A stretch of 37,109 nucleotides of DNA from Herbiconiux sp. (GTDB taxonomy: Bacteria > Actinomycetota > Actinomycetes > Actinomycetales > Microbacteriaceae). The notes beneath the pieces were generated by a model. It did not search any database. It was not told the DNA's origin and saw only the letters and a list, made by a program, of their open reading frames with translations. The stretch covers positions 1 through 37,109 of the forward strand of contig NZ_JAHFUW010000045.1 in NCBI RefSeq assembly GCF_023264855.1, in the 5' to 3' direction. This document shows, piece after piece, positions 1 through 37,109 of this stretch (position 1 is the stretch's first letter; each line of letters opens with the position of its first letter). The translations under genes were made by a program, and so were the position numbers.

Positions 1-420
1 CTGCTCGCGACCGTGCATGCGCCGCCCGCCTGGCACGCGGCGATCGGCGGGCTCGCGCAGCGGCATCCCGACCTCCCCCTCCTGCTGCACCACCAGGGCC
101 TGGCGACCACCGACGACGAGGTGGAGGCGCTGATCGCGCTGGCCGCGCATCCGAATGTCGCGGTCAAGGTGTCGGGGTTCCGGTACGTCTCGGCTACGAC
201 TCCGCCATACCCGGATGTGCGCGCCCGCCTCGAACGCGTGGCGCGGGCCTTCGGCGCCGAGCGGCTGGCCTGGGGCTCGGACTGGCCCGTCTCGACGCAG
301 CACCACTCCTATGCCGACACGATCGCCTTCGCCGACGACGCCCTCGCGTTCTTCGACGAGTCCGAGCGCGCGAGGGTGTTCGGCGGCACGATCCTCTCCC
401 TCTACCCGTGGAGCAGCTGA
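1..420 (+). CDS. Amidohydrolase family (Amidohydro_2) TIM-barrel hydrolase, C-terminal part
   Basis: The reading frame is open from base 1, so only the last 139 residues are present and the true start lies outside the window. The fragment looks like the C-terminal half of the amidohydrolase_2 family (lactonases such as 2-pyrone-4,6-dicarboxylate lactonase and fuconolactonase relatives). It shows a LLLHHQG strand with histidines, NVAVKVSGF, and the family hallmark WGSDWPV with the metal/catalytic Asp. It ends with the typical SLYPW helix after a 'RARVFGGT' segment. The stop shares one base with the next ATG (TGATG), so the two genes are translationally coupled. In sugar-lactone operons such enzymes hydrolyse the lactone made by a dehydrogenase. 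That role fits the Gfo/Idh/MocA gene downstream but is inferred. Confidence 0.82.
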   Translation: MLATVHAPPAWHAAIGGLAQRHPDLPLLLHHQGLATTDDEVEALIALAAHPNVAVKVSGFRYVSATTPPYPDVRARLERVARAFGAERLAWGSDWPVSTQHHSYADTIAFADDALAFFDESERARVFGGTILSLYPWSS

Positions 421-1577
421 TGCATCCCTTCGAGATGTCGCGCGACGACATCCGTGCCGCCGTGCGGGGCACGACGTTCATCGACGAGACCGAGACCGGG
501 GTGTCGCCCATCCGCCTCCCCCACAGCATCCGGCAGCGCGGTGGCGACGAGTCGATCGAGCGGATGGCCTCCCAGACCGCGGGGATCCGGCTCGAAGTGC
601 TGACCGCCGCGAGCGTCGTCTCGGTGGAGGCGCTGCTGACCCGGAGCTTCCCGGCGGCCGTGCCCGACGACGCCCGGCCGGCCGTTCTGGTCGCGGTGGT
701 CGACGGATGCGAGACCGACCGGAAGGCGTTTCTGAACGGGCCGATCCTGCGGCAGCTCCCCACCGGCCGCCTCGAGCGGGTCGAGGGAACGGTCTCGATC
801 GCCGAGCTCTCCCTCGGCGAACCCACGGGCCGCCCTCGCGTCGTCGAGATCTGGCTGCCGCAGGTGAGCGCCACGGAGATCCGTTCCGTGCGCGCCGACG
901 CGCCGCTGCAGCCGGCTCCCGCCAGAACGCGCCCGCGCTGGACGCACTACGGCAGTTCCATCAGCCACTCCGCCGAGGCCGACGGCCCCACGCGCACCTG
1001 GACCGGCCTCGCGGCACTCGCGCTCGACTGGGACCTCACGAACCTCGGGTTCGGGGGCCAGGCGATGATCGATCCCTTCGTGGCGCGCGTGATCCGCGAC
1101 CGGCCGAGCGAGCTGATCACGCTCAAGATCGGCACCAATCCCGTCAACGCCGATGCCCTCCGCACGCGCACCTTCGCTCCCGCGGTACACGGGTTCCTAG
1201 ACACCATCCGCGAGGGGCAGCCCGAGACGCCTCTCGTCGTCATCTCGCCCGTGACGCTGCCGATGCACGAGACCACACCCGGGCCCACCGTGGTCGGACC
1301 CGACGGCCACCTGACCGGAACGCCCGACGCCGGCGACCGCCCGGGCGTGCTCACGCTCTCGTACGTGCGACCGGCGCTCGAGCGCATCGTCGCCGAGCGT
1401 GCCGACCCCGCCCTGTACTACCTCGACGGGCGGTGCCTGCTCGGCCCCGAAGACGCGCATCACCTGCACGATCGACTCCACCCCGACGCCGAGGGGTACG
1501 CCCTGATGGGCCGGCGCTTCGTCGAGATCGCGCGCGACGCCGCCTGGGCGCCGCAGAACACGAACACCGGAGAGTGA
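420..1577 (+). CDS. SGNH/GDSL-type esterase with N-terminal beta domain
   Basis: 385 residues. The C-terminal half carries SGNH blocks: HYGSSIS (block I, nucleophile Ser, with GSS instead of the usual GDS), LGFGGQ (block II Gly), KIGTNPVNA (block III, GxN) and DRLHPDAEGY (block V, Asp-x-x-His). The first ~170 residues are a beta-rich domain like the N-terminal carbohydrate-binding or jelly-roll domain of actinobacterial SGNH esterases. No signal peptide is visible, so a cytoplasmic esterase or deacylase acting on an acylated sugar or small ester is likely. I chose ATG 420 because it overlaps the upstream stop (TGATG). An in-frame GTG at 408 would add four residues (MEQL) inside the upstream gene. 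The substrate is unknown. Confidence 0.85.
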   Translation: MHPFEMSRDDIRAAVRGTTFIDETETGVSPIRLPHSIRQRGGDESIERMASQTAGIRLEVLTAASVVSVEALLTRSFPAAVPDDARPAVLVAVVDGCETDRKAFLNGPILRQLPTGRLERVEGTVSIAELSLGEPTGRPRVVEIWLPQVSATEIRSVRADAPLQPAPARTRPRWTHYGSSISHSAEADGPTRTWTGLAALALDWDLTNLGFGGQAMIDPFVARVIRDRPSELITLKIGTNPVNADALRTRTFAPAVHGFLDTIREGQPETPLVVISPVTLPMHETTPGPTVVGPDGHLTGTPDAGDRPGVLTLSYVRPALERIVAERADPALYYLDGRCLLGPEDAHHLHDRLHPDAEGYALMGRRFVEIARDAAWAPQNTNTGE

Positions 1578-2479
1578 GCAACACCGTGTCACGACGAGAA
1601 CGCCTGGCCATCAACCCGCTGCCCTTCCTTCTGGAGGGCAGCGGACTCGACCTCTCGGCGGAGCGGCTGCACGCGAGCTTCGCCGACATCGCCCGGGCCG
1701 GCTACACGGCGGTGCACGCCGACGTGCCGCCGGGCATGACTCCGAGCGGATACGGAGCGCTGCTCGCCTCGCACGGACTCCGCCCGGCGCCCGGCTACTT
1801 CGGTGGATTCTTCGATCAGCCGGAGGCCCGCGACGACGTGGTCGAGGGCGCACGCAGGCACGCTGCCGCGACGGCCGAACTGGGCGTCGACACGATGTTC
1901 ATCGCCCAGCACATGTGCGAGCTGCGCCGAGCGCGGCCGGCGATCGGGGCCGACCCATCCGCCGAGCGGGTCTCGATCATGGCCGAAGGGCTGGAGCTCG
2001 CCGCCCAGGCGGCACGAGCCGAGGGGGTGACGGCCGCGCTGCATCCGCATGTCGGCTCGTGGATCGAAGTCGAGTCCGAGGTTCGCGGGGTGCTCGATCT
2101 CACGCAGGGCGGCTCGCTGATGTTCGGCCCGGACACCGGTCACCTCGCCTTCGCGGGAATGGATCCGGTCGCGCTCGTCGCCGACCACCGCGAGCGCGTC
2201 GCGGCGATCCACCTCAAAGACCTCGACACCGCGGCGGCCGCCCGCGTGCTCGCCGAGGGCACGAGCTACTTCGACGCCACGCGCAGCGATCGCATCTGGG
2301 CGGAACCGGGTGCCGGCACACTCGACCTCGCCGGAGTGCTCGACGCACTGCCCGCCGACTTCGACGGCTGGTACGTCGTCGAAGTCGACCTGCCCAAGCA
2401 CGGCACCCCCTTCGACAGCGCCGTTCTTTCCCGCGAGAATCTGCTCGCTCTGCCCTCCTTCACGGAGGATGCCCGATGA
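1574..2479 (+). CDS. Sugar phosphate isomerase/epimerase (xylose-isomerase-like TIM barrel)
   Basis: 301 residues from GTG 1574, which overlaps the previous stop as GTGA. GTG 1586 is a second in-frame candidate. A GGAG at 1569-1572 is too close to the first and 13 bases from the second, so the start is uncertain by four codons. Family signs are the opening LAINPLPFLL, AALHPHVGSWIEVESEV (His/Glu metal ligands), FGPDTGHLAFAG (Asp/His), IHLKD, and a C-terminal WAEPGAGTLDL then YVVEVDLPK with a final Glu. This is the AP-endonuclease-2 fold of inosose dehydratase (IolE), hydroxypyruvate isomerase and 3-ketosugar isomerases. Its place between an esterase and a Gfo/Idh/MocA dehydrogenase fits a sugar or cyclitol oxidation pathway with 3-keto intermediates. 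The exact reaction is not known. Confidence 0.87.
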   Translation: MSNTVSRRERLAINPLPFLLEGSGLDLSAERLHASFADIARAGYTAVHADVPPGMTPSGYGALLASHGLRPAPGYFGGFFDQPEARDDVVEGARRHAAATAELGVDTMFIAQHMCELRRARPAIGADPSAERVSIMAEGLELAAQAARAEGVTAALHPHVGSWIEVESEVRGVLDLTQGGSLMFGPDTGHLAFAGMDPVALVADHRERVAAIHLKDLDTAAAARVLAEGTSYFDATRSDRIWAEPGAGTLDLAGVLDALPADFDGWYVVEVDLPKHGTPFDSAVLSRENLLALPSFTEDAR

Positions 2480-3543
2480 ATCGCGAACCGCTCGGAGTGG
2501 GCATCGTCGGCGCGGGCCCGGTGGTGCAGGCCATCCACCTCCCCACCCTCGCCCGGCTGCCCGACCTGTTCGCGGTGCGCTCCATCATGGACGTGAGTCC
2601 GGATGTCGCGGCCGCGGTCTCCGGCCGGATCGGGGCCGGCGCATCCGCGACTCTCGACGAGCTGCTCGCCGACGAGCGCGTGGAGGTCGTGGCGATCTGC
2701 AGCCCGAGCGCCTTCCACGCCTCCCAGGTCATCGCCGCGATGCGGGCGGGCAAGCGGGCCGTGCTCTGCGAGAAGCCGTTCGCGACCGACCGTGAGCAGG
2801 CCGAGCAGATCGCCGAGGTCAGCCGCGAGACCGGTGTGCCCGTGATCGTGGGGGCGATGCACACCTTCGATCCGGGCTGGACCGCGGCGGTGACGGAGTG
2901 GGAGTCGCTCGGGCACGAGGCGCACACGATCCGGTCGCGCGTGGTGCTTCCGCCGAACGCACGGTTCGAGACCTCGGCCACCGAGGTGCTCACCCCGCGG
3001 CCGGCATCCGGGCTTCCCGACCTCGACGATCCGTCCGTACGGGCCGGCATGGTCTCCGGGGGCGTGATGGGGCTCGCCGTGCACGATCTCCCGCTGATCC
3101 GGCGTCTCCTCCCGGCCACCGACCGCCCGGCCACCGACGACGTGGAGGTGGTGTCGGCGAGCGCCCTGTCGCCGTGGGGGTACGAGCTCGGGGCCCTGGT
3201 TCACGGTCGGCTGGTGCACGCCGTCGGCGCTCTCACCGAGCAGTGGCGCCCCACCTGGGAACTCGAGGTGCTGAGCGACACGGCGAGCATGCTGCTGGAG
3301 TTCCCGCCGTCGTACGTGCACGCCGGATCGGCCGTCGCCACGATCACGACGGGCGAGAAGACCGTGCGGTTCGGGCCGCACGCACACAACGGATACGAGG
3401 GCGAGTGGCGGGCCCTTCATGCGATCGCCTCGAGCGGATCGGCCGCCGCACCCGGCGTCGAGACGCTCATCGAGGATCTCGTGTTCGCCGTGGACCTCGC
3501 CTCGGCCGCCGCGGGCCGCGTTCGGCAGGAGGAGATCCGATGA
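2476..3543 (+). CDS. Gfo/Idh/MocA family NAD(P)-dependent oxidoreductase
   Basis: 355 residues. The Rossmann opening VGIVGAGPVVQAIHLP (residues 8-23) is followed by a DELLADERVEVVAICSPSAFH segment and the family signature CEKPFATD (EKP at 99-101, with the catalytic/nicotinamide Lys). The C-terminal half is the Gfo/Idh/MocA alpha/beta substrate domain, with GVMGLAVHDLPLIRRLL carrying a plausible catalytic His-Asp pair. ATG 2476 overlaps the previous stop (ATGA), and a strong ribosome site GGAGG at 2464-2468 sits 7 bases upstream. Members oxidise sugar or cyclitol hydroxyls, typically inositol, glucose-like sugars or 1,5-anhydro sugars. Here it probably works with the upstream isomerase. The substrate is undetermined. 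Confidence 0.92.
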   Translation: MNREPLGVGIVGAGPVVQAIHLPTLARLPDLFAVRSIMDVSPDVAAAVSGRIGAGASATLDELLADERVEVVAICSPSAFHASQVIAAMRAGKRAVLCEKPFATDREQAEQIAEVSRETGVPVIVGAMHTFDPGWTAAVTEWESLGHEAHTIRSRVVLPPNARFETSATEVLTPRPASGLPDLDDPSVRAGMVSGGVMGLAVHDLPLIRRLLPATDRPATDDVEVVSASALSPWGYELGALVHGRLVHAVGALTEQWRPTWELEVLSDTASMLLEFPPSYVHAGSAVATITTGEKTVRFGPHAHNGYEGEWRALHAIASSGSAAAPGVETLIEDLVFAVDLASAAAGRVRQEEIR

Positions 3544-4376
3544 CCGCACTGAACGCGTTGAACGGCTCGAACGCTCTGACCGTTCGCGTCGAACCGGCCG
3601 CCGGGCTTCGGGTCGCCGCGGTGACGGCGGCGCTCGCGACCCTCCCGCTCTCCTACCGGGAGGCCGGCCGTGACGCCGAGGTCGTGGTGGTCTCCGGCGA
3701 ACCCGGATGGGACGAACGAGTTCGTGCCGCGGCGCGCACCGGGGCTCGCGGCGTGCTCGTGAAAGATCCCGTCCCCCTGCCCACGGCCGCCACACTTCAG
3801 GCCGAAGTGCCTGACTGCGTCATCGTGCTGGCGGAGACCTGGGCCTCTCATCCCCTGCTGCGCAGCGCGGCGGAGCAGTTCGCCGAGCCGATCGGCCGGG
3901 CTCACCTCATCGATGCGCGCTCGGTCGAACCCGCCACGGGCCGGAGCCTCCGCGCGGTGCTGTTCGCCCAGCTCCGGGCGGTGCAGAACCTCGGGATCGG
4001 GGTAGTCTCGCTCGCGATCGCCGCCGAGACCCCCTCGTCGATCCTCGGAGTCGGCCGCTCGGCATCCGGAGCGAGGATCGCGCTCAGCGCCGCCCGCAGC
4101 GACACCTCGGACGGATCCCTCGACCTGCTCCTCGTCGGGCGCGCCGAGACGATCCGCCTCGCCCTGTCCGACAGTGGCGCGGTCCGTCCCGGTCGGGCGA
4201 TGCTCACCTCGGAGGCCGACGCGCACGAGCTGCCGACCGCCTGGCAGAGCCCGCTCCGCACGTCACTGCTCGCTCTGCACGACGCGCTCTCGACCGGGAC
4301 TCCGACCGACCAGCTGCGGGAGTTCACCGAGGCGGCCGTGCTGCTGGACCCCGGCGCAGGACCTTCCGCCGGGTGA
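3540..4376 (+). CDS. Unrecognised protein, last gene of the sugar-catabolism operon
   Basis: 278 residues from ATG 3540, overlapping the dehydrogenase stop (ATGA), with a GGAGGAGAT-like ribosome site just upstream. I do not recognise a named family. The order of elements resembles an oxidoreductase without its cofactor loop: LRVAAVTAALATLPLSYREAG, an AEVVVVSG strand, 'ARTGARGVLVKDPVPLP' (where a Gfo/Idh/MocA protein would carry 'aGkHVlvEKPla'), DCVIVLAETWASHP, and a late section reading like the beta-sheet half (GSLDLLLVGRAETIRLALS). No GxGxxG, no EKP, no signal peptide and no membrane segment. It may be a divergent, cofactor-less Gfo/Idh/MocA relative acting as a partner subunit. That is inference. 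Coding style matches its neighbours and there is no sign of decay. Confidence 0.8.
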   Translation: MTALNALNGSNALTVRVEPAAGLRVAAVTAALATLPLSYREAGRDAEVVVVSGEPGWDERVRAAARTGARGVLVKDPVPLPTAATLQAEVPDCVIVLAETWASHPLLRSAAEQFAEPIGRAHLIDARSVEPATGRSLRAVLFAQLRAVQNLGIGVVSLAIAAETPSSILGVGRSASGARIALSAARSDTSDGSLDLLLVGRAETIRLALSDSGAVRPGRAMLTSEADAHELPTAWQSPLRTSLLALHDALSTGTPTDQLREFTEAAVLLDPGAGPSAG

Positions 4377-4399
4377 TCGCCCCGGGGTGGTCACCGCAG

Positions 4400-4429
4400 G
4401 GTGATCGGCTCAGAGGTGATCGCCTCAGA
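4400..4429. repeat. Two adjacent 15-base repeats at the end of the glyoxalase-fold gene
   Basis: GGTGATCGGCTCAGA (4400-4414) is followed directly by GGTGATCGCCTCAGA (4415-4429), with 14 of 15 bases identical. A further GGTGATCGCC occurs at 4372-4381, inside the end of the upstream gene. The second copy contains the reverse-strand stop codon of the next gene. It looks like a small tandem duplication between two convergent genes. No clear terminator hairpin is seen. Confidence 0.7.
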
Positions 4430-4817
4430 TCGAGCGCTGGTCGCGGCGCAGCGGGTGGTCGTCGGGAATCTGCACCAGCACGATCGGCACGCCGTCCGGA
4501 TCGGCGATCCAGGCCTCCACGAGCCCCCACGGCTCCACCTCGGGCGGCCGGATGATGGCGTGCCCGAGCACCACCAGGCGCGTGATCTCCGCCCGCACAT
4601 CGCGCACCTGGATCCACAGGGCCAGGCCTTCGCGCGAACCCGGGCCGCCCGATCCGGAGACCTCGAGCAGCCCGTTGCCGAGGAAGAAGACCAGCCCGGG
4701 GTGCTCACCCTCGCCGAATTCGCGCATCACCGCGAGCCCGAGCTCGTCGCGGTAGAAGCGGTGGCTGCGGGCGAGGTCGGTGGGGCGCAGGAGGATGCGG
4801 CTGCTGAGGACGTCCAT
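4425..4817 (-). CDS. Glyoxalase/bleomycin-resistance fold (VOC) protein
   Basis: 130 residues. It has the vicinal-oxygen-chelate pattern: SSRILLRPTDLARSHRFYRDELGL at the start (first beta strand and helix), then GLVFFLGNGLLEVSG, LALWIQVRDVRAEI and the second-half signature PWGLVEAWIADPDGVPIVLVQIP, where Glu/Asp are candidate metal ligands. The length equals a single-subunit VOC protein that dimerises. Possible roles are a lyase, dioxygenase or drug-binding protein, and sequence alone does not decide. A CAGAAT box lies exactly six bases before the ATG and no Shine-Dalgarno is present, so the transcript may be leaderless. It is convergent with the sugar operon and divergent from the nuclease gene. 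Confidence 0.88.
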   Translation of the reverse strand: MDVLSSRILLRPTDLARSHRFYRDELGLAVMREFGEGEHPGLVFFLGNGLLEVSGSGGPGSREGLALWIQVRDVRAEITRLVVLGHAIIRPPEVEPWGLVEAWIADPDGVPIVLVQIPDDHPLRRDQRSI

Positions 4818-4898
4818 GGCGCGATTCTGCCGCACCGGGCGCCCGATGTCGCGCGATGCCGGCCCGGGCGGCGGGAATTCACACGCGCGTCGGTAACC

Positions 4899-4934
4899 GG
4901 GATGGGCGCCGGGGTGGGCGCCGGGGTGGACGAT
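4899..4934. repeat. 12-bp tandem repeat (about 2.8 copies) upstream of the nuclease gene
   Basis: Units ggGATGGGCGCC (4899-4910), GGGGTGGGCGCC (4911-4922) and the degenerate GGGGTGGACGAT (4923-4934) lie in the 144-base gap between two divergent genes. They end 27 bases before the nuclease ATG, around its expected promoter. This may be slippage-prone spacing DNA. No regulatory role is shown. Confidence 0.75.
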
Positions 4935-4961
4935 GTCGCACGGTGGTGCTCGAATGAGGAC

Positions 4962-5843
4962 ATGACACAGGCTCCGGATGCCGGCACCACCGCCGCTGCG
5001 AACGCGCCCGCCACGGGGCCGGGGTTCGACCCTGGCTTCCTGGGCGTCGAGTGCCCGCTGCCGGCGCCCGGCGCGGGGCGGAGCATCCGTACCCTCCCTT
5101 ACACGCACTTCAGCGTGCTGCTGGATGCCGAGCGGCGGCTGGCCGCGGCCACCGGGGTGAACATCGACGGGCGGTTGCTGACCGACCTGGCCCGCGGCGA
5201 CGACTGGCACCTCGACCCGCGGGTGCCGGCCGACGAGCAGGCCGGCCCCGAGCTCTACGCCCGGAACGACCTCGATCGCGGCCACCTGGTGCGGCGGCGC
5301 GACCCCGTGTGGGGCACGGCCGCCGTGGCCGAGCGGGCGAACACCGACACCTTCGCCTACACCAACGCCGCCCCGCAGGCCGCGGAGTTCAACCAGTCGA
5401 AAAAGCTCTGGAACGGCCTCGAAGACCACGTGATCGCCTACGCCGAGGCCAACCTGCTGAAGCTCAGCGTGTTCACCGGGCCCGTGTTCGATGCGTCCGA
5501 CCCGGTGTATCGCGGCATCCGGATCCCGCAGCGGTTCTGGAAGGTCGCCGCCTGGTTCGACACCCAGCGCGACGGTCTCGCTGCGGCCGGCTTCCTGCTG
5601 GAGCAGACCGCGCAGCTGTCCGGCATCGACCTCGAGTCCGCGACGAGCGCGCAGGCCACGGCACCGGATGCCGTACCGCCGCTCGGCCCGTTCCGCACCT
5701 TCCAGCTGCCGGTCACCGACATCGCGCACGCCACCGACCTCGCCATGCCGGCGCTCGTGACCGCCGACGTGTATCTGCCGCCGCTGGCCGCCGCCGGCCG
5801 GCGCCGCGTGCGGCTCGAGCACTACGGGCAGGTGCGACTGTGA
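4962..5843 (+). CDS. DNA/RNA non-specific endonuclease (beta-beta-alpha-Me, DRGH type)
   Basis: 293 residues. The NucA/Serratia-type nuclease signature DRGH sits at residues 105-108 (NDLDRGHLVRRRD), with H108 as the expected general base. It is followed by the Asn-bearing FAYTNAAPQAAEFNQSKKLWNGLED, where the family binds Mg2+, and by VFTGPVF and FWKVAAWF strands. Members cut DNA and RNA without sequence preference and are usually exported. No signal peptide is visible here: the first 30 residues are an Ala/Pro/Thr-rich tail, so the enzyme may be cytoplasmic or exported by another route. No immunity gene is recognisable beside it. ATG 4962 was chosen because homology begins soon after it. A TCGAAT box lies six bases upstream, consistent with a leaderless start. 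Confidence 0.9.
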   Translation: MTQAPDAGTTAAANAPATGPGFDPGFLGVECPLPAPGAGRSIRTLPYTHFSVLLDAERRLAAATGVNIDGRLLTDLARGDDWHLDPRVPADEQAGPELYARNDLDRGHLVRRRDPVWGTAAVAERANTDTFAYTNAAPQAAEFNQSKKLWNGLEDHVIAYAEANLLKLSVFTGPVFDASDPVYRGIRIPQRFWKVAAWFDTQRDGLAAAGFLLEQTAQLSGIDLESATSAQATAPDAVPPLGPFRTFQLPVTDIAHATDLAMPALVTADVYLPPLAAAGRRRVRLEHYGQVRL

Positions 5844-5868
5844 GCGGCCGCACGACGGTGGGCCGCTC

Positions 5869-6387
5869 ATGACCGGGGCCCAGACGGCCCTCGTGGTGGT
5901 GGCACTGCTGACCGCCGTCTCGGCGCTCGGCGCGGCGGTCGTGGGCGGCGTGTTCTTCGCCTTCTCCGGCTTCGTGATGCGCGGGCTCGGGCAGGTCTCC
6001 CCAGCCGCCGGCCTCGAGGCGATGCAGGCGATCAACGTGACCGCCGTACGGCCTCCCCTGATGATCACCCTGTTCGGGACGGTGCTCACCGGCCTCGCCG
6101 CCTGCGTACTGCTGGCAGTGAACGACGCCGGGCACGCCCTCTGGTGGGGGTTCGCCGGCGAGGTCGTGTATCTCGCCGCGGTGATCGTGCTGACGGTGGG
6201 ATTCCACGTTCCGCGCAACAACCGGATCGCGACGCTCGACCCGCGTGAACCGGCCTCGGTCGCCGAGTGGAGCCGCTACCTCGCCGAGTGGACCCGGGGC
6301 AACCACGTGCGCGCGGCCGGCGGCGTCGTGGCCTCGGTGCTGTTCGGGATCGCGACCGTGCTGACCGCCACCGCCATCGGGTGGTGA
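5869..6387 (+). CDS. DUF1772 (anthrone-oxygenase-like) integral membrane protein
   Basis: 172 residues with four hydrophobic helices (about residues 7-36, 62-85, 90-115 and 148-170). The C-terminal family signature reads VPRNNRIATLDP ... WSRYLAEWTRGNHVRAAGG. DUF1772 proteins are small bacterial membrane proteins distantly related to fungal anthrone oxygenases, and most have no known function. It starts 25 bases after the nuclease stop on the same strand with a weak GGTGGG ribosome site. There is no evidence of a functional link to the nuclease. Confidence 0.88.
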   Translation: MTGAQTALVVVALLTAVSALGAAVVGGVFFAFSGFVMRGLGQVSPAAGLEAMQAINVTAVRPPLMITLFGTVLTGLAACVLLAVNDAGHALWWGFAGEVVYLAAVIVLTVGFHVPRNNRIATLDPREPASVAEWSRYLAEWTRGNHVRAAGGVVASVLFGIATVLTATAIGW

Positions 6388-6470
6388 AGTGCGTCTGGTG
6401 AGGCGCGCCTGGCGAAGGCTCGTCGAGTCGACCTCGGCACGGTGTCGGGGGCGGACGGCATACTGAGCGC

Positions 6471-7742
6471 ATGACACCTCCGGGCAGCACCTCCGCGATG
6501 GGCAGCCGCGCGGCGCGCGAACTGCTGCGGCTGCGGGCCGCCGCGCAGGGGATCGGGCGGTCGCGCACCACGGCACCGGGCGCGGGGGCGTCGGGCGCAC
6601 TCGGGGCCCCAGGCGCATCCGGGGCACCGGGCGCATCCGGGGCACCGGAGGCATCTCGGGCCGGGGCCATCACGGCGGCCGTCTCGAACCTGTTGGCCGT
6701 TCAGGCCCAGGATTTCGGGCAGGCGAGCTGGGCGCTGGGGCTGCGCGCCCCCGGATCGACGCGAGGCGACCTCGTCGAAGCGCTCGACTCGGCGGCGGTC
6801 GTTCGTTCGTGGCCGATGCGCGGAACCCTGCACTTCTGCACGCCCGGCGACCTTCGGATGATGCTCTCGATCACGGCCGCCCGCACCGTGCAGAGCACCG
6901 GCGCCCGCCACCGCCAGCTCGGCATCGACGACGCCCTGGTGGCGCGGGCCGAACACATCGCGCGCGGCGCGCTCACCGGCGGTGGATCGCTCACCCGGGA
7001 CGAGTACTTCGGTCTTCTGAAGGCCGAGGGCATCGACCCGGGCGGCCAGCGCGGCGTGCACCTCATCTGGCTGCTCGCGCACGCCGGAGTGTTGTGCTGG
7101 GGGCCGGCCCGGGGAACCGGGCAGGCGATGGTGCTGCTCGACGAGTGGGCCCCGGCCACCCGCGAGCCCGACCGCGACGAGGCGCTCGGCGAGTTCGTGC
7201 TGCGGTATTTCACCGGGCACGGGCCCGCCACCCTCGACGACTTCTGCTGGTGGTCGAAGGTGACCGTCGCCGACGCGAAGCGCGGGCTCGCCCGCGTGCG
7301 CGATCGGCTGAGCACGCTGGAGCTCGGCGACGAGACGTACTACCTCACAGGCTCTGATGCGGGCGAGCCGAGCGGTCCGGATGGCCTGAGCGGCGCCGGC
7401 CCTACGGCGGCGCCGCGACTGCCCGCCACCGTGGCGCTGCCCGGCTTCGACGAGTACCTGCTCGGCTATCGCCGCCGAACGCCCGCGCTGCCGGAGCAGT
7501 TCGCCGAGCGCATCGTGCCCGGCAACAACGGCATCTTCCTGCCCATGCTCGTCTCGCACGGCACGATCGTCGGCACCTGGAAGCGATCGATCGGAGCGAA
7601 GTCCGTCACGGTGACGCTGGAGCCGTTCGGCGTTCTGAGCGACACGGAGCGACGCGGTTTCGAACGCGACCTGGGCCGCTACGCGCGCTTTCTCGGCCTC
7701 CCGCTGCGGATGGCGACGCCGGGAAAGATGGTGGCGCCGTGA
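6471..7742 (+). CDS. AlkZ/YcaQ-like winged-helix DNA glycosylase (HTH_42)
   Basis: 423 residues. It matches the HTH_42 winged-helix family: LLAVQAQDFGQASWALGLRAPG contains the glycosylase QxQ motif (Q78, Q80). It is followed by VRSWPMRGTLHFCTPGDLRMML, GPATLDDFCWWSKVT, LPGFDEYLLGYRRR and a final beta region around GTWKR. Characterised members (E. coli YcaQ, Streptomyces AlkZ) remove bulky alkylated bases and unhook interstrand crosslinks, leaving abasic sites. An Ala/Gly/Pro/Ser low-complexity insert (about residues 36-62) comes from an 18-bp tandem repeat. A CATACT box lies six bases before the ATG, suggesting a leaderless start. The downstream gene overlaps by four bases (GTGA), so they are cotranslated. 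Confidence 0.88.
   Translation: MTPPGSTSAMGSRAARELLRLRAAAQGIGRSRTTAPGAGASGALGAPGASGAPGASGAPEASRAGAITAAVSNLLAVQAQDFGQASWALGLRAPGSTRGDLVEALDSAAVVRSWPMRGTLHFCTPGDLRMMLSITAARTVQSTGARHRQLGIDDALVARAEHIARGALTGGGSLTRDEYFGLLKAEGIDPGGQRGVHLIWLLAHAGVLCWGPARGTGQAMVLLDEWAPATREPDRDEALGEFVLRYFTGHGPATLDDFCWWSKVTVADAKRGLARVRDRLSTLELGDETYYLTGSDAGEPSGPDGLSGAGPTAAPRLPATVALPGFDEYLLGYRRRTPALPEQFAERIVPGNNGIFLPMLVSHGTIVGTWKRSIGAKSVTVTLEPFGVLSDTERRGFERDLGRYARFLGLPLRMATPGKMVAP
6612..6647 (+). repeat. 18-bp tandem repeat, two exact copies, inside the AlkZ-like gene
   Basis: GGCGCATCCGGGGCACCG occurs at 6612-6629 and again at 6630-6647, with degenerate copies on both sides. It encodes a Gly-Ala-Ser-Gly-Ala-Pro linker. 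The unit length keeps the frame, so copy-number change would only alter linker length. Confidence 0.85.
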
Positions 7743-8569
7743 AGCCGGGCGCGAGCATCCGCAGCACGCGACTGCGGCCCGGCGGTGAGCTCGCGGAGAT
7801 CGCGCCCGACCCGGTGCTGCCCGGGTCATTCACGCTCTCGATCGCGGGAACGGCGCAGTCGCACGTGGTTCCCGCCGACCCGGGCGACCTGTTCTACGAC
7901 TACGTGCGGCGGATGGGCTTCGCCGTCGACCGCATCCGCCTGCCCGGCGAACCCCTGGTGGCCCTGCACCTCGGCGCGGGTGCGCTCACCCTCGCGCGGT
8001 ACCTGCAGTCGACGCGGCCCGGATCCGAACAGCACGTCGTCGAGCTCGAACAGAACCTCGTCGCGTTCGTGACGGATGCCCTCCCCCTCCCGGCGGGAAC
8101 GTCGCTCACCGAGCATCCGGGTGACGCCGCCGTGCAGGTGCGAGCACTCGCCCCCACGCTCGGCGAGCGCTGCGACGTGGTGATCAGCGACCTCTACCAT
8201 GGCCTCCACACGCCCGCACATCTGCAGACGACCGCGTTCTTCGCCGACATCGCGCGACTGCTCACACCCGAGGGCGTGCTGCTGATCAACGTCGCCGACG
8301 ACCAGGGGCTGCCCACCCTGCGCCGCCAGAGCGCCGCACTCGCCCCGGTGTTCGAGCACCTGCTGCTGCTCGGGCCGCAGTCGGTGCTCGAACAGCAGCA
8401 GGCGGGCAACGCGGTGGTGGTGGCCTCGAACTCGGCCGGCGTGCTCGACTGGGCCGGAGCCCTGCGCGCTGCGGGGCCGCATCCGGGATCGGTGCTGACC
8501 GGAGCGACACCGATCAGATCGCTTCCCAGGCCGGCATCCGGAGCCCAGAATGGACGCGACGGCGGATGA
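7739..8569 (+). CDS. Spermidine-synthase-like SAM/aminopropyl-transferase fold protein
   Basis: 276 residues from GTG 7739, overlapping the glycosylase stop as GTGA. Rossmann motifs are present: VALHLGAGALTLARYLQ (motif I), QHVVELEQNLVAFVTD (acidic ribose-binding strand), CDVVISDLYHGLHTPAHL (motif IV region) and LLTPEGVLLINVADD. These match the many actinobacterial spermidine-synthase-like proteins. A residue set sufficient for true polyamine aminopropyl transfer is not evident, so a methyltransferase or another SAM-dependent role is equally possible. The coupling to a DNA glycosylase gene and the SRAP gene 25 bases downstream is conspicuous. The call as a 'spermidine synthase' should be treated as fold-level only. 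Confidence 0.85.
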   Translation: MKPGASIRSTRLRPGGELAEIAPDPVLPGSFTLSIAGTAQSHVVPADPGDLFYDYVRRMGFAVDRIRLPGEPLVALHLGAGALTLARYLQSTRPGSEQHVVELEQNLVAFVTDALPLPAGTSLTEHPGDAAVQVRALAPTLGERCDVVISDLYHGLHTPAHLQTTAFFADIARLLTPEGVLLINVADDQGLPTLRRQSAALAPVFEHLLLLGPQSVLEQQQAGNAVVVASNSAGVLDWAGALRAAGPHPGSVLTGATPIRSLPRPASGAQNGRDGG

Positions 8570-8594
8570 GCGCCACAGGGAGGACGGTGCAGCC

Positions 8595-9308
8595 ATGTGC
8601 GGCCGATTCACGATGAGCGCCGAGACCGATGAGCTGATCACCGAGTTCATCGCCCGCGGCGGCAAGCTGGAGGACTGGCGGCCCTCGTACAACGTCGCTC
8701 CCACCGAGGCGGCGCCGATCGTGCGCGAGCGCGTGCGCGACGGCGAGACCCTGCGCGAGATCGATGCCGCGAGCTGGGGGCTGAAGCCGGCGTGGGCCAA
8801 GAGCGGCGGCCCGGCTCCTATCAATGCGCGGCTGGAGGGTGTGGCGAGCAACGGCATGTTCCGCAACGCCTTCGCGGCGCGGCGCTGCATCGTGCCGATG
8901 AACGGCTACTACGAGTGGGTGGCGACGGCCGAGGGCAAGCAGCCGTACTTCATCCACGGCCCCGAGACGCTGATGGCGGCGGCCGGCCTCTACGAGCTCA
9001 CCAAGACCGCCGAGGGCAGCTGGGCGCTCTCGTTCACCGTCATCACCCGCGAGGCGGCGGATGCCTCCGGCGAGGTGCACGACCGGATGCCCGTCTTCCT
9101 CACGCCCGACACCTGGGACACCTGGGTCACGCCGCAGAAGGCCGACTCGACCGGCGCGAAGGACGAGTTGGTGGCGATGCTCGACCGCTCCTCGCTCGCC
9201 GTCGCCGCGACGATCAGCACCTACCCCGTTTCCAAGCGGGTCAACAACGTGCGCGACACCTCGGTGGCCAAAGACGACCCGACCCTGATCGAGCCGATCG
9301 CCGTCTGA
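8595..9308 (+). CDS. SRAP (HMCES/YedK) abasic-site DNA-protein crosslink protein
   Basis: 237 residues. ATG 8595 was chosen because it gives MCGRF, and the family needs Cys2 exposed after Met removal to form the thiazolidine crosslink with abasic DNA. An in-frame upstream ATG at 8550 would bury it. Conserved residues are C2, SYNVAPT (N33), SWGLKPAWA, PINARLEGV (N77, R79), RRCIVPMNGYYEW (E107), GLYE and the VHDRMPVFL segment with H162. Family knowledge: SRAP proteins covalently shield abasic sites in single-stranded DNA and can reverse the bond through Glu/His. The length matches YedK (about 220-230 residues). It lies 25 bases after the spermidine-synthase-like gene, probably in one transcript with the AlkZ-like glycosylase. 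Confidence 0.95.
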   Translation: MCGRFTMSAETDELITEFIARGGKLEDWRPSYNVAPTEAAPIVRERVRDGETLREIDAASWGLKPAWAKSGGPAPINARLEGVASNGMFRNAFAARRCIVPMNGYYEWVATAEGKQPYFIHGPETLMAAAGLYELTKTAEGSWALSFTVITREAADASGEVHDRMPVFLTPDTWDTWVTPQKADSTGAKDELVAMLDRSSLAVAATISTYPVSKRVNNVRDTSVAKDDPTLIEPIAV

Positions 9309-9334
9309 GGCCGGTCGTCGTCGGGGGCTCGGGG

Positions 9335-10411
9335 CTAGCCGATCCGGCCGGCGCCGTACTTGATGCGGCGCGCGATCACGAAGGCTGCCGTCGCGACGAG
9401 CAGCCAGACGCCGAGCACGAGGTAGGGCTCCGGATGCCCGGCGTTCGGGAAGTACGTCAGGTCGCGCAGCGCCCGCACCGTCGCCCCCGTCGGCATCCAG
9501 CGCCCCATGAATTCGTAGAAGGGCGGCAGCAGCTGCGGTGCGACCGCGCCCCCGGAGGAGGGATTGCTGACCAGGATGAACAGCACCCAGGTGGGCAGCA
9601 GCGCCCAGCGCCCGCCGATCACCACCCGGAAGAAGCTGTACACCGCTCCGGCGATGAACACCGTCACCGAGAGCACCGCCCACACGGGCAGGATCGGGAA
9701 GCTCTCGAACCCGAGGATCGGCCCCGCCGTCAGCGTGACCACGAGCCCCACCAAGGCGGCTCGGGCGACATCCCAGATCAGCTCACCGGCCAGCGTGAGC
9801 CCGGCGTTCACCCGGGTCTGGATGGCGCCCACGAAACCGATGATCGTGCAGGCGAGCGCGAGGTAGAACAGCACCAGGCCGCCCGGGTCGCTCGCGGCGA
9901 GGGGATTCAGGTCGGTGACGGTCAGCGTGATGCCGAGCTTGGCGCCGATGGAGGCCGCGTCGGCCTCGATCAGACGCGCGACGGACGCGCCGGATGCGGT
10001 GGAGATGTAGAGCTCGGGAGACGTCGTGGAGCCGTCGCCCGCATCCGCCGTCACGACCGCGCCGTAGATCTGCTGCTGCTCGATCGCCTCCTTCGCATCG
10101 GCGGAGGTGGCGAACTCCTGCACCACGAACGAGGTGCCGGAGACGTTCTCGAGGTTCGCGTCGAGCTGATCGGCCGTGACGCTCTGCGACACGAGACCGA
10201 TCGGCACGTCGTGCGGCTGCGGGTTGCCCATAGCCAGGCTGTAGGAGGCCACGAACAGTGCCGCGAACAGCGAGACGAGCAGGGAGACGACCAGTGCCGG
10301 TTTGTTCGGGCCCGACACGGCCCGGCGTGCGGTCGCCACTCCGCGGCCGAACGAGGTGGAGGGGGCCGCGGGTGCGGAATCGCCGGCGACGGGCTCGTCG
10401 TGATCAGACAT
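9335..10411 (-). CDS. YhgE/Pip-like (ABC-2/DUF3533 type) membrane protein
   Basis: 358 residues. A short cytoplasmic N-terminus is followed by one membrane helix (about residues 39-60). Next comes a ~130-residue extracytoplasmic domain beginning NPQPHDVPIGLVSQSVTADQL, then five or six C-terminal helices from about residue 170. This matches the YhgE/Pip and DUF3533 group of ABC-2-like membrane proteins, which resemble transport permeases or phage-infection proteins but usually lack an adjacent ATPase, as here. Possible roles are export or envelope function; the substrate is unknown. A TAGCGT box sits exactly six bases before the ATG with no useful Shine-Dalgarno, so leaderless expression is likely. 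It is convergent with SRAP across 26 bases. Confidence 0.83.
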   Translation of the reverse strand: MSDHDEPVAGDSAPAAPSTSFGRGVATARRAVSGPNKPALVVSLLVSLFAALFVASYSLAMGNPQPHDVPIGLVSQSVTADQLDANLENVSGTSFVVQEFATSADAKEAIEQQQIYGAVVTADAGDGSTTSPELYISTASGASVARLIEADAASIGAKLGITLTVTDLNPLAASDPGGLVLFYLALACTIIGFVGAIQTRVNAGLTLAGELIWDVARAALVGLVVTLTAGPILGFESFPILPVWAVLSVTVFIAGAVYSFFRVVIGGRWALLPTWVLFILVSNPSSGGAVAPQLLPPFYEFMGRWMPTGATVRALRDLTYFPNAGHPEPYLVLGVWLLVATAAFVIARRIKYGAGRIG

Positions 10412-10417
10412 GCCCTC

Positions 10418-10423
10418 ACGCTA
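10418..10423 (-). promoter_or_regulatory. Probable -10 box of a leaderless promoter (YhgE-like gene)
   Basis: TAGCGT on the minus strand is followed by six bases and then the ATG at 10411. This TAnnnT-N6-ATG layout recurs at several other genes in the window. Confidence 0.5.
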
Positions 10424-10515
10424 GCGCGAACGGAACAGCCCGATGCCGTTCGGAGGAATGGTTACTAAGGTGATTAGCGAACTGCGATTCTGCAGCTTCG
10501 CGGAAGGAGCCCCTC

Positions 10516-11313
10516 ATGTCCGATCGCATCCGCCAGACCGTCGTCACGGTGAGCGCCGTTGTCGCCGTCGTCGGCTCGTTCATCGGATCGGGTGCCGCCG
10601 GTGGCACACCGATCCAGGATGCCGCCGGGGGCGCTCTCGGCGCCGACTCGACCCTCATCGCCCCGGCCGGTCCCGCGTTCTCGATCTGGTCGGTCATCTA
10701 CCTGGGCCTCATCGCCTACGCCGTCTGGCAATTCCTGCCGGCGCAGACCCACAGCCCGCGCCAGCGCATCCTGGGCTATCCGATCGCCGTCACCCTGCTG
10801 CTGAACGCGGCCTGGATCCTCAGCGTGCAGGCCGGCCTGCTCGCCCTCAGCGCCGTGGTGATCGCCGTGCTGCTGATCGCGCTGCTGTTCACGTTCGTGC
10901 GGGTGGTGCGCACCCGGCGTCGGGGCCAGGGCTGGGTGCAGTCGATCGTGGTCGACGGCACGGTGGGCCTCTACCTCGGCTGGGTGAGCATCGCGACGGC
11001 CGCGAACGTCACTGCCCTGCTCACGGCGAGCGGCTTCGACGGCTTCGGCTGGCCCGCGGATGCCTGGGGCGTGGCGATCGTGATCGTCGCCGGGCTCGCG
11101 GGGCTGGCCCTCGCCGTCTTCGGGGAAGGTCGCCTGTCCCCCACCGCGTCGCTGGCCTGGGGCCTGGTGTGGGTCGCGGTCTCGCGCACCACCGGAACAC
11201 TGCCCTCGGCCGCCGTCGCGGCGACCGCGATCGCCACGGCGAGCGCACTCGTGGTGGCGACGGTGATCATCCGCCTGGTCGCCGAACGCACCGCCCGCGC
11301 CTCTCGCGACTAG
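10516..11313 (+). CDS. TspO/MBR-related tryptophan-rich membrane protein
   Basis: 265 residues with six or seven membrane helices. The segment LIAPAGPAFSIWSVIYLGLIAYAVWQFLPAQ is like the conserved core of TspO-related 'tryptophan-rich sensory protein' families (PxgPAFSIWsvIYlgL), followed by repeated YLGWVSIATAANVTALL and SLAWGLVWVAVS. These larger actinobacterial forms are about 100 residues longer than classical TspO. TspO binds porphyrins; for this subfamily the ligand is not established. GGAAGGAG at 10502-10509, six bases before ATG 10516, gives a strong start. A CTAA-N5-TTAG element (10465-10477) in the divergent gap with the YhgE-like gene could be a small operator, but the arms are only four bases. 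Confidence 0.78.
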   Translation: MSDRIRQTVVTVSAVVAVVGSFIGSGAAGGTPIQDAAGGALGADSTLIAPAGPAFSIWSVIYLGLIAYAVWQFLPAQTHSPRQRILGYPIAVTLLLNAAWILSVQAGLLALSAVVIAVLLIALLFTFVRVVRTRRRGQGWVQSIVVDGTVGLYLGWVSIATAANVTALLTASGFDGFGWPADAWGVAIVIVAGLAGLALAVFGEGRLSPTASLAWGLVWVAVSRTTGTLPSAAVAATAIATASALVVATVIIRLVAERTARASRD

Positions 11314-11330
11314 TCGCTGGGCTCGGGGAG

Positions 11331-12872
11331 TCAGGAGGTGAGGTCGGCCTTCTGGGCCGCCTCGGGCAGGGGCGTCGCGGACGGCGCCGGCGGTGCGGCG
11401 GCCGCACCCGCCACCCGGGCGAGGCGGAGCGTGAAGGTGGTGCCGGCGGGCGAGGAGTCGACCGTGATGGTGCCGTCGTGCGCCTCCACGATCGAGGCCA
11501 CGATCGCCAGGCCCAGACCGCTCGAGCCGGCCCGGCGCGAGCGGGAGGAGTCGCCGCGGGCGAAGCGCTCGAACAGCTCCGGGATGAGTTCGGGCGCGAT
11601 GCCCGGGCCGTCGTCGGAGATGGTGACCTGCACGGACTCGCCGGCGCCGGCATCCGCAACCACCGCGATCCGGGTGGTGACCGTGCTGCCCTCCGGCGTG
11701 TGCACGGCCGCGTTGGAGAGCAGGTTCAGCACCAGCTGGTGCAGCCGCTCGCGGTCGCCCGAGACGAGCGTGGGCGCATCCGGAACCTCCGCCACCCAGG
11801 TGTGATCGGCGGCCGAGGCCTTGGCGTCGCTGATGGCGTTCACCACGATCTCGCCGAGGTCGATCTGGTCGAGGTGCAGGTCTTGCCCCTCGTCGAGCCG
11901 CGCCAGCAGCAGCAGATCGCTGACGAGCGAGTTCATCCGCTTCGCCTCCGACTCGATCCGGGCGAGCGAGTACTCGGTCATCTCGGGCAGCTCCGCGCTG
12001 TCCTGCCGGGTGAGCTCGGCGTAGCCCTGGATGGCGGCCAGCGGGGTGCGCAGTTCGTGGCTGGCATCGGTGACGAAGCGGCGCATCCGCTTGTCGGTCG
12101 CCGCACGCACCGCGAGGGCGTCGTCGACGTGCACCAGCAGGCGGTTGAGCGCCTCGCCCACCTTGCCCACCTCGGTGCGCGGATCGGTGTCGGCCTCGGC
12201 CACCCGGGTGGTGATGCCCACGTCGCCGCGATCCAGCGGGGTGTCGACCACCTCGGCCGCGGTTCCGACCACGCGCGCGAGCGGACGCAGAGCGAGCCGC
12301 ACCAGAACGATCACGCCCACGACGATCACCGCGAGGGCGAGCAGGGCGAGCACCGCGATCGTGATCGCCTCCTGCAGCACCGCCGCCTCGGCCGTGGCCA
12401 TCGAGACGCCGGTGACGAGCACGTTGCCCTCGCTGTCGTACTCGCTGGCCACGCGATAGCTGCCGAGGCCGGCGAGCTGCAGGTTCTGGTGCGTGCCGAC
12501 GTCGATCGATCCGTTCTCGAGCTGGCCGATGACGGTCGGATCGAGGGTGGCCGCATCCGAGTCGGAGAAGTAGGCGGAGTCGTCGACCGTGCCGTCGGAG
12601 AGCACCGCGATGAAGGATCCCGGGCCGTGCCCGACGAAGTCGACCATCGCCTTGGCCGGGTGCCCCTTGGACAGGTTCCCGTAGCGGAACTTCTCGGCCG
12701 AGTGGCTGAGCGCCGACATCGAGCCGGTCAGCTGGGTATCGACGACCGAGGTCACCGACGTGGTCAAGGTGGCGATGGAGGCGATGCCTACGGCCAGCAG
12801 CACACCGGCGACGAGTGCGGCGGTTCCCACGACGAGACGGCGGCTGAGCGTCCACGGCCGGCGGCGGCTCAT
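11331..12872 (-). CDS. Two-component sensor histidine kinase (HAMP, HisKA, HATPase)
   Basis: 513 residues. Membrane helices lie at about 13-36 and 168-192, flanking a ~130-residue extracytoplasmic sensor domain, followed by a HAMP region (about 193-250). The H-box DASHELRTPLAAIQGY has phospho-acceptor H272. Other motifs are the N-box NLLSNAAVHTPEG, G1 DDGPGIAPE, F-box LFERFARGD and G2 SSGLGLAIV. The C-terminus is an Ala/Pro-rich tail. It is the classical OmpR-partner (EnvZ/PhoR-like) architecture. Its ATG overlaps the stop of the response regulator (ATGA), so the pair is cotranslated. The signal is unknown; the neighbouring TspO-like and YhgE-like envelope proteins are possible but unproven targets. 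Confidence 0.95.
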   Translation of the reverse strand: MSRRRPWTLSRRLVVGTAALVAGVLLAVGIASIATLTTSVTSVVDTQLTGSMSALSHSAEKFRYGNLSKGHPAKAMVDFVGHGPGSFIAVLSDGTVDDSAYFSDSDAATLDPTVIGQLENGSIDVGTHQNLQLAGLGSYRVASEYDSEGNVLVTGVSMATAEAAVLQEAITIAVLALLALAVIVVGVIVLVRLALRPLARVVGTAAEVVDTPLDRGDVGITTRVAEADTDPRTEVGKVGEALNRLLVHVDDALAVRAATDKRMRRFVTDASHELRTPLAAIQGYAELTRQDSAELPEMTEYSLARIESEAKRMNSLVSDLLLLARLDEGQDLHLDQIDLGEIVVNAISDAKASAADHTWVAEVPDAPTLVSGDRERLHQLVLNLLSNAAVHTPEGSTVTTRIAVVADAGAGESVQVTISDDGPGIAPELIPELFERFARGDSSRSRRAGSSGLGLAIVASIVEAHDGTITVDSSPAGTTFTLRLARVAGAAAAPPAPSATPLPEAAQKADLTS

Positions 12873-13648
12873 TCGGCGGGCCTCAGCACGTAGCCGACAC
12901 CGCGCACGGTGTGGATCATCGAGGGACGGCCCGCGTCGATCTTCTTGCGCAGGTACGACACGTACAGATCGACGATGCTGGCCTTGCCGGCGAAGTCGTA
13001 GTTCCAGACGCGGTCGAGGATCTGGGCCCGCGAGAGCACCCGGCGGGGGTTGCGCATCAGGTAGCGCAGCAGCTCGAACTCGGTGGTGGTGAGCGCGATC
13101 GGCTCGCCCGCCCGCGCGACCTCGTAGCTGCTCTCGTCGAGCAGCAGGTCGCCCACCACGATCCGGGAGTCCTCATCCGACACCGTCATGATCGAACGGC
13201 GCAGCAGACCGCGCAGCCGCGCGACGAGCTCTTCGAGACTGAACGGCTTGGTCATGTAGTCGTCGCCGCCGGCGGTGAGCCCCACGATCCGGTCGTCGAC
13301 CGAGTCGCGTGCGGTGAGGAAGAGGGTGGGAGCCGACTGCTCGGCCTCGCGCAGCTGGCGCAGCAGGGTGATTCCGTCGGTGTCGGGCAGCATGATGTCG
13401 AGCACCACGACGTCGGGCTGCACCTCGCGGAACTTCTGCAGCGCCGAGGCGCCGTCGTGCGCGATCTCGACCGTCCAGCCCTCGTACGCCAGCGCGAGGC
13501 TGACGAGACTCGTCAAGACCACCTCGTCGTCGACCAGGAGCACGCGGATGGCGGAGCCGTCGGCCCGGTACAGCCGCGGCAGCTTGGCCAGCACGGCCCG
13601 CCGCCGGCCGGAGGAGGCGAGTTCGTCGGAGATCGGAGAGGTCGCCAT
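12869..13648 (-). CDS. OmpR-family response regulator
   Basis: 259 residues. The receiver domain has the acidic pair D40/D41 (LLVDDE), phospho-acceptor D84 (VVVLDIMLPDTDG), T112 (LTARD) and K134 (TKPF). The C-terminal winged-helix DNA-binding domain includes LTTTEFELLRYLMRNPRRVLSRAQILDRVWNYDF and IVDLYVSYLRKKID ... IHTVRGVGYVLR. The first ~33 residues are an extension before the receiver strand, and a start further in cannot be excluded. GAGAAT lies six bases before the ATG, again fitting the leaderless layout. The partner kinase follows with a four-base overlap. Confidence 0.95.
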   Translation of the reverse strand: MATSPISDELASSGRRRAVLAKLPRLYRADGSAIRVLLVDDEVVLTSLVSLALAYEGWTVEIAHDGASALQKFREVQPDVVVLDIMLPDTDGITLLRQLREAEQSAPTLFLTARDSVDDRIVGLTAGGDDYMTKPFSLEELVARLRGLLRRSIMTVSDEDSRIVVGDLLLDESSYEVARAGEPIALTTTEFELLRYLMRNPRRVLSRAQILDRVWNYDFAGKASIVDLYVSYLRKKIDAGRPSMIHTVRGVGYVLRPAE

Positions 13649-13694
13649 CCTGCCATTCTCGGCTGTCGGCGTGCCGCCCGGAAAGCGGCGGCGG

Positions 13695-13706
13695 TCTATT
13701 CATAGA
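13695..13706. promoter_or_regulatory. 12-base palindrome TCTATtcATAGA in the divergent gap
   Basis: Five-base arms TCTAT/ATAGA around TC lie in the 111-base gap between the response regulator and the GNAT gene. The site is AT-rich against a very GC-rich background, so it is a candidate operator or part of a promoter. Only the symmetry supports it. Confidence 0.35.
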
Positions 13707-13747
13707 GACCTCAAATGTTTGCACACGGCCCGCCTGTGAACACCGCC

Positions 13748-13753
13748 TACCGT
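13748..13753 (+). promoter_or_regulatory. Probable -10 box of a leaderless promoter (GNAT gene)
   Basis: TACCGT is followed by six bases and ATG 13760. The same hexamer at the same distance precedes the DUF1697 gene at 31499. Confidence 0.5.
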
Positions 13754-13759
13754 CGGGGC

Positions 13760-14416
13760 ATGACGGTGAGCAGAGCACTCGGAATCCCGCAGACCCGAAC
13801 TCGGGAGCGCCCGGCGGCGATGCTGCACCGCGCGAAGGAGGCCCTCGCCTCGGCGGGCGTGCGGAGACCCCGCGTGCTGCGCGGGCCCCGCACCGAGCGG
13901 CCGTTCGATGCGCCGACCCTGCGCACCGAACGGCTGCTGCTGCGCCCGCACCGGATGACGGATGCGGCCGACTGGTACGCCCTGCAGTCGGAGAAGAGCG
14001 TCACCGCCTTCCTGCCGTGGCCGGTGCGCGACGAGCGCACCTCCGCCCGGCACCTGCACGACCGCACCCGGCACACCCGGTTGTGGCAGGCCGAGGACTT
14101 CCTGGCCCTGGGCCTCGAGCACGAGGGCCGGCTGATCGGCGACGTGTCGTTGCAGCTGCATGAGGTGCGGGCGCACAGCCGCTCGGCCGAGATCGGCTGG
14201 GTGCTGCATCCGCGGTTCGGCGGCAGTGGCCTCGCGACCGAGGCGGCCTCGCAGATGCTCGCGTTCGCGTTCGACGTGGTGGGCGCACAGCGGGTGACGG
14301 CGGTGACGGATGCGCGCAACCTGCGCTCGGTGGCGCTGGCCGAGCGGCTCGGCTTCACCGAGGTGGCCGGCCCCCGCCACGGCTCGGCCGACTCGGTCTT
14401 CGCGCTCGAGCGCTGA
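13760..14416 (+). CDS. GNAT family N-acetyltransferase (RimJ/RimL type)
   Basis: 218 residues from ATG 13760. An in-frame ATG at 13715 would add 15 residues, but the TACCGT box six bases before 13760 supports the shorter form. The domain starts at LRTERLLLRPHRMTDAADWYAL. It continues with FLALGLEHEGRLIGDVSLQL, then the acetyl-CoA-binding region EIGWVLHPRFGGSGLATEAASQMLAFAFD (Arg/Gly-rich pyrophosphate loop), and ends with NLRSVALAERLGFTEVA. This is the standard RimJ-like GNAT that acetylates protein N-termini or small amines. The first ~55 residues are a basic extension not needed for the fold. The substrate is unknown. Confidence 0.9.
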   Translation: MTVSRALGIPQTRTRERPAAMLHRAKEALASAGVRRPRVLRGPRTERPFDAPTLRTERLLLRPHRMTDAADWYALQSEKSVTAFLPWPVRDERTSARHLHDRTRHTRLWQAEDFLALGLEHEGRLIGDVSLQLHEVRAHSRSAEIGWVLHPRFGGSGLATEAASQMLAFAFDVVGAQRVTAVTDARNLRSVALAERLGFTEVAGPRHGSADSVFALER

Positions 14417-14458
14417 GCCGCTCACGCCCTCGGCCCCAGGCGCCACTCTGGAGGTGCC

Positions 14459-14493
14459 ACTTGGCCCAAGTCGCCGCATTTCGGCGCGGCTTG
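14459..14493. repeat. Nested inverted repeats in the gap after the GNAT gene
   Basis: A 13-base palindrome ACTTGGcCCAAGT (14459-14471) runs into the stem CGCCG/CGGCG with a CATTT loop (14472-14486). Outer arms CAAG (14467-14470) and CTTG (14490-14493) flank it. It can fold as a terminator for the GNAT gene, although no T-run follows. AAGTCGC is shared with the long palindrome at 32067-32133 and occurs again at 14508. Confidence 0.45.
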
Positions 14494-14521
14494 CCACAAG
14501 TTGTGTCAAGTCGCGGGGCGG

Positions 14522-14545
14522 GCGCCCGACGCCAGGGCCGGGCGC
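14522..14545 (-). terminator. Hairpin downstream of the aldehyde dehydrogenase stop
   Basis: Seven-base arms GCGCCCG (14522-14528) and CGGGCGC (14539-14545) with a ten-base loop begin 8 bases beyond the stop of the seven-gene minus-strand operon. No T-tract follows on the minus strand, so it is a GC-hairpin type candidate. Confidence 0.4.
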
Positions 14546-14552
14546 TCGTGCC

Positions 14553-16055
14553 TCACGCGGTCAGCGCGATGTACTTCTCCTCCAGGAACTCCAGGATGCC
14601 CTCGCTGGAGCCCTCGCGGCCGAGTCCGCTCTGCTTCACGCCCCCGAACGGCGCCGCCGGATCGCTGACCACTCCGCGGTTGACGGCGACCATCCCGGCC
14701 TCCAGCCGGCCGGCCACCGCGATCGCCTCGCGTTCCTCGCCGAACACGTAGGCCATCAGGCCGAAGACGGTGTCGTTGGCCATCCGCACGGCGTCGTCGA
14801 CGTCGTCGAAGCGCACCACGGCCGTGACCGGCCCGAAGATCTCATTCTCGGTGATCTCCGATCCGTGCCGCACGCCCGTCACCAGCGTGGCGTCGTAGAA
14901 GGCGCCCGCCGACGAGCTGCGGCCGCCCTGCACGACGGTCGCGCCGTCGCGCACGGCGGAGTCGACGAGGGCCGCCACCTTGTCGCGCTCCTTCACCGAG
15001 ACGAGAGCACCGAGCTGGTTGGCGTGGTCGAGACCCGGGCCCACGCGCAGACCGCCGAGCTCCTGGGCCATCCGGGCGGCGAACTCGTCGTGCAGCGAGG
15101 AGTGCACGTAGAAGCGGTTCGCCGCGGTGCACGCCGAGCCTCCGTTGCGCATCTTGGCGAGCAGCGACTCCCGCACCGTGAGCTCGAGGTCGGCACCCGG
15201 CAACACGATCACCGGAGCGTTGCCGCCGAGTTCCATCGAGGCGCTCACCACCGTGTCGGCGCAGGCGTGCAGCAGCTCGCGCCCCACCTCGGTGGAGCCC
15301 GTGAACGACAGCTTGCGCACCGCCGGATGGGCGAGCATCTCGGCCACGACCGGCCCGGTACGCAGCGGGGTGACGAGGTTGACCACCCCGGGCGGGAAGC
15401 CGACCCGGCGCAGCACGTCGACGACGTAGGCCGCGGTCAGCGGCGTCTCGCGGGCCGGCTTCAGGATGACGGTGCACCCGGCGGCGAGCGCGGGCGCGAG
15501 CTTGCGGGTGGCCATCGCGGCGGGGAAGTTCCACGGGGTGATCAGCAGCGACACCCCGATCGGCTGGCGGTCGACCAGGATGCGCTTGTCACCCGCGGGC
15601 GAGAGCCGGTACTCCCCCGGAATGCGCACGGCCTCCTCGGCGAACCAGCGGAAGAACTCCTTGGCGTAGTTCGCCTCGCCGATCGCGTCGGCGTACGACT
15701 TGCCGTTCTCACGGATCATGATCTCCGCGAACAGCTCCACCTCCTCGGTGAGCACCTCGTATGCGGCGCGCAGCAGCTCGCTGCGCTGCCGGGGCGCGGT
15801 GGCGGCCCACGACTCCTGGGCGGCCGAGGCCGCCTCGACCGCCTCGAGGCAGTCCTCGCGGGTGGCGACGGCGAAGGAGGCGATCGTGCTCCCGTCGGCG
15901 GGATCGATCACGGGGAACGTCGCGCCCTCCGAGCCCGGCCGCCATCGGCCGTCGATGAACAGCTCGGCGATGAGGTCCGAAGAGGTGGGGCCCGAGGGGG
16001 TGGGGCCTGAGGGGGTGGAGCCCGAGGAGGCGGGCGTGCCGGTGGTGATGGTCAT
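14553..16055 (-). CDS. Aldehyde dehydrogenase, succinate-semialdehyde dehydrogenase type
   Basis: 500 residues. Landmarks are TPWNFPAAMATRKLAPALAAGC (N176), FTGSTEVGRE (NAD-binding), MELGGNAP (general base E275), GGSACTAANRF (catalytic C309), EIFGPV, and the closing PFGGVKQSGLGREGS. The pattern is closest to GabD-type NAD(P)+-dependent succinate-semialdehyde dehydrogenases, which make succinate for the TCA cycle; other semialdehydes are possible. The first ~26 residues are a Ser/Gly/Pro/Thr tail created by a 15-bp tandem repeat and are not part of the usual enzyme. It is the last gene of the seven-gene operon, 16 bases after the alcohol dehydrogenase, with a weak ribosome site. It probably oxidises the aldehyde released by the HpcH/HpaI aldolase. 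Confidence 0.92.
   Translation of the reverse strand: MTITTGTPASSGSTPSGPTPSGPTSSDLIAELFIDGRWRPGSEGATFPVIDPADGSTIASFAVATREDCLEAVEAASAAQESWAATAPRQRSELLRAAYEVLTEEVELFAEIMIRENGKSYADAIGEANYAKEFFRWFAEEAVRIPGEYRLSPAGDKRILVDRQPIGVSLLITPWNFPAAMATRKLAPALAAGCTVILKPARETPLTAAYVVDVLRRVGFPPGVVNLVTPLRTGPVVAEMLAHPAVRKLSFTGSTEVGRELLHACADTVVSASMELGGNAPVIVLPGADLELTVRESLLAKMRNGGSACTAANRFYVHSSLHDEFAARMAQELGGLRVGPGLDHANQLGALVSVKERDKVAALVDSAVRDGATVVQGGRSSSAGAFYDATLVTGVRHGSEITENEIFGPVTAVVRFDDVDDAVRMANDTVFGLMAYVFGEEREAIAVAGRLEAGMVAVNRGVVSDPAAPFGGVKQSGLGREGSSEGILEFLEEKYIALTA
15985..16029 (-). repeat. 15-bp tandem repeat, three copies, in the 5' end of the aldehyde dehydrogenase gene
   Basis: On the plus strand, GTGGGGCCCGAGGGG (15985-15999) is followed by copies at 16000-16014 (one change) and 16015-16029 (two changes). 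It encodes a repeated Pro-Ser-Gly-Pro-Thr tail before the dehydrogenase fold. The frame is kept. Confidence 0.85.
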
Positions 16056-16071
16056 GGTCTGCTTTCGGGGG

Positions 16072-17349
16072 TCAGCGGTCGCGCACGGCCGCGGAGGCGA
16101 TGAGTTCGCGGTCGCCCGCGTGGGCGGCCTCGAGGAGGGTCAGGATCGTCTGCGGCTCGGATCCGATCGGCGAGATGTCGACCAGCCGCTTCGCCCGCAG
16201 GGCGAGTTCGGCGATGCGCGGCAGGTCGTCGCGCGAGACGCCGATGTCGGCCAGCCGCACCGGGATGCCGATGGTGCGGCACAGCTGGGCGACCTTGTCG
16301 ACCGCCGCCTGCGCGGCCACCCAGGGGTCGCTCTCGGATCCGCCGAGAGCAGCGTCGATCGCCGCGAGCTTGTGCGGGATCACGGGCACGCAGGCCTGCA
16401 GCACGTAGGGGATCATCAGGCCCGTGCCGAGGCCGTGCGGCGTCTTCGTGATGGCGCCGATCGGATACTGCAGCGCGTGCGAGAGATGGGTTCCGCTCGG
16501 CCCGAACGACATCCCGGCCAGCAGGCTCCCGTAGGCCACCTGGGCGCGCGCGTCGCGATCGCCGCCGTCGGCCACCGCGCGGGCGAGGTGGGGGGCGATC
16601 CGCCGCACCGCCTCGAGCGCGAGGTGGCCGGCGAACAGGTTGTGGCCGGTGAACACCGGCAGGGTCACCGACCAGTCGAGGGGCAGCACGGCCGCGGTGT
16701 ACGACTCCAGGGCGTGCACGAGCGCGTCGATGCCGGCGTAGGCCGTGACCGAGGGCGGAGCGCCGAGGGTCAGTTCGGGATCGACGACGGCCGCGACCGG
16801 AATGAGGTGGGGGCTCGAGATGCCGATCTTCATCTCCTGGTCGGGGTCGGAGATCACCGCGACGGGGGTCACCTCCGACCCGGTGCCCGCCGTGGTGGGC
16901 ACCGCCACGATGGGCAGGATCGGCCCGGGCACCTTGTTCTCGCCGTAGTAGGCGCCGAGCGGTCCGCCGTGCGCGACGAGGAGGGCGATGAGCTTGGCCG
17001 CGTCGAGCGCGCTGCCGCCGCCGTAGGCGAGCACGACGTCGGGCGAGAAGCCCGCGGCGACGGCGCCGGACGCGGTGAGGGAGTGCACGGGCAGCTCCGG
17101 CAGCACCTCGGTGTGCACGAGCACGGTGAGGCCGGCCTCGTGCAGCTCGCCGAGCAGCCGCACGAACTCCGGCGAGTCGGCGAGGAAGGGGTCGACCACG
17201 GCGAACACCTTCCGGCCGTGCTCGGCGAGCAGGCTGGGCAGCTGCCGGCGCACGCCGTAGCCGAAGTGGATGCGCGGGGGCAGTCGCAGCGTGCCGGTCC
17301 CGGTCGCGAACTCGCTCGGACGCTCGTTCTGGGCGGTCGTCCTAGGCAC
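16072..17349 (-). CDS. Iron-containing (group III) alcohol dehydrogenase
   Basis: 425 residues from GTG 17349, with a GGAGG ribosome site five bases upstream and an 8-base overlap with the SDR gene. Family III signatures are YGGGSALDAAK (NAD-binding, residues 109-119) and PTTAGTGSEVTPVAVI (151-166). Metal ligands appear as D208 and H212 (AGIDALVHALES), H291 and H305 (THLSHALQYPIG ... TPHGLGTG). The two last histidines are 14 residues apart, as in FucO. Relatives include 4-hydroxybutyrate dehydrogenase, maleylacetate reductase and 1,3-propanediol dehydrogenase. Beside a succinate-semialdehyde-type dehydrogenase and an aldolase, an alcohol/aldehyde interconversion in the same route is likely. 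The exact substrate is inferred only. Confidence 0.93.
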   Translation of the reverse strand: MPRTTAQNERPSEFATGTGTLRLPPRIHFGYGVRRQLPSLLAEHGRKVFAVVDPFLADSPEFVRLLGELHEAGLTVLVHTEVLPELPVHSLTASGAVAAGFSPDVVLAYGGGSALDAAKLIALLVAHGGPLGAYYGENKVPGPILPIVAVPTTAGTGSEVTPVAVISDPDQEMKIGISSPHLIPVAAVVDPELTLGAPPSVTAYAGIDALVHALESYTAAVLPLDWSVTLPVFTGHNLFAGHLALEAVRRIAPHLARAVADGGDRDARAQVAYGSLLAGMSFGPSGTHLSHALQYPIGAITKTPHGLGTGLMIPYVLQACVPVIPHKLAAIDAALGGSESDPWVAAQAAVDKVAQLCRTIGIPVRLADIGVSRDDLPRIAELALRAKRLVDISPIGSEPQTILTLLEAAHAGDRELIASAAVRDR

Positions 17350-18112
17350 TGAAACCTCCGTCGACCGGCAGCACCACGCCGCTGATGTGGCTGGCCAGGT
17401 CGCTCATCAGCCACGCCGCCGCCTGGCCCACCTCGGCGCCGGTGCCGGCCTTGCGGAGCGGGGTCGCCGCGATCCGTGCCTCCACTCCCCCGGGGATGGC
17501 GATGCGGGTCTGCGCGAGCATCGGCGTCTCGGTCGGACCGGGGGCGAGCGCATTGACGCGCACGCCCAGGGGCCCGTTGTCGTGGGCCGCAGTGCGCGTG
17601 AGGCCGATCACGGCGTGCTTCGTGGCCTGGTACGCGCCCATGCCCGAGCTGCCCCGCAGCCCGCCGATGCTGCTCACGTTCACGATCGAGCCGGCGCCGG
17701 CCGCGCGCATCACCCGCAGCTCTTCGCGCAGGCACAGCCAGACCCCCTTGACGTTCACCGAGAGGATGCGGTCGAAGTCCTCCTCCGACACCTCGTCGAG
17801 CCGGCCGCCCTGCGTGAGGCCGGCATTGTTGAAGGCGCCGTCGAGCCGCCCGAAACGGTCGACCGTCGCATCCACCGCGCGCGCGACATCCCGTCCCGAG
17901 CTGATGTCACCGGTCGTCCAGGCCGCGTCGAAGCCCTCCGCGGTGAGCCCCTCGGCCGTCTCCCGGAGCGGGCCCTCGGTGCGCGCGACGAGCATGACGG
18001 ATGCTCCGTGCCCGGCGAACACCCGCGCGGCGTCCGCCCCGATGCCCGCGCTCGCGCCCACGACCAGCACGGTCTTGCCGCGCAGCATCCGGGAATCCTC
18101 ATGGTCTGTCAT
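17342..18112 (-). CDS. Short-chain dehydrogenase/reductase (FabG-like SDR)
   Basis: 256 residues. The classical SDR pattern is complete: GASAGIG (19-25), NNAG (95-98), catalytic S148 (NVSSIGG), Y161 and K165 (YQATK), then PGPTETPML and the C-terminal VVLPVDGGFSA. It oxidises or reduces a secondary alcohol/ketone with NAD(P). In this operon it could form the beta-keto acid that the BKACE enzyme cleaves, which is an inference from context. The ribosome site AGGAA lies five bases before the ATG. The gene begins 51 bases after the aldolase stop and overlaps the next gene by 8 bases. Confidence 0.93.
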   Translation of the reverse strand: MTDHEDSRMLRGKTVLVVGASAGIGADAARVFAGHGASVMLVARTEGPLRETAEGLTAEGFDAAWTTGDISSGRDVARAVDATVDRFGRLDGAFNNAGLTQGGRLDEVSEEDFDRILSVNVKGVWLCLREELRVMRAAGAGSIVNVSSIGGLRGSSGMGAYQATKHAVIGLTRTAAHDNGPLGVRVNALAPGPTETPMLAQTRIAIPGGVEARIAATPLRKAGTGAEVGQAAAWLMSDLASHISGVVLPVDGGFSA

Positions 18113-18163
18113 AGCTGTTCCTCTCCAGTGGTGCTGTGTTCGAGTGTGGCCGCGATCCGCACG

Positions 18164-18955
18164 TCAGCCATAGGTCACCGTGCGGCCGGCTCGCACGGCG
18201 GCCGCCGCCGCGGAACCCAGCAGGCTCGCGTCGTTGCTCATCATCGTGAACAGGTAGCCCGCGTCGACCGCCGCCTGCACCGAGGCGGCGCTCGCCCCGC
18301 CCGCGTTGCCGATCGGCACCCCGGCGGCCCGGCAGTCCCGGATCGCACCGGCGATCAGCGCGACGACCTCGGGGTCGTCTTCGGTACGGCCCTCGCTCGT
18401 CGACAGGTCTGCGGCGCCGATCAGCAGGGCGTCCACCCCGTCGACCGAGGCGATGGCCCCCGCGGCCCGGGCGGCCGCCGCGCTCTCGATCTGGGCGATC
18501 AGCACGACCTCCTCCTGGCCGTACCGCAGGTACTCCTCGCGCGGCAACGCGCCCCACGCACCGGCCCGGCTCGTGCTCCCCACTCCCCGGGTGCCGCGCG
18601 GGGGGAAGCGCACGGCGGCCGCGGCGGCCTTCGCCTCGGCGACCGTGTCGACGTGCGGCAGCATGATGCCCTCGGCGCCCGCGTCGAGCACCCGCTGCAC
18701 CACGCCGGAGTCCAGCGACGGGATGCGCACGATCGGTGAGACGCCCGCGAACAGGGCGACGCCGATCTGCCGGTAGGCCGACTCGATGCTCATGGCCGAG
18801 TGCTCGAGGTCGATGACCGCGAAGTCGAAACCGGCCAGCGCCACGAGCTCCATGCTCTCCATGGCCGGGATCTTCACCCAGGTGCCGATGGCCGGGCCAT
18901 CCGCCCGTTCCAGGGCCGCTTTGAACAGGCTCGCAGGCCTCGGGAGCGCGCTCAT
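18164..18955 (-). CDS. HpcH/HpaI family aldolase
   Basis: 263 residues. It is a class II, metal-dependent pyruvate-type aldolase. AVIDLEHSAMS gives catalytic H52, PIVRIPS gives R77, and the metal ligands are E157 (AQIESA) and D183 (GAADLS). The 26-residue spacing of E/D equals that of E. coli HpaI (E149/D175, from memory). Also present are GAEGIMLPHVDT and FPPRGTRGVG, the usual flexible loop. HpaI cleaves 4-hydroxy-2-oxoheptanedioate to pyruvate and succinate semialdehyde. The GabD-like dehydrogenase three genes downstream would accept that product. Its ATG overlaps the stop of the cupin gene (ATGA). Relatives act on other 4-hydroxy-2-oxo acids, so the substrate is open. Confidence 0.93.
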   Translation of the reverse strand: MSALPRPASLFKAALERADGPAIGTWVKIPAMESMELVALAGFDFAVIDLEHSAMSIESAYRQIGVALFAGVSPIVRIPSLDSGVVQRVLDAGAEGIMLPHVDTVAEAKAAAAAVRFPPRGTRGVGSTSRAGAWGALPREEYLRYGQEEVVLIAQIESAAAARAAGAIASVDGVDALLIGAADLSTSEGRTEDDPEVVALIAGAIRDCRAAGVPIGNAGGASAASVQAAVDAGYLFTMMSNDASLLGSAAAAAVRAGRTVTYG

Positions 18956-19866
18956 TTGGACGGGTAGTCGTCGGCGTTGAGCACCCAGCCCGAGGCCGAG
19001 AAGTCCTCCCGCGGGGGCGAGAAGATGTCGAGCAACTGCTGGTGCGGGCCGACCCCCTGCGTGGTGTGCACGGTGGGCGGCGGGATGATGCAGATCGACG
19101 GCGTGCCGATCTCCCGGTGCTCGTCGGCACGCCAGGCGGCCGAATCGGGGCCCCAGGGGTAGCGGATGTGATGCACGAACCGGCCTTTCACCCCGAAGGA
19201 GATCTGCTCGAAGTCGTCGTGGTGGTGAGGAGAGAGCTTGTGCTCGTCCCGCGGCTGCGGCTCCTCGGCCAGGAAGTTCACCATCAGGGTGGTGGTGCGG
19301 AAGATGCGGCCGAAGCGGCCCTCGGCGATCGGCGTGTCGGCGAGCGGGTAGACCCGCAGCGCGAAGCCGCCGACCGGATCGGGCCACGGCTCCAGCGGGG
19401 CCGCGCGCCGATCGGGCTCGGCGTAGGCCTGCGCGTTGAGCGCCGAGTCCCGAAGCACCTCGTCGACCGTGGAGAACACACGGATGAGCGGCCCGTCGGC
19501 GACGACCTCGATCGTGCTGTCTCCGGGAGGCACCACCACGAACGCCTCCTCCGCCACGTCCGCCACCGAGCCGCCGGCGATCACCCGCACCGGCGCGCTC
19601 TCGGAGTACATCAGCACCGCGTACTCGTCGGGCTGCCCCGTGCGGGTGAAGACATCCCCGGCCTTCGCATCGGAATAGGCGATCACGAGGTTCGCGGCGC
19701 GCGCGATCCAGGTGCGGCTGCCCGCGGCACTCACCTCGGTGGGCTCGGTGTCGTGGAAGGCGATCCACTGCGAGGGCTTGATCGGGGTGGACGGGTCGAC
19801 CGCCGTCGCCGGTGGCGGGGGCGCGGCGAGTTGCGACCGGATGTCGTCTTTGGCATACATCGTCAT
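18952..19866 (-). CDS. Cupin-fold protein of unknown function
   Basis: 304 residues. Start ATG 19866 has AAGGA eight bases upstream; a second ATG two codons later is less well placed. Two beta-sandwich halves are visible. The N-terminal one (residues ~45-110) contains WIARAANLVIAYSDAKAGDVFTR and ends in a VVVPPGDSTIEV turn. The C-terminal one has HKLSPHHHDDFEQISFGVKGRFVHHIRYPWG and IPPPTVHTTQGVGPHQQLLDIFSPP, which supply a His/Glu metal site (HHHDDFEQ and the later VH). This is a bicupin layout with the metal site in the second half. Such proteins in degradation operons act as isomerases, dioxygenases or hydrolases. I cannot name the reaction. No signal peptide. Confidence 0.82.
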   Translation of the reverse strand: MTMYAKDDIRSQLAAPPPPATAVDPSTPIKPSQWIAFHDTEPTEVSAAGSRTWIARAANLVIAYSDAKAGDVFTRTGQPDEYAVLMYSESAPVRVIAGGSVADVAEEAFVVVPPGDSTIEVVADGPLIRVFSTVDEVLRDSALNAQAYAEPDRRAAPLEPWPDPVGGFALRVYPLADTPIAEGRFGRIFRTTTLMVNFLAEEPQPRDEHKLSPHHHDDFEQISFGVKGRFVHHIRYPWGPDSAAWRADEHREIGTPSICIIPPPTVHTTQGVGPHQQLLDIFSPPREDFSASGWVLNADDYPSK

Positions 19867-19903
19867 GATCGTGGTCCTTGTCGTTCGTGTCGTTCGCGTC
19901 GGT

Positions 19904-20836
19904 CTAGAGCGTGACCTGGTCGACGCCTTTGAGGGCGAGCATCCGGCGTGCGTCGGCCGGGGTGGCGACGGTCTTGCCGAGGTCCTCCACCACCGCACGG
20001 ATCTTGCGCACCTGCTGCGCATTGCTCGTGGCGAGCTCGCCCTTGCCGATCCAGAGGCTGTCCTCGAGACCGACCCGCACGTTGCCGCCCAGCCACGCGC
20101 TGTGCGTGCCGAACTGCATCTGCGCACGGCCGGCGGCGAAGGCCGAGAAGTAGTAGTCGTCGCCGAAGAGCTTGTCGGCGATGGCCACCATGTGCGTGAG
20201 GTTCTCGTGATCGGCGCCGATGCCGCCCAGGATGCCGAACACGCCCTGGATGAGGAACGGCGGCCGGATGAGACCCCGCTGCACGAAGTAGGCCAGCGTG
20301 TAGAGGTGCCCGATGTCGTAGCACTCGAACTCGAACCGGGTGCCGAGCCCCTCGCCCAGCTCCCGCAGGGTGTATTCGATGCGGTCGAAGGAGTTGATGA
20401 AGGGGTGCGAGTACGTGTTGCGCACGTACTGCTCCTCCCAGTCGTATTTCCAGTCGGTGACCTTGTCGGCGATGCCCGAGTAGACGAAGTTCATCGAGCC
20501 CATGTTGAGCGAGGCGAGCTCGGGCGCGAAGCGCAGCGCGCCGGCCAGCCGCTCCGGCATGGTCATCGCCGAGGAGCCGCCCGTGGTGATGTTGATCACC
20601 ACGTCGGTCTTCTCGAGGATGCGCGGCACGATCTGCTCGTACACCTCGGCCTCCCAGGCGGGCCGGCCGTCGGGGTGGCGGGCGTGCAGGTGGATGATCG
20701 CCGAGCCGGCCTCGACGGCCTCCAGCGCGGAGCGTACGATCTGGTCGGCGTCCCGGGGCAGGTACTCGCTCTGCGAGGGCACGTTCACCGACCCGGTCAC
20801 GGCGGTGCTGATGATGACCTTCTCGGCCGCGCGCAT
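19904..20836 (-). CDS. BKACE (3-keto-5-aminohexanoate cleavage-type, DUF849) enzyme
   Basis: 310 residues. It matches the beta-keto acid cleavage enzyme family: VIISTAVTGSVNVPSQS at the start, the metal motif AIIHLHARHPDG (H49, H51), INITTGGSSAMT, LASLNMGSMNFV, FECYDIGHLYTLAYF, VFGILGGIGAD and WLGGNVRVGLEDSLWIGKGELA near the end. Family knowledge: these Zn enzymes condense a beta-keto acid with acetyl-CoA to give acetoacetate and a new CoA ester, and the family covers many substrates. The gene overlaps the upstream DUF6282 gene by one base (TGATG). The cupin gene follows after 37 bases. It is the key C-C bond-breaking step suggested for this pathway. Confidence 0.93.
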   Translation of the reverse strand: MRAAEKVIISTAVTGSVNVPSQSEYLPRDADQIVRSALEAVEAGSAIIHLHARHPDGRPAWEAEVYEQIVPRILEKTDVVINITTGGSSAMTMPERLAGALRFAPELASLNMGSMNFVYSGIADKVTDWKYDWEEQYVRNTYSHPFINSFDRIEYTLRELGEGLGTRFEFECYDIGHLYTLAYFVQRGLIRPPFLIQGVFGILGGIGADHENLTHMVAIADKLFGDDYYFSAFAAGRAQMQFGTHSAWLGGNVRVGLEDSLWIGKGELATSNAQQVRKIRAVVEDLGKTVATPADARRMLALKGVDQVTL

Positions 20837-21756
20837 CAGATGGACTCCTCGAGGCCGAGGAGGAAGGCGGTGTTGCGGCAGATCATCTGGCGCACGTCCT
20901 TCTCGGAGATCCCGTGGTCCAGCAGCTGCTGCACCACGTAGATGTAGCCATCGACGGGCAGCGGGTTGGTCTTCTGGCCGAGGTCGGAGTCGATCACGGT
21001 GCGCTCCGGCCCGACCTTGCGGATCCAGTCGACGAGCTGCGAGATGGGGAAGCCGGGAGCGGGCACGCCGGGGTGGTACATCGACATCTCGTGCTCGACG
21101 AACGCGCCGTAACCGAGCATCTCCTCCACGTCGCCCTCCGAGGCGTTCACGATGAAGTCGGGGTGGTGCAGCAGCAGTCGGCGCACGCCGTTCTCCTGCG
21201 CGGTGGCGAAGAGGGCCTTCATCGACTCGGCGTCGAGATGACCGCCCGACAGCATGATGCCGGCCTCGCCCACGAGCTGGGTGACCCGCACGGTCTCCGC
21301 GGAGACCGTGCCCGGGCTCGCCCACACCGACTCCTCCTTCTCCTCGAGGTTGGAACCCGCCGTGGGGAAGCCGTCGTCGTGACTGTGGGCACGGATGTGC
21401 TGGCCGGCCGAGACGGTCGGGCCCCACACGGCACGCCCGCCCATCTGGATGGCGACGGCCACCGCCGAGGGATTGATGCCGCCGACCTCGGAGTTGAGGG
21501 CCACACCGCCGTACGCCGGGGTCGGGGCGTCTTTCAGCAGCTCCTTCATCGCCAGCAGGTCCATCACGGTGTTGTGGTGGTGCGACTTGATCAGGATCGC
21601 GCGCATGTTGATGCGGGCCGCGTCGTAGGAGGCCTCGACGTGGTCGAGCCGGCGCGGGAACGGGCTGGGGCCGGAATGCACGTGAAGATCGACCGCTCCG
21701 TCGAGAACCTTGAGCAGTGCGGGGGATGGTGTGGTCATGTCGTCGGCGACGAGCAT
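20836..21756 (-). CDS. DUF6282-type metal-dependent hydrolase (amidohydrolase/PHP-like)
   Basis: 306 residues, first gene of the seven-gene operon. ATG 21756 was chosen because AAGGAGG lies seven bases upstream; an inner ATG at 21738 lacks one. The barrel opens with AVDLHVHSGPSP (HxH metal pair H25/H27). It continues with AILIKSHHHNTV, VWGPTVSAGQHIRAHSHDDGFP, GIMLSGGHLDAESM, RRLLLHHPDF and TVIDSDLGQKTNPLPVDGY, where the Asp is the expected last metal ligand. The pattern fits the TIM-barrel amidohydrolase/PHP superfamily and the poorly characterised DUF6282 group. A hydrolytic step (lactone, amide or cyclic imide opening) is likely, but the substrate is unknown. Confidence 0.85.
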   Translation of the reverse strand: MLVADDMTTPSPALLKVLDGAVDLHVHSGPSPFPRRLDHVEASYDAARINMRAILIKSHHHNTVMDLLAMKELLKDAPTPAYGGVALNSEVGGINPSAVAVAIQMGGRAVWGPTVSAGQHIRAHSHDDGFPTAGSNLEEKEESVWASPGTVSAETVRVTQLVGEAGIMLSGGHLDAESMKALFATAQENGVRRLLLHHPDFIVNASEGDVEEMLGYGAFVEHEMSMYHPGVPAPGFPISQLVDWIRKVGPERTVIDSDLGQKTNPLPVDGYIYVVQQLLDHGISEKDVRQMICRNTAFLLGLEESI

Positions 21757-21780
21757 CCGAGAACCTCCTTGTGTTCGGAT

Positions 21781-21908
21781 TGCGTACTTTTGGTTCAGAT
21801 TACGGACATTTGGCGAATCTGTCCAGCCGGATCCCGCTGAATTCGCCGATTTCATCGACCGAGCGATGTTCGTCATGTGAAATTAGCAATTGCATTATGA
21901 ACATTTGC
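21781..21908. promoter_or_regulatory. Three related 13-base boxes in the divergent control region (candidate IclR operators)
   Basis: TGCGTACTTTTGG (21781-21793), TACGGACATTTGG (21801-21813) and TATGAACATTTGC (21896-21908) share the pattern TnnGnACnTTTGg. The first two start exactly 20 bases apart, two helical turns, on the same face of the DNA. Box 2 lies between the -35 and -10 of the leftward promoter and box 1 just after its start. Box 3 lies over the -35 of the rightward promoter. Each pair of boxes matches at 9-10 of 13 positions, judged by eye. An IclR regulator is encoded immediately to the right and is the natural candidate to bind. Confidence 0.5.
21797..21825 (-). promoter_or_regulatory. 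Sigma-70-type promoter of the seven-gene catabolic operon
   Basis: On the minus strand TGGACA (21825-21820) and TAATCT (21802-21797) are separated by exactly 17 bases. Transcription would begin near 21790, leaving a ~33-base leader before ATG 21756 that holds AAGGAGG. The region is the most AT-rich in the window. Confidence 0.6.
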
Positions 21909-21932
21909 TTGCTTTACTGGTGCTCGTACGAA
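21905..21932 (+). promoter_or_regulatory. Possible promoter of the IclR/ABC-transporter operon
   Basis: TTGCTT (21905-21910) and TACGAA (21927-21932) are 16 bases apart and would start transcription near 21939, upstream of GGAGG (21951-21955) and ATG 21962. It overlaps the third candidate IclR box. Confidence 0.4.
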
Positions 21933-21961
21933 GCCGCAGACCCTCGACGAGGAGGTGAGAG

Positions 21962-22738
21962 ATGACCGACACGGCCACCCCGACCGAAGACGACCCCCAG
22001 GTCATCCCGATGCCCGACACCGAGCGGGGCGCGATCCAGTCCATCGAGCGCGCGGCCATGGTGCTGGCGCTGTTCGACCAGAACACCCGCACGCTCTCCC
22101 CGGCACTCGTGTCCGAGCGCCTCGGGCTGAACCGCACGACCGCCCACCGCTACCTGCAGTCGCTGCAGGCGTCGGGTTTCCTCGGTGCGGCCTACGGACC
22201 CGGGCCGCTGATCGATCAGCTCTCGGGACTGGTCTCCAGCCGGCAGCAGATCCTCTCCCTCGCGCCGTCGATGCTCCGGCAGCTGTCGGATCGCACCGGG
22301 CTCACCGCCGTGCTCAGCTTTCTCGGCCGCTCCGGAGCCGTCGTCGGCCACGTCGAGGAGGCCAACTCCGGAACGATCGTGCTCACCGTGCGCGTCGGCA
22401 CCGTGCTGGAGCTGAAGGCCGCGCAGTCCCGGGCGCTCCTGGCCTTCCAGTCCGACCCGGCGGCGGTGTCGCGGTTGCACGCCGGCCTCACCGCCGAGGA
22501 GGCCCGCCGGGAGAACACCGAACTGGCGCTGGTGCGCCGCGACCGCGTGGCCTGGGCCGATCTCGGCCGGATCGGGCTGGCCTCGGTGGCCGTCCCGGTC
22601 TTCGGCAGCGGCGACGTGCAGGCGGCCATGGCCGTGCTCGGCACGACGACGATGCTCCCCTCGTCCGAACAGTCCGCAGAGCGCGTGACGATGCTGAGAG
22701 ATGCCGCAGAGCAACTCAGCGCGATGGTGAACGGATAA
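21962..22738 (+). CDS. IclR-family transcriptional regulator 1
   Basis: 258 residues with GGAGG six bases before the ATG. The N-terminal winged helix-turn-helix reads IQSIERAAMVLALFDQNTRTLSPALVSERLGLNRTTAHRYLQSLQASGFL (residues ~25-75). The C-terminal effector domain contains QILSLAPSMLRQLSDRTGLTAVLSFL, VVGHVEEANSGTIVLTVRVGTVLELKAAQSRALLAF and IGLASVAVPVFG, the usual IclR ligand fold. The gene is divergent from the catabolic operon and first in the transporter operon. It probably controls both through the boxes in the 205-base gap, with a pathway intermediate as effector. It ends 6 bases before the permease start. Confidence 0.92.
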   Translation: MTDTATPTEDDPQVIPMPDTERGAIQSIERAAMVLALFDQNTRTLSPALVSERLGLNRTTAHRYLQSLQASGFLGAAYGPGPLIDQLSGLVSSRQQILSLAPSMLRQLSDRTGLTAVLSFLGRSGAVVGHVEEANSGTIVLTVRVGTVLELKAAQSRALLAFQSDPAAVSRLHAGLTAEEARRENTELALVRRDRVAWADLGRIGLASVAVPVFGSGDVQAAMAVLGTTTMLPSSEQSAERVTMLRDAAEQLSAMVNG

Positions 22739-22744
22739 CCACGA

Positions 22745-23617
22745 ATGACCACCCCCACCCGAACCCGGCGGACCCCGCGCCCCGGCTGGCTCCTGCTGGT
22801 GCCGGCCCTCGCGCTGCTCGCCGGAATCCTGCTCGTGCCGCTCTTCCAGAGCCTGCTGCGCAGCATCGGCACCCCGGAATTCACGCTCGATCACTACGCG
22901 AGCCTGTTCACCGACGGGGTGACGCTGACCGTACTGGGCCGCACGGCGATGACGGCGGTGATCGTGACGATCGTCACGTTCCTGCTCGGCTACCCCTACG
23001 CCTACCTCATGACGAGGGTGGGGCCGCGCCTGCGCGGAGTGCTGCTCGTGATCGTGCTGATCCCGTTCTGGACCTCGGTGATGGCCCGCAACTACGCCTG
23101 GATCGTGCTGCTGCAGCGCGGCGGCCCGGTGCAGAGCGTGTTCGAGTTCTTCGGGGCCGGCGACATCGTCTTCCAGGGCAGCGTGGTGGGCGTCACCATC
23201 GCGATGAGCCAGGTGATGCTGCCGTTCATGGTGCTCCCGCTGTTCAGTACGCTCGGCGGCATCGACCGCAAGCTGCTGCTGGCCGCCCGCGGTCTCGGCT
23301 CGTCACCGCTGGTGGCGTTCTGGAAGATCTACTGGCCGCTGTCGCGCGGCGGGGTGGTCTCGGGCCTGATCCTCGTGTTCACCCTCAGCCTGGGCTTCTA
23401 CGTCACCCCGGCACTGCTCGGCTCCCCCCAGCAGTCGCTGATCGCCCAACTGCTCGCCCAGCGCACCACGCAGCTGCTCGATTTCGCCGGCGCGGGCGCC
23501 CTGGGCATCCTCGTGCTCGTGATCACCCTCTTGCTCGTCGCCTGGGCGAACCGCTTCGGCGGCACCATCTCGGCGATCGGGGTCGCCAGCACCTCGCGAA
23601 CGAAGGAGACCCGATGA
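22745..23617 (+). CDS. ABC transporter permease, spermidine/putrescine (PotB-like) family
   Basis: 290 residues with about six membrane helices. The first is WLLLVPALALLAGILLVPLF, followed by an extracytoplasmic loop TPEFTLDHYASLFTD. The cytoplasmic EAA loop reads LLLAARGLGSSPLVAFWKIYWPLS (Ala-Ala-x-x-Leu-Gly), which contacts the ATPase. The PotB/AfuB-type NYAWIVLLQRGGPVQ region is present. It starts 6 bases after the IclR stop with only a weak ribosome site, so it is likely translated by coupling, and overlaps the second permease by four bases (ATGA). The family imports polyamines but also many other small compounds. Confidence 0.92.
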   Translation: MTTPTRTRRTPRPGWLLLVPALALLAGILLVPLFQSLLRSIGTPEFTLDHYASLFTDGVTLTVLGRTAMTAVIVTIVTFLLGYPYAYLMTRVGPRLRGVLLVIVLIPFWTSVMARNYAWIVLLQRGGPVQSVFEFFGAGDIVFQGSVVGVTIAMSQVMLPFMVLPLFSTLGGIDRKLLLAARGLGSSPLVAFWKIYWPLSRGGVVSGLILVFTLSLGFYVTPALLGSPQQSLIAQLLAQRTTQLLDFAGAGALGILVLVITLLLVAWANRFGGTISAIGVASTSRTKETR

Positions 23618-24426
23618 CCGCCGCCCGTCGCCGCGACCGCGGAGTCGACCCGATCCCCTGGTGGCTGATCGCCCTCGGCGCGCTCGTGGCGCTCTACTTC
23701 ATCCTGCCGACCCTGATCGTGATCCCGCTGAGCTTCAGCTCCGCGTCGGCGTTCGAGTTCCCGCCGAAGGACTTCTCCCTTCGCTGGTACGAGAACTTCT
23801 TCACCGACCCGGTCTGGCTGACCTCGCTCGGCAACTCGTTCCTGGTCGCCGTGCTCGCCGCCCTCATCGCCACGGTGGTCGGCACGGCCGCCGCGGTGGG
23901 CCTCAACCGGCTGACCGGCCGGCTCGCCGGGTTCCTGCGCACCCTGCTGATGATCTCGATGGTCACCCCGGCGATCGTGGTGGCGGTCGCCGTGTACATC
24001 TCGTTCCTGCAGTGGCACCTGACGGGCAGCCTGCTCGGCTACGTGCTCGCCCACGCCGCTCTCGGCGTGCCGTTCGTGCTCGTGTCGGTGACGGCTGCCC
24101 TGGGCGGATTCGACGCGACCCTGCTGCGGGCATCCGCCTCGCTCGGTGCCTCGCCGCTGCGGTCGTTCGTGCGGGTGACGATGCCGCTGATCAGCCGCGG
24201 GGTGATCACCGGCGCCGTCTTCGCCTTCGTCACCTCGTTCGACGAGGTCGTGATCGCCCTGTTCCTGCGCTCGCCCACGTTCCAGACGCTGCCCGTGCAG
24301 ATGTACAACAGCGTGACGTTCGAGCTCGACCCCACCATCTCCGCCTCGTCGAGTCTCGTCGTCGTCGCGGTGACCATCATCTTCCTGGTGCCGCTGCTCA
24401 TCGGCAGCCGCAAGAAGACCCGTTAG
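23614..24426 (+). CDS. ABC transporter permease, spermidine/putrescine (PotC-like) family
   Basis: 270 residues. ATG 23614 overlaps the previous stop (ATGA), and GAAGGAG lies just upstream. Six membrane helices begin with WWLIALGALVALYFILPTLIVIPLSF. The PotC-like loop PKDFSLRWYENFFTDPVWLTSLGNSF and the EAA loop LLRASASLGASPLRSFVRVTMPLIS are clear, as is SFDEVVIALFLRSP, a family landmark near the C-terminus. It pairs with the PotB-like permease as the heterodimeric channel. Confidence 0.93.
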   Translation: MTAARRRDRGVDPIPWWLIALGALVALYFILPTLIVIPLSFSSASAFEFPPKDFSLRWYENFFTDPVWLTSLGNSFLVAVLAALIATVVGTAAAVGLNRLTGRLAGFLRTLLMISMVTPAIVVAVAVYISFLQWHLTGSLLGYVLAHAALGVPFVLVSVTAALGGFDATLLRASASLGASPLRSFVRVTMPLISRGVITGAVFAFVTSFDEVVIALFLRSPTFQTLPVQMYNSVTFELDPTISASSSLVVVAVTIIFLVPLLIGSRKKTR

Positions 24427-24435
24427 GAGACCGTC

Positions 24436-25587
24436 TTGACCATCTCGAGCAAAGAATCCGCGACCGCGCCGCCGGCATCGCCGTCCTCGCCCACAGCGCC
24501 CCGTCAGGGCACGCAGATCCGGCTGTCCGGCGTCACGAAGGACTACGGGCTCGCCGCGCCCGCCGTCGACGCCGTCTCCCTCACGATCCAGCCCGGCGAG
24601 TTCATGACCCTTCTCGGGCCGAGCGGATCGGGCAAGACCACCACGCTCAACCTCATCGCCGGTTTCGAGACGCTCACCTCGGGAACGATCGCCCTCGACG
24701 GCGCCGATGTGGGCACGCTCCCGCCGCACAAGCGCAACCTCGGCATGCTGTTCCAGAACTACGCCCTCTTCCCGCACATGACGGTGGCGCAGAACGTGGC
24801 CTACCCGTTGCGCGAGCGCAGAGTGCCCAAGGCCGAGATCGCGCGCCGTGTGGCCGAGGTGCTCGAGCTCGTGCAGTTGCCCGGGCGCGACCAGAACTAC
24901 CCGGCCCAGCTCTCCGGCGGGCAGCAGCAGCGGGTCGCCCTGGCCCGGGCCATCGTCTTCGACCCCGCCGCACTCCTGCTGGACGAGCCGCTCGGCGCCC
25001 TCGACCGCAACCTCCGCGGGGCGCTGCAGATGGAGATCCGCCGCATCCACCGCGAGGTGGGCTCGACCTTCGTGTTCGTCACGCACGACCAGGAGGAGGC
25101 GATGAACCTCTCCGACCGGATCGCGCTGTTCAACAGCGGGCACATCGAGCAGGTCGGCACACCCGAGGAGCTCTACCGCCGCCCGGACACCCTGTTCACG
25201 GCCCGCTTCCTCGGCGACTCCAACGTCTTCGACCTCGGCGGATCGCCCGTCGGGGCGAAGGCGAGCTGGGAGGACAGCACCTGGACGATCGATCCGGCGA
25301 CCATCGCCGGTCATCCGGGCGTGCGATCGCACGGCGCCGTCGTCGTGCGACCCGAGGACGTGCAGATCTCCCGCGACCTGCAGACGGTTCCGGCCGGCGC
25401 CAACGCCGTGCGGGCCACGGTGCGCGATCTCGAGTACATGGGCTCGTACCGCACCGTGATGCTCGACGTCGGTCAGGCCCGGCAGCTCGGCCGGGCCCGG
25501 ATCGACGCCCTCGACGCCGCCTTCGCGGTGGGCGACGAGGTCACCGCCTGGTGGAAGCCGGAGCGCCAGCGCGTCGTCGCCGTCTGA
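24436..25587 (+). CDS. ABC transporter ATP-binding protein (PotA-like, with TOBE domain)
   Basis: 383 residues from TTG 24436, the only start placed correctly (six bases) after AGGAG at 24425-24429. Walker A is GPSGSGKTTT (61-70), the Q-loop is Q107 (LFQNYALFPHMTV), the ABC signature is LSGGQQQR (159-166), Walker B is ALLLDEPLGALD (179-190), and the H-loop reads FVFVTHDQEEA. The C-terminal ~110 residues (from HGAVVVRPEDVQI) form a TOBE regulatory domain. It powers the PotB/PotC-like pair. The first 25 residues are a Ser/Ala/Pro-rich tail. A 118-base pyrimidine-rich gap follows before the binding-protein gene. Confidence 0.95.
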   Translation: MTISSKESATAPPASPSSPTAPRQGTQIRLSGVTKDYGLAAPAVDAVSLTIQPGEFMTLLGPSGSGKTTTLNLIAGFETLTSGTIALDGADVGTLPPHKRNLGMLFQNYALFPHMTVAQNVAYPLRERRVPKAEIARRVAEVLELVQLPGRDQNYPAQLSGGQQQRVALARAIVFDPAALLLDEPLGALDRNLRGALQMEIRRIHREVGSTFVFVTHDQEEAMNLSDRIALFNSGHIEQVGTPEELYRRPDTLFTARFLGDSNVFDLGGSPVGAKASWEDSTWTIDPATIAGHPGVRSHGAVVVRPEDVQISRDLQTVPAGANAVRATVRDLEYMGSYRTVMLDVGQARQLGRARIDALDAAFAVGDEVTAWWKPERQRVVAV

Positions 25588-25705
25588 GCCCCGGGGCCCT
25601 CGCAGCCGCATCCGCCTTCTCTTCCCCTCTCCCCTCCACACCCACAACTCACAACCCACCACCACAGCACCCGGGCCACCGGGTACCCGAACGAAGGAAA
25701 CGACA
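25588..25705 (+). promoter_or_regulatory. Pyrimidine-rich leader before the binding-protein gene
   Basis: This 118-base gap inside the operon is dominated by C and T with almost no G for about 50 bases (25610-25665). It ends with the perfect palindrome CGGGTACCCG (25680-25689) and then AAGGAAA before ATG 25706. The unpaired C-rich stretch may be a mRNA processing or binding site that sets a different expression level for the binding protein. This is inference from composition and position. Confidence 0.3.
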
Positions 25706-26791
25706 ATGGTGTCCAGATCCAGAACCCTCACCATCACCCTCGGCCTCGTCGCCGTCACCGGACTTCTCTCCGGCTGCGCGGGAGGCTCGGCCGACGCCGG
25801 CAGCACCGGCGCGGCGGGCGGCGCCGACGCGCCGGCCACCATCACGTTCGTCGGCTACGGCGGCGGCGGCCAGGACGCCCAGATCGAGGCCTGGCAGAAG
25901 CCCTACACCGAGGCGAACCCGAACGTCACGTTCGTGAACACCTCGCCGCCGGACGTGGCCCAGGTCAAGGCGCAGGTCGAGAGCGGCTCCGTGCAGTGGG
26001 ACGTGATGGCGACGGCCCCGTACGCGGCGCAGCAGAACTGCGGCACGCTCTTCGAGAAGCTCGACCTGAGCGCGATCGACCAGACCGACCTCGTGGAGGG
26101 CACGGTGGGCGAGTGCTACCTCGGCAACTGGATCAACGCCACCCCGATCGCGTACCGCACCGACGCCTTCCCGGCCGGCGAGGGTCCCACGACGGTCGCC
26201 GACTTCTTCGACACCGAGAAGTTCCCCGGTCAGCGCGGCATCGTCACCAACCTGCAGAACGGCATCCTGGAGTATCCGCTGCTCGCCGACGGAGTGGCCC
26301 CCGACAACCTCTACCCGCTGGATGTCGACCGCGCCCTCGACAAGCTCGACACCATCCGCGACGTCACGACCTTCGCGCCCAACGTGGGCGCCCTGCAGCA
26401 AGCCGTCGAGGCCGACCAGGTCGACATGTTCCTGCTGCCCGACTCGCGCCTGGTTCCGCTGCTCCAGGGCGGGATGGACCTGACGATCGTCTGGGACGAG
26501 ACCGTCGCCTCGCTCAACGCCTTCGCCATCCCGAAGGGCGCTCCGAACAAGGATGCGGCCGTCGACTTCATCTCCAGCGTGGTCGAACCCGAGCAGGTCG
26601 CGAAGATCTCCGAGCTGCTCGGTGTGGCACCGGTGAACACGGCTGCGAAGCCGCAGCTGGACGAGTTCACGAAGCAGGTGGAGGTCTACGGTCCCGCCAA
26701 CACGGGCGGCACGGTGCTGCAGGACGTCGACTGGTACGCCGACAACTTCAACGACGTGTCGACCAAGCTCACCACCTGGCTGGCCGGATGA
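25706..26791 (+). CDS. ABC transporter substrate-binding lipoprotein (PotD-like)
   Basis: 361 residues. Lipoprotein signal peptide: basic start, hydrophobic LTITLGLVAVTGL, lipobox LLSGC with lipidated C24, then a Gly/Ala/Ser linker. The mature protein has the extracellular solute-binding fold: ATITFVGYGGGGQDAQIEAWQKPYTEANPNV, SVQWDVMATAPYAAQQNC, NATPIAYRTDAF, FFDTEKFPGQRGI and SLNAFAIPKGAPNKDAAVDFI. The ligand is not evident: PotD's polyamine-binding acidic/aromatic set cannot be confirmed by eye. It may bind the compound degraded by the neighbouring operon. Two internal cysteines (VEGTVGEC and AAQQNC) could form a disulfide. Confidence 0.92.
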   Translation: MVSRSRTLTITLGLVAVTGLLSGCAGGSADAGSTGAAGGADAPATITFVGYGGGGQDAQIEAWQKPYTEANPNVTFVNTSPPDVAQVKAQVESGSVQWDVMATAPYAAQQNCGTLFEKLDLSAIDQTDLVEGTVGECYLGNWINATPIAYRTDAFPAGEGPTTVADFFDTEKFPGQRGIVTNLQNGILEYPLLADGVAPDNLYPLDVDRALDKLDTIRDVTTFAPNVGALQQAVEADQVDMFLLPDSRLVPLLQGGMDLTIVWDETVASLNAFAIPKGAPNKDAAVDFISSVVEPEQVAKISELLGVAPVNTAAKPQLDEFTKQVEVYGPANTGGTVLQDVDWYADNFNDVSTKLTTWLAG

Positions 26792-26844
26792 CGCCCGGGC
26801 TCGCACTCGCGCCCCGCCACCCCGGAGATGTTCTTCCTCTGAAC

Positions 26845-26850
26845 TACGCT
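26845..26850 (+). promoter_or_regulatory. Probable -10 box of a leaderless promoter (second IclR gene)
   Basis: TACGCT is followed by six bases (TCAGGC) and ATG 26857. No Shine-Dalgarno is present. This suggests the second IclR gene also has its own promoter inside the operon. Confidence 0.5.
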
Positions 26851-26856
26851 TCAGGC

Positions 26857-27648
26857 ATGGTGAACACCGACGGCACGGGCGAGGCATCCGGTTCCGACAT
26901 CCAGGCGGTCGCCCGCGTCGGCCAGATCTGCTCCCTCTTCGGCCCGAACACGATCGAGCTGTCGGCGGCGGACGTGGCCGAGCGCCTCCACCTGAACCGC
27001 ACCACGGCGTACCGCTACTGCGCGTCGCTCGTGGCGGCCGGAATCCTCGAGCGCGGGCCCCGTCGCGGCACCTTCGTGCTGGGCGGCCTGATGCTGCAGC
27101 TCGGCATCCACGCGCTGAGCCGCCGGCAGGTCGTCGAGATCGCTCCGCCCCACCTCGCCGAGCTGGGCGCGGCCGTGCGCATGACGGCCGTGCTCAGCCT
27201 GTGGGGAGCGCGCGGCCCGGTCGTCGCCCTGGTGGAGGAGGACAAGAGCCGTACCGCGGTGGTGACGGTGCGCGCCGGTTCCCAGCTCGACGCCACGGCG
27301 GCGCAGACCCGCGTCTTCCTGGCCCATCTCGCCGACGAGCGTGCGATCGGCTGGCTGACCGAGGGCACCAGCTCGGCCCAGCGCGCCGAGCTCGAAGCGG
27401 CTGTGTACACCGCGCGGCGGGCCGGGTACTGCATCGCCTCGCAGTCCGGAGGCGTCTTCTCCGCGGCCGCGCCGGTGTTCGACGATTTCGGCATCGCGGC
27501 GACGGTCGGGCTGCTCGGCGCCGATCCGCAGGCGGACCTCTCCGCCGGCTCCCCCATCATCACCGAGCTGCTGAAGACCACGACGGCCCTCAGCACCGAA
27601 CTCCGCGGCACCCGAGAGGGACGGCAGAATGAGACCCCCGACCTATGA
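26857..27648 (+). CDS. IclR-family transcriptional regulator 2
   Basis: 263 residues. Winged helix: IQAVARVGQICSLFGPNTIELSAADVAERLHLNRTTAYRYCASLVAAGILE. The effector domain has VEIAPPHLAELGAAVRMTAVLSLWGARGPVVALVEEDKSRTAVVTVRAGSQL and the C-terminal SQSGGVFSAAAPVFDDFGIAATVGLLG. It is clearly a paralogue of the regulator at 21962-22738: the recognition helices differ by only a few residues (LGLNRTTAHRYLQSL against LHLNRTTAYRYCASL), so the two may share binding sites or compete. Its end overlaps the cyclase gene by 20 bases. A leaderless start with the TACGCT box is likely. Confidence 0.92.
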   Translation: MVNTDGTGEASGSDIQAVARVGQICSLFGPNTIELSAADVAERLHLNRTTAYRYCASLVAAGILERGPRRGTFVLGGLMLQLGIHALSRRQVVEIAPPHLAELGAAVRMTAVLSLWGARGPVVALVEEDKSRTAVVTVRAGSQLDATAAQTRVFLAHLADERAIGWLTEGTSSAQRAELEAAVYTARRAGYCIASQSGGVFSAAAPVFDDFGIAATVGLLGADPQADLSAGSPIITELLKTTTALSTELRGTREGRQNETPDL

Positions 27649-28609
27649 CGAACTCGCCTCGGCCGAGCCTCCCGGCTCGAGCTGGGACGTCTTCGGCCGA
27701 GACGACCAGCTCGGCACCGTCAACTTCCTGACCCCCGACCGCGTCAGAGCGGCTGCGCAACTCGTGCGCAGCGGCCGGCGCTTCGGGCTAGACCATCCGG
27801 TGACCGCGTTCGAGCCCTACCCGACCGGAACCCGGCATCCGCTGCAGCATCACGTCTTCGCGAACAACGAATGGCACCGCGACGACTGGGTCGACTCGTT
27901 CTACCTGCAGTCGTCGTCGCAGATCGACGCCCTCCGGCACATCGGGCACCCCCGGCACGGCTTCTACAACGGCCTCACCGCCGAGCGGAACGGGCCGGGC
28001 AGCACCGACCTCGGCGTGCACACCTGGGCGGCCGCGGGCATCGCCGGGCGCGGGGTGCTGCTGGACCTGCCGAGGTACTTCGAACGGCTGGGGCTGCCCT
28101 ACGACGCCACGGAGACGATCGTGGTGGATGCCCGGATGCTCGACGACGTCGCCGAGAGCCAGGGCGTGTCGTGGCACCCGGGCGACATGCTGCTGCTGCG
28201 CACGGGATGGGCCGAGCAGTACCTCGCGAAGACCCCCGAGCAGCGGCTCGCGACACCGTGGCGCCGCTCGCCGGGGCTCGCCCAGCGCGAGGAGATCCTG
28301 CGCTGGCTGTGGGACCACCAGATCGCGCTCGTGGCCGCCGACAACCTCGCCGTGGAGGCCGATCCGGTGATCGACAGCGACTTCCGCACCCCGGGCGAGA
28401 CCCCGCCGGAGAAGGGCGTCGACCACAGCGGCATGCTGCACCGGCCGCTCATCGCGCTGCTCGGCATGGCCCTAGGGGAGCTCTGGAAGCTCGACGACCT
28501 GGCGACGGACTGCGCCGCCGACGGGGTCTACGAGTTCCTGCTCACCTGCAAGCCGCTCAACCTGATCGGAGGCGTCGGCTCGCCGCCGAACGCGATCGCC
28601 CTCAAGTGA
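27629..28609 (+). CDS. Cyclase-family metal-dependent hydrolase
   Basis: 326 residues. It belongs to the 'cyclase' (PF04199) family, which includes kynurenine formamidase and isatin hydrolase. Signs are DQLGTVNFLTPDRVRAAAQLVRSGRRFGLDHPV, then the metal segment SSSQIDALRHIGHPRHGFYNG (Asp and His ligands; the usual first His of HxGTHxD is replaced), LLDLPRYFERLG, WHPGDMLLLRTGWAEQY, and DNLAVEADP ... LHRPLIALLGMALGELW, typical of the longer bacterial members. They open cyclic amides/imides or hydrolyse formamides. The start ATG lies inside the end of the IclR gene, so the two are coupled. It is the likely ring-opening or hydrolytic enzyme of the island. Confidence 0.9.
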   Translation: MRPPTYDELASAEPPGSSWDVFGRDDQLGTVNFLTPDRVRAAAQLVRSGRRFGLDHPVTAFEPYPTGTRHPLQHHVFANNEWHRDDWVDSFYLQSSSQIDALRHIGHPRHGFYNGLTAERNGPGSTDLGVHTWAAAGIAGRGVLLDLPRYFERLGLPYDATETIVVDARMLDDVAESQGVSWHPGDMLLLRTGWAEQYLAKTPEQRLATPWRRSPGLAQREEILRWLWDHQIALVAADNLAVEADPVIDSDFRTPGETPPEKGVDHSGMLHRPLIALLGMALGELWKLDDLATDCAADGVYEFLLTCKPLNLIGGVGSPPNAIALK

Positions 28610-29255
28610 GCGTGCCGGCCGACCGCACGCGCACCGGGGCGCTGTGGCCGGCGCAGATCCACTCGATCCGCTCCTCGCCGATGCGCACCGTGAGTGCCGC
28701 CAGGGTCGCGGCGGCCTGGGGCTTATCGCCGATCAGGAATCCCGGGAAGTCGCGCAGCACGCCCTCCCCCGACACCATCGCGGCGTCGCCGATGAACAGC
28801 ACCCGGCCCCACTGCAGGGCGACGTGCCCGGGCGTGTGGCCGGGCGCGGCCACCACGGCCAGCCCGTCGAAGATGTGGGCGTCGTCGGCGAACTCCACCA
28901 CCTGATCCGGATACGCCGCGCGCATCACGCGGGCGGAGAAGCGCCGCATCCGCGAGGGCGGGCTCGCTTCGCCGCGCAGGATGGCGGCGTCGGGCGCGCT
29001 CATCCGCACCGGGGCCCCCAGCTCGCGCTGCAGCCTCGCCGCGGCCCCCGCGTGGTCGGGGTCGTAGTGCGTCAGCACGATGTCGGTGATCGGCCCCGTG
29101 ATGGCTTCGGCGGCGTGCACCTCGGCGGCGACCTTGTGAGCGCCCGACCCGAAGCCCGGATCGATCAGGGCGGCCCGCCCGTCGCCGACCACCACGTACC
29201 CGTTGGCTCCCGAGGAGTGGTCGAGCTGGTAGCAGCGATCGGCGATGCGGCGCAC
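28602..29255 (-). CDS. MBL-fold metallo-hydrolase
   Basis: 217 residues from GTG 29255, with GAGGAGG five bases upstream. The metal motif is [10 protein letters not shown] (H63, D65, D67, H68), followed by the later histidines in [13 protein letters not shown], the Asp of FIGDAAM and a C-terminal CAGHSAPV. This is a glyoxalase-II/lactonase-like beta-lactamase fold with Asp in place of the second His of HxHxDH, as in many hydrolases. The end overlaps the convergent cyclase stop by 8 bases. The substrate is unknown and no link to the island is proven. Confidence 0.92.
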
Positions 29256-29361
29256 AGCGGCCTCCTCGGGTCAGTGGTTCCCAGCCTAGGGCGGGCGCGC
29301 CCGGGTCGCCCGCCCCGCCCGGCCTGACCCCCGAGCGGGGGTCGCCGCGTCTCCACGAGCG

Positions 29362-29405
29362 GTTCACCCGCCGTCCGCCGCGCGTTCACGCGCCGGTCGC
29401 CTGCA
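29362..29405 (+). promoter_or_regulatory. PHO box: four contiguous 11-bp direct repeats upstream of alkaline phosphatase
   Basis: GTTCACCCGCC (29362-29372), GTCCGCCGCGC (29373-29383), GTTCACGCGCC (29384-29394) and GGTCGCCTGCA (29395-29405) follow one another at exactly 11-base spacing, 60 bases before the phosphatase ATG. The actinobacterial PhoP response regulator binds pairs of 11-base repeats beginning GTTCACC. Placement before an alkaline phosphatase gene makes phosphate-starvation control very likely. It also lies 106 bases upstream of the divergent MBL gene. Confidence 0.72.
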
Positions 29406-29464
29406 CGCACTGGGCTGGAGCGCGGCATCCGGGGTGGATGCCCCCCTCGACATCGGAGCACACC

Positions 29465-31414
29465 ATGACGAACACCACGCAGCCGGGCCGCGCCGCCCGG
29501 CGGAGCGCGCGCCCGGGACGCCGCGCCCTCATCCTGGCCTCGGCCGCCCTGATCACGGTCGCCGGAACGAGCATCCCGGCCGCCGCCTTCGCGGCCGACG
29601 GCGACCTCTCCACCAACGGCGGGGCCCAGCGCAACAGCGGCGACAAGACGGCCGACCTCCGCGCCTCGATCGTCGACGGCCCCGCCAAGAACGTCATCCT
29701 GCTGATCGGCGACGGCATGGGCGACAGCGAGATCACCATCGCCCGCAACTACGCGTACGGCGCCGCCGGTGAACTGCCCGGCATCGACGCCCTGCCCCTG
29801 ACCGGCCAGTACACCACGTATTCGCTCTACAAGGACGGCGAGAACAAGGGCAAGCCCGACTACGTGCCCGACTCGGCCGCCACCGGATCGGCCTGGGCCA
29901 CCGGCACCAAGACCTACGACAACGCCATCTCGGTCGACATCGACGGCACCCCGCAGCAGACCCTGATCGAGATCGCCAAGGCGAACGGCCTGAAGACCGG
30001 CAACGTGTCGACCGCCGAGATCCAGGATGCGACCCCCGCGGTGCAGGCCGCCCACGTCGCCGCCCGCAGCTGCTACGGCCCCGACAGCGCGACCTGCGGC
30101 GCCGACGCCCTCGAGGCCGGCGGGCTCGGCTCGATCAGCGAGCAGATCCTCGACACCCGCGCCGACCTGACCCTCGGTGGCGGCTCGGCCAGCTTCACGC
30201 AGACCGCCAAGGCCGGCCAGTGGAGCGGCGAGACCCTCTTCGCGCAGGCCGAAGACCGCGGCTACCAGCTCGTCGGCGACGCCGCGGGCCTCGCCTCCCT
30301 CACCGCGGCCGACCAGAGCGAGCCCGTGCTGGGCACGTTCACCCCCGGCAACTTCCCCACCCGCTTCGCCGCCACCACGGCCACCGTCGGCGGCGCCGAC
30401 GAGGCGCCCGTGACCTGCCAGCCGAACCCCGACCGCCTCGACACCGGCCTCTCGCTGGCCTCGCTCACGAACAAGGCGATCGACCTGCTCGACACCGGCG
30501 ACGACAAGGGCTTCTTCCTGCAGGTCGAGGGCGCCTCGATCGACAAGCAGGACCACGCGGCCAACACCTGCGGCCAGATCGGCGAGACCATCGACCTCGA
30601 CGAGGCCGTGCAGGCCGCGCTCGAGTTCGCCCGCGCCGACGGCAACACGATGGTGATCGTGACCGCCGACCACGCGCACACCAGCCAGATCGTCGACTCC
30701 ACGCCGCCCGCGACCCTCAGCACCGCGCTGACCACGGCCGACGGCACCACCATGAAGGTCGCCTACGGTACCGCGGCGGCCGGCGGATCGCAGCAGCACA
30801 CCGGTAGCCAGCTGCGCATCGCAGGCTACGGACCGGGCGCCGCCCAGGTGGTGGGCCTCACCGACCAGAGCGACAACTTCTTCACCATCGCGAACGCGCT
30901 GCAGCTCGACCGCAACACGGCCGCGCTCAGCTCGGGAGCGACGGCCACCGTCTCGGCCGGCACCGTCGAGCCCGGGGCATCCGTCACCGTCACCGGCTTC
31001 GGCTTCAACGGCGACCGCCAGCTCGACGCCACGGAGGCGGCCGACTCGGCCGCGGCGACCGCGCTCGGTTCGAAAGACGTCATCACCGGCGGAGCCGCCT
31101 ACGAGCTCACCGCGCCCGAGGAGCTCGGCACCCAGACGGTGACCCTCACCGGCCGCCAGAGCGGCAAGACCGTCCAGGTGCAGTACACGGTGGCCGAGGC
31201 GGGCACGCCGACGTCGACGCCGAGCCCCAGCGCCTCCGCTCCGGCGGGCGTGGGAACGGGTGACGGATCGGGCAGCGGCACCTCCTCCGGAGGATCCGGT
31301 GCCTCGGCACTGGGCGCGACCGGCGCGATCGTCGCTCCGATCGCGGCCCTCTCGGCCCTGCTGCTCGCCGCCGGCGCGCTGCTCGTGCTGCAGCGCCGCC
31401 GCCGTCACGCCTGA
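29465..31414 (+). CDS. phoA: Alkaline phosphatase (PhoA type), secreted and wall-anchored
   Basis: 649 residues. ATG 29465 has GGAG six bases upstream. Signal peptide: arginine-rich start, hydrophobic [14 protein letters not shown], cleavage likely after AAAFA (residue ~43). The catalytic domain follows E. coli PhoA closely: [10 protein letters not shown] (D83), [14 protein letters not shown] (nucleophile S137), [17 protein letters not shown]-like [34 protein letters not shown] (Glu/Asp/Lys/His), [10 protein letters not shown] and QHTGSQLRI. After ~500 residues come a small beta domain, a TPSPSAS linker, and a C-terminal LGATG (616-620), hydrophobic helix and RRRRHA tail, a sortase-type anchor. 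It releases phosphate from organic esters outside the cell, with two Zn and one Mg per site in the family. Confidence 0.96.
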
Positions 31415-31486
31415 TCACACTCGCGCTCGCGCTCCCGCGCGCTCGCACCGAGGCCGTCCATCCTTCCGGGTGGGCGGCCTCGGCTG

Positions 31487-31492
31487 TACCGT
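31487..31492 (+). promoter_or_regulatory. Probable extended -10 box of a leaderless promoter (DUF1697 gene)
   Basis: TGTACCGT with the hexamer TACCGT at 31487-31492 is followed by six bases and ATG 31499. Hexamer and spacing are identical to those of the GNAT gene at 13760. Confidence 0.52.
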
Positions 31493-31498
31493 GGGCGC

Positions 31499-32062
31499 AT
31501 GACGCGCTATGCCGCACTCCTCCGCGGAGTGAACGTGAACGGGATCACCGTGAAGAGCGCCGAGCTGGCGGAGCTGTTCCGATCGCTCGGCTTCGAGTCG
31601 GTGAAGACCGTGCTGGCCTCGGGAAACGTGCTCTTCGAGACGGCATCGGATGCCGGTTCCGACCCGGGCACGGACGCCGGCGAGAAGGCGCACGCCGCCC
31701 TCAAAGCCCGGATCGAGAAGGGGCTGCGCGACCGCTTCGGCTACGACGCCTGGATCGTGCTGGTGGATCACGCCGACCTGGCCGCCATCGTGGACGGGTA
31801 CCCCTACGAGGAGGTCGAGGAGCGGCATCCGTACGTCGTCTTCGTGTCGGACGAGACCGTGGCCGACCGGGTCGCCGAGCGCGCGGCCGAGCTCGACCCG
31901 GAGGCCGACGGCGAGCGCGCCCAGCCCGGCCCCGGGGTCGTCTACTGGGAGGTGCCGAAAGGCTCGAGCACCGACACCGCGTTCTCGAAGTTCCTGGCCA
32001 AGCCCGCCTTCAAGGCCACGACCACCACCCGCAACCTCCGCACCCTCCGCAAACTCCTCTGA
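31499..32062 (+). CDS. DUF1697 domain protein
   Basis: 187 residues. The N-terminus YAALLRGVNVNGITVKSAELAELFRSLGFESVKTVLASGNVLFET is the conserved DUF1697 opening (LRGiNVGG ... vkTyiqSGNVvF). Later conserved parts are IVLVDHADLAAIVDGYPYEE, PYVVFVSDE and the C-terminal TTTRNLRTLRKLL. The family is widespread in bacteria, with a two-domain alpha/beta fold of unknown function. The stop is followed after four bases by a long palindrome that separates it from the convergent CGNR regulator. The insert ASDAGSDPGTDAG is low-complexity. Confidence 0.93.
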   Translation: MTRYAALLRGVNVNGITVKSAELAELFRSLGFESVKTVLASGNVLFETASDAGSDPGTDAGEKAHAALKARIEKGLRDRFGYDAWIVLVDHADLAAIVDGYPYEEVEERHPYVVFVSDETVADRVAERAAELDPEADGERAQPGPGVVYWEVPKGSSTDTAFSKFLAKPAFKATTTTRNLRTLRKLL

Positions 32063-32066
32063 TCCC

Positions 32067-32133
32067 GACCTCGAGAAGTCGCAAATGGCCCCTATCCACG
32101 TGGAATAGGGGCCATTTGCGACTTCTCGAGGTC
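32067..32133. repeat. Perfect 29-bp inverted repeat with 9-base loop filling a convergent gap
   Basis: Arms 32067-32095 and 32105-32133 pair at all 29 positions around the loop CCACGTGGA, including the segment AAGTCGCAAATGGCCCCTAT and its complement. It lies between two convergent stop codons, beginning five bases after one (32062) and ending one base before the other (32134). It would form a very stable hairpin in either transcript and so can act as a bidirectional terminator. The lack of T-runs and the AT-containing, highly exact arms also suit a mobile palindromic element. Confidence 0.9.
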
Positions 32134-32691
32134 TTAAGGGTGCTCGGCCTGGCGGGCTCGGTAGGCGATCACGTTCATGCGGTTGCCGCAGTTGCCCACG
32201 TCGCAGTAGCGCTTCGAGCGGTTGCGCGAGAGATCGATCAGCACCGCCTCGCAGTCGGTCGCCTCGCACACCCGCAGACGGTCGAGCTCGTCGCTGCGGA
32301 TGACGTCGATGAACGCCATCGCCACCTCCACCCGCATGCGGGTCGCCAGCGGAGCATCCGCCTCGGTGGCGTGCAGGTGCCAGTCCCAGTCGCCGTGCCG
32401 CACGAGCTGGGGCAGCGCCCGGGCGTCACGCAGGATGCCGTTCACCAGCTCGACCGCACCGTCGCGATCGAGCTCCCAGAACGCCCGGAACTCGGGCCGG
32501 AGCGCCCGCACGGCGGCGAGCTCGGCGGCGTCGAGATCGCGCCGCCCCGAGTAGTCGTTGTCGTCGAGAAGCCGCTCGAGCGCGGCACGATCGGCCAGGG
32601 TGTCGACGTTGTCGTTCGAGATTCCGGGCACGGAGTTCACCAGCGCCGTCGTGAAGGCGAGCGTCGCCTCGGTGTCATAGGTGAAAACCAT
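32134..32691 (-). CDS. CGNR zinc-finger regulator (ABATE domain)
   Basis: 185 residues. ATG 32691 is preceded by CAGGAG at five bases; an in-frame ATG at 32706 would add five residues (MSGVN). The N-terminal ABATE-like domain begins FTYDTEATLAFTTALVNSVP. The C-terminal zinc finger reads RLRVCEATDCEAVLIDLSRNRSKRYCDVGNCGNRMNVIAYRAR, with cysteines C-x4-C ... YC-x4-CGNR. These proteins are thought to be DNA-binding regulators, often next to transporters or stress genes. It is divergent from an EamA/DMT exporter, and repeats in the shared gap are likely operators, so it probably represses both genes. Confidence 0.93.
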   Translation of the reverse strand: MVFTYDTEATLAFTTALVNSVPGISNDNVDTLADRAALERLLDDNDYSGRRDLDAAELAAVRALRPEFRAFWELDRDGAVELVNGILRDARALPQLVRHGDWDWHLHATEADAPLATRMRVEVAMAFIDVIRSDELDRLRVCEATDCEAVLIDLSRNRSKRYCDVGNCGNRMNVIAYRARQAEHP

Positions 32692-32692
32692 G

Positions 32693-32752
32693 TTGACTCC
32701 TGACATCGCGGCTGAGTAGTGTCACTAGCGTAACCGTATTTGACTCCTGACA
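32693..32752. promoter_or_regulatory. Candidate CGNR operator: two identical 13-base repeats plus an 11-base palindrome
   Basis: TTGACTCCTGACA occurs at 32693-32705 and again at 32740-32752, 47 bases apart in the same orientation. Between them lies the palindrome TAGTGtCACTA (32717-32727). The left copy covers the ribosome site of the CGNR gene and the right copy the 5' leader of the exporter. A divergent regulator/transporter pair with symmetric sites suggests autoregulation and repression by the CGNR protein. Confidence 0.55.
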
Positions 32753-32765
32753 CGAAGGGCCGCGC

Positions 32766-33785
32766 ATGAGCAGTTCCCCGGCCGAAGCCGCTGCCGCCGG
32801 CGCCTCCGTCGAGCCGCTGCCGGCCACGCCGCGGGCCGGTCGCTCCTGGCGCGGCGCCCGGCTCCCGGTCACGCGCCGCAGCTCGGGTCTCATCCTGGCC
32901 CTCGTGGCCGCAGCCGCGTTCGGCACCAGCGGCCCCTTCGTGAAGCCGTTGCTCGACGCCGGCTGGTCGCCCTCGGCCGCCGTCGCCGTGCGCGCCGGCG
33001 CCGGCGGGCTCGTGCTGCTCATCCCCGCACTGATCGCTCTGAACGGGCGGTTCCGGATGCTCGCCGCGGCCTGGAAGCTCATCCTCGTCTACGGCCTGAT
33101 CGCCGTCATCGGCGCCCAGGTGTTCTACTTCGCCTCGATCAGCTATCTGCCGGTGGGCATCGCCCTGCTGATCGAGTACACCGCACCCATCCTGCTGGTT
33201 CTGCTGGCCTGGGCCCGCACCCGCATCCCGCCGGCGGCGCTCACCATCGTGGGCGCCGTGCTCAGTGTGGCGGGTCTCGCGCTGGTGATCGACCCCTCGG
33301 GCGCCGGCGGCATCAACCCGCTGGGACTCGTGTTCGCCCTGCTCGCGGCCGTGTGCCTGGCGGGCTACTACCTCATCGCCGCCCTGCCGACCGGCGGGCT
33401 GCCGTCGGTCACCCTGGTCAGTGCCGGGCTGATCGTGGGTGCCATCGCCCTCACGCTCGTGGGGCTCACGGGCCTCGTGCCGTTCACGATGTCGTTCGAG
33501 CCGGTGACGCTGCCGGTCGTCGGCGAGGTGTCGTGGATGGTGCCGATGGGCGTGGTGGTGATCGTGGCGACGGCCTTCGCCTATCTCGCCAGCATCCTCG
33601 GCGCCGTGCGACTCGGATCGCGGGTCGCCTCGTTCGTGGGACTGGTCGAGGTGCTGTTCGCCGTGCTGTTCGCCTGGCTGCTGCTCGGTCAGGTACCCAC
33701 CCTGCTGCAGGCGCTCGGCGGGGCGCTGATCGTGGCGGGGGTGGTGTTCGTCAAGCTCGAACGGCGGCCGGATCCGGCCCTCTGA
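32766..33785 (+). CDS. EamA/DMT-superfamily exporter
   Basis: 339 residues with ten membrane helices arranged as two EamA repeats. The first begins SSGLILALVAAAAFGTSGPFVKPLLDAGWSP. The second, near residue 180, begins NPLGLVFALLAAVCLAGYYLIAALP. Both contain the conserved proline-bearing helices (SYLPVGIALLIEYTAPILLVLLAW; LGSRVASFVGLVEVLFAVLFAWLLLGQ). A 35-residue polar N-terminus precedes helix 1. The GAAGGG ribosome site lies seven bases before the ATG. DMT exporters of this type (RhtA/YdcZ-like) export amino acids, purines or toxic metabolites. The divergent CGNR gene probably controls it; the substrate is unknown. Confidence 0.93.
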   Translation: MSSSPAEAAAAGASVEPLPATPRAGRSWRGARLPVTRRSSGLILALVAAAAFGTSGPFVKPLLDAGWSPSAAVAVRAGAGGLVLLIPALIALNGRFRMLAAAWKLILVYGLIAVIGAQVFYFASISYLPVGIALLIEYTAPILLVLLAWARTRIPPAALTIVGAVLSVAGLALVIDPSGAGGINPLGLVFALLAAVCLAGYYLIAALPTGGLPSVTLVSAGLIVGAIALTLVGLTGLVPFTMSFEPVTLPVVGEVSWMVPMGVVVIVATAFAYLASILGAVRLGSRVASFVGLVEVLFAVLFAWLLLGQVPTLLQALGGALIVAGVVFVKLERRPDPAL

Positions 33786-33855
33786 CGGCGAAGAGGGGTA
33801 CGGTCGCAGGCAGGGGCCGGGGAAGTCCGGGCCCGATCCGATGAAGGGGATCGTC

Positions 33856-34221
33856 GTGACGTCACCGTACTACCCGCAACCCTCGGCCGCCGAGCCCACG
33901 CGCCCGGCCCCGAATCCGCTCGGCCTGGCCTCGCTCGTGGTGGGGGCGATCGGGCCCCTGCTGGGAGCGCTCTTCCTGATCATCCAGGCCGTCGCGCTCG
34001 GTTCGGGCGGCGGCACCGACGTGTTCCAGATCGTCAGCACGACCGGCAACGTGCTGAGCGGGCTGGTGGCCGTCGCGGCGCTGGTGCTGGGTCTGGTGGC
34101 GATCACCCGCCCCGGCCGGTCGAAGACCCTGGCGGCCGCGGGCATCGCTCTCGGCGCCTCCGGACTGGTGGGAGTGCTGAGCGTGCTGCTCTACGGGGTC
34201 GTGCTGAGCCTGGTCTACTGA
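33856..34221 (+). CDS. Small membrane protein, DUF4190-like
   Basis: 121 residues. GTG 33856 was preferred because AAGGGG lies six bases upstream and the protein then begins TSPYYPQPS, typical of Pro/Tyr-rich N-termini. ATG 33841 would add five residues. Three hydrophobic helices follow (NPLGLASLVVGAIGPLLGALFLIIQAVAL, NVLSGLVAVAALVLGLVAI and AAAGIALGASGLVGVLSVLLYGVVLSLV). The pattern LGLASLVVG ... VLGLVAITRPGRSK..AAAGIALG matches the DUF4190-type small membrane proteins of actinobacteria, which have no known function. No partner genes are evident. Confidence 0.78.
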   Translation: MTSPYYPQPSAAEPTRPAPNPLGLASLVVGAIGPLLGALFLIIQAVALGSGGGTDVFQIVSTTGNVLSGLVAVAALVLGLVAITRPGRSKTLAAAGIALGASGLVGVLSVLLYGVVLSLVY

Positions 34222-34270
34222 GCCGCGTCTCCTGAGCCGCGCCCCGCGGGACTCCCCGGCTGGGCGGCGT

Positions 34271-34486
34271 CTACTGCGACAGGGCCGCCGCGGCGGAGGT
34301 CTCGAGAGCCGCTTTCGCCGCGTCGAGCCGGTCGAACCGGCCGAGGGCCCGGCCGTTCACCGCGGTGGCTACGAATCCGTCGTGCCACCGTTCCGAGACG
34401 ATGCCCACGGGCCGACCCTGAGCATCCTTCGCCACCCACAAGCCGGGCTGCGCGCAGCGCCAGGCGATCTCCGTCGATTCCGTCAT
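34271..34486 (-). CDS. Small conserved-looking protein of unknown function
   Basis: 71 residues, no membrane segment. The sequence reads like a small beta-rich domain (WRCAQPGLWVAKDAQGRPVGIVSERWHDGFVATAVNGRALGRFDRLDAAKAALE): three or four strands then a helix, similar in shape to small 'DUF' proteins that bind nucleic acids or proteins. I do not recognise the family. A TAGACC box lies six bases before the ATG and a GGGAG sequence is immediately upstream, so expression is plausible. Coding is supported by the ordered domain pattern. Confidence 0.72.
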   Translation of the reverse strand: MTESTEIAWRCAQPGLWVAKDAQGRPVGIVSERWHDGFVATAVNGRALGRFDRLDAAKAALETSAAAALSQ

Positions 34487-34571
34487 GCTCCCGGTCTACC
34501 GTGGCCGTGCGGCGCGGCAAGGGGCTTGACGCCGAGCCCGTACCGGCCCCTGGAACGGGCAGCGGGCAGGG

Positions 34572-35291
34572 CTACTCGGCGAGACTGGCGAGATAGTCGG
34601 CGAAGCCGCCGGGGGCCCGGCCCTCGACCCGCGCCGAGGTGACCGCCGGCGCACCGCGCAGGTCGACGATGCTGCCCGCCTGGCCGGCGAGCGGTCCGCG
34701 CTCGTCGACGATGGCCTGCACCGCCGCGACCAGCGCCACATCCTCCCCCACCGTCGCCGGCGGAAACCCGCCCGCGCGCCGGTACACGTCGGCCCGCACG
34801 CCGAGGTTGGCGCCGAACACGTGGCGTTCGCCGAGCGGATGCGCGCGGTCCCAGGCGTCCAGCGCGTGCGGAGCGAGTTCCGCCGGGTGCGGCACCACCC
34901 GGCCGAGGGCCAGCAGCGCACCGGATCGCGCGGCCTGCAGCTGGTCGAGCAGCCAGGAGGCGGGCACCCGGGTGTCGGCATCGGTGTTGCCGATCCAGTG
35001 CCGGCGCGGCGCGACATCCGCAGCCGTGCGCAGCAGGTGCTCCACGCCGGCCGCCCGGGCCGCTCCCACGGCCGCGAACGACACCTCGAGCAGCTCGACC
35101 TGCGCGCCGAAGGACCGCGCGATGTCGCGCGAGCGGTCGGTGCAGGCGTCCAGCACCACCACCAGACGGCAGGGCAGGCCGGGTTCGCGCTCGCTCAGCC
35201 GGTCGCGGCTCGCGAGCACCGCTTCGATGGCGGAGCCGATCCGCTGCTCCTCGTCGCGGGCGGGCAGCACGACATCGAGGGCGCCGATCAC
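34572..35291 (-). CDS. Family 2 glycosyltransferase
   Basis: 239 residues from GTG 35291, overlapping the upstream stop as GTGA. GT-A fold: LDVVLPARDEEQRIGSAIEAVLASRD (nucleotide-binding strand and helix), CRLVVVLDACTDRSRDIA, RHWIGNTDADTRVPASWL (DxD metal motif in DAD), FGANLGVRADVYRRAGGFPP and GEDVALVAAV with the catalytic-type ED pair. It is the last gene of an operon with the PIG-L/methyltransferase fusion and the acyl-CoA-dehydrogenase-like gene. It likely adds a sugar to a lipid- or small-molecule-linked acceptor at the membrane, although it has no membrane helix itself. Confidence 0.92.
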   Translation of the reverse strand: MIGALDVVLPARDEEQRIGSAIEAVLASRDRLSEREPGLPCRLVVVLDACTDRSRDIARSFGAQVELLEVSFAAVGAARAAGVEHLLRTAADVAPRRHWIGNTDADTRVPASWLLDQLQAARSGALLALGRVVPHPAELAPHALDAWDRAHPLGERHVFGANLGVRADVYRRAGGFPPATVGEDVALVAAVQAIVDERGPLAGQAGSIVDLRGAPAVTSARVEGRAPGGFADYLASLAE

Positions 35292-36778
35292 ACGATCCCC
35301 TCCTGCGCGGCCACCGAGAGCGCGGGCGGGCGCACGAAGACCTCGAGCACGAAGTCCTCCTCGAGGTGCTGCACGAGCACGGCGAGGCCGCTGCGTTCCC
35401 GCACCACGGCGTGCACCGAGTCGCCGGTCTGCGTGCGGCCGGCCACCGGATGCCGCCAATGGCAGCACACCACGGCCCCGCCGGGCTCGAGCGACCCGGT
35501 CATCCGCTCGATCAGGGCGAGCAGCTCGTCGTCGTCGAGGTAGTAGCCGAGTTCGGACAGCACCACGAGGTCGAAGCCGCCCTCGGGCCACTGCTCAGGC
35601 GCCCTCATCCGTTCGAAGGCCGCCGCCGGCAGGTCGTGGTTGCGCTCCCGGGCGCGTTCGACGGCCACTGCCGACACGTCGATGCCGAGGAACGACTCCG
35701 ACCGCAGGGCGAGCTCCCGCGAGAGCACACCGGTCGAGCAGCCCACCTCCAGGGTGCGGCTCACCGCGCGCTGCGGCAGAGCGGCCAGCAGCACGGCCCG
35801 CTTGCGCTGCTCGTACCAGCGCGTCTCGAAGCCCCACGGATCGGGATCGCCGGCGTGCAGCGCGTCGAACCCGGCTCCGCCGTCGTCGGCGAGGTGCAGC
35901 GGGTCGGGCGCGATCACCGCGGGCTCCTGCACGAAGAGCTCCACGGCGCGTTTGAAGTGCTCGAGCACGGCGGGAGCGAGCAGCACTTCGTCGCCCGGCA
36001 ACCCGCTGAGCGGCCGCACCTGGCTGACGTGGCGCTGCAGCGCCCGCCCCTTCGCCTCGCGCACGGCATCGTCGAGCGGAACCGCGAGGAACGCCTCCCA
36101 CGGCACCTCCTCGCCGTCGGGCTGAGCCCAGTGCCAGAGCCAGATCGGATAGCCGAGCAGGCGCGCACCGTGGCGCCGGGCGGCCTGGCCGGCGGCGAGC
36201 GCGGCCGCCTGATGATCGGGATGCCGATCGCCCGCCCACGGCGCCACCACGAGGATGCCCGACGGCGCATCCGCAGCCGCAGCCGGGGCCGGGTCCGGGT
36301 CCGGCATCTCGGCGTCCGCCGGTGCGGTGTCTTCCGGCGAAGGGGTCTGTGCCGCAGGCGGTGCCAGCACCTCGTCGAGCGCCGCGGCGAGCGCGGCCAC
36401 GTTCTGCGGATCGGCCAGCCGCCCGTCCGGCAGGCGCAGGAACGTCAGGGCCGCACCGGGGTCGAGCTCCGCCACGGCGGCGGCCGTCTCGGCCTCGCGC
36501 ACGCGGCCGAGCTCGGCGGGTGCGATGGTCGCCGACTCCGGATGCGAGGCCTCGCCCGAGGTGGCCACCACCACCGAGCTGCGCACCCCGGCGGCGTAGG
36601 CACGGGCGAGCAGCCCGCCCGCGCCCAGCGTCTCGTCATCCGGATGCGACGCGACCACCACGAGGTGCTCGAGCCCGGCGAAGTCGGCCGTGCCGAACTC
36701 GGGCAGCGGATGCCGCGCCAGCGCGTCGCGCCACACCGCCTCCGGGGTGCTGTCGTCGTGGTGGGTGAAGGCCGTCAT
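35288..36778 (-). CDS. PIG-L deacetylase / class I SAM methyltransferase fusion
   Basis: 496 residues in two fused domains. Residues ~35-280 are a PIG-L (LmbE-like) Zn-dependent N-deacetylase: VVASHPDDETLGAGG with the H45/D47/D48 cluster and GDRHPDHQAAALAAGQ (H186/H189). A 33-residue Pro/Ala/Asp linker (~140-172) interrupts the fold. Residues ~318-480 form a Rossmann methyltransferase: TLEVGCSTGVLSRELALRS (motif I, 342-360), FLGIDVSAVAVERAR and FDLVVLSELGYYLDDDELLALI. PIG-L enzymes deacetylate N-acetylglucosamine conjugates. The fusion and its operon with a glycosyltransferase suggest modification of an amino-sugar glycoconjugate. The start overlaps the upstream stop (ATGA). Confidence 0.95.
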   Translation of the reverse strand: MTAFTHHDDSTPEAVWRDALARHPLPEFGTADFAGLEHLVVVASHPDDETLGAGGLLARAYAAGVRSSVVVATSGEASHPESATIAPAELGRVREAETAAAVAELDPGAALTFLRLPDGRLADPQNVAALAAALDEVLAPPAAQTPSPEDTAPADAEMPDPDPAPAAAADAPSGILVVAPWAGDRHPDHQAAALAAGQAARRHGARLLGYPIWLWHWAQPDGEEVPWEAFLAVPLDDAVREAKGRALQRHVSQVRPLSGLPGDEVLLAPAVLEHFKRAVELFVQEPAVIAPDPLHLADDGGAGFDALHAGDPDPWGFETRWYEQRKRAVLLAALPQRAVSRTLEVGCSTGVLSRELALRSESFLGIDVSAVAVERARERNHDLPAAAFERMRAPEQWPEGGFDLVVLSELGYYLDDDELLALIERMTGSLEPGGAVVCCHWRHPVAGRTQTGDSVHAVVRERSGLAVLVQHLEEDFVLEVFVRPPALSVAAQEGIV

Positions 36779-37109
36779 GAGGTGCTCCTCGGATGTTCGA
36801 CGGGTGGGGCGATGGTCTCGGCGAGCAGCCGTCCGGCCCGCGCCTCGTCGCGCGCGCCGTGGTCTTGACGCAGGTACAGAGAGAGGTCGGCGATCCGCGC
36901 GGAGTAGGACTCGTCGAGCGCGAGCGGAGCCGGGCCGAGCGCGGCGGCCGCCTCGGCGAGCACCGCCTCGCACTCCCGCCGCAGCACCGATCGCGTGAGC
37001 TGCGCGAGCAGTGCCGCCCGGCTCGGCGACGCACCCGAGGCCGACCCGGAGCCGCTCGCATCCGCACCGGCAGCATCCGTGCCCGCGTCGATGGCGCGTG
37101 CCGCCGAGG
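36775..37109 (-). CDS. C-terminal fragment, probably an acyl-CoA-dehydrogenase-like protein
   Basis: The frame is open to the window edge, so about 110 C-terminal residues are seen and the start is outside. The final segment LDESYSARIADLSLYLRQDHGARDEARAGRLL is like the C-terminal helix of acyl-CoA-dehydrogenase-like proteins ('RxaDLpvYLRQhHaErDl'). A low-complexity Ala/Gly/Asp/Ser stretch lies upstream. The stop overlaps the next ATG. Acyl-CoA-dehydrogenase-like, PIG-L/methyltransferase and glycosyltransferase genes often occur together in actinobacteria, which agrees with this call. It is based on a short tail and neighbours only. Confidence 0.55.
   Translation of the reverse strand, partial: SAARAIDAGTDAAGADASGSGSASGASPSRAALLAQLTRSVLRRECEAVLAEAAAALGPAPLALDESYSARIADLSLYLRQDHGARDEARAGRLLAETIAPPVEHPRSTS

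Follow-up and report, generated by a model that had tools for sequence, protein, structure and literature searches.

The lower pathways of meta-cleavage (MhpA-F, HpaD-I) hydrate an unsaturated 2-oxo acid and then cut the product with a pyruvate aldolase. A second described system, the phloroglucinol cluster of C. scatologenes, comprises, according to the available portion of its report, a cyclase-family hydrolase, oxidoreductases and a triacetate-type BKACE, and makes acetoacetate (PMC10470551). A third point of comparison is BKACE15 of Paracoccus denitrificans, a close relative (319 bits) of the BKACE considered here, whose physiological role is unknown according to the accessible part of the account (PMC11961710).

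We analysed a 37,109-nucleotide stretch of Herbiconiux sp. DNA (the window) containing an island of 14 open reading frames that shares elements with the first two systems and departs from both. As in C. scatologenes, there are a cyclase-family hydrolase, oxidoreductases and a BKACE of the triacetate-lyase type, the type being judged through the model NF053538, named after the activity, rather than by alignment with a C. scatologenes protein. In contrast, the C. scatologenes report, in its available portion, mentions no HpaI, bicupin, DUF6282 or ALDH, describes a conserved metal site in the cyclase where the window protein has an altered motif, and gives the dehydrogenase as 3-hydroxyacyl-CoA-dehydrogenase-like (PMC10470551); no such TfD gene is among the 12 island proteins scanned. 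The likeness to meta-cleavage is that in four relatives the bicupin-HpaI pair adjoins a dioxygenase of the BphC, LigB-family or HpaD-like kind. The differences are that no ring-cleaving dioxygenase was found in the window island, that a bicupin and DUF6282 stand in place of the MhpD-type hydratase, and that an HpaI-type enzyme replaces the MhpE-type aldolase. An earlier note on this DNA had recognised no described pathway in the gene set; our literature search by title and abstract opening likewise found none holding the whole set, though one may still be in print, and the phloroglucinol route matches only in BKACE type and cyclase family.

Results and discussion

The island occupies positions 14553-28609, with gene order and strands as first described: seven enzyme genes on the minus strand and an IclR–PotBCAD–IclR–cyclase series on the plus strand (Table 1). 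All 14 reading frames are present in the ORF list of the window, and a Pfam/NCBIfam scan of 12 island proteins confirmed the families originally named (Aldedh, Fe-ADH, SDR, HpcH_HpaI, BKACE, DUF6282, two IclR, Cyclase and a PotA-family ATPase). The PotB and PotC permeases, outside that scan, are named from sequence, position and their homologues in other loci.

Table 1. Features of the catabolic island, in window coordinates
Feature	Position	Strand	Basis
Aldehyde dehydrogenase (ALDH), SSADH-like but under SSADH cut-off	14553..16055	-	PF00171, 494 bits
Iron-containing alcohol dehydrogenase (Fe-ADH)	16072..17349	-	PF00465/PF25137
Short-chain dehydrogenase (SDR)	17342..18112	-	PF13561
HpcH/HpaI class II pyruvate aldolase family	18164..18955	-	PF03328, 113.9 bits
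Bicupin, unnamed family	18952..19866	-	HxHx3E...H signature, predicted two-cupin fold
BKACE	19904..20836	-	NF053538, 468.2 bits (cut-off 430)
DUF6282, predicted amidohydrolase-superfamily metallohydrolase	20836..21756	-	PF19799, 204.8 bits (cut-off 26.8)
Divergent promoter region, IclR-operator-like motif GTTCRNNATNYGNA	21757..21961	.	kept in 8 aligned loci
IclR regulator 1	21962..22738	+	PF09339 + PF01614
PotB-type ABC permease	22745..23617	+	ORF; homologues in 31/34 cassettes
PotC-type ABC permease	23614..24426	+	ORF frame; homologues in 30/34 cassettes
PotA-type ABC ATPase	24436..25587	+	TIGR01187, 359.5 (cut-off 355.6)
PotD-type solute-binding lipoprotein	25706..26791	+	closest solved structures, see text
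IclR regulator 2	26857..27648	+	PF09339 + PF01614
Cyclase-family hydrolase, altered metal motif	27629..28609	+	PF04199, 51.8 (cut-off 23.1)

Beyond the window, 34 further non-redundant actinobacterial cassettes were found in which gene order is mostly kept, so that the grouping of these genes is not due to chance. HpaI is present in 33 of the 34, SDR and PotA in 31 each, Fe-ADH in 29, and ALDH and cyclase in 27 each; the cyclase, Fe-ADH, ALDH and SDR genes are thus each absent from some cassettes. Conserved synteny, a check named beforehand, is strongly borne out, and the original view of one unit for uptake and degradation, containing genes of hydrolase families and two families of enzymes that cleave C-C bonds, is supported. 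The bicupin itself is rare: its profile matched one of 396 Actinomycetota genomes sampled across the phylum (E ≤ 1e-20), the window's own, and because of this rarity phylum-wide profiling was dropped in favour of 398 Microbacteriaceae, of which 22 matched (E ≤ 1e-10). Searches of plasmids matched 27 records with the bicupin, 46 with DUF6282 and 161 with the cyclase; the 14 plasmid regions examined (nine via bicupin, five via DUF6282) are chosen examples rather than a census. In unannotated loci genes were called by a simple script, with some names assigned by eye and only part of them checked against the libraries.

The importer is of the PotABCD type by sequence, since PotA exceeds the TIGR01187 cut-off and PotD has solved relatives of this type, the closest being polyamine-, GABA-, agropine- and mannopine-type binding proteins. 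The divergent promoter carries the IclR-operator-like motif as an exact copy at 21868-21881 and, with one mismatch, at 21773 and 21793. Eight aligned rows served to define the motif by eye, the row of L031 being left out; it was then tested on 27 cassettes separate from those eight, L031 among them, where 49 matches were found against 1.4 expected. Twelve of the 49 lie elsewhere and one upstream of BKACE; five of the 27 test cassettes lack the exact motif and two have it only elsewhere.

The tightest relationship, overlooked earlier, links the bicupin to HpaI; depending on the locus, DUF6282 or an extradiol dioxygenase adjoins the two. HpaI lies within 10 kb of the bicupin in 54 of 56 bicupin loci (the exceptions being L040 and L083) and within 1 kb in 49, with a spacing above 2 kb in L071, L081, L087, L135 and L136. 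In the Microbacteriaceae census of 24 loci besides the window, retrieved via the bicupin, the corresponding numbers are 24 and 22, and the window genome has only four HpcH_HpaI genes in 4.37 Mb. The HpaI protein aligns through the motifs of characterised 4-hydroxy-2-oxoheptanedioate aldolases, the matched residues of which we take to be catalytic. The earlier assignment to HpcH/HpaI aldolases stands at the level of the family (PF03328) but not of the specific enzyme, the score of 160.1 bits being far below the TIGR02311 equivalog cut-off of 368.8, and relatives of the protein also include 2-keto-3-deoxy sugar-acid aldolases.

In Pfam and NCBIfam the bicupin has no match at E ≤ 0.001, and its identity as a cupin rests on the HxHx3E...H signature and a predicted two-cupin fold (pLDDT 87.6). 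The signature residues H213, H215, E219 and H266 are invariant among 28 aligned sequences, and the fold search did not tell isomerase, decarboxylase and dioxygenase apart. A KdgF-like cupin was considered and set aside, the match reaching only E 0.2. We infer that the bicupin is a hydratase or tautomerase working one step ahead of the aldolase, and the pair is best read as a hydration/retro-aldol lower pathway. The complete 3-His-1-Glu signature, and the presence of quercetinase and oxalate decarboxylase among the best fold matches, would also suit a bicupin that acts as a ring- or β-diketone-cleaving dioxygenase, with DUF6282 as hydratase or C-C hydrolase before HpaI in a short, gallate-like route, as would the grouping of bicupin, HpaI, IclR, a metabolite:H+ symporter-like gene and DUF6282 without BKACE or cyclase in L062, L064 and L066. 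We consider this unlikely, given that a separate extradiol dioxygenase stands beside the bicupin-HpaI pair in L082, L084, L135 and L137, and that in L083 the bicupin clusters with an annotated RraA gene, without HpaI or DUF6282.

DUF6282 has no meaningful match among PDB sequences, but its predicted structure is a TIM barrel (pLDDT 91.5) whose top fold matches are PTE-like lactonases and organophosphorus hydrolases. With these lactonases and the amidohydrolase superfamily it shares, by prediction, the barrel with an HxH, His, His, Asp pattern including the C-terminal Asp ligand, and metal binding is likewise predicted; identity is 10-16% and query TM 0.49-0.64 among the 50 matches listed. Residues H28, H30, K60, H176, H201 and D261 are invariant in 41 sequences. 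The dioxygenases of the four loci named above, in all of which DUF6282 is lacking, comprise a BphC in L082 (415.4 against a cut-off of 366.45), a LigB-family enzyme in L084 and HpaD-like enzymes, under cut-off, in L135 and L137. When these four sequences served as the only probes (E 1e-15), they matched none of the 46 bicupin loci with DUF6282, loci that are related and whose count is inflated by the many retrieved via DUF6282, and none of the 34 cassettes; the other six of the ten bicupin loci without DUF6282 were likewise negative. The Pfam/NCBIfam scan of 12 island proteins also gave no extradiol dioxygenase. In L087, which has DUF6282, an annotated YgiD extradiol-family gene lies 7.8 kb from the bicupin, behind a LysR gene. 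The annotation tables of L082 and L084, which are incomplete, name no 2-keto-4-pentenoate hydratase and no 4-hydroxy-2-oxovalerate aldolase. A MaoC-type gene and a 2-hydroxymuconate tautomerase annotated in L084 could perform hydration or tautomerisation.

On the predicted amidohydrolase fold, DUF6282 is best read as taking the place of the ring-cleavage front end. The wider proposal is that a cupin-fold enzyme hydrates unsaturated 2-oxo acids for HpaI as a non-homologous replacement of MhpD/HpaH, and that DUF6282 replaces the dioxygenase as a ring-opening hydrolase of the amidohydrolase type, giving one lower pathway for aromatic and non-aromatic rings in Actinomycetota and Alphaproteobacteria; this we regard as rather doubtful.

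A sugar-acid or deoxyaldonate route, in which DUF6282 would be a lactonase, HpaI a 2-keto-3-deoxy acid aldolase, and SDR and BKACE would act on a 2-deoxy-3-keto acid, could draw on the same lactonase-like fold and on the sugar-acid aldolases among the relatives of HpaI. SDR and BKACE are reportedly used together in deoxyribonate catabolism, and threonate-type kinase/dehydrogenase genes (below cut-offs) adjoin the cassettes L051 and L126. The kinase is however present in only two of 34 cassettes, the extradiol neighbours in four loci point to aromatic-type chemistry, and the related BKACE15 is reported, in the part of the account available, to act on neutral short keto acids (PMC11961710), which makes this route distinctly unlikely.

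The window BKACE exceeds NF053538, the model of 3,5-dioxohexanoate:acetyl-CoA acetone transferase, an activity that is here predicted, and matches 3e02 (368 bits) and 8rio (319 bits) in the PDB. Of six BKACE genes taken for testing from bicupin loci outside the cassettes, four are of this type; those near the bicupin in L081 and L080 are not, the latter passing a 3-oxoadipate model and lying in a pca cluster. CoA-transferase A genes occur within the 20 kb surroundings of four of 34 cassettes (thiolase around two), which fits acetoacetate as the BKACE product, and the window genome has three such genes. The SDR, which among solved structures is closest to another SDR and levodione reductase, would be a 3-hydroxy-acid dehydrogenase supplying BKACE.

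The passing of NF053538, together with the cyclase-family ring opener and BKACE described for C. scatologenes in the available text (PMC10470551), and the TfD-type 3-hydroxyacyl-CoA-dehydrogenase-like genes in L126 and L084, recall a phloroglucinol/triacetate-type route, with the SDR as phloroglucinol reductase or 3-hydroxy-5-oxohexanoate dehydrogenase, the cyclase as dihydrophloroglucinol cyclohydrolase and BKACE as triacetate acetoacetate-lyase. The cyclase argues against it: LQSSSQIDALRH stands where HxGTHxDxxxH is expected, all 13 aligned cassette cyclases carry QxxxQxD whereas a 31%-identical relative has HxGTHxD, and the one solved structure that the window protein matches is uncharacterised. 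The same motif speaks against the ordinary cyclic-amide or formamide hydrolase proposed in the earlier note. In L126 the dehydrogenase gene comes after HpaI, at 7 kb from the SDR, and as a probe it found a homologue in L126 itself as the only one of 34 cassettes (E 1e-15). The route would moreover leave no job for DUF6282, bicupin, HpaI and ALDH, and BKACE15, in the part of its report available, takes several short neutral β-keto acids (PMC11961710). We therefore judge it improbable.

Pairwise distances, uncorrected for species relatedness, divide the genes into DUF6282/bicupin/BKACE (correlation 0.75-0.79), Fe-ADH/ALDH/SDR and PotABCD blocks; the bicupin correlates more weakly with HpaI (0.47) than with BKACE (0.77), again uncorrected. 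This split, and the lack of BKACE in several bicupin loci, might suggest two unrelated routes under one promoter, bicupin, HpaI and DUF6282 serving one compound and SDR and BKACE another. Yet BKACE shares the tightest block with DUF6282 and the bicupin, from which it is no more than 1 kb away in 35 of 56 loci, and on the alphaproteobacterial plasmid of L085 it is found 3 kb from the bicupin, with DUF6282 and HpaI; there is accordingly little likelihood of two separate routes.

For the remaining dehydrogenases, the closest solved relatives of Fe-ADH are methanol and 1,3-propanediol dehydrogenases and their relatives. The ALDH was earlier called SSADH-type; its best match is indeed the SSADH-type model TIGR01780, but at 491.8 it stays well under the cut-off of 646.35, and as none of the 25 NCBIfam models among the matches listed reaches its cut-off, the proposed oxidation to succinate is not upheld.

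Proposed route and implications

We favour a substrate-induced, IclR-controlled catabolic island, and give the whole proposed route, with its reactions, their order and the type of substrate, a probability of roughly 45%. PotD and PotBCA would import a small carboxylate-bearing compound, which the cyclase-family hydrolase would ready, as might Fe-ADH and ALDH in the case of an alcohol or aldehyde side chain. Hydrolytic opening of a lactone or non-aromatic ring by DUF6282 would then yield an unsaturated 2-oxo acid, which the bicupin would convert by hydration or tautomerisation to a 4-hydroxy-2-oxo acid, and HpaI would release pyruvate and an aldehyde or keto acid, the aldehyde being oxidised by ALDH. 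The SDR would turn a 3-hydroxy acid into a short neutral β-keto acid, from which BKACE with acetyl-CoA would form acyl-CoA and acetoacetate, the latter probably activated by CoA-transferases encoded elsewhere in the genome. Kojic or comenic acid as substrate was an idea from chemistry that we set aside, the literature search having returned nothing relevant.

In this route two uncharacterised families, DUF6282 and the unnamed bicupin, gain a specific and testable role. The varying neighbours of the bicupin-HpaI pair suggest one aldolase module coupled to different ring-opening front ends, and the shared cassette would mark the use of one compound, possibly, as a guess, derived from plants or fungi.

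Conservation of the island

The island comprises two divergent arms, one carrying seven enzyme genes and the other the importer, regulator and cyclase genes, as set out in the table below together with neighbouring genes.

Layout of the island and its surroundings on the 37,109-base contig (genome 4.37 Mb)
Feature	Position	Strand	Description
Island	14553-28609		14-gene block
Minus-strand arm		-	In transcription order: DUF6282, BKACE, bicupin, HpaI aldolase, SDR, Fe-ADH, ALDH
Bicupin gene	18952-19866	-	Predicted two-cupin protein
Region between the arms			205 bases, from which both arms diverge
GTTCRNNATNYGNA, exact	21868		Single copy in the window
GTTCRNNATNYGNA, one mismatch	21773, 21793
Plus-strand arm		+	IclR1, PotB, PotC, PotA, PotD, IclR2, cyclase
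Metallo-beta-lactamase-fold gene	28602-29255	-	Convergent with the cyclase gene, overlap 8 bases
Alkaline phosphatase gene	29438-31414		Adjoins the island
PIG-L deacetylase/methyltransferase gene	35288-36973		Two domains fused

DUF6282 is present in 13 of 99 related genomes (the window's own counted, and one below the family cut-off), and its nearest copies among named genomes are in Herbiconiux, at 97%. For comparison we gathered about 20 kb around DUF6282 of related genomes, 46 loci of named genomes, the bicupin matches from the window's family (22 genomes out of 398), and chosen plasmid regions; loci of this set are given L numbers. With redundant loci removed, the set comprises 56 bicupin loci, and 34 of them are cassettes, that is, loci with a bicupin match of at least 60%, a BKACE match of at least 65% and DUF6282, which bears out the synteny in relatives that the earlier note had called for. 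The remaining enzymes recur in most of the 34 (HpaI 33, SDR 31, Fe-ADH 29, ALDH 27, cyclase 27), as do the importer (PotA, PotB and PotD 31 each, PotC 30) and the regulators (IclR2 29, IclR1 25), part of the absences being due to short contigs or flanks. Hosts among the named genomes include Herbiconiux, Plantibacter, Microbacterium, Micromonospora, Actinoplanes, Streptomyces, Modestobacter, Microbispora and Umezawaea. Gene order varies while the set stays intact, with Fe-ADH and ALDH relocated in L024 and the importer downstream of SDR in L052-L055. Pairwise protein distances, uncorrected for species relatedness, form blocks, with correlations of 0.75-0.79 for DUF6282/bicupin/BKACE, 0.79-0.86 for Fe-ADH/ALDH/SDR and 0.66-0.82 for PotABCD. 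Threonate-type kinase and dehydrogenase genes, below cut-offs, lie within or adjoin two cassettes (L051, L126), and four others (L035, L044, L049, L127) have, by eye, SnoaL-like genes next to them, part of which encode large predicted proteins.

The bicupin and the neighbouring aldolase

The predicted bicupin structure (pLDDT 87.6) matches oxalate decarboxylase and quercetinase and, lower, BacB and AerE, so that the fold leaves the reaction unfixed. We take the latter two to be isomerases. A full cupin metal signature (H213, H215, E219, H266) is invariant in 28 bicupin sequences. HpaI lies less than 10 kb from the bicupin in 54 of the 56 loci, the exceptions being L040 and L083, and less than 1 kb away in 49; as the window genome has only four HpcH_HpaI genes in 4.37 Mb, by our own arithmetic one would fall within 1 kb by chance in well under 1% of cases. 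A census by bicupin only, of 24 loci besides the window, likewise found HpaI within 10 kb in all 24, with DUF6282 in 18, BKACE in 16 and cyclase in 16. The pair also occurs with DUF6282 and a TRAP importer on Alphaproteobacteria plasmids (L080, L085), accompanied in L085 by BKACE and SDR. In L128, L133 and L134 it lacks DUF6282 and lies near a sugar-type ABC importer and an LVIVD-like protein, adjoining a D-2-hydroxyacid dehydrogenase-like gene (checked in L128, by eye in the other two).

Among the ten bicupin loci without DUF6282, an extradiol dioxygenase adjoins the pair in four, and the other six gave no extradiol match. In Rhodococcus opacus 9 (L082) it is BphC (415.4 against a cut-off of 366.45), accompanied by a hydroxylase of MhpA type and an alpha/beta hydrolase; in Sphingopyxis granuli (L084) it is a LigB-family dioxygenase; and in two loci of the window's family (L135, L137) it is HpaD-like, below cut-off, in one case with a Rieske oxygenase. 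These four dioxygenases as probes (E 1e-15) gave no match in any of the 46 bicupin loci that have DUF6282; the probes themselves stem from the loci under comparison, and loci of the set are related to one another. Two loci are contrary cases, however. In L087, which has DUF6282, a gene annotated as YgiD, of the extradiol family, lies behind a LysR gene at 7.8 kb from the bicupin, and L080 adjoins a pca cluster that includes an intradiol dioxygenase. Neither 2-keto-4-pentenoate hydratase nor 4-hydroxy-2-oxovalerate aldolase is named in the annotated, possibly incomplete, tables for L082 and L084, although that of L084 does include a MaoC-type gene and a tautomerase; for L135 and L137 the judgement was by eye. 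Most likely the bicupin provides the missing hydration or tautomerisation step ahead of HpaI, and we infer that DUF6282 takes the place of ring cleavage in providing the substrate. The order of events would then be formation of the substrate by DUF6282, hydration or tautomerisation by the bicupin, and HpaI action.

DUF6282

DUF6282 is predicted to form a TIM barrel (pLDDT 91.5), whose best solved fold matches come from the amidohydrolase superfamily, PTE-like lactonases and organophosphorus hydrolases among them, at 10-16% identity in the 50 matches listed; by sequence the PDB holds no meaningful match, and our literature search found no paper naming the family. Six residues (H28, H30, K60, H176, H201, D261) are the same in all 41 sequences compared. 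In L018 (9165-11027) two divergent DUF6282 genes precede the genes of a PIG-L-like deacetylase, which by eye resembles GalB, and of an RraA-like protein scoring 189.7 against the cut-off of 179 for 4-carboxy-4-hydroxy-2-oxoadipate aldolase, a hint that some members of the DUF6282 family supply the 4-oxalomesaconate route. A second recurring module, on plasmids of Gemmobacter, Agrobacterium leguminum and Roseateles (L089, L090, L093), joins DUF6282 to an HpaI-type aldolase, a small single-domain cupin and a succinate-semialdehyde-type dehydrogenase; two of the three loci also have a GMC oxidoreductase, and two an aminotransferase. In two Streptosporangiaceae MAGs (L070, L071) an SDR 73-74% identical to that of the window adjoins a second DUF6282 of 24-25% identity, and in L071 a Baeyer-Villiger-type flavin monooxygenase, below cut-off, and a TPP enzyme adjoin both.

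Downstream enzymes and uptake

The window BKACE exceeds the cut-off of NF053538, the 3,5-dioxohexanoate:acetyl-CoA acetone transferase model (468.2 against 430), as does that of cassette L054. Of six BKACE genes scored from the remaining bicupin loci, four exceed it (L085, L084 twice, L128), and those of L081 and L080 fall below it. The window BKACE is related (319 bits) to BKACE15 of Paracoccus, which is reported to act on short neutral beta-keto acids. Four of the 34 cassettes (L022, L043, L045, L126) have a gene for 3-oxoacid CoA-transferase A in the surrounding 20 kb and two have a thiolase, and three genes for this transferase occur elsewhere in the window genome, which fits acetoacetate as product. 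In L126 a 3-hydroxyacyl-CoA-dehydrogenase-like gene follows HpaI, with the SDR 7 kb away, weakly suggesting that the SDR produces the beta-keto acid. Both ALDH and HpaI score under their equivalog cut-offs (SSADH and HpaI, respectively), so succinic semialdehyde is not established, and the aldehyde oxidation to succinate proposed earlier is not sustained.

At the position of HTGTHIDALCH in a 31% relative, the window cyclase has LQSSSQIDALRH, and its metal site and reaction may therefore differ from those of isatin hydrolase or the phloroglucinol enzyme. The cyclase is also found near diverged bicupin loci (L129-L131, L136), indicating it is part of the system. The nearest PotD relatives bind polyamines, GABA, agropine and mannopine, a kinship that hints at a small charged solute.

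Regulation and overall reading

Copies of GTTCRNNATNYGNA, which we take to resemble operators of PcaR/PobR-type IclR regulators, are common to eight aligned intergenic regions. In the 27 cassettes outside the motif definition there are 49 exact matches, where first-order resampling predicts 1.4. Of the 49, 36 are upstream of DUF6282, IclR1, IclR2, PotB or PotD, one is upstream of BKACE and 12 are elsewhere. A match lies upstream of a cassette gene in 20 of these 27 loci, and five have no exact match. The simplest reading is that both arms form one regulon.

As far as literature searches reach, the island has no published description. To the mechanism proposed for it, at the level of reaction classes, we assign slightly less than even odds (about 0.45). 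The island itself is real, conserved and catabolic, and is made of known enzyme families together with two uncharacterised ones.
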